Shown here: piece by piece, positions 1 through 64,000 of the stretch | How the letters are laid out: each line of letters starts with the position of its first letter | Position numbering within the stretch: the stretch's first letter is position 1 | DNA from: Hirudinaria manillensis | Lineage: Eukaryota; Annelida; Clitellata; Hirudinida; Hirudinidae | Reading direction: 5' to 3' | NCBI GenBank assembly: GCA_034509925.1 | Contig: CM067533.1 | Coordinates: 9,580,656 to 9,644,655 of the forward strand | DNA length: 64,000 nt | Made by a program: the position numbers and the translations under genes | Notes under the pieces: model-generated | Told to the model about the DNA's origin: nothing | What the model saw: the letters and a program-made list of their open reading frames with translations, nothing else | Databases searched by the model: none

Positions 1-106
1 CCATTTACTGATTAATTGTTCAGAGGGCATTATGTTCCAGTTACCCTTTTATTTTAATAAAATGTTTCAACTTTTCAATCACGTTTCCTAATTGCAACCC
101 TTTCAG

Positions 107-695
107 GCCAACCAGTAAAAAAGCGATTCGAGCGTCTTTTTGAGATGTGCCTGTCGCACAAAGACGACCACGTCTTGACCTTCAACGACCTTCACTTTCT
201 CATGACCTACTTGGGGTCGGGGAATAGGTCGGAAGCCCGGGCTTTCGTAGAGTCCTTGAGGCAAGAAGCAGGGTAATTTATATCTTTCACCTTTCTGTCT
301 TTAATACTTGAATACTACCTGCTCTCCCATTGATGGCAAAATATTTGGAAAGGAATTCACATCAAAGAAGGTCCTTCGTCGTCAACAACGTTTCCATCCA
401 CAGACGATGTTGAAAGTTGCTGTTTGAACTCGTTCTTAATTTAACAACAGCTTTGTGATTTCTAAAGTCTTAAAATAATGGAATTTGTATTCATAAATGG
501 ACAGAAACTTTGGGGATCCAGTAAATGATTATTCCACCATCAATTCAAAGTTGGGGATTCCAATTTCCAATGCCATGTTGGCTTTCGATAAGGAAGAATA
601 CGAGGATGCAGTGAAACTCATGAAATCAATAAAGGATGATGTCTTTCAAATTGGAGGAAGTGATGCCCAAGTGAATCGCATTTATTTTATTTACC

Positions 696-731
<36 letters not shown>

Positions 732-1224
732 TCCAATATTAGCCAATTAATATTCAATTTTTTATTAAATATTACCTGAAAAGGCTTGTTTTGGGATGGC
801 ACATTTGATTGTGATGTTAAATTTAAAATCATAATTTAAAAAAAACAAGTTTATTGATATGTTTATTATCTCCTCAGAGGGATTTGTTTGATCAGCTGCT
901 GTTGAACGCAGCCATCTGTTCAAAGGACTCGGATCACCAGGAGATGGCCGGGTGAGTTGCATATGTGCGTGCGATGTCGATTTGAATATTCAATAACTAT
1001 TCCTCCACCGTCAATAACCACCTCGAAGTGTTTCAATATTTCCGGACAACTCTCGTCGTTTTGTTTTGTTTTGGACATTTTAAGCGATTAGAAATATTAT
1101 CGACTAATCAATAATTGCTATTATCAAGTAATTGATTTTTAGGAGTCTTCTTAAAAAGAGAAAAGAACAAAAGACCACATCACCACTTACTGATCGCCTG
1201 GCTGCAAAGCTTTTATTTGCTTAA
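107..1224 (+). CDS. TTC38-like gene, copy 1 (3' part only)
   Basis: These are the last four exons of a tetratricopeptide repeat protein 38 homologue; the 5' part lies left of the window. Exons are 107-272, 505-670, 878-951 and 1143-1224, ending in TAA. They encode in order a segment with MCLSHKDDH and LMTYLGSGNRSEA, one with LGIPISNAMLAF and IGGSDAQ, the RDLFDQLLLNAA block, and the tail LLKKRKEQKTTSPLTDRL. Each has a counterpart in the complete copy at 2033-5457, with identical intron phases (2, 0 and 2 between these exons). Splice sites are AG/GT throughout and the frame is continuous. TTC38 is a soluble TPR-superfamily protein whose biochemical role is not well defined. The copy looks intact in what can be seen. 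A polyadenylation signal AATAAA lies at 1346-1351. Confidence 0.8.
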
Positions 1225-1981
1225 CAAAGCAGATAAATTCAATTTATTCTGAAACTTTCCAAATATTTTACCTTCATCTCTAGAACAAGTCTATCATAAG
1301 GTCGATTCAACTCTCTATTTTAGTCATTCTATTTTAGATGCAATTAATAAAAATATAAAGTAGACTGTGATTTTGGATATCTGTTTGGTTATTTATAACT
1401 TTTAATCAACTGATGTTAGCTTTCAATAAGGGATCCTGTTGCTCTTGAAAAACAAAAGAACTCATCAGAACTTCAGATGTTTCATCCTTGTTATCATAGG
1501 ATCCAATCTATTTTTTTTTAGTTAAACATTGCATGTCAAAGTCTACCTCGTGCTCTTGATAGAAGACAAGATTCATTAAAATTTATAATAACAGCTAATT
1601 ACCTTAAAAATGTAAGGTTGTAAATCATTAAGACTGGATTTAGCTGCCCAATGACGAAAGAGTTTGATAAGCATTGCCTTGCCAGTCAAGCAAGTTATGA
1701 ATCATTTGTAAATTGGCTGTAATAATTATCGGGTAGTTAGTTACATGCCATTCCAAGATGGAACTATTCTCAGCTGTGTTCCTTATTATTAGCATCTCGA
1801 GTGTATGTGTACTGCTCCCTATCGTGCGTCTTATTTTAGTACCACGAGCCTTGTGGTGTAAAGTTTAAGTAAAACAAAGGTCCACATTTTCCATCCAAAA
1901 GTTTCATCCATGTTAGTAATAGTCAGGCAGACGTGGTTTTAACTGGTTTTTACGTCCAAAGGTCGACGTGAAAGGCCGGGG
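1225..1981. other. Intergenic spacer between the two TTC38-like genes
   Basis: AT-rich sequence with no supported exon. It holds the 3' UTR and AATAAA (1346-1351) of the first copy and the upstream region of the second. No repeat or mobile element was recognised. Confidence 0.5.
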
Positions 1982-1990
1982 TATTTAAAG
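1982..1990 (+). promoter_or_regulatory. TATA-box candidate for TTC38-like copy 2
   Basis: TATTTAAAG lies 43 bases before the start codon at 2033, in a locally GC-richer stretch. This spacing would put the transcription start near 2010-2015 with a short leader. It is a sequence match only. Confidence 0.45.
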
Positions 1991-2032
1991 CTATCGCTTT
2001 CGCTCAAGGCACAGACGGACATTAAACCAATC

Positions 2033-5457
<3,425 letters not shown>

Positions 5458-6455
5458 GGCTTAATTTCACTTAACAACAACAACAACACCATTTTGTTAT
5501 CCAGCCTAAAACGTATTATGCTTTTGCCAAAGAATTTTTGATTGACACCCTTCCACAAGTTTTAACCTAACTGGACCAAATTAACTATTAAGCAAATATT
5601 GGAGCACTCTACAATTGAGACCAATCCTTCAATTGGTATTATTTCTAAAGTATTATGTTATTACTAAAGTGAAATCCGCTACTGAAATGTTGCGTGAGAT
5701 TTATTTTTTGTTTGTAACCACAAATAATTAATACGGAGTTAGTATATGTTAGTGTTCAGGCCATAATTTATAGTTTATGGTGAATTTCAAATGTCAGCGA
5801 TTATTAGGGGATTTTTAGTTTGAAAGAAAACACATAAATAGAATGATCACAAATTCATTCCGACAGATGGTTTGAATCTAGCAATTTAAAAATTCCAACC
5901 TTTCGACTGAAAATCCAAACAAAGCGACATTTCTTCATCGTCTTCGCAGCATCATTCCTACAGCTTTCAACATGAGGTTAGTCCAGCTCGCTCCAATTCA
6001 GAATTTGGATTTTTCAAGTCACAAAAAAAAGATTATTTCCGTTTTCAAAATTTAAACCAGAGCTTAAACGTTAAGTAAAAAAGGTCTTTAAATGCAAATA
6101 AGATTGTTATATTTTCGTCTTGACCTAGCATAAAATTGTTAAAAGTTGTGATAAGAACCTGTAGCATGCAACAACATGTAATAATCTTTTTAAAGAAATA
6201 ACCCTAACCCTTGAAATACTGAATGAAATATAAAATAATAATTAACACCAATGGAGACGACAGACCAGTAGAACGACTAATGTCCTTAAATGGCTTTTCC
6301 GAGGCGTTGAATGGGATCCCATTTCCTAGTAATAGATAAACAGAAATCTATTTAGTCGTGATGTATCGATTCATTTTAAAATGTACATCTACATAAAGTC
6401 TTCCAGCAAAAATATCTCCATTGAGCATTCAACGATACTTCTGAATACTAACTAA
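5458..6455. other. Spacer between TTC38-like copy 2 and the Ig cluster
   Basis: This contains the 3' UTR of the TTC38-like gene and the downstream flank of Ig gene D, which converge here. An ATG followed directly by a splice-donor-like GTTAGT lies at 5972-5981 but no continuation exon was found. Nothing else is recognised. Confidence 0.4.
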
Positions 6456-6874
6456 CTAGTTAATTAACCAACCGTTGGTAACGACGTTCAGCTCAAATTG
6501 TTTGTTAGTGTTACACTTTCCACACATCCAAACGTGTGTTCCGCCATCTCTTTCAGTGCATTCTTTGAGAATGATGAAACTGTTGCTTGCATCCACAGCA
6601 TATCTAGAATGGATTTCATTCATCATACCATCCTTTAAAATGAATCCATTTGAAAATAGTTTCTTGAATCTGCAGTCAGCGAATTCCTCGGGGCAGCAAG
6701 GATATTTGAAGGAAACCTGACCACCGATTTTACATGTTATATTTTCGTCTTTAAAAAAAAAACAAATGAAATTAACGTCGATTTGCATTCATTAATGAAT
6801 TAAATTGAGCAATATTTGAACAATGTTTAATTTAACTATGTTTAAAGCTTTTATTTATCTTACTATTATTATTA

Positions 6875-6912
<38 letters not shown>

Positions 6913-7509
6913 TATTGCTTAGCCAACGGAAGAACAATTATATATTAATATATTAAATGGATTTGTTTATTTCATTACGACTCAATTACATTCTCTGATG
7001 GCACGAAAGCTTGTCTGGTACTTACTTTTGACTGGCCAGTTGGCTTTATCCAAAATAAAATGCTTCGTTGAGTTGGCCTTGCTGCACATCCAGAAATATT
7101 CTCCAAAATCTTTTTCTTGACAATCTGTCAGCGTGACTCTAGTTCTACTTTCATCGATTTCAAATCGTTCTTGGACAGTCAGAAGACCATTACGCACGAT
7201 GTAATTTTTTGGATGTTTCAAGAAAGTAAAGGAATCGAATTCTTCAGGACAAGGACTATAAAACCTGATATCATATCCAAGAATGCATTTCAAACGTTCA
7301 GAAACGCCTGTAAGTTATGCAGATGAAACAACAGATAAAGTATTGGATGTAAATAAATTATTATTATTATTTTCTATTCTATCCACCAGCAAATCAGTTC
7401 TTGAGAAAATATTACCTCGTTCTAAACAAGTGATTATTAAAAGCAGTAAAACAGTTCTATGTTGATGAATTTTAAGGCGATTTGTTAACGCTTCAAACCT
7501 GGTCTCCAT
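6456..7509 (-). CDS. Secreted protein with two cysteine-rich Ig V-type domains (gene D)
   Basis: Three minus-strand exons: 7509-7416 (signal), 7307-7026 (Ig1) and 6748-6456 (Ig2, ending in TAG). The phases (1, 1) join to 222 aa. Exon 1 encodes a basic N-terminus and the hydrophobic core TVLLLLIITCLERG, a signal peptide, and ends at a GTAATA donor. Ig1 has LKCILGYDIRF, CPEEF and the terminal motif DFGEYFWMC. Ig2 has ITCKIGGQVSF, PCCPEEFADCRFKKLF and DGGTHVWMCGKCN. These fit a V-type Ig fold: first cysteine, C-x-F/Y core, then D-x-G-x-Y-x-W-x-C. There is no membrane anchor after Ig2, so the product is probably secreted. It is the most divergent of the four minus-strand two-domain genes. Pairing of the exons is inferred from phase and order; no transcript supports it. 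Confidence 0.65.
6861..6917. repeat. (TTA)n microsatellite in intron 2 of gene D
   Basis: About 57 bases of TTA/ATT trinucleotide repeat with two interruptions. Confidence 0.9.
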
Positions 7510-7594
7510 TTGAGAAACAAAGAAATTTCAAGAAATCATGGATACGCCCATGACCGTTTTGTTCGAATCGCGAATAACCGTGGAAAACCCCACT

Positions 7595-7607
7595 TAAATA
7601 TATTTGC
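7595..7607 (-). promoter_or_regulatory. TATA-like element upstream of gene D
   Basis: On the minus strand this reads AAATATATTTAAG, about 90 bases before the start codon at 7509. It is plausible as a core promoter but is only a sequence match in AT-rich DNA. Confidence 0.3.
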
Positions 7608-9012
7608 TTTCGGAAGCAGCTGTTTCGGAGTATGAATGAGATGGCGCTATTTAAGTGAGCTACAAAAAAAGAAAGAATCTGAAATTAGGACGAATAAATT
7701 GTTTTGCATTTCATCGCGGAACATATACATCGGATTAAAGTTCTATTGACAGAAAGTCATTTTAAAGCAAAGTCTAAAAGTCAGACGAATACAAAACTTT
7801 GCAATATAGCAAAGATGGCACTCATGTATCGATTATTGGGAATGAGTCAAGAGTCAGAAACAGGTACATCATCGTCATCGTCATCATCACTCACTCAAAG
7901 GAGTTGAGTCATTCATTCAACAAATTGATCTCCACTCCCAATAACATCACCACTAGTTTGCTGTATTTTCATTGAAATACAATAACAAAATCCTAATCAA
8001 CATTTGTAACAGAAAAGAATTGCTTCTGCCAAAACAAATGCTTTATTATGAAATTCCGCCATGATAACGCAAAATTCCTAGCATTGTGATCGAGATGGTT
8101 GTTTGGATTTTTTTTTATGTCACGGAAATTACATTAAACATTTTTAAGTCTGATCTTCTAAAATATGTGATTATAATTAGTAATTTATTGAATAAATAAT
8201 TATTTATTCAGAGTTTAGATTAGAAATATTTTAGGTACTAAATTCTGGAAGTTATAATAATTCTTCAATGACCAGTTCTCAATAAAAACAAAGAATCTAT
8301 ATTTGGAAACAAATTTCATAATCATCTGAAATAATAAAATACAGTAAAGCCTGCTTATAGGGACATGTAGATTTTGCAACAAACAAGTGTCCCTATGGGG
8401 AGGTTGTCCAAATGTGAAACTAAAATAAAATCGATTCCTAGAAAAAAGGCCCCTTAAGGACTAAAGTTGTTACCCTATTCTCAGGTGCCCCAATTCGCAG
8501 GTTTTTCTGTATAAAAACTGACTCCGCACATTGCAAAATTGTATTTATTTGCGTTGTGTTCATAAACAGCATATAGCTGTGTCCCAATATTTATACATCC
8601 CTCTTAACGTATAAAATGTTTACTTCAAATTGAAAGACAAATTTCCATAGCATTTATTTACAACTATTTAATGTTATAAAATATTTTCATTAAAAGCATA
8701 TTTTTAAAAAAAATTACCATTCGAAATGTGAATTTAGTAAAAAATTTTTATAGAATTAATTTGTCGAATTTTCCAATTGCGTTGATTTCACAGATCAATA
8801 AGTAAATTTAAAAAAAAAACAAACAACGGAATGAAAGAAAATGACATTATTAGTTATTTATTTTAATTATTATTCTAAGTGTCAATCGCTCCCATCCCCC
8901 AAAATTGTAAGAAAACATAGACCAATGCCAAACATAACTCATAGTAATCGAAATCCTGACAAATTATAAAAATAATTATTCAACAAACTGAAACATTTTC
9001 AACACAACATTT
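7608..9012. other. Spacer between Ig genes D and A
   Basis: Non-coding, AT-rich. The part from about 8100 to 9012 is homologous to 11200-11980 downstream of gene B, marking a segmental duplication. It contains a small pogo/Tigger-like element at 8342-8509. A short open frame at 7704-7907 is not supported by anything else. Confidence 0.5.
8342..8509. mobile_element. Small pogo/Tigger-like MITE
   Basis: 168 bp bounded by imperfect terminal inverted repeats: CAGTAAAGCCTGC at the left and GCAGGTTTTTCTG at the right (11 of 13 positions pair). The element is flanked by TA on both sides (8340-8341 and 8510-8511), the target duplication expected of Tc1/mariner-pogo transposons. There is no transposase, so it is non-autonomous. 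The paralogous sequence beside gene B, around 11390-11410, lacks it, which supports a discrete insertion after the duplication. Confidence 0.65.
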
Positions 9013-10001
9013 TTAAAGCAAACCTGCAACAATCTGTAGTGCATGAATTTCCACAAGAAAGTGTTTTCTGATGTTACACTTTTGGCAGGTCCAAACATAT
9101 TCACCTTCATCATCCTCTGTGCATTGTTTCAGAATCACTCCAGTCTTGTGTTCATTAAATTCATATTTTGAATTTATACTCAACAACCCTCTACGTACTA
9201 TGTTTTTGTTTTCATCCAATTTATCGAATCTGCAGAACTCCAATTCTTCAGCACAACACGGACATGAAAAGGAGAGTTCACTTGCAATGGAACATTTCAA
9301 CAGTTCGACTTCTTGAGAGAGAAAAATTAAGCCTGTATAACATTTATGCCTCTGTAATTAGTTCAAGGACTTTATAATTATTCTGACATATTATAACTTC
9401 AATTTGAAAGTGACATTTATATGAGCATTCTTTTTTCCCATGCAAAAGCAATAATGATTTATAACCTTTTTTAATGTTCAGGTGAAACTGCCTGTTAACA
9501 TTACACCTCCCACACATCCAAACATACGTTCCTTCATCATCTTCATTACATTCTTTCAATGTGATGTAAGTCTTGTTTTCATCCATCTCAAATCTATTAG
9601 TACTGTTTATTGCATTATCACGTACAATATATCCTTCTGTGAACAATTTCTTGAATCTGCAATCTTCAAATTCTTCAGGACAACAAGGACATTCAAAGCT
9701 GACTTGATTGCCCATTATGCATTCAATGGTGTTTCCACCTAAAAAGGTCAAAATTAATTCTATCATAGCCAAGTCATTGATGAGAAATCTGATTTAATTC
9801 TATTTCAACATATTATAATAGCATGTCTATTATTGTTATAAATTAATTTATTTATAAATTAGTCATTGAATTGAATTAGCAATGACTCTTATATCTGATT
9901 TGTCAATGACAATGACTTGAATAAATATATGAAAGTGTCTTGCCTAAGACCATTATGGACAACCCAAGCAGGAAGACCACAGGCAATCCACTTCCTGGCA
10001 T
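9013..10001 (-). CDS. Secreted protein with two cysteine-rich Ig V-type domains (gene A)
   Basis: Minus-strand exons: 10001-9944 (signal), 9738-9466 (Ig1) and 9308-9013 (Ig2, stop TAA). The phases (1, 1) give 208 aa. The signal exon encodes MPGSGLPVVFLLGLSIMVL and ends at TTAG/GCAAGA, a GC-type donor shared with genes B and C. Ig1 carries IECIMGNQVSFEC, PCCPEEFEDCRFKKLF and DEGTYVWMCGRC. Ig2 carries LLKCSIASELSFSC, PCCAEELEFCRF and DEGEYVWTCQKC. Each domain has about eight cysteines. The protein ends shortly after Ig2 with HALQIVAGLL, too short for a membrane anchor; alternatively a donor at GCAG/GTTTGC could lead to an unseen exon. Closest relatives are genes B (11981-15522) and C (17727-19953). 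In-frame sequence just upstream of Ig1 could also start MAMIELILTFLGG, an alternative leader. Confidence 0.7.
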
Positions 10002-10272
10002 GTAACACTTGTCCTGCCAATCAATAGACGTGCTTAAGTGGAAGAGATCGGGTTTTTGAGATTAAATTAAATTTGCGAACAATTGCTAGTTTCTGATTGT
10101 TGTAACATATATCTTCAAGTTTCAGAATGAAATTTTAAATCTAAGTAAAAAATTATAAGTTTCCTGCAGTTCAATGACTCTTTCACAGTTCAACGCCCTT
10201 CTTCCAAAAACGGATTCTGTTAAAAAAAAACCTGCAATTTAAGTCCGTTTAAAACTCACTGGTGCTATGCAT

Positions 10273-10284
10273 GAATATATAGCC
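10273..10284 (-). promoter_or_regulatory. TATA-box candidate for gene A
   Basis: On the minus strand GGCTATATATTC lies about 275 bases before the gene A start codon. The GTGGCTATATA context is repeated at gene B (15837-15847). Equivalent spacing at genes A, B and C supports a duplicated core promoter, perhaps with a 5' UTR intron. Confidence 0.45.
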
Positions 10285-11980
10285 ACATCGGCTATGGTTA
10301 TGGCAATCGTTCCGTAAATTCCGAGGTTTAAAATATGATAAATTCTTAGTCACAGCCCGGGCATCAGCTTAGCTAAGATGACATTTAGTTTTAAAATTCT
10401 GACTGAATTAGTCGTTGGTGAAGCAAGCATGACTTCAGTAAAAACTGAGTTGCTACTTTTGCTCGCTTTGAGAGAGAAACGAAATTCTGCTGTACCTTCA
10501 TCGCTAAAAACGACGAGAATCTTTAACGTGCATCGAATTTAAATTCCATATTTAAAATCTACAGAAAATTTCCTTAAAGAAAATATATGATTCGCTACTT
10601 TAATAATACTCTTTTTTTTTTAATGAGCACACTATTCAATCTTTTTGACCGCCTTCAGGAACGGAGAGAGCCAAAAGCAAAATTCTTTTTTTATCTGATA
10701 GATAACGATCACAGAAATGACGTGATATAATGAAAGAGATATCTTTAACGGGAAATTTAGTACTTATGTGATCGATGCTCAAAGGCGATTTGCAGAAGAA
10801 GCGAAGCGCGTTAAAATACCTCTCAGAAAATGTAAAACACAACGGTTCGAGGCGCTCTATAACCTTATTATAAATGCACATTAAATTTTCAGATCTCTTT
10901 CCACCGCTTGGCGATATTTCCATTTGTCACACTGGTTTGTATCAAAAATTGATTCTAATATTTCGGTAGAACATTCAAAAACCTTTAAAAAAATCTAACA
11001 CAATTGTGGCGGACCGGTACAAGAAGCTCCGTAATGGTTTTAAAACTGTCCCCTACTCACATCTCCTCTTTCCATCGTTTGGAGCGCTTTCTTCATGTCC
11101 CTCTAATTTGTGCCAACTTACTATTTTTACACTTCAATAGCTGCCTAAAAGGCCTTTCAAAAATCTATAAAACAATTGTATCACATCGTGATAATTATGG
11201 CTGTTTGGACTTTTTTATGAAACACTTGAAATAACATTAACCATTTTTTAGTCTGATCTTGTAAAATGTGTAAACGTGTGTAATATAATTAATAATTGAT
11301 TAAATAATTATTCGTTCACAATTTAAGTTATAAATATTTTAGATATTAATTTCTGTTAGTTATATTAATTCTTAAATGATCAGTTCTCAACAAAAATTTT
11401 TATTTATTTGCGTTGTGTTCATGAGTATAGCTGTATGTCCCAATATTTATATATCCCTCGTATAAAATTGAAAGACAACTTTCGATAGCATTCATTGAGG
11501 ACATCTAATATTATAAAATGTACTCATTAAAAGTATATTTATAAAAAAAATTAACATGGAAGTATGAATTAGTAAATTTTTTTTTTTACATAATTAGTTT
11601 GTTGAATTTTCCATTTGCATTGTTTTCACTGATTAAATAAAAATAAGTAATTTAAAAAAAATAACGGAATGGAGGGTAAGACACAGGAAACTTTACCCAG
11701 AACTTGAGTCCCACAAGACTTGCCTTGAAAAGCTTCCTGTCCTAAATTAGATTTAAAAAAAAATAAGTCCAGTTGACATAAATCCCACCCCTTAAGCCAG
11801 ATTAAACTGGGATGTCTTTTAGAAATCATTTCTAAGAAAATGACATTATTAGTTATTTATTTTAAATATTATTCTAAGTAAAAGTCAATCGCTCCCCTCC
11901 CCCAAAATTGTAAGAAAACATAGACCAATGCCAAACATAACTCATAGTAATCGAAATCCTGACATTTCTATAAAAAATAA
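10285..11980. other. Spacer between Ig genes A and B
   Basis: No supported exon. About 11200-11980 is the 3' flank of gene B and matches 8100-9012 beside gene A. Positions 11661-11760 are nearly identical to 17371-17465 beside gene C. Short open frames at 10636-10923 and 11004-11234 have no domain or splice support. Confidence 0.5.
11661..11760. repeat. Duplicated 3'-flank module shared by genes B and C
   Basis: About 100 bp around AACTTGAGTCCCACAAGACT is repeated at 17371-17465 with few differences, in the same position relative to the Ig2 exon. It marks the shared origin of genes B and C and seems absent from the gene A flank. Confidence 0.7.
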
Positions 11981-14900
11981 TTATTCAACAAACTGAAACA
12001 TTTTCCACACAACGTACAGCAAACCTGCAACAATCTGTAGTGCATGAATTTCCACAAGGAAGTGTTTTCTGACATTACACTTTTGGCAGGTCCAAACATA
12101 TTCACCAGCATCATCCTCGGTGCATTGTTTCAGAATCACTCCAGTCTTGTGTTCATTAAATTCATATTTTGAATTTATATTCAACAACCCTCTACGTACA
12201 ATATCTTTGTTTTCATCCAATTTATCGAATCTGCAGGACTCCAATCCTTCAGCACAACAAGGACATGAAAACGAGAGTTCACTTGCATTGGAACATTTCA
12301 ACAGATCGACTTTTTGGGGGAAAAAATTAAATCTCTCCATAATGATGATGATGATCTCTATAGTTAGTTCAAAGGCTCAGATAATTATTCTGACATTTTT
12401 ATATAAAACTAAGATAAACTTACATCCACATTTAAGATTTCAATTTAAAAGTGGTAATTATCTGCTCATTCCTTTTTAATGTAAAAGCAATAATGATTTA
12501 TAACCTTTTTTAATGTACAGGTCAAACTGCCTGTTAACATTACACCTTCCACACATCCAAAGATATGCCCCTCCATCACCTTCATTGCAATCTTTCAATG
12601 TGATGTGAGTCTTGTTTTCATCCATTTCAAATCTATTAGTACGGTTTATTGCATTATCACGCACAATATACCCTCCTGCGAACAACTTCTTGAATCTGCA
12701 ATCTTCTAATTCTTCAGGACAGCAAGGGCATTCAAAGCTGACCTGTTTGCCCATTATGCATTCAATGGATCTTCCCACTAAAACAGTCAAAATAATAACT
12801 ATTGTAAATTCTACCATAGCCAATCTTGATGATAAACTTAATTTAATCTTATCACAATTAACACAATTCAAACAACAATTTGATTTTGAGAATCACCAAA
12901 TTAAAATAAAACCAATTGGTTAATTTCTTTGAGTCAAAGGATACTTTAATTTCTATATTTTTTAAAAACCCCTGATTGAATTAAAGATAAAATAAATTTT
13001 AGCCTAATGTCTGTTTCAGATTTAATTTTCTCTAATTCGTCTCACAAATCAAAGAATTTTTGAGCATTCTGAATCTTCCACTTCTTATTTTTTCTTGAGA
13101 CAATGTTTTTCATCCTTTAAACTACCCATTTGAAAGTTCTGGAATCTTTGGACATAGTTGCAAGTAAGTTTTTCAAGTTCCAGCCAGTGCCTTTTCTGCA
13201 ACTAAGTGTCTACTTTGCTACTGATTTCTGTGTGACCAGATGTTTATATTTGGAAAGAGAAAGATCTCTTAATGGAAAATTAATCAAATATTAATTAAGA
13301 TAAGTTCCTTGCATGGAAGAGCAGTCCTGAAATCTCCTGATGCAATAACAACCTAATTTAACTACAACCACACCTAAACACCAACTACCTCACTACCATC
13401 GAGTCCCCAGAAACTAAAACTGCATGCGACATAATGGAGGAAGACTATTTTTGACATCATCACTCAAATGAATGCATGGAGCTATGCTTGCTCTGATGTT
13501 TTGAGAGAAACTAAGGGGGTGCAACCAATCTGGATCACCACCAATTTCCTGAAATTTGTTATTTATTCGTTCATCGACTATTTAGGAAATAAAATCATCA
13601 AAATACTGTTTACCTCCTGGAGATCGTTCTAGGCTTAAAAACTAGTCCGGATCAAAGTCTGTCAAATAACAAAATTTACGTAATCAGGATTTAGCTTTCT
13701 CATTGTTAAGCCATTAAATTTCGAAATCTTTAATAAGCTAATTGGCTAACCATTTCGGTCACCAGTTTCAGATTATGTTGAGGGAAGTTTCCTCAAAAGA
13801 ACGCAGGTTTAAAAAAAAAATAATAATTTTTTGAATCTTCCTATTAAAATTAGACTAAAGGTAATTATTAATCAATTGCTTCTGCAAGAACGAGTGGCGC
13901 GTGAGCTAAAAATCGGACCAATGAATTAATGTGAAAAAGCTTATACATGCGGATAAAGCTTGATTGGCTGATCTGTAATTGGCTGCATATTGAGCAGTTC
14001 AAGTTATAACCTCAAATTGCGTCGCGAAAACGATTTTATTAGTATAAATGAAAATAAATAAATGTAACAAATTAAAGTGAAACGTAACAATTATAAATAA
14101 ATAGTAAATAAATTCAAACCTATTTCATGGCAAAAAATCCTTAAGAAATTGTCAACTAAGGTATCAACCCTAAACACATCGGATTCCCAGTTCAAATTCT
14201 AGAATTGTTTTCATAAAAGTTGTCGTGAAAACAGGCTGGTTTTATGTCTTCTTATGAATGCTTTGTGTTGGATGTTGATTCACATGCACTGACCTACTGC
14301 GTTTTACGTTGATGTTCTAGATAAAGGACTTATGTTGATAAATTTTTGCTAGATCAATAATTACAGCATCTAGAGTAGTAAGCTGTAGTTGCGTTGGTTT
14401 CTTCCGTTCGATTTTTTAAAAATTTCCATTTCTATAGCAACAAGAACGGTGAACCGACAGTAGTTAAATGTTAAAGTACATAAAATCAAGGTAATGTTCC
14501 TAATATAGATCTGCAAGGGCCGAATTTTTCTGCCCATCCCTGCCCGCCACAGATTTATCACGCACACCGGGCCAGGTCCGCTAAATCTGTAAAATAGGTA
14601 AGAGCCCGCCACTTTACCGTTTTAAAAACCTGTACGCACAGCCCTACTCGAAGTATGCATCCATTTCATAGAAGATCTTAATAATCACACTATATAAGCT
14701 TAATATGCAATATCATGTTTAATAAATCTATTATTACCTCACTACAACATTATTGGATCTAACCGGATTGTTATACATTGTATAAAAATAAAGTATGATA
14801 AATATATGTTAAGAACATAACGGCCCATCAAATCCCGCTTCAAAGCATTGAAAGCCGGCCCAGCCATTTGTCTTAAATCGACTATCCCGGCCCTCACGTT

Positions 14901-15522
14901 TGTTTGAGGCCTGTGGCCGGGTCGGCCCTTGCGGGTCTCTTGTTCCCTCGTTCAATGGGATATGAAGTTCGTAGTTTTACGTACTTTACGAAATATTCGG
15001 CAACGTGCAGTAGCCATACTTTGTCCTTTGTCACTCATATCCTCGTATGTTGAAGTCAAGAGGTTGGCTCTTTACACTATTTTCCACTCTTCCCTTTATT
15101 TTCCGTCCACTCTTCTAGGAATCTTGGTGATCCGGTTATTTGTTATTCCTTCAATCTCCTCAGACAGGTTATCTTTGGTTACAACTTTGAAGGCCTTTGA
15201 AGATTGTATATTGTTTAGATAGGTAAAACTATCCGTTCATACAGAATAAATGAATTAATTTAAAAACGACAAGGAAGACCTAAGCTAATATGGCTAAAGA
15301 ATGTGGTAGTAAAGCTGCTGGGAGTTATTACATAGATTTCAGTCTTGTTAACCAAAGTAAACAAAAACCACTTCTTACAATCAACGACTTTTATTTCTGA
15401 TTTGTCAATGACATTGAATTAAATAAATACTTATTTATTACATAAACATATGCAAGTTTCTTGCCTAAGGTTTCGATGATCATCCCCAGCAGAAAGACCG
15501 CACACAATCCAGTCCTTGGCAT
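11981..15522 (-). CDS. Secreted protein with two cysteine-rich Ig V-type domains (gene B)
   Basis: Minus-strand exons: 15522-15465 (signal), 12777-12505 (Ig1) and 12309-11981 (Ig2, stop). The phases (1, 1) give 219 aa. The signal exon encodes MPRTGLCAVFLLGMIIETL and ends at TTAG/GCAAGA. Ig1 has SIECIMGKQVSFEC, PCCPEELEDCRFKKLF and GDGGAYLWMCGRC; Ig2 has LLKCSNASELSFSC, PCCAEGLESCRF and DDAGEYVWTCQKC. The C-terminus extends past HALQIVAGLL with YVVWKMFQFVE because the stop used in genes A and C is a sense codon here. Intron 1 is about 2.7 kb, longer than in A and C, partly because of a hAT-like element at 14513-14932. An alternative start inside intron 1, MVEFTIVIILTVLVG, would also give a hydrophobic leader. 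Confidence 0.68.
14513..14932. mobile_element. hAT-like non-autonomous element candidate
   Basis: A GC-richer 420 bp block with a perfect 11-bp inverted repeat at its ends: GCAAGGGCCGA at 14513-14523 and TCGGCCCTTGC at 14922-14932. Several GGGCCGG-type motifs lie inside. The CARGGGCC-like ends recall hAT termini. A clear 8-bp target duplication is not visible and there is no transposase frame, so the assignment is tentative. It lies in the long first intron of gene B. Confidence 0.4.
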
Positions 15523-15836
15523 GTAGCGTTTGTTCTTCCGAGCGATAGACGTGCATGAATAGAAGGGATCGAGAGTTTGAGATTAAATTAAATTTTCGAA
15601 CAACCGTGCAATCTTCAACATAAAAAGATGAAACTGTTTTATGCTAATTTCAAAATATTGTAAAAAAAATATTATAAATTTCAGAGTGAAGCTTGAAATA
15701 TAAATAACAAATTTGTAAAGTTTTCTTAATATGCATTTTTGAGTAACCTTTGCTTTTCGATGCTTTCTTTTTTGCAAACGAATTCGGCTAAAACACCCGC
15801 GACCTGAATCTATTTAAACTTCGCTGGCAACCTAGG

Positions 15837-15847
15837 TTTTATATAGC
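15837..15847 (-). promoter_or_regulatory. TATA-box candidate for gene B
   Basis: On the minus strand GGCTATATAAAACC lies about 315 bases before the gene B start codon. The downstream segment GTTTAAATAGATTCAGGTC recurs near gene C as GTTTAAACAGATTCAGGTC, so core promoter and leader were duplicated together. Confidence 0.5.
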
Positions 15848-16424
15848 CACGTATTGTTTACTCCCAGTCTCGACAGGAACTTGGCTGCAGCCCCGCCCAT
15901 ATTTATTTTTAGCAATTAATTTAACCACCAACAATTTAACTATTTTTCAAACAAAAGATAAATATTCACTGCCATGCTTAGAATTTAAGAATTCTAGTTT
16001 TTAAGTGGAATTAATAAATTGTGGGCTAATTCTTTTTGATGATCTGTTAAAAAATGGCTACTAATTACTGCTTCAACCCCACTATTTTTTCTGAATCTAA
16101 AACACATTTTAAAATATTTACGGAGATAATTCCACTCCGAACAATGCACCACTCTTTTCCAAACTTCTTGAAAGCCCAAGCTTTTAAATCACCATAACAA
16201 CGATTTTCAAATGTAATATCATTAATCATTACTAATGAAGAAAGTCAGATGATGAGCTACAAATTTCTACTTATAATTACAAGTGGAAAAAATCCATAAA
16301 TTTATTATTAACTAAATATCAAATCAGAATTAAAAATAATATCTAATAATAAAAAAGATATTGCATATTTATGAGAACTTTACTAAACCATTCATAAAAA
16401 AATAGTTGAGAAACGTGAAACTTC

Positions 16425-16560
16425 TAAACAACATTGCCTGTTGTTATTACATTTCCTTGTTTTCATTCATGCTAAATCTATGTTCCTGCATTTGTAGCTC
16501 ACCATTACGTACAATATAACCCTCCATTGGACAATTTCTTGAATCTGCAGTCCTCAAAGT
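16425..16560 (-). pseudogene. Decayed Ig V-type exon
   Basis: On the minus strand the sequence reads EDCRFKKL, then after a frameshift GYIVRNGELQMQEHRFSMNENK, the middle of an Ig domain of this family (compare FEDCRFKKLF and GYIVRDN in gene A). The motif region with D-x-G-x-Y-x-W-x-C is deleted, but a short match to the domain end follows. No intact exon can be drawn. It shows that at least one more gene or exon once lay between B and C. Confidence 0.7.
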
Positions 16561-17370
16561 AAGTAGCAAAGTTTAGCAGTTAAAAATGGCACAAATTAAC
16601 CCGGGTCATGACAGACCAACAGAAAAAAATGAATTCCATGATTTCTATTCATCCATAAAATCTGTTGGAAATGTTCAAGAAAACAAATAAAAAAAAACAT
16701 GCCCACAAATTGAAATAATCCAAGTAAACAAAATATGTCACAATATGCACTAAACCTTTCGCCTGGCACAAGTGATCCAGAAGAAGCATAATGTACAAAG
16801 TATATATGCAACGTTTATCTGTGAATCTCAGTTCAACTTGGCAAATATTTTAAGTGCCTTTTTTTATCCAAGGCACTGCCAATGCACTTTTGGCACAGAC
16901 GCAATGGAGTACAATAAAAGGAAATAGTGAGAATAAAAGACAATTAAAAAAAAATGAGAATATGAAGAACAATTAATTAATCATAATTGCAATTTGTCCT
17001 TGCTCGAATTGGAAATCGAAAACTGTGTTAGTGGTCCTATTGGGCCCTTCAGTTTGAATAAATAAATAAATAAAATAAAATAATAAAATAGTCTAATTTA
17101 ATTAAGAATAACATTGATTAAAAAAATGAGTTTTTAGATTGGCATTAAAAAGCTCAGGTGTGGGGGCTTTTTGATAATGAACGGGATTCCATGTTTTGGG
17201 CACCAAACTTGAGGCTGTGTGACGTGGGGACAAGGAACATGGGATGAGATGAAGACTAAAGTCTCATTTAGAAAAATCTGTTTTGAAATAAAAATTTGTT
17301 ATAAAATTAATTTGTGCATTTTAAACCTGCATTGAATTTACCTAGAGTCAACAAATCATTTAAAAATAAA

Positions 17371-17465
17371 TAGCAGAATGGAGGGAAAGACACAAAAAAC
17401 TTTATCCAGAACTTGAGTCCCACAAGACTTGCCTTGAAAAGCTTCGTGTCCTAAATTAGATTTTC
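17371..17465. repeat. Duplicated 3'-flank module, gene C copy
   Basis: Counterpart of 11661-11760, with the shared core CACAAGACTTGCCTTGAAAA. It sits downstream of the gene C Ig2 exon. Confidence 0.7.
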
Positions 17466-17726
17466 AAAAAAATAAGACTCATTAACATAAGCTCCACATA
17501 CTTGAGTCCAATTTAAACTAGATTTTTTAGATTTTTAAAAATAATTTTCAAGATCTTATTTATTTTATTTATTATTCTAAGAATGGATCAACCAGCCTCC
17601 TCTCCTCTCTGTGTATAAAACTACCATAAAGCACAGAATTCACTTCAATGCCAAAAGAATTATATAACTCATAATAAATTAAAAGCTTATAATTTAACTA
17701 ACTAAAACATGTTCAACACAACATGT

Positions 17727-19953
17727 TTACAGCAAACCTGCAACAATCTGTAGTGCATGAATTTCCACAAGGAAGTGTTTTCTGATGTTACACTTTTGGC
17801 AGGTCCAAACATATTCACCTGCATCATCCTCGGTGCATTGTTTCAAAATCACTCCAGTCTTAAGTTCATTAAATTCATATTTTGAATTTGTATTCAACAA
17901 CCCTCTACGTACAATAGGATAGTTCTCTCCCAATTTCTCAAATCTGCAGGAGTCCAACTCTTCAGCACAACAAGGACATGAAAAGGAGAGTTCACTTGCA
18001 ATGGAACATTTCAACAGTTCGACTTTTTGGGAAAGAAAATTAATTATCTTCATTACAATTATGTCCCCATACTTAGTTCAAAGGCTCAGATAATTATTCT
18101 GACACTATTATATAAAACTAAGATAAACTTACATCCACATTTACGACTTCAATTTAAAAGTGGTAATTATCTGCTCATTCCTTTTTAATGTAAAAGCAAT
18201 AATGATTTATAACCTTTTTTAATGTTCAGATCAAACTGCTTGTTAACGTTACACTTCCCACACATCCAAACATATGTTCCTTCATCACCTTCATTGCAAT
18301 CTTTCAATGTGATGTGAGTCTTGTTTTCATCCATCTCAAATCTATTAGTACCATTGTAAATTACACCATCCCTCACAATGTATCCTTCTGCGAACAACTT
18401 CTTGAATTTACAATCTTCAAATTCTTCAGGACAGCAAGGACATTCAAAGCTGACCTGTTTCCCCATTATGCATTCAACTGTGCTTCCTGCTAAAACAGTC
18501 AAAATAATAACTATATTAAATTCTATCATAGCCAATCTTGATGATAAACTTAATTTAATCTTATTTCAACATTATAATGTTATTTCAATAACAATAAACA
18601 AATGAAACTTCAAGTCACTTGAAAGAATTACACATATTCCCAACTTCGGTAATCCCCGAGTCTCTACCAAACCAAAACATGATCAGGAATAGTGAAACAA
18701 GACTAAGTTAATAGCATCAATTAAATGAAAGTATTTTGGAAACTTCTCACGGAGTCTTTTTTTCAAAACCTTATGAAAATATTCCTACTCACAAAAAACT
18801 CATAGGAAAGTCTGATATAAATCTAGGCTTAAACACATCATAATAAAAGTATTGGAATAAAGTTAGAGATAGCTTGTGGAAAAAACAAAGAGAAAGATGT
18901 ATAGGAGTTCCTATCCTATAAAGTGCAGTACTTGCTAGAATCCATGGTACCTCGATGGTATAGATGGGAATTTAATGATTGCCAGACAGAATGAGGAGCA
19001 AATCTTGTTGTACAAAGCATAAGTAATTCAGTTTTTTTTGTTGCTTCCCACATTAAAAATAAATTACTTGATTATCACACAAAGACAATGACTAATAGTT
19101 GTGGTTATTTTTCGCAGTGTCTCACAAATGGTGCACTTATGACATCAAATTGAGAGTAATAAATAGAAATTGGACGAATGAATAGAAGTGAGTAAATGAT
19201 TGATTGATCTAATGCCCCTGCAATTTTCCAATTGTGCAGCTGAAATTATGATCTCAAATTGCTTTGAGAAAATGATTTTAATAGCATGAATGGAAAAAAT
19301 AAATGTAACAAATAATTAAAAAAATATGACAATTATAAATAAATTCTCAAGTATGTCTCATGAAAAAAAAATTCTTATCGATTTGAAATAGAAATAGTTG
19401 CATTGGGTTTCCTACTATTTCTTAAAATCACATAAAATAAAGAAATTAATTTAAAAATGATAAAGAAGACCTAACCTAATATGACCTAAGAATATGGAAA
19501 TAAAGCTAATGAGAGCAGTTATTACACATACTTCAGTCTTAACAAAAGTAAAAGTAAAAATAATTATTTAGTTAATAATTGTTAATAATGATTGCTTAAA
19601 TTAAGTTAAAACTTATTCAAAGTAGTCCAAATTCACTAATTGGCCTTTCAAGATGGCAGAATGGAATCCCACAATGTCCTTATCATTTATGTGTAGGTTA
19701 ATAACAAAAACAATACATGTAAGGGGTCCTATGTAGGTCGAATTAACATAACATGACATGACATGACATGACAAAACATAACATAAATATAACATAACAC
19801 AATACAACAACTGTCGTTCACTTCTAACAATCAATGACTCTTGTCTCTGATTTGTCAATGACACTGAATTAAATAAACACATGAAAGTTTCTTGCCTAAG
19901 CTTCTGATGAGCATCCCCAGTAAGAAGACCAAATACGATTTGATTCTTTGCAT
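17727..19953 (-). CDS. Secreted protein with two cysteine-rich Ig V-type domains (gene C)
   Basis: Minus-strand exons: 19953-19896 (signal), 18489-18214 (Ig1) and 18022-17727 (Ig2, stop TAA). The phases (1, 1) give 209 aa. The signal exon encodes MQRIKSYLVFLLGMLIRSL and ends at the same TTAG/GCAAGA GC-type donor as genes A and B. Ig1 has VECIMGKQVSFEC, PCCPEEFEDCKFKKLF, two N-x-T/S sites (NGTN, NKTH) and DEGTYVWMCGKC. Ig2 has LLKCSIASELSFSC, PCCAEELDSCRFEKL and DDAGEYVWTCQKC, ending in HALQIVAGLL. No membrane anchor follows. Sequence just before Ig1 is open in frame from MAMIEFNIVIILTVLAG, which could be an alternative leader used from an internal promoter, or just the U-rich tract before the splice acceptor. 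Confidence 0.7.
19744..19800. repeat. Short pentanucleotide array (ACATG/ACATA)
   Basis: Degenerate tandem ACATG and ACATA units just upstream of the gene C splice acceptor region, within intron 1. Confidence 0.75.
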
Positions 19954-20233
19954 GTAATACTTTTCCTGCCAATCATTAGACATGCTTTAGTGGATATTTA
20001 AGGTTAAATTATTTCAGCTATCTTATATAAATTATATGCTATCTTCAACATAAAAAGATAAACCTGCTTCATGTTAGTTTCAAAATGTTGTAACATACTC
20101 TAAAAGTTTCAGAATGCAATTTGAGATATAAATGTGAAAAAGTTTATAAGTTTTTCTTAATACTTTGAATAACCCTTTCTCCTTTTTTTCACTAATGAAT
20201 TCAGTGACCTGAATCTGTTTAAACTTTACTTGT

Positions 20234-20245
20234 CTTTATATATGT
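20234..20245 (-). promoter_or_regulatory. TATA-box candidate for gene C
   Basis: On the minus strand CATATATAAAGAC lies about 285 bases before the gene C start codon, followed by GTTTAAACAGATTCAGGTC, which is conserved at gene B. Position and flank match the gene B promoter. Confidence 0.5.
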
Positions 20246-20927
20246 GAAGGTTGATGAAGGCTAAACTATGATAAATTTTTAATCATACATCATCAAAGTG
20301 ACTCATACATTTGTTACTAATCAAGAGGGTGTTTGTGAAGCATACAGTAGTCACAAAGTGAAACTCATACATAGGTTTATAATCCTTCATCAGTCTCTCA
20401 TGCTAACTCTTGTTGCTTTATTAGATTCAAGCTCAATAATTATTTTTCCAAAGCACAAGATAAAGGAAAAAACTGGCATTTTGGACTCGAATAGAACGTC
20501 CGCCAAACTTTCCGCACTTTGAGAAATTCGTTCCCTAATTAGAATTTCGAAAATTATCTAAAAGCAATTAACATTTCTTGTTTTTAAATTTAAATGGGCT
20601 TGTGGATAAATTAGGTTTACGTACCTGCTCCGCCATCCCGTTCAATATAAAGTAAGGCTTTAACCACTCACTTTTAACGTCTGCCTAAAGTTAGCTAGAA
20701 TTTTTACAACATCCAGCTTCAAGTTGATTTTTAGAATTTGCTCATTTCGTTATCGTATTTAATATATTATTTATTAATAAATTATTGATATAATTAGGTA
20801 TATATTGTCATTGTGAGTGGTACAGTATTATAGGTTTAATTTTCACGTAATTGTTTCCTCTATTTCTCCATTTCTTTTTTTTAATGTTTAAAAAAAAATA
20901 CAATAAAATTACCGACTGTAATGATGC
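20246..20927. other. Divergent promoter spacer between genes C and F
   Basis: Genes C (minus) and F (plus) are head to head here, with their TATA candidates about 690 bases apart. A short open frame at 20298-20522 has no supporting features. Confidence 0.4.
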
Positions 20928-20937
20928 ATATATATAG
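20928..20937 (+). promoter_or_regulatory. TATA-box candidate for gene F
   Basis: CATATATATAG lies about 80 bases before the start codon at 21013, consistent with a short 5' leader. Confidence 0.45.
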
Positions 20938-21012
20938 AACTACGTAATTAGTCACCTCAAGCCGTATTCAAAACTGACTCGTGATTCTCCCAGTCGTGAC
21001 TTTCACGGTAAG

Positions 21013-24000
21013 ATGTCGGTGGCGTACAGTAAATATGGAAGGTGGGAGATTTTCTTTTTGAATTTTGAATGTTTGCCAAAAATCGATGTCAAGCTTAGCT
21101 TGATTAGACAAACTCCATTTATAATTATTCGCACATGAATAATGTGTTATTTTATTTTAAGAATTATAGAACTTGTGATTACATTTCAGGTGCAGAGTTA
21201 AATATTTGTCAGAATTTCATTTCAGATAGAATTATGATCTAATGCCCTTCAAGATAGTATACGGATAATAAAATTTTAACAAATAGAAATTATAAATTAA
21301 GAGGTTTACTCATCATCATTTTCACTGAACCTGTTTGTGTTTATGAAACGTATCTCGGCACCATCAACTCTAATAATCAGGCAATCTTCTAGCACACATT
21401 GTTACAACACTGCACTACTACTTTCCACATTCGATTCTTTCAAATTCCCTTTAATTAATAAATTAATAAATAATATCATGAATAATGTCCTCCATTGGCT
21501 CTGAAAATCATCTTATCAAAAGATTTCCAATAGAGAAAGGGCTGCCTAGAGAAGACACCAAGCTGCACAGCTGGTTCACAAACTACATACAGATTAAAAA
21601 AATTAAAATCTTTTTACTTTTTGTTAAATTTATTGCTTATAAAAAATATGTTTAATGTCACTTTATTAGGTGAATGTTTTTTTTATAGTTTTCAGAAAAT
21701 ATGGTTTAGAGGCCAATGGTTATCTGTGGTTGTCTTCATCTTGGCTACAATTGGTTTTGGTGAGCAAGTTTTAATGTTGGAATTACTTTGAGAAGGAACA
21801 TCGGAGAGCTATGTGTGTCGTGAACATGACGAGATTTGAACCTGACTCGAGGAAAAATTCCTTGACATGAATATTAATAATTTGATTGGGTGGATGAGAA
21901 AATATTATTGTTTTTTGACCTTTTTATTTCAAAGATAAACTTTAAATTTGTTTGTTTAATCATTGTACATATATCTTTCAATTTAATCGCTATGTTACTT
22001 GAGGTATTACTACTGCCACTTTGAAATATTGATTGTATTTCACAATTTAAATAAAATATTCTTGATTAAGGAATTTGTTGCTTGATATTTTAAATAATTA
22101 CTGTTCAGTATTGAAAAGTAAGCTATTATAATGGTATTACTCTATATATATTAATTTTATTTGCAACAGTGATAATGTTATTGAATAATAATAAAAATGA
22201 TATCACAAAATTGTTTCCAGATTCTTCCTCTGGAATACGTAATTTGACCTGTTATGAAGGTGGCAGCATCAGCTTTGATTGTCCATGTACTGAAGGCTTT
22301 CAGTACTGCAGGTTTAGGAAACTTGGAGGAGAGTTAATTGTACTTGATGGTGTATTGGATGATAAAAATGTTGAAAAATATGAGGTGGATGGAAGTGCTT
22401 TGAACATAACATTGAAAGGATGCAAGAAGGAAGATGAGGGGAATTATGTGTTGATGTGTGGAGGTTCGGACACCAACAAACAGTTTCAATTGAAAGTTCT
22501 TACAGTTACAACAAGTTGGTTGAAGATTATGTTGAGCTGCTATTTATTAATTAAAAGTCATTATTTCAATTATTTTAAATATTTCTATGGAGTTAGATAG
22601 GATTTATAATTAGTGTGTTTAACAAGATGTTTGGTGAATTGTTACAAGATGTTTGGTGAATTGTTGCAAGACGTTTGGTGAATTGTTACAAGATGTTTGG
22701 TGAATTGTTGCAAGACGTTTGGTGAATTGTTACAAGATATTTGGTGAATTGTTACAAGATGTTTGGTGAATTGTTACAAGATATTTGGTGAATTGTAACA
22801 AGATGTTTGGTGAATTGTTACAAGATGTTTGGTGAATTGTTACAAGATATTTGGTGAATTGTTACAAGATGTTTGGTGAATTGTTACAAGATGTTTGGTG
22901 AATTGTTACAAGATATTTGGTGAATTGTTACAAGATGTTTGGTGAATTGTTACAAGATGTTTGGTGAATTGTTACAAGATGTTTGGTGAATTGTTACAAG
23001 ATATTTGGTGAATTGTTACAAGATGTTTGGTGAATTGTTACAAGATGTTTGGTGAATTGTTACAAGATGTTTGGTGAATTGTTACAAGATGTTTGGTGAA
23101 TTGTTACAAGATGTTTGGTGAATTGTTACAAGATATTTGGTGAATTGTTACAAGATGTTTGGTGAATTGTTGCAAGACGTTTGGTGAATTGTTACAAGAT
23201 ATTTGGTGAATTGTTACAAGATGTTTGGTGAATTGTTACAAGATATTTGGTGAATTGTTGCAAGACGTTTGGTGAATTGTTGCAAGACGTTTGGTGAATT
23301 GTTACAAGACATTTGCTTATATATCTTGACTTGAGGAAAATTTTTTTAAAATAATATTAATAATTTGATTGGGTGGATGAGAAAATATTATTGTTTGTTG
23401 ACCTGCTTAGTTCAAAGAGAAAGGTTTACATTTCAATTTCATTATTATGTTATTTGAGGTATTACTACTGGCACTTTGAAATATTGATGTTATTTTACAA
23501 TTTAAATAAAATATAATTAATCATTGAATTTGCTGCTTCATGTTTTAAATAATTAATGCTAAATATTGAAAAGAATAAGGTATTATATTATTATTTTATT
23601 TGCAACAGTGATAATGTTATTAAATAATAATATAAATGATATCACAAAATTGTTTCCAGCTTCTTCCCTTAGAATACATACTTTGACCTGTTATGAAGGT
23701 GGTAGCATCAGCTTTGATTGTCCATGTACTATAGGCATTCAGTACTGCAGGTTTAGGAAAGTTAGAGGAGGGTTTATTGTACGTGATGGTGTATTGGTTG
23801 ATGGTTATGGTGAAAAGTTTGAGGTGATTGGAAGTAGTTGGATCATAACATTGAAAGGATGCAAGAAGGAAGATGAGGGAGATTATTTATCGATGTGTGG
23901 AAGTTCAGACAACAATAAATGGTTTCAATTGGAAGTCCGTCCAACTCCAAGTTAGTTGTAGTTATGTTGAGCTGTTATTTATCAATTAAATGTAATTATT

Positions 24001-26972
24001 TCAATTATTTTAAATATTTCTATGGAGTCAGACATGATTTATAATTAGTGTGTTTAACAAGACGTTTGGTGAATTGTTACAAGATATTTGCTTATATGTC
24101 TTGACTTGAGGAAAATTTTTTGAAAATAATATTAATAATTTGATTGGGTGGATGAGAAAATATTATACTTTGTTGACCTGCTTAGTTCAAAGAGAAAGGT
24201 TTACATTTCAATTTCATTATTATGTTATTTGTGGTATTACTACTGCCACTTTGAAATATTGATGTTATTTTATAATTTAAATAAAATATTCTTAATTATT
24301 GAATTTTCTGCTTCATATTTTAAATAATTAATGCTAAATATATTATTATTATATTAAATATAGTATTATATTATTATTTTATTTGCAACAGTGATAATGT
24401 TATTAAATAATATTAAAAATAATATCACAAAATTGTTTTCAGCTTCTTCCCCTAGAATACATACTTTGACCTGTTATGAAGGTGGTAGCATCAGCTTTGA
24501 TTGTCCATGTACTGAAGGCTTTCAGAACTGCAAGTTTAAAAAAATTTACAGTGGATTTACAGTAAATTATGGTGTCTTGGCTGCTGGATCTGATGAAAGG
24601 TATGAAGTGAATGAAAGTAGTAGGATCATAACATTGAAAGAATGCAGGAAAGAAGATGATGGAGGTTATGTATCGATGTGTGGAGATTCAGACACCAATA
24701 CATGGTTTGAATTGAAAGTTCTCCCAACAAGTTGGTTGAATGTCATTACTTATCAATTAAATGTTTTTATTTCAATTAATTATTTTGATGAAGTTGTTCA
24801 GTTTTATAATTGTATGTAATTTAATAAGATATTTGAATATCTTCATTTGAAAAGTCATCAGTAATATAAGCAGACAATAACAGGGCGTCGTTTGATTGGC
24901 TGGGTTCTTGTATATTTGATAAGATTGGTGGAAGTGAGTCAAATGAGTGAAGTGTGTGAAGAAGGAAATGGTACCTGAAGAACCTCGTTGGAACTCTTAT
25001 TGGAAATATAAAATATTATGTTGAATATTTAACACTTTTACCCATGATGATGATGTTATCAATTTTATTGATTAATAAAGATATTGATGGATAATAATAA
25101 TTGTTGTCCAGGTTATCTCTCTACAACAAATCGTCTAACTTGTAATGAAGGCGATAACATCAGCTTTGATTGTCCATGTGCTAATGGCTTTAAGTACTGC
25201 AGGTTTGGGAATATTCTGAGAGGGCACATTGTGCATAATGGTGTCTTGGTTGATGGAAAACATGGCCATGAAAAATATGAAGTAGATGGAAAAAGAGGTA
25301 TCATAACATTGAAAGAATGCAAGGAAGATGATGAGGGCATTTATGTATCGACATGTGAAGATTCTGAAACTAAAAATCATTTTCAATTGAAAGTCCATCC
25401 ACTTACAAGTTAGTTAAAGGCTCTGTTGAGATATTATTTATCAATTGAATATTATTATTATTTTAATAAATTAAATCAATTTTGATTAATAATTTAATAA
25501 ATTGTTAATAAGGTAAATATTCCAGTCAAAGGTCAAATTTTACTGACCTAAGTACCCTAAATAGTTTGTACTAGTCCTCAAAGTACCAAAAAGCACCATA
25601 TTTATGAAAATGCATTTTTCAGTCTTAAAAAGTACTAACTTTTTTGAAAATTTGATTTTTTGCAACAAAATCTTTTTTAAAGTCCTATTTTTTTTTAAAT
25701 TTAAACTAATCCGGTAATCATTAGATTTGCTTGGCGATTACATAATATTCATTCTAGCTGATTTTAAACATCCAAGAATTGTGTTGCATTCTGTTACCTA
25801 ATGCGATTTGAGAGTTTTGATAATAATACCAGTCATGCCTGGAGTTTGTTCCTTTAATAGGAATTGACTTTATAATGATTAATGGGATTGGCTTAGAACA
25901 GGAGTGAGTAATTGCTTTTCTTGGTGGGCAGTAATACCATAATTATGTTTTATATTTGTTTATTTTTTCATCAAAATTCATGGTGGACTAAAACAAAATC
26001 TTAACAAAACCTAATCCAAGAACATATCCTACATTAGGGTACCCCTAATGCTACCCAAAGGGCCCTAACCCAGCCCCCCAAAAGGGAACAATAATTAAAT
26101 TAATTTTAACGCCAACAGGAAAACTTTGAAAATTGCTTGGAAAAAAGGGTTAAAAATTAAAAAAAGAAACCGTAATTAATGTTGATGGAAATCCTCTTTC
26201 TCATTTAAATTCTAAAAATAAAAACAAAAACAAGTCAAACCAATACATTGTGCAAATGTATATAATGGTGAAGTTTCAAAATAATTTATCTAAAAATACT
26301 GATATTTGGGCTATTAATATCAGTCATAAAAAGTCCATGAAGAAACCCTAAATTTCAATTTTGAAAACCCATTATGGATCATGTCCCTGGTGTATCAAAT
26401 GCCTGCTAAGAATATAAACCGTGAAGGGGAAGTGGATGTCTGCAGAAAATAGTTGCCTAAGTTTAAATTTAAAAAAGTTACTTTTTTATTGTCTTTTGAT
26501 TTTTAACTAATTTAAAATTAAAAAGTTTAATGAAAACTGTAACTGGACACTGACATGTTTAAATTTTAATGATATCCTAATTGTCCTGAAAAGTTCTTAA
26601 ACAATTGAGAGGAAAAGGTGAGACTTTGTTAATGTTAGAAATTATGCATTGAATAATAATGATGATGGTAATTCTCTGTATAAATTCAGCAAAGCAAGAC
26701 TTATGTGAATTTTTAAAATTGCAATGAACATGATGATGGAACATATGTTATGATGTGTCACGATAACAAATACGTTATGAACTGAGCTGCTGTCAACAAA
26801 GATTTGTATGCAGGTGATTATAAATATTTTTTTATTAAGATTTTTTGCAAAATATACATAAAAATCTGTTGTTTTTTTTTTGTTGCAACCTTATTATCTA
26901 CAAATACGAATCATTATCATGTAAAATATCTTTTTATTTTCAGAAGATCAGAATTGTCTGAGGAATAAATAA
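21013..26972 (+). CDS. Protein with four cysteine-rich Ig V-type domains (gene F)
   Basis: Seven plus-strand exons: 21013-21041, 21689-21759 (hydrophobic leader), 22221-22514 (Ig1), 23660-23950 (Ig2), 24443-24730 (Ig3), 25112-25408 (Ig4) and 26944-26972 (tail KDQNCLRNK, stop). All Ig exons are flanked by phase 1 introns and the total is 432 aa with no frame break. The N-terminus MSVAYSKYGSFQKIWFRGQW precedes LSVVVFILATIGFG, a signal peptide or signal anchor. Ig domains (about residues 34-131, 132-228, 229-324, 325-423) start LTCYEGGSISFDCPC, or LTCNEGDNISFDCPC in Ig4, and end with motifs such as DEGNYVLMCG; in Ig4 this is DEGIYVSTCED. The donors after each Ig exon are GTTGGT or GTTAGT. Introns 2 to 4 are homologous to each other, so exon and intron were multiplied together. 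The product is probably secreted or a type II membrane protein. A decayed fifth Ig exon lies at 26700-26785. Confidence 0.72.
22621..23313. repeat. 22-bp minisatellite, about 31 copies, in intron 3 of gene F
   Basis: The unit is ACAAGATGTTTGGTGAATTG plus TT (22 bp), with three variants at one site: AAGATG, AAGACG and AAGATA. The homologous intron 4 contains only about one unit plus a partial at 24055-24090, so the array grew from a seed in a duplicated intron. Its variants occur in a patterned order (for example paired GACG units at both ends). Confidence 0.95.
25409..26699. other. Intron 6 of gene F, no other feature seen
   Basis: Long AT-rich intron with no supported exon and no recognised mobile element. 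Confidence 0.4.
26700..26785 (+). pseudogene. Decayed fifth Ig exon of gene F
   Basis: The sequence reads NCNEHDDGTYVMMCHDNKYV before a stop. This is the C-terminal motif of the family domain (compare KKEDEGNYVLMCG in Ig1). The N-terminal half is gone and the frame from the nearest acceptor is closed. It lies between Ig4 and the terminal exon, where a fifth domain would be expected. Confidence 0.6.
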
Positions 26973-27564
26973 GCTGAGTGATTTGCTAAGCTTTGCAATT
27001 CATAAATAGATTTCAAGTTTCATGGATTAATATTTGAAAGCCAATTAAATATCTAGAAGTGAAGTGCAGCATAAAAAAAAATTAAAAATCAGGATCATAA
27101 AGTTTATTCTCAAAATTCAAAGTGATCATCAAAAATAATTCAAATAGATGTGACAGATTAGATGCTCAGTAAGCCGGAATAATTCAATTTGTGTTGTTAT
27201 GTGCCATTATTGAGAAAGAGTTTAGAAAAATCAAATCTGAAATAATTTTCAGATATAATATCTCTTTAGCTCTTCAACTGTGCATCCAGAGTTCATGCAT
27301 TGAAGTAAGGGTGAACAGCATTATGACAGGGTATGTTACATGGCAAGCTGATCTTGCTGATGATGAGATCTTACCTCGTTTTGCTAGGAATATAAGAACA
27401 ATAGATTAAAAATTTGAAAAGAACATTTATCAAATTTTAATTGTTTATATACATATATATAGTCATTTTATTATTTAAAGTAATTCAACTTAAGTTATCC
27501 GAATAATGAATATCAAGTTGATTTGTTACTGTACTTTTAAGATTGTATTGAAAGTGGTGATCAA
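26973..27564. other. Convergent 3' spacer between genes F and E
   Basis: The 3' ends of gene F (plus) and gene E (minus) face each other. An open frame at 27191-27409 has no family motif and is not called. Confidence 0.4.
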
Positions 27565-28286
27565 TTAATAAACCTTTTTGGAATGTATAGAGTTTTGAAG
27601 ATCAGCTAAATATAAATGTAAACAATAATTATCATACATACCCATTTCAGCTTGACTTGGATAAACAATTAGCTCTTGTTGGGCTTTGCAATCCCCACAA
27701 TTCCATTTATAGGTTCCCTCATCATCATCAATGCATATAAAAACATATTTAGAATTATTTATTGTGGTGCCTCCTCTCCTTTCATCTCCCAGCTTCCAGA
27801 ATGTGCAGTTTTTCAAATCAGAACAAGGACTTTTAAATGTAATTTCATTACCAGTGGAACAAGTCAGCTGAGGAACTACAAAATTTAAGTTTTGGTTAAA
27901 ATTCTTAAAAACACCAATTCCTATTTATATTTTTATATATATATTTATACTATAATAATATTTATATTATAGCAATCCTCACACAATTTGTTCTTGTACA
28001 AAAGTGATTTATCAACCTGAAACTTCCAAATGGAACTGTCTATTGACATTACATCTCCCACACATCCAAACATATGTTCCTTCGTCATCTTTTTTACATT
28101 CTTCCAAAGTGATGCGAGTCTTGCTTTCATTCATACTAAATCTGGATTCATTTGCATGCACTGCACCATTACGTACAATATACCCTTCTCTGAACAGTTT
28201 CTTGAATCTACAGTCCTCATATTCTTCAGGACAGCAAGGGCATTCAAAAGAAACATCTTTCCCAACGGAACATGTCATCGTTTCAC
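27565..28286 (-). CDS. Two-domain Ig V-type protein, 5' exon not found (gene E)
   Basis: Two minus-strand exons: 28286-28017 (Ig1) and 27875-27565 (Ig2, stop TAA). Ig1 follows the acceptor TTTTACTAG and reads MTCSVGKDVSFEC, PCCPEEYEDCRFKKLF and DEGTYVWMCGRC, with a GTTGAT donor after VSG. Ig2 begins PQLTCSTGNEITFKSPC, has KNCTFWKLGDERRGG, and ends DDEGTYKWNCGDC. It is shorter and has lost sequence around the C'-D strands. A possible 36-base intron (27606-27641) keeps the frame either way, so the C-terminus is LADLQNSIHSKKVY in both readings. The first exon with a signal peptide must end in phase 1 and lie to the right of 28286, but I could not identify it. Confidence 0.6.
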
Positions 28287-29467
28287 CTAGTAAAAATGTT
28301 TAAAAAGTTACAAGGAATTAGAGCAGATACCTGGGTCACCACATCTTAACCATTTTACCAAATGTGTTAATTACATTTAATTCAGTTGGTGCTAGGGTGC
28401 AACTTATGTTTAATATACTTTGTGATTTAAATATGCATCGACTAGCACATCAACGCTAGGTTCGTGTTTGATGTCTCCGCACTCGAATTGTTACTAATTT
28501 GCACTCAGTTCGAAAGATATTGTTACGAAATAAGTTCCATAAGGAGGTTGCAAATAAATGACAGACGGGCGTGAAGTTTAAAATTGTGACATTGCACCAG
28601 CTGAGATTTTTTGAAAACTCGCTTGAATCTTTTCAGGGGTTTGGAGGTGTCAATGACACCTAAGAGGGAAAATGTATTTTTTTGCTTTGAAACTCGATTG
28701 AAACGGCAAGAGGGAGCGGAGAACTCTGCCGTAGTACTAAACATTTATGATCGGTAGAGGTGTTTATATTGAGGTCTAAAACTGTGGTCTGCTCTACGAG
28801 CTCCTCTCTTGTCGCTATATGAATGTCCTTAATCATATCCTTATTTTTATTTAAATTTTTAGAGGTAATTCTTAAAATATTTGTAAGAAAAAAAATTGGC
28901 GATTCTCAAACGCGATGGTCGAAGCCACGCCTTCCGACCTGAATAATAAGTTCATTAATATTTAGTACTACGTGAGAATTCTTTGTGTCCTTTCGACGAT
29001 CATCGAGTGATTAAGCGCAATGTAACGCAACATTAAACGGTCTCCTAACCTTGGACGATGGTAGCAAGATATATTAGAATAGCAAACCGCATTATTAAAT
29101 CGGATACTTTTCGATTATTTATCAACGAGTATGTATCCTCGCAAAAATCGATAACAGATATAATTAAAAATGGACCGCAATTTCCTTTACATCAGAATTC
29201 CCCTTTTAAATTAATTATACCAACGAAGATATTTGACACTAAAAGTTTATTTAGTAATTCTTTCACCTAGTGGCTTCGTGGGTTGATATATCTTTTCTAA
29301 TTTTTAAACTATCCACTATATGATTGTAATTTATATGTGTTTATATATTTATATTATTAAGTGGTTCGTGTTATTTTAGTGTAATTTGAAATTTAAAAAA
29401 AAACCCCAGTCTTCTGAAGGATTGTTTACATTTAGACGACACTCCTGAAGATAATTAATTCGTTATC
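28287..29467. other. Head-to-head spacer between gene E and the CRELD-like gene
   Basis: Should hold the missing 5' exon of gene E and the promoter of the CRELD-like gene. The open frames at 28523-28744 (minus) and 29058-29270 (plus) lack signal-peptide or splice evidence that would tie them to either gene. Confidence 0.4.
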
Positions 29468-30470
29468 ATGGAATTGCATAACTTATTGTTACTAGTCCTC
29501 AGCCTTATGCATTTTCACTCTGTCTATTCGATAAACCCGAAAACGTCTGCTTCAGAAGACAAGTGTAAAATATGTTCAACAATCGCCGACAAATTCCTTG
29601 AGGTTGAAATGCATTAACAAATAATTTTAGCGTTTTATATCCATATCATTTCAATCAGGGCATTTCAAGAACGTCTAAGTCAAACTTTGGAGGTGGTAAT
29701 ACACGTTGGGAAGAAGAGAATTTGGGCAAATATGTTTTTAGGTGTGAGTTTGTTAACATTGTTAACATTGACATCAGATTAATGTACTTGTTTTTTAACC
29801 TTCACATCTACTATATTTTTTTTACAGTGAAACAAGATTTATTGAGATTGCTGAGAACATATGCATTGGAGAATCCCAAGAGGTTGTTTCTCATCACTAA
29901 AAATCATGAGAAATCTGTAATTCTAATTATTATCACAACTAGGTGGTAATAATTAAAAATGTAGTTTTGCACATATTGTATATTATGTTTGTATGTTTTG
30001 CATATATTCATTATATATTGGCTTAAACGTGCAATTTGTTTTAATTTTGATACAAAAGTGCCACCAAATGCTTGAAGCTCACGAGGAATTGTTGGAACTC
30101 TGGTGGAAGAAATATTACGCTCAGAGGGTTGAGTCTGACCTCAGGGAGTTCCTTTGTGTTAGGAGACTAAAAGGTTATTAAAGATTACGTTTTTGTCAGA
30201 CCTTGTTACTGAAAATCCTAAAGGCCAACTAATAAATGTGAATTAATTACTAAACTAATAATTAATTAATATCCAATTTAAATTAATTATTATCAAATTG
30301 AATCAGTTACGATTACCTTCGTTCACATGTGTTGTTACATTCTTCACCAACAGTTTGCTGTTCCAAGGGAACTTACGGATCAAGTTGCAAAGAATGCAGC
30401 GGAGGACGGAAAAACCCGTGCAATGGAAATGGCAGATGTGATGTTAGTTTTGATTACTTAATAATTGTCA

Positions 30471-30507
<37 letters not shown>

Positions 30508-33500
30508 GTGATGATGATGCTACTGGCTCATTACACTCACTGGCTATGAGAATAGTCATCTTTAACACGGATATTCTGTTATGAAAATTGTTATGTTATA
30601 CTCTTAGTTGTGATGTTGCCTTGTCCATGATGATGATGATGATGATGATGATGACCAGCCATGTTGTTGTCGTCCGTCACCAGGGCGACGGAACGAAGGA
30701 TGGAACAGGGGAGTGCAAATGCGACGTCGGCTACGAAGGGCAGCTGTGTCAGGAGTGCTCCGACGGTTTCTATGACAACAACCTCGAGGGTGAAAGGTCG
30801 CAGGGAGATGCGAACCCTCTCTCGTACAAGCCGACATGCATACGTAAGTGTCTCATATCGTATCGTCTCTCATTTTATTGTAAAAGAATTTCAGCATTCT
30901 TTTTTGCATTTAATTTAAAATTATCGAAAATCGTAGATAATTATGAAATAATAAATTAGAATGATTATTGTAAGTACATATTAATCTTGTTTGTATTTAT
31001 TCGTTAATTATTTTGTATTTAAAAAGACTTTAATTTGTCCAACCAGCATGCCATTCAGCCTGCAGAATGAGCTGCAAAGGCAAAGGACCAGAGTCGTGCC
31101 AAGCATGTAAAGATGGCTGGGTCATGATAGATGGAGTGGGTTGCTCTGGTTAGTTGATGTAATTATTATTATTATTAAACAATGTTAGTTAATTAATTAA
31201 TATTAAATAATATTAATATTTACTAATATTAATAATTACTAACCAGTTACAAGCAGTTAATTATTGTCCACCTTTAATCATCCCTGGACAGACCTGAACG
31301 AGTGCGAAGATGTGAGCATGTGCGCTGCCGGCGAATTCTGTACAAACACCGAAGGATCGTACAGGTGCACAGGTGAGTCGTAGTGATTGATCCAGGTGGA
31401 ACAAATCATCATCATCATCTGTTGTGATATCCATACAGCTTGTAACAAGGCCTGTGGGACGTGCACAGGTGCTGAGATCAAAGACTGTATCACCTGTAAT
31501 ACCAGGTACTACAGGGATCATAATGGTACTTGTACAGGTCAGTGGCTATATTCCTGGTTCAGTCGAATTTTTCTTTTCAATTTATGATTCAAATAAAAGT
31601 TTTATAATTTAAATTGTTTAAAGAAATTAATTAACAACTTTTAGTTCAATTTTATTTTTAATTATAAACAATGTTTTGTTTTTATTTGCTTTTAATTTCG
31701 AGAAGTAATCATGTTTTTGAATGCCAATGTGATGATGACTAACGAATGGCAAACCAAACGTGCAGCTTGTCACGAGTCCTGTGCAAAGTCGTGTTCCGAC
31801 GAGACTCCGGGGACTTGCGACCAGTGCAGGAGGGGGTGGAAAGCCGACCAAGGGGATGTCTGCCAAGGTGACCTTTGAACTGCACTGATGATGATGATGA
31901 TGGTATCCTGAATAACTGCTGTTGCAAATCCTTGCATTCTCAGACGTGAATGAATGTCAATCATCCGACATCATCCAACTGAGATGCTCCTCAGACGAAT
32001 ATTGCGTCAACACCATCGGCTCTTACAAGTGCTCGAGTGAGTTTCATCCCTCATAGCCTTCCATTCATCCATCCATCTGTTCATCCGCTCACCTGTCTGT
32101 CCATCTGTTGATCTATCCACCCACCCACCCATCCATCCAACCTGTGGAGAACCTGATATTGTTATTGTGTCCTCGAAGCCTGCCATCCGACCTGCGAAGG
32201 TTGCCACGGAGCAGGCAACAACAAGTGCACCAAGTGCAAGGAGGGCTACCAGAAGGACAAAGAAGAATCGTGTGTTGGTGAGGATGATTGATTGATTGAT
32301 TGATTGCTCGGTGTTTCACTCTTTAATCAATCCATCTATCACCAAACAAGTTCCTATAACACAAACATTTTCTTCTAGAGCTAGATTTACTTTAACAATG
32401 AATAATTTAACAAAAAAATTTTTAATATTTATATGTATTTTTAATATTTTTTTAATATTTATATATTTTTTTAATATTTATAATATTTATTTCATCTTTG
32501 AATCTTGGAATCAGACGTCGATGAATGTCAGAAGCCCGAGGAAGCATGTCCGGGGTCGAACAAGAGGTGCATCAACCTGCCAGGTGGATACAGGTGTGAC
32601 TGCGAATCGGGTTTCAAGATGCAGGGAGGTCTCTGCGTCCACTCCTCCAAAGGTGTCAGACGTTGTTGATGTTGTTGTTGTTGCTGGGAGACGATGGTTT
32701 TGTGGGTCAATGTAGTTGTTGTGCATTTGTGTCTTTGCTGTGATAATGTTGTGCTGGTGATTTCATTGTTATTATAAAATCAATATCACTATAAAGTCAA
32801 CTATTTCTAAATATTTATGAGTTGCTGTTTAGTCGAGTTAAGAGTCCACTGTGGTAGTTTGACCAACATTCATTAGAATAGTCTTGTTATATTTTAAATA
32901 TTGATATATTTAAAAAAATTTTAAATATTATTTTTAATTTGCTAATTAATTTTTAAAAATATTTTTAAATAATATTTATTTAAATATTAATGACTGAAAT
33001 CTCAATTCGTCTACCTATTACAGCTGGCAGTTCTGATGCGGAGAGGGGATCGAGCCCCTCCTACCCGAGTCCGAGCAACCAACGAAAATCCTCCAACGAG
33101 GCAAAGAAAGTTAAAAAAGTAATTTATTCGTTTTTAATTATAAACAATATTGTGTTTATGGGTTTGGTTGTTGACCCTGGAAAATAAATCTTTTAAAATT
33201 AATTTTTAAAAATAAGATGCCAAACAAATGTAAAAATGTTATTTATTTTGAATATATTTAAAATTATAATTCAATAATTACAACGAGACGAGAATCTCTT
33301 CCGTCGCGAAAGAATTCAATTTCTCGTTCGTGCCGACAGAAGAAGATACCTCTGTACAAGCGAGACCTGCCTCAGTACGCGATGAGATTAGCAGGTTTCA
33401 CCATCGTCTGCAGTCTAACGAAGAGGAAGCTTTTCGTTCAAACTGCAATCACAGCTGCCTTCGCCGGATATTTGTATTACTACGCCAGTGAACTCGACGG

Positions 33501-33519
33501 ATCCTACGTCAAGGCCTGA
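29468..33519 (+). CDS. CRELD-like protein (cysteine-rich with EGF-like domains)
   Basis: Fifteen exons: 29468-29602, 29659-29741, 29828-29882, 30059-30173, 30354-30442, 30684-30843, 31047-31148, 31292-31372, 31439-31537, 31766-31867, 31944-32036, 32179-32277, 32515-32652, 33024-33118, 33340-33519. The phases join to 541 aa. After a signal peptide ([20 protein letters not shown]) come a CRELD WE-type domain ([43 protein letters not shown]) and an EGF module ([12 protein letters not shown]). Then modules alternate: furin-like [16 protein letters not shown]-Ca [11 protein letters not shown], furin-like [16 protein letters not shown] and [12 protein letters not shown]-Ca DVNECQSSD, furin-like [11 protein letters not shown]-Ca DVDECQKPE. 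The last exon has a hydrophobic stretch [14 protein letters not shown] near the C-terminus. CRELD proteins act in the ER and at the membrane. The CRELD1 I know has fewer modules and is shorter. Confidence 0.88.
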
Positions 33520-34841
33520 TCGATCGCTAGGAGACGGAGGGCGTCCCGTGCAACTGACAGGGATCTGGGTTTAAGGAAGTCAGTGGTGGGCTTTAGGTTT
33601 TTATTGTTTTGTTTTTAATATTGTATTTGTTTGAGTTTGTTGGGATTACAACAAGTTTCATGTTTCAGTTGATTAAGTGTTAATCAATCAGTTGGAAAGT
33701 TATTGATGTTTTTCAAATTTTTTTGTTTGTTTTCCTGTTGCTGGGGTCAAAATGAGATTCCATTTTGTCTTGGATTGTTGTGCTTGTTGTCCTTATTGGG
33801 AATAGTCGGAGTTGTCGTGAAGATTGTTTATGTTCACGGACCTGCTTATGCTCTTCATGGTCAGCACATGTTTGTCGTTTGTTTTCAGATAACTTAAAGG
33901 CACTTTTATCGTGGTTTATCGTTTTTAGATTTTAATTCATTGTCATTGTTTATGCATCTATTGTTGAATTGGAAATAATCTTATTAGGATAATATTTTGT
34001 CTTTATTACTTTACAATGAAATCATTCAGAGATTCCTAATACAATTACGCTGAGAGCATATCTTTACATTTATCGATTGTTATGTAAACAGAGGTCAACA
34101 CTCTTACAGTGATCTCACTTCTTTAATCAAAGGTCAACATTACCTTGTTCTGTTGGTTGCGTGGTGTGGACATCTCAAACACTTCAATTGCACAAAGTGA
34201 TGTTGTAATAAATCCTACTGTCTTTATGTTGAAGATAATGTTAAAATGATTTAGATTACCCCCAGGTGTTGCGGATCATTGCTCTGAGCTCGGCTTTTCG
34301 GCTCGAGTAGAATGAAATGGGTCGTAAAGTGCACTAAAGCTATTCTTTTTAGTACCCTGTACTTAAAATGTCTGTATTAAAGATATGGCAGCTGAGGATA
34401 GGAATGGGCTTAAGCAAGATAAATAACATTGGAATTTCGTTTAGGATTTAGTACGTAGTTCTCGTAATCAATGAGAAAACATTTCCTCGTTAATGTTTCG
34501 TGTTACATTTATTCAACAAAGAGAGGAAATGAGCGACTAGCGTATCGCCACGACAGAAACGGCCTCTGCGATTGTTCGAGTTATTTCGTAAGGACTAATC
34601 ACAATCATTCATAATTCGAGAGAAAATAAATAAATAAGGAGATTTTTACCCGCAGAAAACAATACTGAAGCATCGAATAAACATTTCACGAGACACAATC
34701 GCGTCTAATACCCAAGAGCTTACAGACGACAAAAATCAAAACAATAGTACCAATTAAGTGTCGATATAAACGAATTTTGGAAAAATATTCAACAAATGTC
34801 AGAAACCTTTTAAACGATTAATATAAAAAAAAAAGAATTGT
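33520..34841. other. Convergent 3' spacer between the CRELD-like and PDZRN-like genes
   Basis: Contains the CRELD-like 3' UTR, with an AATAAA at 34207-34212, and the downstream flank of the minus-strand PDZRN-like gene. An open frame at 33703-33897 is a hydrophobic UTR shadow. Confidence 0.45.
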
Positions 34842-36692
34842 TTATATCGTAGTTACCGATAAAAGCGGTTTTCCGGCAGGATGGTTCATTTTCGGAGGAA
34901 TGGGATGGGCCTGATTCGATATTTTACCTTGAAGAACGTTTTGAAGAGCAACGAAGCTGTCGACTTGTACCATAGGTTTCGTATTTTGAGTTGGATATTT
35001 GGATATACCTTCTTTCTGGACAGCGGTAAGTGGTTTGTCTCTGTTTTTTTTCGTTCTGAATATAGGCATAACTGTCTGTGGTGCTATTGCGCCATTTGGT
35101 CTTGGAATGGTGTTTTTGTCGGCTTCTCTCTGGAGAGTTTTCGTTTCTTTGTTTTTAGAATGTTTGTTTCTTCTCGTTATGTATCTGGTGCCATCTTGTC
35201 GGCGTCTTATGACCCACTCGGTCGATTGAACGGATTGGTTCTGTTGTGGCAACACGTTCCAGGGATTCTGTCTTGCCAGTTCCGCTACGTCCAAGTTCTG
35301 GGAGTTTGGCACGAGCTGTGACTTTGGTCTGCGAGACGACGGACCGGCTTGCAGCTGCTGCTGGAAAAGTTTCTGTTGGAGCATGATGGTATGGCGTAGG
35401 TTGGCCCGATTCGTGTACATGATCTCGGCCAACTTTCCGTAAATCTCTCCACGTCCTCCGTCCACACCGTGTTCGCCGATGACCACCACTTTTCTGTCTG
35501 AAAAGCCGGTGGCGTTACCGGCAGATTTGACCCTGCTTGATGAGTGTTTGACCTTTTTACTCTCCTGGTCGGTTCTGACCGGATTCTCGCAACTTCTTTC
35601 CCTCGGCGCTTTGGGAGAGATTTTTCCCTGCGCCGGGATTTTGTGAGGTTTCAGTTGGTCTCTGTGCTCGTCTCCAAACATTGCGGTCGGATTTGTAATG
35701 ACTTGTTTGGAATGACGTGGAAAGATTGGCGAAGCGCTGGCAGATTCGCCGCTCGAGTTTTGGATTCTCGGCGTGAACTTCACTTGGGAGGGTCTTTTGG
35801 GCAGAGGGGGAGGAAGTTGGGCGAGTTTGGGGTCTGGGGAGAAGTCTTTGAGGAGCGACTTGACCTCGTAGTCGTTTTCGTAGATGTCTTCGTCGCTTGA
35901 TTTCGCCAGCTCGAAAGTCACTCTGTGTTCGGCTTTCGTTTTGCTTTCCCTCTGCTTATGACTCCTTTGGATGTCAGAAAAGTTCTGCTGTTCTTGGAGG
36001 AGATGCTCTGGAGAAAGGACGTGGTAGAATGCCTCACCCTGCATCATGGCAGCGTCACTGCAGCTGTTGTTGTTGCTGCTGCTACTGTTGTTGCCACTGT
36101 TGTTGTTGTTGAAGCTGTCGACTCTCTCTTCTGGATAGTCGAAGACGAGATCTTGATAGACATGCTGCTGACACGGAGCGGGGGAGAGCGAGTCTCTGGA
36201 TGGAATGGACGACTGGAAAGGAGTTTCAAAGTCCGGAGATGGAGACGGTGATGAGGTGAGCAATGGAGGAGGCGGAGGTGGAAAGAAGATGCTGTCAAGG
36301 ATGCTGGCAGTGGACCTCGGAAGCATTTCCAATCTGGTACCCATGCGAGGCACTTGCCTCTTGCCCAGTCTCGACTTTCTTCTCAGCGGCAGTTGGTCTT
36401 CCAGTTCCGTCGAAGCTTCCTCCGAATTGGGCGACGAGCCGCTCTTGAAGTCGCTGTCGAACTCCAGGCATCTTCCGTGTGACGACGACGACGATGAAGA
36501 AGTGGAGGTGCCCGTACTCTTTGAACTCGTGGGCGTGCCCTCGTTCGATGAGGAACTGTCCGTGGGAGGAGCTATGCGGCCCAGAAGGTCGAGCATGAAC
36601 TGACCTGTCCCTACGTTGTGCTGGCGAATAAATTATGATAATAAGTTATAAGATGATGATGATTATTAATGTGGATTGATAATAATAATAAC

Positions 36693-36736
<44 letters not shown>

Positions 36737-38402
36737 GTGAAATGCGTTAAGAAGTTAACTTCGATCAGCTGGTAATGTTTATTTAAGTCTCTGATTTATT
36801 GGACGTATTTTTATTTAAAACGTGTTTTTGATCGTCGCGAGTTATTAAATGCAAACCGATTCCACACGGATATGTTTTCCGTGTTTGAAATTATTGTTTT
36901 TGTTATTATTATTTATTTTTTGTTATTATTATTATTATTGGCATAAAAAATGGAAATTCTTAAAAGTTGGTTTAAAATAAATCCAGGCCTTTTTTTAAAT
37001 CCGCCATTTCTAAATTCAACGCCCTGTTCAGATTGATTCATCATCATCATCATCATCACCGTCGTCAGACTCACCAGAAGTATATTTCCATCCACTCTTT
37101 CCTCTTCGTCGTCGTCGTCCTCCTCTTCGTCTATGACGGATGTGACGTCACTCAAGCGGAACCTCGTCGCCCGTCGTCGCTCGTTGTAGTCGTCGCCGCT
37201 GGAGAAGTCGACGTCGTCGTCATCGTCGTCGAGGTCAGAGGTCGTGGAGAGATCGAGGAAAGAAAGCGAAAGGTCAGTCTGGGAGGAAATTCCGTCCTCC
37301 TGACAGTCTGGAAGGTCGTAGATTGGCTGGTCTGTGGTTGCGATTTCTCTGATTAAATTAAAATTAAATAATTAATAACATTTAATAATATTAAATAAAG
37401 TCGATAATTATTCAATGGATTATTGTTGTTTTATTATTAAATATTTATGGGTTTTAATTAATTTTGGTTTGTTAATTTTAGTCCGTGTTTGGTCGAAACC
37501 TCGCTTTCATCATCACCATACTTAGCATCATCATCATCACCATCACCATCATCATCGTCGTCTTCGTCAAGCACAACGGAAGGAATGGTAAAACCAAAAC
37601 ATTTTTTTGGTAAAAAAAAACATTAATAAAAGAAAATAAAATAAATTCTCGAAAATATTTATCGTTAATTAACTTCAAATTATATTTTAAAATCTCCTTC
37701 ACTTCCTCCTCCTTCATTCTCTCTCTCTCAAAATAAAAATGGCCGCCGATTTCTTTTTGAAATTCTATTCTTATTTTTAGTAGAATTAAATTTATATTTT
37801 TTATATTTAAAAAAAAAATAATTTGTTTTAAATTTCGGAAAATAATTGGAAGGCCCGGGGCAGACGAATCTGTTTCCAATCCTGAAATGCGCGCGAACAT
37901 CAAAACCCGCCCAACCGAATGATATTATGAAATTAAAAAAGAATATATTTTTTAAAAATTTTAAATAATGTTTTCTTTTTTTCAGACATTAAATTAAATA
38001 AGATTAAATTGAATATATCCACAAATTAATTGTAAAACGCTCTTAAACTGTTCTTGGTTTTTTATATTTATAATTATTAAACATTATTATTATTATTATT
38101 ATTGTCATTATTATTAATATTATTAATGTTATTATTATTATTGAAAATAATATTTTTATTGTTCTTATTATTCTTTATTTTCTGAAGGTCTGCGTTATCA
38201 GCCCAAGGTCGATTAGAACCCTTCCAAACCTTTGCCCGATGAACTTTGACCTGAACGAAGCGATGACGACTACGACGACGATGATGATTGGAATGATGAT
38301 GATGATGACGACGACAACGATGATGATCTTACAAAGTTACAAATTTAGATGACAATAGGTTCAATCTAATTAACAATCTACAAATCGCTTGAAATTGATT
38401 GA

Positions 38403-38439
<37 letters not shown>

Positions 38440-41191
38440 TAAGAATCGTTTGGTTGAGTACTTCCCGCGAATTGATGCGAAAAACAGCCAAGTATTCAAA
38501 TTCGTGAAACTCTAAACCGAGAGATAACAATCGCGTTGGAAGAAAAGAATTTATCTGGCTTGGTATCCTCGCCATCATCGTCGTCGTCGTCATCGTCGCC
38601 ATCATCATCGTCGTCGTCGTCGTCAAAATTGTCATTATAGTGGAAAGATGGAATCATGAAGAATGAATGAACAGAAATTACGAAAGGCTTCATTCGGAAT
38701 GGAAGTCTTAAGAATTTCATTCCAGATTCAATCAGCAGAGATGTTTTTCTTTAGAGTCATCCATCCATCCATCCATCCATCCATCCATCCATCCGTTCGT
38801 CCGTCCGTCCATAACTTCTCAGTCATCAAGACCATTTGTCTTATCTCTCTCCGTGGATCACCATTTCCCTCGACTTCCAAATCCGCATTCAAGTGCGTTT
38901 GTCTTGTGGAAGTTACGGGATCATCATCGTCGTCGTCATCATCATCAACATCATCATCATCGTCATCATCATTCCTAAAGCAGTTATAGTTATCACATTT
39001 TCACGTTGCTGTTATCATTGAAGGTGATATTATACAGTTATCATCGTCGCTATTGTGGAGAGTTTGAATCATTAAGAATGATTCATCATCACCGTCGTCA
39101 TCTTCGACGTTTTCTTATCACCATCATCATCATCATCATCATCATCACAACCGTCATCGTCGTCGTCGTCTGCGTCAAAGTCATCAGCAACGTCGTCGTA
39201 TTCTTAAATAAACACCGTGTCGAGTGCAGGAGTCGAACTCGGCACATCTAGGTCGTCTGACTCGGCCGAGAGTATAAATCAAGACCGGCATCCTCGTCGT
39301 CATCGTCATCACCATCGTCATCATCATCATCACCACCATCATCGTCATCATCATCACCATCATCGTCATCATCATCGCAACTGTCGTCATCCTTATAAAT
39401 ATCTCGAGCATTTGTCACCATTTCGATAATTATAGTCATTTATTGTTATTTTTTTTTACTATTGCCATCGTCATCATCATCGTCGTCGTCATCATCATCA
39501 TCGTCGTCGTCGTCATCATTATCGCCGTCATCATCATTTTCGGACCATTATTTTGCATGATTAAATTCCAACTCGTCACGGATGTTACTGCTTATCACGA
39601 CGTGAACAACAACTGATAACAACAGAATCAATCAATTGACACAAACTGACTCAATTTAAAAACCAATCCATCATCACTATCATCATCATCATCATCAACA
39701 CCATCATCATTGTCGTCATCCTCATCATCATCATCATCGTCGTCGTCGTCATCATCATCACCATCCGTTGAAACATGCTGACAAGAGCACACGAGCACAT
39801 AGTTTATAAATCATTGGAATTGTTCTTTCAAATTTTAATTCCACCAGCTCTCCAAATCCGTGGCCGAAAATATCCGCACGGAAATGACGTCATTAATCGG
39901 AGCCGACCAATCAGAACAGACTTCACCTTCCAGGCGACTCTCCATTTTTTTTTCAGGTAATTTTATTTTTTGTTTTTTGTTTTTTTTTTAGAAAATAAAC
40001 ATTTTTTTTCTGTTCGGGTAATTATGTCCCTTCAACAGCTTCTTAATAGGAAAGTCATCATCATCATCACCACCACCACCATCATTATCATCATCATCAC
40101 CACCACCATCATTATCATCATCATCATTACCACCATCATCGTCGTCGTCGTCGTCAAACGAAAGCTAATTTTTTTTATTATCCACTGGAAAAGCCCCAGG
40201 ATTGTGAGGTTCGTAAAATAAAAATATTTTGTTCCGAAGGAGATAAGAAATCGTCTCAGACTGGGATTCGAAGCCTTAGAGTTTGGGTCGGAATATTTCC
40301 GAGTGCATTGTTGCCAACGATGATGACGACGTCGACGACGATGATGATGATGATGATGATGACGATGATGATGATGACGACGACGATGACGACGATGACT
40401 ATGATGACGATGATGACGACGACGATGATGACGATGATGACGACGATGATGATGACGACGACGAAGCTGCTCTAACCTTTGCCCCCAACTCAAAGCAAAG
40501 ATAAAAATAAACTCACGCAGGCATGGCGTAGTAATGTCCACAATTGTTGTTGTTGTTGTTGTTGCTGTTGTATAGGGTCATGGCGGTGCAGAATTCGTTT
40601 AAGTCGTTGTCTGAAATGTCGAGTTGTTCCGTTTGAGTTGAACAACTGCTTCTATGTTGTTGTTGTTGTTGTTCTTGAGGAGTGCTCCTATTGGCTAGCT
40701 GACGCATGGCTTGCCCTGAGAAATAAACAATGCCGACCAATCAGATTTGAGAACAAAAAAACAAAAAATATTTTTCCCATTCGATTAGAAGAACGATTAT
40801 TAATGTTTATAATTATATTAATAATTTATGCTAATTTGAATTATAAAAACAAATAAATTATTTAAAAATTCTTTTCTTTTTCATTTTTCATCTGCTTCTC
40901 AAGTGTTGCTGGTTCGTTTCAGTATTTTGTTTGGAAATCCTAAACTTTCACACGCACTCACATCGTGGGATGTACTACGACTACTATTTATGTAATATTA
41001 TTTATTTATAATATTTTATAATAATAATTATTATTATTTATTTATTTATTTATTTTGTGAGTATTTTCTAAGAACTTTGTCTTGTGCACTAATATCGTCT
41101 GAAACCTCAGAAATACTAATAACTAGGAAGGTTTTTTGTAAGGATTCTTGAAAAATTGCCGTTGAAGATGGTCGACTTGGTTGCGTTTGTT

Positions 41192-41259
<68 letters not shown>

Positions 41260-41516
41260 ATCAATCTTTACCAAGCTACCAACCAGGCAACCAGCCATGG
41301 TCGAAAGTTATGATGACGATTGCGTGTGAAGGAAATAATTAAAGAAAGTCTTCGACTCCATCTGATAATCAAAGATTCGTTTCCAGTTCTTCAGTCGGTC
41401 TTGATTTGATTTTAATAATTTCCTTCGAGATGCTAAAAGTCATCTCTTTCTCATGATCCAGGATTGACAAAGAGGCTGAACATCCAACCAATCATTCAAT
41501 CAATCAACCAACCAAT

Positions 41517-41556
<40 letters not shown>

Positions 41557-42439
41557 GGCCATCTCACCTTCCCGCCACTAAACTCATCGAATCATCCCAG
41601 TTCAACAGGCGTTCAGTAACATTTCGAGTCCCTCATCGAAACCAGAATCTCCCAAGACCGTCTCGAGACCTGATCTCGAGTTACCTGGATAAATGACAGG
41701 CTAAAGACAACTCACAGACACGATATCTATCGGTTTGCCATGGATTTCCAGAGACGGGAAAAGGGTAGGATTCAGTTAGAGTGAGTAGGTTAGGGTAGAG
41801 TCTGAGTGGATTACGTACTGAACCTATTCCCTACCCTGTGAGTTGTCTTTTGCCTGTCACTTGTCCGAAGTAGAGGTCTCGAGACCTCTACCGTGACGAG
41901 ACGCTGGAAATCGTGTGACATCGTGATTGCATTTCACACACGAGCCACGGAGTTTAGGATCATAATGAGATGCGCTTGACCTCTGAAGGAGGACGGTGAT
42001 TGGCTGGCGGTTCGAAAGGAGGTTGGAGACGAAAATAGATTCAAGAGTGTAAATTATTAATTGGAGCGGGCTAAATACGGAGACTAACGAATGACGACGA
42101 CGACGACGATGATGATGATGAGGAGGAGGAAGAGGAGAAAGAGGAAGAAGATGAAGAAAATTCTAACGGGGTAGAGAATGGATACAATTATAATATTTAA
42201 AAGGTATCAGAAAGTCTTATCTGAATCACGTACGAGCTTCAAAGGGCTGGAAGACATCGCTAATGAGGTTCCGAAGATAACGCCCCATCATCATCGCCAT
42301 CATCATCATCACCAAAGGGCAAAGGTCGTTATCAACGTCTTCGATATCACTATCATCACATTCACCATCATCACTTTGGAAAATAATAACTGCTTCCAGA
42401 GCAGGTAAGGAGGGAATAATCGTCGTTTGGAAGCGCTTG
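34842..42439 (-). CDS. PDZRN3/PDZRN4-like protein, C-terminal exons
   Basis: Four minus-strand exons with matching phases: 42439-42234 (5' border least certain), 40715-40517, 37348-37075 and 36620-34842 (stop). The last exon alone encodes about 590 aa. Landmarks shared in order with the C-terminal half of PDZRN3/4: the RQAMRQLANRS segment, LDISDNDLNEFCTAMTLY, FRLSDVTSVIDEEED, EWVIRRRQDGTRYITRR, and the C-terminal LLSVTTI, a PDZ-binding tail like the SVTTV of vertebrate PDZRN3. RING and PDZ exons should lie further right but were not found. PDZRN proteins are RING-type ubiquitin ligases at synapses and junctions. The protein is low-complexity: Ser, Asn, Gln and Asp runs come from triplet repeats inside exons. 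The acceptor of the last exon (TTATTCGCCAG) keeps the frame open upstream of its first Met. Confidence 0.72.
36679..36736. repeat. (AAT)n microsatellite
   Basis: Near-pure AAT repeat just upstream (minus sense) of the last PDZRN-like exon. Confidence 0.9.
37041..37056. repeat. (TCA)n microsatellite at a splice donor
   Basis: A short TCA run lies directly 3' (minus sense) of the GTGAGT donor of the PDZRN-like exon 37348-37075. Confidence 0.8.
38261..38328. repeat. (GAC/GAT)n trinucleotide repeat
   Basis: Mixed GAC and GAT units, intronic. It creates spurious Asp-, Met- or Ile-rich frames on the two strands. Confidence 0.85.
38404..38439. repeat. (GATT)n microsatellite
   Basis: About nine GATT units. 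Confidence 0.9.
38571..38625. repeat. (TCG/TCA)n trinucleotide repeat
   Basis: Mixed TCG and TCA units in the PDZRN-like intron. Confidence 0.85.
38758..38811. repeat. (CATC/CGTC)n tetranucleotide repeat
   Basis: CATC units grading into CGTC units. The same two-variant repeat recurs near 46.5, 54.3, 54.9, 55.5 and 63.5 kb. Confidence 0.9.
38918..39535. repeat. Cluster of (TCA/TCG)n trinucleotide arrays
   Basis: At least four arrays (about 38918-38972, 39119-39185, 39290-39387 and 39466-39535) of TCA, TCG and CAC-type units separated by short unique DNA. They lie in the intron between PDZRN-like exons 40715-40517 and 37348-37075. Confidence 0.85.
39668..39767. repeat. (ATC)n trinucleotide array
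   Basis: Imperfect ATC/TCG repeat of about 100 bp. Confidence 0.85.
40054..40157. repeat. (CAT/CAC)n trinucleotide array
   Basis: Imperfect CAT and CAC units. Confidence 0.85.
40318..40464. repeat. (GAT/GAC)n trinucleotide array next to a PDZRN-like exon
   Basis: About 147 bp of GAT and GAC units starting some 50 bases 3' (minus sense) of the donor at 40517. Confidence 0.9.
41193..41266. repeat. (TCAA)n tetranucleotide array
   Basis: About 18 TCAA units with one variant. A shorter TCAA array lies at about 41498-41560. Confidence 0.95.
41660..41885. mobile_element. Imperfect 226-bp inverted repeat (fold-back candidate)
   Basis: The outer arm GTCTCGAGACCT (41660-41671) pairs with AGGTCTCGAGAC (41874-41885). 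The inner arm GACAGGCTAAAGACAACTCA (41695-41714) pairs with TGAGTTGTCTTTTGCCTGTC (41839-41858) with one mismatch. A perfect 22-bp palindrome centred on CTCGAG spans 41870-41891. It could be a fold-back transposon remnant or a hairpin-forming unit. No target duplication was identified. Confidence 0.45.
42086..42150. repeat. Purine-rich GAC/GAT/GAG array
   Basis: Trinucleotide run grading from GAC through GAT to GAG and GAA. Confidence 0.8.
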
Positions 42440-42446
42440 CTGAGTT

Positions 42447-42508
42447 GACGACGACGACGATGATGATGACGACGACGACGATGATGATGATGATGATGAT
42501 GATGATCA
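42447..42508. repeat. (GAC/GAT)n array at a splice acceptor
   Basis: On the minus strand it reads as ATC/GTC units immediately before the proposed acceptor CAACTCAG of the PDZRN-like exon at 42439, so it would serve as the pyrimidine tract. Confidence 0.85.
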
Positions 42509-43548
42509 CAGAAGCATACACTTTGCATCCCTCAACAACCAAACGCCACCAGTCACGAGGCTAATGAGTCTCGTTAGAGTCGGAAGTTAAAAATAGAATC
42601 CTGCCACCCCATTGGCCACCCTCGAACACGATCATCGTTATCCTCTTCCTCCTCCTCCTCCTCATCATCATCATCATCAGCATGGTTGAATGAATGAATG
42701 AACGAATGAATGAATGAATGAATGAGCGGAGGAGATCTTTAACTTTCTAATTGGCTCAGTAAGGACTTCTTTGATGACAGTCAGGGGTCCGTCCTGATAA
42801 TAGTTTCAAACCTTCAGCGACCTTTGATGTTCGCTCTTATCAATCGATCCTCCTTAATTGGGTCAGGTCGTGTTTATATATATAAAAAAAAGAGAGGAAA
42901 GAAGACCCGCGATTGGCCAATACATCATCGGCTAATTGCGTCTCATTTAGCGACCTAATTAAGATTTATTCGGGTCGGGTTAATGAATTGATGAGCAATG
43001 GCTGCTTGTATTCAGTAGGCAATTAAGGGATGGTTACTACATCGACTACAAAGGCGATGATGATGATGATGACGACGACGATGATGATGATGATGACGAC
43101 GACGACAATGGTTGGAGAGCCTATCTAACAAAAAAAAAATAACTTCTCATGGAAAAGTTTCTCAACGAGTTTTGAAACAAAGTTCTTTAAAAAGAGTTTC
43201 CACCTCATCAACACCAACCACGAAAGGGGGAGACGAATTCGAAGACTCTCCCACGAAGTTGGGTAGCCATGGGTGGCTGAATGAGTGGGTAGCTGATTGA
43301 GCGAGTAGCTGAGTGAGTGTTGATGGGCCTGCTAGTAGAGAATGAGTAGAGAACGAGAAGATGATATTGAATGAATGAAGAAACGAAAGAAGAGTTAAAA
43401 GAAACATTGGCTTGTGATCATTCGACTGAATTCAACTCTGATTCCTTTGTTATGTGAATTGAAAGAGACCGTTATAGAACAAGACTGAGTCAATCCTGAG
43501 ACTCCTCATCATCATCATCATCCTCATCATCCGGACCGTCACCACCGC

Positions 43549-43583
<35 letters not shown>

Positions 43584-44004
43584 CCATCACCGTCTCCATC
43601 ATCATAACCGTCGTCGTCACCGTCATCAACATCATCATCACTCCAAAAGTCGAACAACCACTAGTACATCGTGGTAAGACCCAAACCTACCCTCCGGCTA
43701 AAATGGTATCTCCCCTACACGACTACACTAACTTTCAAACACCAATAACAACACTAACAACAACAACAACATTGACACTTAATAACCAAGTCGAACCGAT
43801 CGACTGGCAGATGTCAAGTTAACTCAGAGCAAACACTTGTAAATGGGTCGGGTCGGGGTGAATGACCTCTAGGCCCGACCCAAATTTCCAGCCAATCAGA
43901 GAGAGGCTCCGAATGAGGGGGGTCACTTGTCAGCCGGAGCGCGTGACGGAAGCGAAGAAAACGTCATTATTGTAATTTCCAGTGACACTTTCAAGATGGA
44001 GGAT

Positions 44005-44071
<67 letters not shown>
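44005..44071. repeat. (AAT)n microsatellite
   Basis: About 22 uninterrupted AAT units. Confidence 0.95.
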
Positions 44072-44075
<4 letters not shown>

Positions 44076-44650
44076 AGCACATGATTTTATAATCTTTATT
44101 ATATGGTCGAATTATGATTTAATACGTTTTTTTTTAAATCATTTACGAAAAATAAAATACCACAAAAACAAACAAATTGATAAACAAAAAACAAAAAGTG
44201 TGAAAGCTATTCTGATAAGAATCACCACCAGGCGCAAGTGGTAGAGACCACTCGCTCTTAAGAGTTCAACAAAACACGTGTCAGGACTTCTTCGTTTAGA
44301 CGCCCTGTGCTGTTCACCCCCTGGCATTTAATTTAATGGTACAATCCGATTTGAGGAACTTCTTTATGTCAACCGCAGACAGATGTTCGTCTCGGGCGAA
44401 TTTCCATTTCCACCTAATTCCATTTGTCATTCCAAGCTGTCATTGTCGTCGTCGTCGTCATCATCATCGTCATCGTCGTCGTCATCATTTCAGCAATATC
44501 TTCCATCATCACCATGGTGGGTTAATGTTTACGTAAGTGATAGTTATCATCAATAGTGAACTTTCTATTTGCATGTTGCGTAACATGACAAGTTGACATC
44601 TCAATAGTTTACTCGCTTATTGTCACACTCATTCACTCGTTCGTTCCATC

Positions 44651-44743
44651 GTTCACTCGCTCACTCACTCACTCACTCACTCACTCACTCACTCACTCAC
44701 TCACTCACTCACTCACTCACTCACTCACTCACTCACTCACTCA
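44651..44743. repeat. (CACT)n tetranucleotide array
   Basis: About 22 CACT units. The same motif on the other strand forms the very long GTGA array at 56164-57382. Confidence 0.95.
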
Positions 44744-45505
44744 TTCAAACAAATGTTAAACAGTCCGCAATGGGGTCACAATGTTTTGCATAAGCAAACA
44801 AATGTTTGTAAATTTGCAAACCCTACTCAATCCAAATCATTATTATTATTATTATTAATTATGATTATTATTATTATTATTATTACTAAAGCATTGATTG
44901 GACGATAATGGATCCGTGCTTTGTTTATGGAGGTTTTGAATAAAACGATGATAAATCTTCATTCATAGCTTCTTCGGACAAACAAGACAAACTTGGCCCT
45001 AAGCCATTTCCAATTTATGACGCTGTCATCATCATCATCACCACCATCATCATCATCCTCGTCATCATCATCACCACCACCACCGTCATCATCATCGTCG
45101 TCGTCGTAGGCTACGACAGCCGCCTCTGCTTCTACAGCGACAGCTGCTAATGCCAGATAATAAGAAATAATAAATGGACAACCATGGGAAAAGCATAAGT
45201 TTTAATTAGAAACTCATTAACATAAATTATTTATTATAATTAGTAATCTTAATTAATAAATTAATATTGTAATACTCCAGATATAATAACACCTACTTAA
45301 CTCCAGGCAATTAAGAGCGGTGGTGATGATGACGACGACGACGAAGTGAGGGAGGGTGGTCAGCTGAATGGCTGTCACTGTCACTAGGGGGGTGTCAATT
45401 TGAGCCCAGGGACGAACCTATTGATCCCTGGGGTTTGACACCATTGATTTGCTACCAAGTTTGGTTCTACTGTGGACTTTGTTTATTATTGAAAATGACA
45501 CGTTG

Positions 45506-45511
45506 TCATCA

Positions 45512-45592
<81 letters not shown>

Positions 45593-45593
45593 C
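45506..45593. repeat. (ATT)n microsatellite
   Basis: About 29 ATT units with one deletion. Confidence 0.95.
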
Positions 45594-46262
45594 AACCGCT
45601 GAAATGCTGTTATGCCCTTCCTAGAGATCTCAAGAATTTCGCGTATCTGACTTTAAAGTGACCACAAGAAAATGCAAAGAAAAAAAAAGCCATTGAGAAA
45701 ATCATGGACAACAGGGAGACAAATCATTCAACAAGAGAGCTGTTGAAGCATTTGAAATGTGGACTGTTGTTGTTGTTGTTGTTGTTATTGTTGTTGTTAT
45801 TGTTGTTGTTGACCAGTCCAGAAAGTGTCTACGTTTCGTCTGAACGTCTGCTAAAGGATTCCAACTCGAATTTGTTGCCTATTGAGTTTCAAAAGGAGTC
45901 TCTCATTTGTAAGATCACATTTCTATGAGAGGCGTCTGCTATCGTATTCTATGTCAGGATTTCAAAATGGAAAGATGGTTGAGACTGCTTCAAGACATGG
46001 AATGAAAGAAGAAAGGGTGAAGGTTCACGGATGACTTACATTATTCGAGGTGGTGATACTGAAGTGATGATGAAGAAGAAGAAGAAGAAGATGATGATGA
46101 TGATACTCATGCAAAGAGTGAATTCATGTACTAATTTTAAATTATAATTTTTTTTTAAATACCTAAGTGATGTTTGACCAAAAGTAAAATAACTCGAAGC
46201 AAATCAATTTGGTACAACTATTCTTTCAACGACAACAATAAATATAATAATAATTATTGATG

Positions 46263-46333
46263 TTATTTTTATTATTAATGATAATATTTTTATTATTAAT
46301 GATAATATTTTTATTATTAATGATAATATTTTT
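46263..46333. repeat. 22-bp AT-rich tandem repeat, about three copies
   Basis: The unit TTTTTATTATTAATGATAAT plus AT is repeated in tandem and then truncated. Confidence 0.85.
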
Positions 46334-46498
46334 AATAATAATAACAATAATAATTAAACTTGCATTTCATTCGTTTTCAACTTCTTGAAAGTTGTTTTCA
46401 AAAGGTCAGGAAAGGCTTTGAATATCAAAGAGTTTCAGAAATAAACATTCGGAGTTGATTTCCTCGAGGAGGAGTCTTTGCATCAAATCATCCAACTA

Positions 46499-47002
46499 TC
46501 CATCCATCCATCCATCCATCCATCCAACTATCCATCCATCCATCCATAGGAAGCAGATGATTCTGATGGACTGATTCGCATTGCATTGTTTGTGTGTTTT
46601 GGGTAGAGTTGCAAAGATCTATGTCGTGCTCATAATAACGATCCTCCGGGAAAAAAAAAATAATAATAATCTCATCATCGAGTACTTCATGTAGACGGCT
46701 TCCACCACCGGTGACCTTACCACCTCCAAGGTCGTCTCGAGTGGTGTAGTGAAAATAACAACAACAACAACAACCTTCTTGATGGACGGAAGAGACGAAT
46801 GGATAAGTTATAAGGCGACTTGTTCTGACACAGGTGCATAAACACATTAGTGTCCAACTCCTGAGTCAATTGTAAACAAAGTTCCGTGTACAACTGGCGG
46901 CTTGTTACAGATTACAGATGGATCTCTGAATGGATCTGTCAGGTGTCAATGCCGGCGGATGGATGGATGGACAGTTGGATGGATGGACGGACGGACGAGT
47001 GG
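46499..47002. repeat. (CATC)n and (GGAT/GGAC)n tetranucleotide arrays
   Basis: CATC units at about 46499-46548 and GGAT/GGAC units at about 46958-47002, on opposite strands relative to each other. Confidence 0.85.
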
Positions 47003-47471
47003 ATGAATGTCTGGACAGATGGATCGGCTGGCGGAGAGGTAGCGGATTGAAAGATGGAAAAAGATATGGACGGAAGAATGAATCGAAAGCGACATCAGAT
47101 GGTACAATTTCCAAGGCGTATCCACGCGTAAATAGAAATATCAAGAGATGGATTGATTGACCTAAAATAACAAACCACGAACAGATACACAAAACTGTTA
47201 GATATACTGGCACAGCATCGCCATGGAACCGGTAGCTGGAAAGTACAAAACCCACAGGAGTTGATAGCAAGGAGAGCATTGTGTCAGATACGATCTGAAA
47301 TCCTACACCGGAGTTTTGGCTTTCCACAAAAGTCAGGGACAAATCAATCCTCTGAGGTCAGAATTGCAACCGGACCGATTGAGAAGAGTTTTCAGCTCTC
47401 GAGACAGTATTTAGTTTAATGTGAACATTTTCGGAGGCGGGGGAGTTATAGTCGGAATGTTGAAGTCGTGG

Positions 47472-47612
47472 GTGGGTGAATGAATGAATGAATGAATGAA
47501 TGAATGAATGAATGAATGAATGAATGAATGAATGAATGAATGAATGAATGAATGAACGAATGAACGAATGAACGAATGAACGAACGAACGAACGAACGAA
47601 CGAACGAACGAA
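47472..47612. repeat. (GAAT)n grading into (GAAC)n
   Basis: About 35 units. The left part is pure GAAT, then GAAT and GAAC alternate, then pure GAAC, a directional spread of one base variant. Confidence 0.95.
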
Positions 47613-50600
47613 TGATAGGACTATAGACTCATCAAGCAATCAACAGAATCACCAGCAAATTGGTCACCACTGACAATAGGTTAACAAGGAACCTTTCAGC
47701 GAAGCAGAGCAAAGTCCCCGAAGACTTCAAACCAGTTCAATCGTGTTTCCTTTTTTAAATGATTGATTGAAATCGATTGTCAATCAGAAATAATTGCCAG
47801 CGAATAGTTGCGCAATCGACTCGATCGTTAAATCCATCCCCTGGCATTCAATTCATCACCAGGTGGCAGGATTAAATTTGTCGCGTATTACTTGATTCTT
47901 CTGGTTGAGTCTAATTTTGTAACTCGTAGAATTTTAATAATAATAATAATAATAATCATAATAATAGTTATAAATTGATCATTAATTAAGTTGTAACGAT
48001 GTTACCAATGAATGTACTGATTACAAGCTCGTACAAGTTCAATCGCAGAAATCCAAGACAACATTGAAACGTTCGGCAATGTTTGGTCAATCGCTTGTGG
48101 TTGCTTTCAATCAACTTTTCTCTCTCCTTTTCAATCATTCTCTCTCTCGATTGATTCTCCTTTGAGATCAGGTAACGAATCTCAGATCCAAGCCTTGATT
48201 TAATCAATGCAAGTTTAGCGAATGCATTCATTCATTCATTCATTGACTCAATCAACAGTGAGATTTGTTCGTTCATTCTGTCAATCATTCACCTATCAAT
48301 CAATTCACTCATTGTCATCCAATCAGTCATTCATTCACCCATTCATTCAATTACTCGCAGAGAGACACTAGACTTGTTTATCACAATCAGACACTTCCCT
48401 CAGAAGCTTTCAATTGCAAACAAAGAATTAATAATTATTTTTATTTTATTAATATTTAATAATAATTATTATTTTATCGTTATAATTATTTTATTACTAT
48501 GGGATCTGACTGGCAAAAGAGGGAGCCCTAAAAGACACAAAGTGGTTCTCACATACACACAGCAACACACAAACGGAGAGACTAACTCCACTCCACAGAG
48601 ACGGAGACACGTAGACAAACATGGAATTATCCTCACACAGACGCCAAATACACGCACACACAACACACACACAACGTCTCATACGTGAGTGAGTTTGGGT
48701 CCCTGTGGTTCCTTTCCTTTTGTTCCCGATCCGGGCCAGAACTAAACTGAAGATTTCTTTATGTCCATCGATGACTCATAGCGTTCCTCATCGTTGTCAT
48801 CATCATCATCATCTTTATATCGGTGGCATCATTATCACCATCATCATCATCAACGTAATGATGTTAAATGTATAAAACGTTTTGTTTAATCCTAAACTTT
48901 CTGAAATTCAAAATCCCATAAAGAGACAAAAAAAACATATTCTCCATGAATTCCATTCCAATCTTGATTGAAGTTGATTGATTGATTGATTGATTGAACG
49001 ACTGAACGATTGTTTCAATCAGACGTCTGATTGACAATTCAATATCTTGATTGCTAAAAGTCGCCCGAAAAGCAATCCTGACTAATGGATGTAGTGAAGA
49101 CAAAAAGAAAAGAATACTATTTTTTTTATAAGATTTCTTGAAAGTCATTTCTTAACAGAACCTCAAATAAACTGGATTTAAGCATTTTTTTTCCACAAAC
49201 ATTTGCAAATAAATCTCATGAATTTAAAACCCATTAAAAGTATTTTAAATATTTAAATTTATTAATCTAACCTTTTAATGGCCAATTTAACGACGTCATT
49301 TATGATGTTAAATTCGGATTTAATTGCATTATATTTTTAATTATTATTATATTAATTATTATTAATTAATTAAAATAATATGCAAATATAGAATTTAAAT
49401 TCTGCAGACAGAAACGTAGTGGATCAGATCTTCTTAATTGGACGGAAATGCTGTTTTTAAACTGACACCTCTCTAAAAAGGTCACCTAATTGCACACGAA
49501 GTCCATTATCGGGGCCTCATTTCAGACCATTAAGCGTCCATTTTCGATGATTTACGTAGGAAAATGATTTTAAATGTTAAAATAAATAGCATAATAAAAT
49601 CTACCGCGCGTGTGTGTCGAATTTAATGCGAATTAAATTTCAATTTAACTTGAATGTAGAAAAAAAAATAAGACGAAAATAGTAATTAAATCCGGTAAAC
49701 TCGTCACAGTGAACTCTTGGGAAAAATATTTAAATTAGTCTCAAAATGCTTGAAATGTCAGTGACACTTTGTTAGAAGTCATATCGCTGTCTCCGTAAAG
49801 ATCGGATGTCACTTTAGCGCCGTGGACCCGACGCTGGGAGCTTTGTTGCGTCATAAAGTTACACGTCATCGTCATGACTAAACTCGTTTTTGTGGCACTT
49901 GTGTTAAATTCCCGACCTATTCTCTGGCACTTTCTGAACTCTTAATTAATTCTGTTTTCTTTTTTAAATTAACAGAATTAACAAACAAATATACAAATAA
50001 ATATCCCAAGAACTTTCACGAGCCCTAAAGCAAAGCAAAGCGACATCTTTGTTTTCCTGTCTTCGTGACACTTTGTGTATCGATGCTTGCATTCGTTCCT
50101 GCATCCCTGTGCGTGGGAATCCATTGTACCCATCGTCGGTCACGCTCGAGTGGCTCTGACACCCCCTCCTGGGTTTCACGCTCCAGTGACCAGAAGCACA
50201 TGTCAGATGTTCATGGAGGCGTGAACAGAGAACTCGGTAATTGCGGGTTTCAAGGAACTTTGAGAAGCAACTTAAAAAAGTTCATTTTCGAATTTCCTTC
50301 TTTTTTTTTAATTTCATTTAAAAAAAAACGGTTTTTAATTCTTAAAAAATCGACGTTCAAAGAATTCGTAGTGCATTTGCGAACAAATTCTGTTTGTTTA
50401 CTTGCTTCAAATGCTATTTTAAGTTGTTTATTTGTACTTAATGATTATGTACTTAATGATAAAGTCTTGAAACTCGATTAAGTATTTCCGCACGCATAAA
50501 AATATCTCTTAATTCGGAGAAAATCGATCGGAAATGGAAAGATAAACTCAAAAAAAAAAAAGGTAACTCACCTCGACGACGTCTTCAAACTTTTGCTTCT

Positions 50601-50906
50601 CTTTTCAAGAACTTTTCTTCAAAAATACTCCGAAATTAAAATGAAAAACGAAACAGGAAGAGATTCAGAGGAGGTCTTCCAAGAATCGTTGACTAGTTTT
50701 TTTGTGTTGTTGTTACTGTTGTAACAAGGGCTGTTGTCAGAATGAATCAGAAATGACGATCAGAAATTCTAACTTTCTCTGCAAAACTTCTGTAAGAAAC
50801 AAATGTCATTGTTGTTGTTGTTGTTCTTGCAATTTTTATTTCTGGACTTTCAGAAGAAGAAGAAGAAGAAGAAGAAGACTAAACTTTCACTTTCGTATTT
50901 ATTCAC

Positions 50907-50975
50907 CTGCATTGAATCTTATCAGATCTCAAACAACCGAGAGTCCACAGTCGTCCTTGCACTTTGAACGTTCAA
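50907..50975 (-). other. Possible first exon of a minus-strand transcript
   Basis: Downstream (minus sense) of a TATA-like box at 51001-51010, this stretch ends ATGCAG/GTGAAT, a start codon followed by a good splice donor. It may be an internal start for the PDZRN-like gene or an unrelated transcript. No following exon was established. Confidence 0.25.
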
Positions 50976-51000
50976 TGAAGTGGGTCAGCCACCGCCTTGG

Positions 51001-51010
51001 CTTTTATAAG
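51001..51010 (-). promoter_or_regulatory. TATA-box candidate on the minus strand
   Basis: CTTATAAAAG on the minus strand in a non-repetitive, GC-balanced context, about 95 bases upstream of the ATGCAG/GTGAAT donor. Confidence 0.35.
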
Positions 51011-53223
51011 TCCCTGGACACCCTGGTGAGATGCTGAGAGAATTTGAGGGGAACGAGAGAGAGAGAGAGAAAAGAAGGAGTGAATTGTTATGGTGATCTA
51101 GTATAGTAATTAATACGGAATAATATTTTAACGAGATTTGTTATTTATTAATAATAATATTCAACGATATTCAATTATTACTCAACTTTTGGTTAGGTGA
51201 TTGGAATTTAAAATTCAAATCTGCGCTTTGAAAGTCGAGCAGATTTTAGCGCATTACAGGATCCCCTCTGAGCGCCAACAGTTTTAACCAACAAATCTTA
51301 CGTCGATATTCAAAAGAGATTACAGAGATTTACAGAGAGAGAGAGATTTACAAACAGAAAGGTTACGTCATAAGTTACAATGGGTTTGTACAGGATTTAC
51401 AGTTTACTTTACAATAAGAGTATTACTTACAATTTACTCAATTCCCTCAAAAATGTTAGTCTCACCTTGGAGACCAACAGTCGACCAATGGCTTCAAGTA
51501 AAAGCCATCTTTGAAGGGGATTGCGCAAGAGGTCCCCATGGACGTGTAGCAAACATTCCTGGATCGGAGTCCAAGAAACCGATTCCAGGATTCTTTGAAC
51601 TGGCGTGAAGCGAAAATAAGCAATTATCGAGTAATTGCGACAAATCGTTTGTATTTCTTGCTAGGCATTGTATATTTGTGTTTGTATGCTTGCGCGTGTG
51701 TTTAATGTAGTGTGGTGTGTATAATATATAACATATATAACATATATACATTGTATATATTCACGGCTTGTCATTCCTCCTTGATCCATTCATCCTTGTA
51801 TCTTCATTCGAATCCCATAATTGGCTTCTGTAAGGCGATCATCGAGTTCTTTGTTGTCTTTGATTTTCTTCACCTTTTGTTGTTCATTGATATCTTATTA
51901 CTATTCATAACTTATCATTATTCTTATTCTTATTATTGTTATTATTGTTATTATTATTATTATTATTATTATTGTTATTATTATTATTATTTTAATTTTT
52001 ATCATCGTAGGAAACATTCCATTGTAATAAATTATTAATTAATCTTTTTAAAAAATGTCAATCGTTGATATCTTTGTTAATCGTGTCTTTGTTGGCACAG
52101 ATTTATAGAAATCTGGAATCTTGCTCGGCAATGAATTATCGTTATTATTAATATTAAGACCAATTTCTTGTTTATTTTATTATTTAACAATTATTATTTA
52201 ACTAATTATTATTAAATTAGTTTAAAAAGTAAATTAGTTATATTTTTATTAGAATTTGCCTCAAAATAATTTCCAGAGAATAAAATACCTCCGATGTTAT
52301 CAGGCCTGCGGTGAATGTGTAATACACATTGTGTATTGCAAAAATGTGTTCCCCTGACCTACTTAGACGACCTGACCTGTCTTCTGGCGAGACGATTGGT
52401 CGAGGAGAATTGTTGTCCAATTGACGTCTTTATGTCACAGGAGGCAATACAATCGTTAGATTTTTGATGAAGATAATGTAAAGATTGCTTTGGCAGGATG
52501 ATGATGACGACGACGACGATGATGATGATGATGATGATGATGACGACGACGATGACGATGGTAATAATGACTGCAAACTCTATTGCACAAGCATTATTGC
52601 TGTTATTTACATTTAATTATTGGAAAATAATTGTAATCAAATAATTTTTAGGGGATATTTATTTCTATAATATTTTATAATATTGTTCTTTATTATACAA
52701 TTTGTTTGTTCAAGTATCTGAGATATATTTAATATCTCACTCCGAATGAACCAATAGAACGACAGGGCTCAGCCCGAGAGCACCTCTGATTGGCTTCCTT
52801 CAATATTCCTTCATCCTAACACCATGATTAATAAATAAAATGTTAATAATAATAACAATAATAATGATAATAATAATAATAATAATAAAATAACTTTATT
52901 TATAATCCACAATCCCATCTCAATGTCACTTCATTGACACCCGATGAAGTTGAACAAAGAATTTTTAAGCGATAATTTCATCAGCAAACAGGAATCCGTT
53001 GGACAAACAAAAATCCAGCAGATGTCACTGCATGCCTGAATGAATGATTGATTGATTCAATGATTGATTGATTGATTGAATGAATGAATGAACGAACGAA
53101 TGAATGAATGAATGCCAACATGCAAGGTTTCCATAGACAAATGTCCGGATGATGTTGGCAAGCATTCAATAAATGCCAAGATATTTAACAAAACAAATAA
53201 ATAAATACTACTACTACCACCAC

Positions 53224-53224
53224 C

Positions 53225-53266
<42 letters not shown>

Positions 53267-53283
53267 TATTATTATTATTATTA
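53224..53283. repeat. (AAT)n facing (ATT)n
   Basis: AAT units switch to ATT units near 53265, forming an inverted repeat. Confidence 0.9.
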
Positions 53284-54935
53284 ATATCGTTAACTTATAA
53301 TTAATGTTTGAAATGTAATAGCATAAACATTGGCCGAACAAAATTAATCCATTCAAAATAAGCAAACGCTTCAACAATAGCAGAATTATCACATAACAAA
53401 TAAACTAATCAATTGATTAACTAATTTCTGACGTCACCCAAGGGTTTTCGAACCCCTGAACAACCCGCGGATTCCTTGGGGCCCCAATTGAAAACCCCGT
53501 GGGAGGGAATGGCATGTTTGATAAAGAATGAGATGATGATGAAGAAGAAGAAGAAGATGATGATGATCAATAACTTTTAATTAGTTAACCAATTATAGAA
53601 ATTATAATTGATAGATAATATAAATTTTGTAAATGATAAATTATGAATTCTCTCATTTTTTAAATATTTTTCTTTAAATTCCCAATAATTCATTGATATT
53701 GTTATTAAAAAATAGTAGTATCGACATTATTAAAATAAATTTACAAATTAACATGTTCAGCTAATAAATAATAAATAATAATAATAATAATGATAATAAT
53801 AATAATAATATATAATTATGATTAATAATATCATGTAAATGTACTTTTACACATCGTCATTCATTCCTTTTATCTCCAAATGTTGCCAAAGAAAGGCAAA
53901 GAAATAAATTATTAACCAAAGAAGTCTGCAAAAGAAGTTTTTTCTGACTCTCCGTAGATAAATTCACTCCAAAAACATCTGCTTCTTTTCCAGATTTTCC
54001 CGCTCATTCGTGATGCAAACCACCTGCCCACGAACCGTGCCACTCCTGCTTTCCACAGACCTCCGTAGATCCATCATCCACCGGCATTATGTAGCGCTTC
54101 ATTTGAGATATCGATATGTTTTGTTTTGTTCTTCTCTCTAGAGATGGATGTACGTAAGAAATGAATGAATGAATAAAGAGTGAAAATGTCCGATGATGGT
54201 AATAATGAAGTTATCATTTTTCTTCCATCTACCCATCTGTTGGTTCCATTTGAATGATACGTCCGTCCGTTCTTTCGACCACCCATCCACCCATCCGTCC
54301 GTCCGTCCGTCCGTCCTTTCGTCCTACCACCCATCCTTCCGTCCGTCCGTCCTACACGCTCCAACCTCATTCCGTTCATCTTTGGCTTCTTCGCTTCATT
54401 CCCAGAATCTCCTTCTTCCATTGAAACGTGGAATCACATTTCATACCCCGTGATTCACCCACCCATAACTCCCCAAAGTCCTTATCTCCCCCCCAATCAC
54501 ACGCATACCCATACCCGTCACACACACACACTCACATTGCACTTGTGGTGTTGCATAATTAATTAGGCGGTTTCGCCAGGACACCAGGCTGCCGCCTTAA
54601 TTAATGACTTCCCATAAGTTTATTATTTATTCGTTGCCTGAATATTCATGAGATGCTAATCAGATACTAATTATGCGCGTCGGATCGTCGTAACAACCCG
54701 AAAGAACAAATGAAAGCTTCTATCAACAGCGGCTATCCGTACCACGTGACCACGTGACCAGAAGGTCATCACCCGGGGTCGTCAAGGACGCTCGAGGAGC
54801 TCGCGGTTGCTAGGGTGTGGACGGAGGCACTTAAAGAACACTTTACGTGGAGGAGTTTGGAAAAATAACAAACTGTCGTACGTTTCATGGTGGTGGTGGA
54901 ACAGGTGCTCGGAATACTACGGAGGTGATTAGCAT

Positions 54936-54980
54936 TCGATGGATGGATGGATGGATGGATGGACGGATGGATGGACGGAC

Positions 54981-55014
<34 letters not shown>

Positions 55015-55058
55015 ATGGACGGACGGAACGACGGATGGATGGACGGACGGACGGATGG
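54936..55058. repeat. (GGAT/GGAC)n tetranucleotide array
   Basis: About 30 units with a mosaic of GGAT and GGAC. Confidence 0.95.
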
Positions 55059-55146
55059 AAGAAATAATAATAATAATAATATAAAGCAATATTATTGAAA
55101 TGAATGAATGATAAAATAATAAAACGTTAATCGCTGGAAACAAAAA

Positions 55147-55232
55147 CAAAACAATAAAATAAATAAAAACAATAAAATAAATAAAAACAATAAAATAAAT
55201 AAAAACAATAAAATAAATAAAAACAATAAAAC
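55147..55232. repeat. 18-bp tandem repeat, about 4.5 copies
   Basis: The unit AACAATAAAATAAATAAA is repeated head to tail almost without change. Confidence 0.9.
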
Positions 55233-55526
55233 ATATCGGAACCTGTTCATCGAGGGAGGGCAGGTGTTTCCTATCAGTGGAAAAGAAATGAAGACAGAGA
55301 TGAAGGTGATGATGATGATGATGACGATGATGATGAGGAGGATGAGGATGAGGAGGAGAGTGGTGATGGTGACGATGACGTGTCTAGTCTCAATGGTTAT
55401 TGTTTGCATCTGAGAGTTCTTGTATGTTTACCCTGTTCTTGTGTTTTCGTTCGGTCTGCTGAACAGCGGTTCAACACCAGCTGTGTTTGTAAACTCCACG
55501 TTGACGTGTACTGCTTTTGTCCTTTC

Positions 55527-55565
<39 letters not shown>

Positions 55566-55740
55566 CCATCCGTCCATCCATCCGTCCATCCATCCATCCA
55601 TCCATCCGTCCGTCCGTCCATCCGTCCATCCGTCCGTCCATCCGTCCATCCGTCCGTCCATCCGTCCGTCCATCCGCCCGTCCATCCGTCCGTCCATCCG
55701 TCCGTCCGTCTTTCCATTTATTCATCCATCCATTCGTCTA
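55527..55740. repeat. (CATC/CGTC)n tetranucleotide array
   Basis: About 214 bp of CATC and CGTC units in a mosaic that becomes richer in CGTC to the right. The three forward frames read as Pro-Ser-Ile/Val-His and are not genes. Confidence 0.95.
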
Positions 55741-56163
55741 TCCGGCATTGTTATTCACGTTTGTGTAATGTCCATAATTTGACACTCGAGTTGTTTCTAA
55801 CAGAAAAATCTAATTACGATTCCTCACAACAACATCACCACCAACTTCAACTTCAACAACAATAATAATAATAATAATATTTATTATTGATGCCTATAAT
55901 ATTATTGCACGTGCATATATTATTTATAATAAATACATAAATAGCATATGTGATTTATAAATAATTCAATTAATAATAATAATATCTTGAATTATAATTC
56001 TTTAATTATAATTATAATTATATGATATAATTATTATATTATATTATAATTATAATTATTGTTCCGAATGATAAGTGTGCCATATCTCCGTCTGTCGTGT
56101 CGTCCCAGGTTTGACATGCTTTTGTATACGAGGAATGAAATTGTTCACGTAAACAATTGCTAT

Positions 56164-57382
56164 GTGAGTGAGTGAGTGAGTGAGTGAGTGAGTGAGTGAG
56201 TGAGTGAGTGAGTGAGTGAGTGAGTGAGTGAGTGAGTGAGTGAGTGAGTGAGTGAGTGAGTGAGTGAGTGAGTGAGTGAGTGAGTGAGTGAGTGAGTGAG
56301 TGAGTGAGTGAGTGAGTGAGTGAGTGAGTGAGTGAGTGAGTGAGTGAGTGAGTGAGTGAGTGAGTGAGTGAGTGAGTGAGTGAGTGAGTGAGTGAGTGAG
56401 TGAGTGAGTGAGTGAGTGAGTGAGTGAGTGAGTGAGTGAGTGAGTGAGTGAGTGAGTGAGTGAGTGAGTGAGTGAGTGAGTGAGTGAGTGAGTGAGTGAG
56501 TGAGTGAGTGAGTGAGTGAGTGAGTGAGTGAGTGAGTGAGTGAGTGAGTGAGTGAGTGAGTGAGTGAGTGAGTGAGTGAGTGAGTGGTGAGTGAGTGAGT
56601 GAGTGAGTGAGTGAGTGAGTGAGTGAGTGAGTGAGTGAGTGAGTGAGTGAGTGAGTGAGTGAGTGAGTGAGTGAGTGAGTGAGTGAGTGAGTGAGTGAGT
56701 GAGTGAGTGAGTGAGTGAGTGAGTGAGTGAGTGAGTGAGTGAGTGAGTGAGTGAGTGAGTGAGTGAGTGAGTGAGTGAGTGAGTGAGTGAGTGAGTGAGT
56801 GAGTGAGTGAGTGAGTGAGTGAGTGAGTGAGTGAGTGAGTGAGTGAGTGAGTGAGTGAGTGAGTGAGTGAGTGAGTGAGTGAGTGAGTGAGTGAGTGAGT
56901 GAGTGAGTGAGTGAGTGAGTGAGTGAGTGAGTGAGTGAGTGAGTGAGTGAGTGAGTGAGTGAGTGAGTGAGTGAGTGAGTGAGTGAGTGAGTGAGTGAGT
57001 GAGTGAGTGAGTGAGTGAGTGAGTGAGTGAGTGAGTGAGTGAGTGAGTGAGTGAGTGAGTGAGTGAGTGAGTGAGTGAGTGAGTGAGTGAGTGAGTGAGT
57101 GAGTGAGTGAGTGAGTGAGTGAGTGAGTGAGTGAGTGAGTGAGTGAGTGAGTGAGTGAGTGAGTGAGTGAGTGAGTGAGTGAGTGAGTGAGTGAGTGAGT
57201 GAGTGAGTGAGTGAGTGAGTGAGTGAGTGAGTGAGTGAGTGAGTGAGTGAGTGAGTGAGTGAGTGAGTGAGTGAGTGAGTGAGTGAGTGAGTGAGTGAGT
57301 GAGTGATTGAGTGAGTGAGTGAGTGAGTGGATGGGTGAGTGAGTGAGTGAGTGAGTGAATGAGTGAGTGAGTGGATGGGTGA
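56164..57382. repeat. Very long (GTGA)n tetranucleotide array
   Basis: About 1140 bases are pure GTGA with one single-base deletion near 56586, followed by about 80 bases with a few substitutions (GATT, GGATGGGT). That is roughly 285 pure units. The minus strand reads as a Ser-Leu-Thr-His repeat of over 400 residues, which is a by-product and not a gene. Confidence 0.98.
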
Positions 57383-58121
57383 AAGGGCAAATAGCATTTT
57401 TACTGCTCTACGTTGAAAAAGGAAATTGAAAACATGGATTAGAAATCTTCCATAGCAATTAGTTTTTTATCATTTTCAATAAACTTCACTTAAAATTCAT
57501 ATTATTTTTTAATAAATCAATGTTTGCCAAATTGTAAATTCCCGGTCCTAATTAATTAAATTACTAAAAATATAATTTATTTATTTATATTATTATTATA
57601 AATAATACTTTTAAAGTGAGTTTTCCATCGCGAGAAAGTTCAGGAAATTAAAAAAAATTATCTTGGATTAAAGTTGTCCTGTAGGCATAATTCAGAATTA
57701 ATCGAATTTTTAAAAATAATTTTAAAATGTCAGAAAATCTGAAAAGTAAGATGCGATGGACAGACGAAGACATGTTTTGGACGGACAGACGGACGGATGG
57801 ATAGACGGACTGCGAGACGGAAGCAAAGAGAATGGATTCGTTGAGAAGGTAAGTGATTGCTGAGCTACCAATTTGATTGATTGATTGATTGATTGAATGA
57901 TTGATTGATGAATGGTTGACTGATTGAACAATGAAACAATCAACGTGAGAAACTCCAATTAATCCCTGATTGTTTCCTCTTGAAATTTGTTTACGATTGA
58001 AAAATGATGGACAGACCGACAGACGAATGACAAATGGTGGACGTAAGTGAATTCTTCTGATGAATTGTTTGCCACTACCTAATGCATTCCACTATTCATC
58101 GTTGGTGATAGTAATATAATA

Positions 58122-58153
<32 letters not shown>

Positions 58154-59340
58154 AACATAATTACTATAACTATAAATTATTATAATATAATAATAATAAT
58201 ATTACATATATTATATAATAATTATAATTTGATTGATAATGATAATGTAATAATAATAATATTTTAAATTTAAAATGCTGAAATTACACCTAAATATGAT
58301 CTTTAAAAAAATTACGTGACCTCGACCCGGCAATTCTGACCTTTGACCTCTGCTTCGTCCTCTGAAAAATGGAAGTCACTCGGGAGATAAGGAGGGAATA
58401 TTTTGAATTCAATCTAAAACTCGATATTTTAATTTATTTTTAAATAATAATAATAATAAATATAATAATAACAACAATCATCATTATCATCATCATCATC
58501 GTAGTAGTCGTCGTCGTCATCATATTGATCATAAAAACTTATCCAAAGCATTTACATGGCGGTATAAATATCAGATAAATAATATAAAATACTTAATTCC
58601 CCTGGGAAGATGAACTGCGCCAAACCGGATGCTCTGATAAAATTCCATTCATTCTGTTCGCCGGTCTCTAACTAAGATTTGAACACGGGAACTTTGGACT
58701 ACAGACCAGTAGCAGTTCTGAAGGCGACGCGTAATTTTTCTTATTATGACGACGATGACCGGGCATTCGATGCAATTTCGTCTTGTGTCACAAAGTATTC
58801 GATAGGTGTCTTAATGGAGACTCGTCGTAGACGAATGGATGGCACAAACAAGCCAATTTATTCCACTCTCAGTCTACGAAAATGGCATAATTTGATACGA
58901 AATGACGTGGCGATAAATCCACGACAAAAAAACCCCCACACAGCACTTCAGATGGAAATGAATTATTATATCAAATAGTTCTATTAAGTTGGAGAATGAT
59001 TTTATAATTGCAAAAATAACTTTAATTACTTTTATAAACTCGTACACAAGAATTAATAATAATAATAATAATTTAATGATAATAATAAATAATAATAATA
59101 ATAATAATAATTGAACGCTTGGCTGGTTACGGTGACAACGGCAGACTCGAAAGGACATAAAAGAAGGTGGTGACACGATTCCACTTTGAACATCGTCCCA
59201 AGAGTCGTTGGTTCGAATCCTCGTAAGAGACATCAGTTCAGTTTCATCATCAATTCAGTTTCCTGCGTTCTTGTAAGAACACGTTTAGGATAATTAAAGA
59301 GCGGTGATGACAGAGAGGTCACTGTATCATTTTGAGTGTC
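57383..59340. other. AT-rich spacer without recognised genes
   Basis: Contains short GATT, GGAC and AAT repeats and two tRNA-like fragments (about 58640-58700 and 59195-59232). An open frame at 58679-58978 has no family features. Confidence 0.4.
59195..59232 (+). other. tRNA-like T-arm fragment
   Basis: GTTGGTTCGAATCCTCGTAA resembles a tRNA B-box and T arm, but no matching acceptor stem or A box is seen, so it is not a functional tRNA. Similar fragments lie near 39225-39275, 40255-40290 and 58640-58700. Possibly remains of a tRNA-derived SINE. Confidence 0.3.
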
Positions 59341-59347
59341 ACCATCA

Positions 59348-59478
59348 TTGTCTTCATCGTCCTCGTCATCATCTTCATCATTATCATCATCATCATCATC
59401 GTCATCGTCGTAATCATCATCGTCATCGTCATTATCATCATCATCATCATCGTCATCGTCATCGTCGTCATCGTCGCT
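59348..59478. repeat. (ATC/GTC)n trinucleotide array
   Basis: About 130 bp of ATC, GTC and ATT units. Confidence 0.9.
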
Positions 59479-59829
59479 ATGTAATCTTTAAGAACACAAA
59501 GGGAAATCTGAGAACAGATGCGAACGAAGAAATGGAATCATGTTAATCACGCACGTCTAAACTTATTAAGGTCACGTGTTAAGAAAGTTGATGATGATGA
59601 TGATGATGATGATGAGTGCATGGAACTACTACTATCATCATCATCATCGCCTGGAGGTCAAAGTTCACGGACGAAAAGTTTCTCCGATTCCTCCTTCTCG
59701 TCAGTTTGGCCAGCTGTCGATGACGTCACGATGACGCAATCAAAACGTCAGAAAAGTTAAAAAGGAAGGAAAATGCTGTGGGATCTGCCGAGGATCGAAG
59801 AATTGATGACGAAACAATCGAATGTTCTA

Positions 59830-59960
59830 AGACGACGACGATGATGACGATGATAATGACGATGATGATGACGACGACGATGATGATGATGACGACATTG
59901 ATGATGATGACGATGACGACGATGATGATGATGATGATGATGATGACGACGACGATGATA
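59830..59960. repeat. (GAC/GAT)n trinucleotide array
   Basis: About 130 bp of mixed GAC and GAT units. Confidence 0.9.
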
Positions 59961-60205
59961 GCAGCAAATCATCCGTTCGTCCAAATCCGTCATCCATTCA
60001 GTTCAGAGTTTCATTTTCAGAAACACGCAATTTTTTTTTCTACTTCTTCGATTGGGCGACGACGGATAATAATAATAATAATAAAAATAATAATAACAAA
60101 AATAATAATAAAAAAAAATAATAGTTAAAAATAAATATTGATCTAAATAATTACATTAAAACCGTAATAAGATGGGCTTAAAGACTGATTAAAAATTAAT
60201 CTGGC

Positions 60206-60232
60206 CAACAACAACAACAATAACTGCAACAA

Positions 60233-60263
<31 letters not shown>

Positions 60264-60282
60264 AACAACAACAACAACAACT
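60206..60282. repeat. (CAA)n microsatellite
   Basis: CAA units with a few CAG and TAA interruptions. Confidence 0.9.
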
Positions 60283-60311
60283 GCTTCTAAAAGATTTTGG
60301 TTTTTCGAAAT

Positions 60312-60935
60312 ATTTAAAAAAACAGTCGACAGATGGCCAACCTCCACAAAAACCTTATGTTGAATATGACGGGCATCACTTCACTTGAGGTTCTTTGAAC
60401 GAAAATTCAGAACTTCTTGGAGGTGTTTTTGTTTTTTTTTATGCGTAAATTATTTAAAATTAAATTATATTCAATAATAATTATTATTATTTCTTTTTGT
60501 TTTTTTTTATGCGTAAATTATTTAAAATTAAATTATATAAAATAATAATAATGATTATTTCCTTTTGCTTTATCAGCATTGGAACCTTCTTACGTCATCG
60601 TCGTCGTCGTCGTCTCCGCCATTTTTTAATCAAAACGTATGGAGATATTAATTAAAAATAATTTAACAACAAATAGATTTAATTAATTGAACTTTAAATA
60701 TCAGATTAATTCAATTAATTGAATTAAAAATTAATTCAAGCATTAATAAAAGATTAAATTTAATGACGACGACGTCCTCTGGATTATCTTTTTTTCCCGA
60801 AGCATTTACAAGACGGTCGCCAGATGGCTCGCCCCTCCAAAAAAGGAAGTTATTAAAGATCCGTCGTTGAGTCTTTGCATTGAAGATTTGAACTGAAAAT
60901 CAGTTCTCGTTGGTGGTGTTTTCATGTTTTGTGTG
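60312..60935. repeat. Two dispersed copies of a CAGATGGC-containing repeat
   Basis: Segments at about 60312-60432 and 60793-60932 share CAGATGGC, CCTCCA and GGTGTTTT-type landmarks in the same order. Related pieces with CGCCAGATGGC lie at 62428 and 62646. Confidence 0.6.
60427..60550. repeat. Tandem duplication of about 65 bp
   Basis: A unit containing TTTTATGCGTAAATTATTTA and the following AAATTAAATTATA occurs twice, starting near 60427 and 60495. Confidence 0.85.
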
Positions 60936-61022
60936 TGAAAATATTAAAAATTTATTAAATTAATTAAATTGGTTTTATTTCAATTTATTTTATTATCTAA
61001 GAAATGCCATCCTTGAACATTA

Positions 61023-61384
61023 TCGTCAGCATCATCATCATCACCATCATCACCATCATCACCACCATCATCGTCATCACCATTATCATCAGCATCGTCA
61101 TCACCATTATCATCAGCATCATCATCACCATCATCACCACCACCACCACCATCATCATCACCATCATCGTCAGCATCATCATCATCACCATCATCACCAT
61201 CATCACCATCATCACCACCATCATCACCACCATCACCATTATCATCAGCATCATCATCACCATCATCACCATCATCACCACCATCATCACCACCATCACC
61301 ATTATCATCAGCATCATCATCATCATCGTCGTCGTCATCGTCATCATCATCATCATCATCATCATCATCACCATCATCATCGCC
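61023..61384. repeat. (ATC/ACC)n trinucleotide array
   Basis: About 360 bp of ATC, ACC and AGC units containing a higher-order block CACCATTATCATCAGCATCA that recurs several times. Confidence 0.95.
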
Positions 61385-61815
61385 AGCATGATGAACAACA
61401 CTTCCACTGGTCAGATTCATTGAAGCGTGAAGGAATCCAATACAAACGGAATTGATTTAAGCAACCGAGACAGATCAAAGAAAGTCTTTCTTGTTAAGCA
61501 TCGAAGACTTCTGTCATCATCATCATCGTCGTCGTTGTCATCATCAGCATTGCCACTGCCGTCACGTGATGTTCATCAAAATTATCATTATCATCATCAT
61601 CATCCAATCATCAAAGTTTTGATATCGAATGCAAATCGTATAACAATAAATAAGACTCGTAAGGAATTCAACAAATGCGTTCAAAGAGAAAAATAATTAT
61701 ATTCTTAAATAAACAATCATTTTGAAATTAATTATTTTTATTCTTTTATACAAATATAAGTTCAACGCCTGATTCGTTTGTCGTTCATTTAAAGAGCATC
61801 GAAGATGAAAGTTAT

Positions 61816-62130
61816 CATAACAAAATCAGCTGTTGGTCGCTAGCGAAAGCGCTGCCGCAAGCGCGATTGAAGCCGGTGAAGTCGGTGCAGTCGACATCTA
61901 TCGGGTCGATTTGGGAGAGGAAGAGATTGCCTGGCTATGGGTGCTGGTCTCCCTCGATGGCGGCTGATTTGTCACCTCAGTCGAGTGGAAATATGGCGAG
62001 GGTCCTCGGTACGTCGTTTGTCTGTCACGCTGACAATCTCCCCGGGTGGGAGTTCGGTGCGAATGAAATAATAAAGATACTGTCGCTAGTGGGAATAATA
62101 GAGACAATTTTATTATCGGGTGCAAAACAA
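61816..62130. other. GC-rich coding-like island, strand unresolved
   Basis: In a very AT-rich region this block is GC-balanced and open in more than one frame. On the minus strand, after the acceptor-like CACCCATAGCCAG, it reads NLFLSQIDPIDVDCTDFTGF up to a stop near 61817. On the plus strand a frame reads IEAGEVGAVDIYRVDLGEEE. Neither matches a family I recognise. It may be a terminal exon of a minus-strand gene starting to the right, or a CpG-rich regulatory block. Confidence 0.3.
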
Positions 62131-62142
62131 GTAGGGCGGAGT

Positions 62143-62161
62143 TAGGATAATAATAATAGTG

Positions 62162-62212
<51 letters not shown>

Positions 62213-62240
62213 GTGATAATAATAATAATAATAATAATTG
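62143..62240. repeat. (AAT)n microsatellite
   Basis: About 98 bp of AAT units with two AGTGAT interruptions. Confidence 0.95.
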
Positions 62241-62379
62241 ATTATAATTGATTATCTATACTGATTAAGGAACATCCGCCAATGATGTAAACCCGAACAA
62301 CAACATTGTTATGTGGTCGTGGAATTGATTAAATAAAATACATTTTTGTAAAAAATAGCACTTTAACATTTATTTTTAA

Positions 62380-62690
62380 AACACTCGCCAGGGCCCAGGG
62401 AGAAAATAAATTTACTTTTTATTCGCCAGATGGCAAACTTCAAAAGAAACTTCCGTTGCAACAAATACATCATTTGGTGACACAAAAGCATGGAATGTTG
62501 CTGGCAAAATATGCAAAAATAATTTCAATATTTTATTTTAAAAATAATATTATAAAAATAATAATAATAATAATATTATTATTATAAAAATATTTTTAAA
62601 ACGTTCGCCAGAGTTTACAGTGAAAATATATATTTACTTTTTATTCGCCAGATGGCGAACTTCAAGATATTTCTGTCGCAAAAATAAATC
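62380..62690. repeat. Duplicated segment with CGCCAGATGGC
   Basis: About 62370-62470 and 62590-62690 share TTTACTTTTTATTCGCCAGA and flanking sequence, a direct duplication with about 110 bp between the copies. Confidence 0.7.
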
Positions 62691-63475
62691 ACCAATATAA
62701 GTAATAAAACGACATAATGTATCGTTAATAATATGAAATAAATAATATTTATATTTATTTCTTATGCAAATACGAATATCTAAATTATTAATAATTTCAA
62801 ATAAATAATATTTATATTTATTTCTTTTATAAATATTCTTTATTTTATTTAAATATGAATATTTAAATTATTAATTCCTTCATAAATTGATGAACTCCTA
62901 ATGGAGTTAGAATGTCTTGCACAAAAAAAAAAACAGATGTTCCATGTTTTTGTTGCTTGTAAATAATTCAACGTTCCTTTCGCCACAGTCGGCCCATCAC
63001 AACCACCGGGTTTATTTACAGATTTATGAATAATTTATGAATAATTAATTAATAATTATTTAATAATTTATTTATTTATTTATGAATAATAGAACATTAC
63101 AAAACGTTCACGTTTGCAATCATTCGTTTGTTGTATTTGTTTGTACGAAAAGACAATTGGCAAAGTAAAAACTTTTTCAAATCATTGTCAAAAAATATTT
63201 AAATAAATAAATAAATAATTTAATTAATCATTCCATTGAAAATAATTTATATTATAATAAATTAATTAATATATATATTTTTAGTTTTGTCAAATTCACA
63301 ACATGTCCGTTCATAGCAAGTCGGAATATTTGGATGTCAATATTTGGCATCTTCCTGAGTACAGGACGTTGACAACTAAAATCTTTCGAGAAAAACTGTT
63401 GAAAAAAAAAAGAAAAAAATAACTGTTAGAGTCTGTCAATGGCGAAGTCTGAGCTAATTGCACTTGACTCTTCCG

Positions 63476-63590
63476 CCGTCTGTCCGTCCGACAGTCCGTC
63501 CGTCCGTCCTTGCTTCGTCAGCTCGTTCGTCTCTCTGTCCGTCAATCCGTCCTTACGTCATCAATCCATCAATCCATCTGTCCATATATC
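63476..63590. repeat. Degenerate (CGTC)n array
   Basis: CGTC, CCGT and CATC units with interruptions, same type as at 55527-55740. Confidence 0.8.
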
Positions 63591-63911
63591 AAGACGTTTA
63601 TGAAGAATTTAAAGGAATTTTGTTTAAAAATCAATTTTTTTCTAAAAATAATAGTTTTAAATTAATAATAGTTAAATAAACACAAATTCATTATTCCCAA
63701 ATCATGTTCACGTTTTCATTTCCAAGGATAAATTAAGAAATAAAACCGTTCAATAAATCTCGGAGACTGAAATTTATTTATAAATTTCTTTAGAAATCTT
63801 TTATCTCAATTTAAAATTTAAAACAGGAATTAGGAAACAACAATTTTTTATTTCAATCCTTAAAAATGCAAAAAAAAAAAAGAATTTTAGAAAGTGCAAC
63901 TCTAGAGTAAG

Positions 63912-64000
63912 ATCTGCATCCGGATCAAGTGAAGTACTTAAAGCGCATCTTTGGCGCTTTCCTGACGCATTGCATGGAGTCTCTGCTGCTGGATTTTGTG
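63912..64000. other. Possible exon at the window edge
   Basis: The last 90 bases are GC-balanced and open in several frames. The most protein-like plus-strand reading is LHPDQVKYLKRIFGAFLTHC followed by MESLLLDFV, preceded by the acceptor-like GAGTAAG. On the minus strand KIQQQRLHAMRQESAKDAL ends in a stop at 63938. The family is not recognised and the strand is undecided. Confidence 0.3.

Follow-up and report, generated by a model that had tools for sequence, protein, structure and literature searches.

The gene cluster and its exons

The window, that is, the whole 64,000-nucleotide stretch of leech DNA analysed here, contains a two-strand cluster of immunoglobulin (Ig)-type exons spanning 6.2-28.3 kb. 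There are 14 stop-free Ig exons, ten on the minus strand and four on the plus strand, together with three Ig relics (two minus, one plus). Thirteen of the 14 are open at full length and one (27652-27876) is internally shortened, with part of the C'-E region missing. The original prediction of 14 intact exons and two relics therefore had the number of Ig exons right, but overlooked the shortening and one relic. Its division into six genes fits: five can be modelled with a signal-peptide exon, and none was found for the sixth (27.6-28.3 kb). The features are, in window coordinates:

6204-6325, minus strand: terminal exon of gene i with GPI-like hydrophobic C terminus (phase-1 acceptor 157 nt past the domain, stop, hydrophobic tail)
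6473-6748, minus strand: Ig exon 2 of gene i (open reading frame (ORF), alignment, splice sites)
7026-7307, minus strand: Ig exon 1 of gene i (ORF, alignment, splice sites)
7416-7509, minus strand: signal-peptide exon of gene i (ATG, hydrophobic core, phase-1 GT donor)
9014-9311, minus strand: Ig exon 2 of gene ii (ORF, splice model); the terminal exon of genes iii and iv is deleted downstream
9466-9738, minus strand: Ig exon 1 of gene ii (ORF, alignment, gene model)
9944-10001, minus strand: signal-peptide exon of gene ii, GC donor (gene model)
11626-11741, minus strand: terminal exon of gene iii, hydrophobic tail (conserved with 17356-17450; missed by the GPI and general anchor finders)
12025-12309, minus strand: Ig exon 2 of gene iii (ORF, alignment, gene model)
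12505-12777, minus strand: Ig exon 1 of gene iii (ORF, alignment, gene model)
15465-15522, minus strand: signal-peptide exon of gene iii, GC donor (gene model)
16071-16226, minus strand: Ig relic (weak HMM match, short frame)
16453-16527, minus strand: Ig relic (family HMM)
17356-17450, minus strand: terminal exon of gene iv, hydrophobic tail (conserved with 11626-11741; missed by the GPI and general anchor finders)
17738-18022, minus strand: Ig exon 2 of gene iv (ORF, alignment, gene model)
18214-18489, minus strand: Ig exon 1 of gene iv (ORF, alignment, gene model)
19896-19953, minus strand: signal-peptide exon of gene iv, GC donor (gene model)
21648-21759, plus strand: signal-peptide exon of gene v (gene model)
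22221-22514, plus strand: Ig exon 1 of gene v (ORF, alignment, gene model)
23660-23950, plus strand: Ig exon 2 of gene v (ORF, alignment, gene model)
24443-24730, plus strand: Ig exon 3 of gene v (ORF, alignment, gene model)
25112-25408, plus strand: Ig exon 4 of gene v (ORF, alignment, gene model); downstream anchor exon not found
26677-26775 (limits approximate), plus strand: Ig relic with stop codons
27652-27876, minus strand: Ig exon 2 of gene vi, internally shortened (ORF, alignment, family HMM)
28015-28284, minus strand: Ig exon 1 of gene vi, the domain modelled with AlphaFold (ORF, alignment, model); signal-peptide exon and anchor not found

The predicted domain length of about 90 residues and the motifs quoted with it are real in the alignment of the 14 exons, which has nine invariant columns. 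In the first half these are the N-terminal-side Cys, the F of strand B, the P-C of F-x-(C)-P-C and the F of strand C; in the second half they are the Cys preceding the D-x-G of D-x-G-x-Y, its D and G, and the Cys at Tyr+4. The four exons of gene v may encode four domains of one protein or be alternatives to each other. Ig exons 1 and 2 of this gene are separated by a tandem repeat with a 22-bp unit and about 30 copies (22600-23340), and about one unit of the same repeat is visible past exon 2.

The phase-1 exon borders were confirmed by an all-phase control over the 71 near-complete family domains described below. Of the candidate donors, 64 were in phase 1 and 2 and 2 in the other phases (8 of the 71 domains had none), and of the candidate acceptors 38 were in phase 1, 3 in phase 2 and 1 in phase 0, with 32 of the 71 domains lacking a candidate that passed the filter. 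Signal peptides, proposed originally for most products, are present on separate exons with phase-1 donors upstream of genes i-v; for gene vi none was found. Reading a signal peptide directly into an Ig exon, in genes ii-iv or in the plus-strand cluster, was rejected as a matter of judgement rather than proof: each such hydrophobic stretch, immediately ahead of the domain, has a phase-1 acceptor within it and signal-peptide exons upstream of it. Plus-strand Ig exons ending in a stop were likewise rejected as terminal exons; there the stop comes after a phase-1 donor. We infer the splicing of all these exon models from the DNA. The list of 18 candidates behind the signal-peptide exons of genes i-v also includes clear chance cases, for example on the wrong strand. 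As a control, the same rule applied across the family gave 12 sense versus 4 antisense candidates in 94,857 nt; it provides 11 of the 38 exon groups with a candidate and leaves 27 without one. The signal-peptide exons of genes ii, iii and iv (9944-10001, 15465-15522 and 19896-19953) are paralogous and all appear to be spliced at a GC donor (GCAAG), an uncommon kind of splice site retained through duplication.

Several other features flank the cluster. To its left, two similar exons (61-276 and 4195-4428) suggest duplicated neighbouring genes; by eye we take them to be reminiscent of a TPR-type protein, and a Pfam search with three exons of this area returned nothing at E<=0.01. To its right lies a laminin-EGF-type exon (30585-30959; PF00053, E 1.1e-6). 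A long tandem repeat at 56039-57466, open in three minus-strand frames (LTHSLTHS...), has an extreme GC skew.

Genomic expansion, terminal exons and selection

The window is part of a much larger expansion. A search of the genome (148,429,096 bases in 23 contigs) with one domain as query gave 73 matches at E<=1, of which 69 were at E<=1e-3 (best non-self match 3.0e-41), and a second query domain gave 67 matches at E<=1. A family HMM, which was trained on these domains themselves so that the E-values of weak copies are not independent, found 74 hits in the fetched stretches, 71 of them near-complete. These fall into 40 exon groups (700-nt gap grouping), 24 of which are pairs, in 8 clusters on four chromosomes; all of these counts are lower bounds. 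Fifty-seven of the 71 domains lie within 0.39 Mb at C8:9.397-9.788 Mb. The tandem and inverted copies with decay anticipated by the original prediction are borne out. A tree of the domains, built on few columns, resolves them poorly (18 of 66 inner branches starred), but it unites the second domains of genes ii-iv (100/99), to the exclusion of the first domains of these genes, and joins the plus-strand exons to copies about 160 kb away (99/96). In the same genome, antistasin-domain matches (at least 63 genome-wide, with 150 of 162 candidates scored), which point to a leech, are strongly concentrated on contig C2, and the C-terminal domain of the annelid erythrocruorin linker (PF16915) is present above its cut-off, with a best E of 5.3e-11.

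The products had been described as secreted and as having no clear membrane anchor. This is contradicted by terminal exons encoding hydrophobic C termini in genes i, iii and iv, and by predicted transmembrane exons in paralogues; for genes ii, v and vi no anchor was found. The clear case is gene i, whose phase-1 terminal exon codes for a GPI-like C terminus. The C termini of genes iii and iv are weaker. Their terminal exon is identical at 81 of 90 bases over the first 90 columns, compared with 43/94, 95/127 and 64/111 in three stretches of its flanks; gene ii has lost it through the deletion. AT-rich DNA read by chance could account for the tails in the window, and neither finder picked up the two in genes iii and iv. 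In other clusters, a transmembrane exon with a basic tail recurs in four tandem copies and in one on C2, and the copies at 9.763 and 9.768 Mb have another hydrophobic terminal exon in common (90.6% identity). A general anchor search gave 14 sense versus 1 antisense candidates over 68,668 nt, although two of the 14 overlap and three stand behind one gene; the GPI finder gave 8 sense versus 2 antisense in 146,174 nt, with overlapping stretches counted repeatedly. The three candidate transmembrane exons standing in a row behind one Ig pair (9419283, 9418983 and 9418491, behind L022 and L065 at C8:9416100-9421550) look as if they were alternative anchors. Sixteen tails were inspected for signalling motifs; four fit an ITIM-like pattern, which by eye lies within or beside the hydrophobic stretch, and no clear ITIM or other signalling motif was seen in the cytoplasmic part of any. 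Several family products thus appear to be anchored at the cell surface. Since anchors (genes ii, v and vi) and signal-peptide exons (27 of 38 groups) are missing in part, some products may be secreted, mis-modelled or dead.

Selection differs between the gene types. For genes ii-iv, dN/dS is 0.18-0.24 in the first domains and 0.23-0.36 in the second, and all six pairs are below 1 at p 0.035 or less in an approximate Fisher test, in which counts were rounded and the number of sites was kept the same for every pair. As these duplicated two-domain genes are under purifying selection, we regard them as functional. The plus-strand type, comprising the window exons and the copies at 9.763 and 9.768 Mb, has a dN/dS of about 0.5-1.5, and the pair at 9.773 and 9.777 Mb reaches 3.0, but a ratio above 1 is significant in none of the five such pairs tested, nor in any other tested pair. 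The description of the family as fast-evolving thus fits, at most, the plus-strand type, and not genes ii-iv. Overall, dN/dS is below 1 at p<0.05 in 9 of 14 tested pairs, chosen from 57, and the pooled whole-domain value is 0.54 over the 57 non-independent pairs. For the youngest copies, near 9.41 Mb, the ratios range between 0.45 and 2.75, but their 0-3 synonymous changes are too few to be informative. Within the domain, replacement change peaks in the C'-C'' region (pN 0.205 versus 0.089-0.120 elsewhere). Synonymous change is also highest there (pS 0.269) and gaps fall there, so the variability of this region may be partly alignment error.

Cysteine register and fold of the domains

An unusual property of the family is the position of its cysteines. 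The F-strand Cys is at Tyr+2 in none of the 71 domains and at Tyr+4 in 69, and Trp occupies the canonical place (Tyr+2) in 54. The canonical B-strand Cys is present in 43 of 71 domains and a second B-side Cys in 63; a strand-C Cys is found in 52 and a G-side Cys in 35. The canonical core disulfide, from the B-strand Cys to an F-strand Cys at Tyr+2, is accordingly not found, at a place where Ig folds often vary; the off-register Cys marks a variant Ig domain and does not exclude the family from the Ig superfamily. At the eight Cys positions, 60 of the 71 domains have an even number of cysteines. Among representatives at 60% identity, with domains shorter than 75 residues left out, this holds for 33 of 38 versus a shuffled mean of 19.1, and larger representative sets give 38 of 45 (70% identity) versus 22.6 and 45 of 53 versus 26.6. 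When every Cys is counted, the number is even in 32 of 38, 36 of 45 and 43 of 53 representatives. Because the counts are even, the cysteines are probably disulfide-bonded. The strand-C and G-side cysteines are associated (p 0.004, 45 representatives at 70% identity). In the second domains of the two genes on C9 (C9:1740763-1741011 and C9:1760973-1761221) the F-strand Cys is absent, the G-side Cys and one of the B-side cysteines remain, and His stands where P-C-C domains carry the first of two Cys.

Structure prediction supports the Ig sandwich fold. The first-type domain was modelled by AlphaFold with a pLDDT of 93.0 (the other four models scored 78.7-82.1) and the second-type domain with 87.3, and both are Ig sandwiches by structural match to Ig domains in the PDB. 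Matches to the first type are mostly V-type (2B4, CD2, CD4, NEGR1, Dpr), and those listed for the second type are mixed, including CD4, CD2, antibody light chains, Dscam1 and VEGFR1 domain 2. At the level of sequence profiles, six of the 14 window members match Pfam I-set at E<=1, below the cut-off where a score is shown, and two match V-set (PF07686) at E<=1, the best with E 0.021 and 15.5 bits against a curated threshold of 26 bits, which does not speak against the Ig fold. Viral Ig proteins resemble the family in fold only, and nothing was seen that points to a viral origin.

The best PDB sequence match of the family is titin; the entry 7ahs (E 1.4e-6) has the same C-x-x-x-D-x-G-x-Y-x-x-x-C-G spacing, over a stretch of about 32 residues. 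Since a titin domain has a similar Cys at Tyr+4, the shift either has precedent or arose twice, and the shared spacing may be convergent. Titin and myosin-binding protein C are intracellular muscle proteins without signal peptide or anchor.

The kinship with pIgR and CD300 proposed in the original prediction was not supported. V domains of the CD300/TREM/pIgR type are encoded by a single phase-1 exon and have an extra disulfide, which in pIgR/CD300 receptors links strands C and C'; the leech domains are also V-like, have D-x-G-x-Y close to a C-G pair, and count CD300a and pIgR among their fold matches. However, the pIgR/CD300 F-strand motif is D-x-G-x-Y-x-C-G, whereas the leech family has its F-strand Cys at Tyr+4, Trp at the canonical place and up to eight Cys, and its V-set scores are below cut-off. 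CD300a and pIgR are some of many near-tied structural matches, so that the fold does not single them out; both are outside the best 50 matches of one structure listing, which is no evidence against them. The resemblance is superficial.

Possible functions of the family

The reading that fits best, and that we consider somewhat more likely than not, is that the window belongs to a tandemly expanded leech family of small extracellular recognition proteins. The usual gene would consist of a signal-peptide exon, two phase-1 Ig exons and a terminal exon that fixes the product to the surface, through a putative GPI-type signal in the window genes or, in paralogues, a single predicted transmembrane helix followed by a short basic tail. 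Each domain would be a compact V-like sandwich held together by two to four disulfides whose register is non-canonical, with the F-strand Cys lying two residues further along and Trp in its former place. Most likely, the proteins would act at the surface as receptors or adhesion molecules for outside ligands (non-self, microbe or self cell), which we infer along with the surface location itself, and contact would perhaps be through the variable C'-C'' side. Because no clear cytoplasmic signalling motif was seen, they would signal via partners or act by adhesion. A role in immune recognition would be plausible, and one on coelomocytes or in the gut is conjecture.

The nearest analogue, judged by arrangement rather than by tested kinship, is the Hydractinia Alr complex, for which PMC11876637 and PMC11999971 describe about 40 duplicated IgSF genes that are linked, possible pseudogenes among them, and that encode surface recognition molecules. 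The leech family likewise has linked duplicated genes with relics, and anchors and signal peptides were found in part of its genes, but it belongs to another phylum and its tails are short. The tails of Alr proteins are longer, with signalling motifs. Further invertebrate families with Ig or V-like domains, thought to recognise microbes, are the snail FREPs, also mentioned in PMC12074976, and the amphioxus VCBPs, in which a chitin-binding domain follows the V domains; on inspection of the leech gene models, neither a fibrinogen nor a chitin-binding exon was seen. We see the leech family as a variant among tandem IgSF recognition families such as Hydractinia Alr. Literature searches on its novelty did not return a description of this leech Ig family among the matches listed, which cover main texts only, and the word 'immunoglobulin' is missing from the main text of the leech genome papers PMC7191736, PMC10671345, PMC10087013 and PMC10494388.

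Adhesion, allorecognition, immune recognition and a salivary role are indistinguishable from sequence, and other readings therefore have to be weighed. Cell-adhesion or self-recognition molecules for neural wiring, gametes or tissues, rather than immune receptors, would explain the structural matches to the adhesion-type V domains of CD2, NEGR1/IgLON, Dpr/DIP and JAM as well as short tails with no clear ITIM in their cytoplasmic part. Structural ties are silent on function, however, and birth and death of tens of copies would be unusual for wiring molecules, and we consider this reading rather unlikely. Less likely still, the products would be secreted in saliva or gut and target the host or the blood meal, being small, disulfide-rich, expanded and diversified in the manner of other leech salivary families. 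The animal is a leech and probably a blood feeder with at least 63 antistasin-domain matches (150 of 162 candidates scored), we found no anchor exon for genes ii, v and vi, and many disulfides would suit a protease-rich place; set against this are the terminal hydrophobic or transmembrane exons of many copies, the purifying selection on genes ii-iv, and a word search of PMC7191736, a paper on the salivary transcriptome, whose main text contains neither 'immunoglobulin' nor 'Ig-like'. It is very improbable that the cluster is mostly a non-functional remnant of gene amplification: the relics, the shortened exon, the lost terminal exon and the dN/dS near 1 of the plus-strand type could be read in this way, but not the conserved splice phase, the full-length open frame of 13 of the 14 exons in the window, or the pairs, 9 of 14 tested and chosen from 57, with dN/dS below 1 (p<0.05).

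Returning to a family of surface recognition proteins, a more specific possibility, which we put forward tentatively and consider doubtful as a whole, is a leech recognition complex of about 40 mostly linked genes. Its surface-anchored, paired, V-like domains, with a re-registered core (Trp for the F-strand Cys, disulfides shifted and added), would tell self, symbiont or microbe apart; the complex would have arisen independently of the vertebrate leukocyte receptor and cnidarian Alr complexes, with single-domain members diversifying. In our view, immune recognition in annelids is poorly mapped at the level of receptors. If expressed on defence or gut cells, the genes would make up a multigene complex of Ig-type receptors in a leech with medical uses. 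The family also offers a natural Ig domain with Trp at the usual place of the F-strand Cys, useful for work on the evolution and engineering of the Ig fold.
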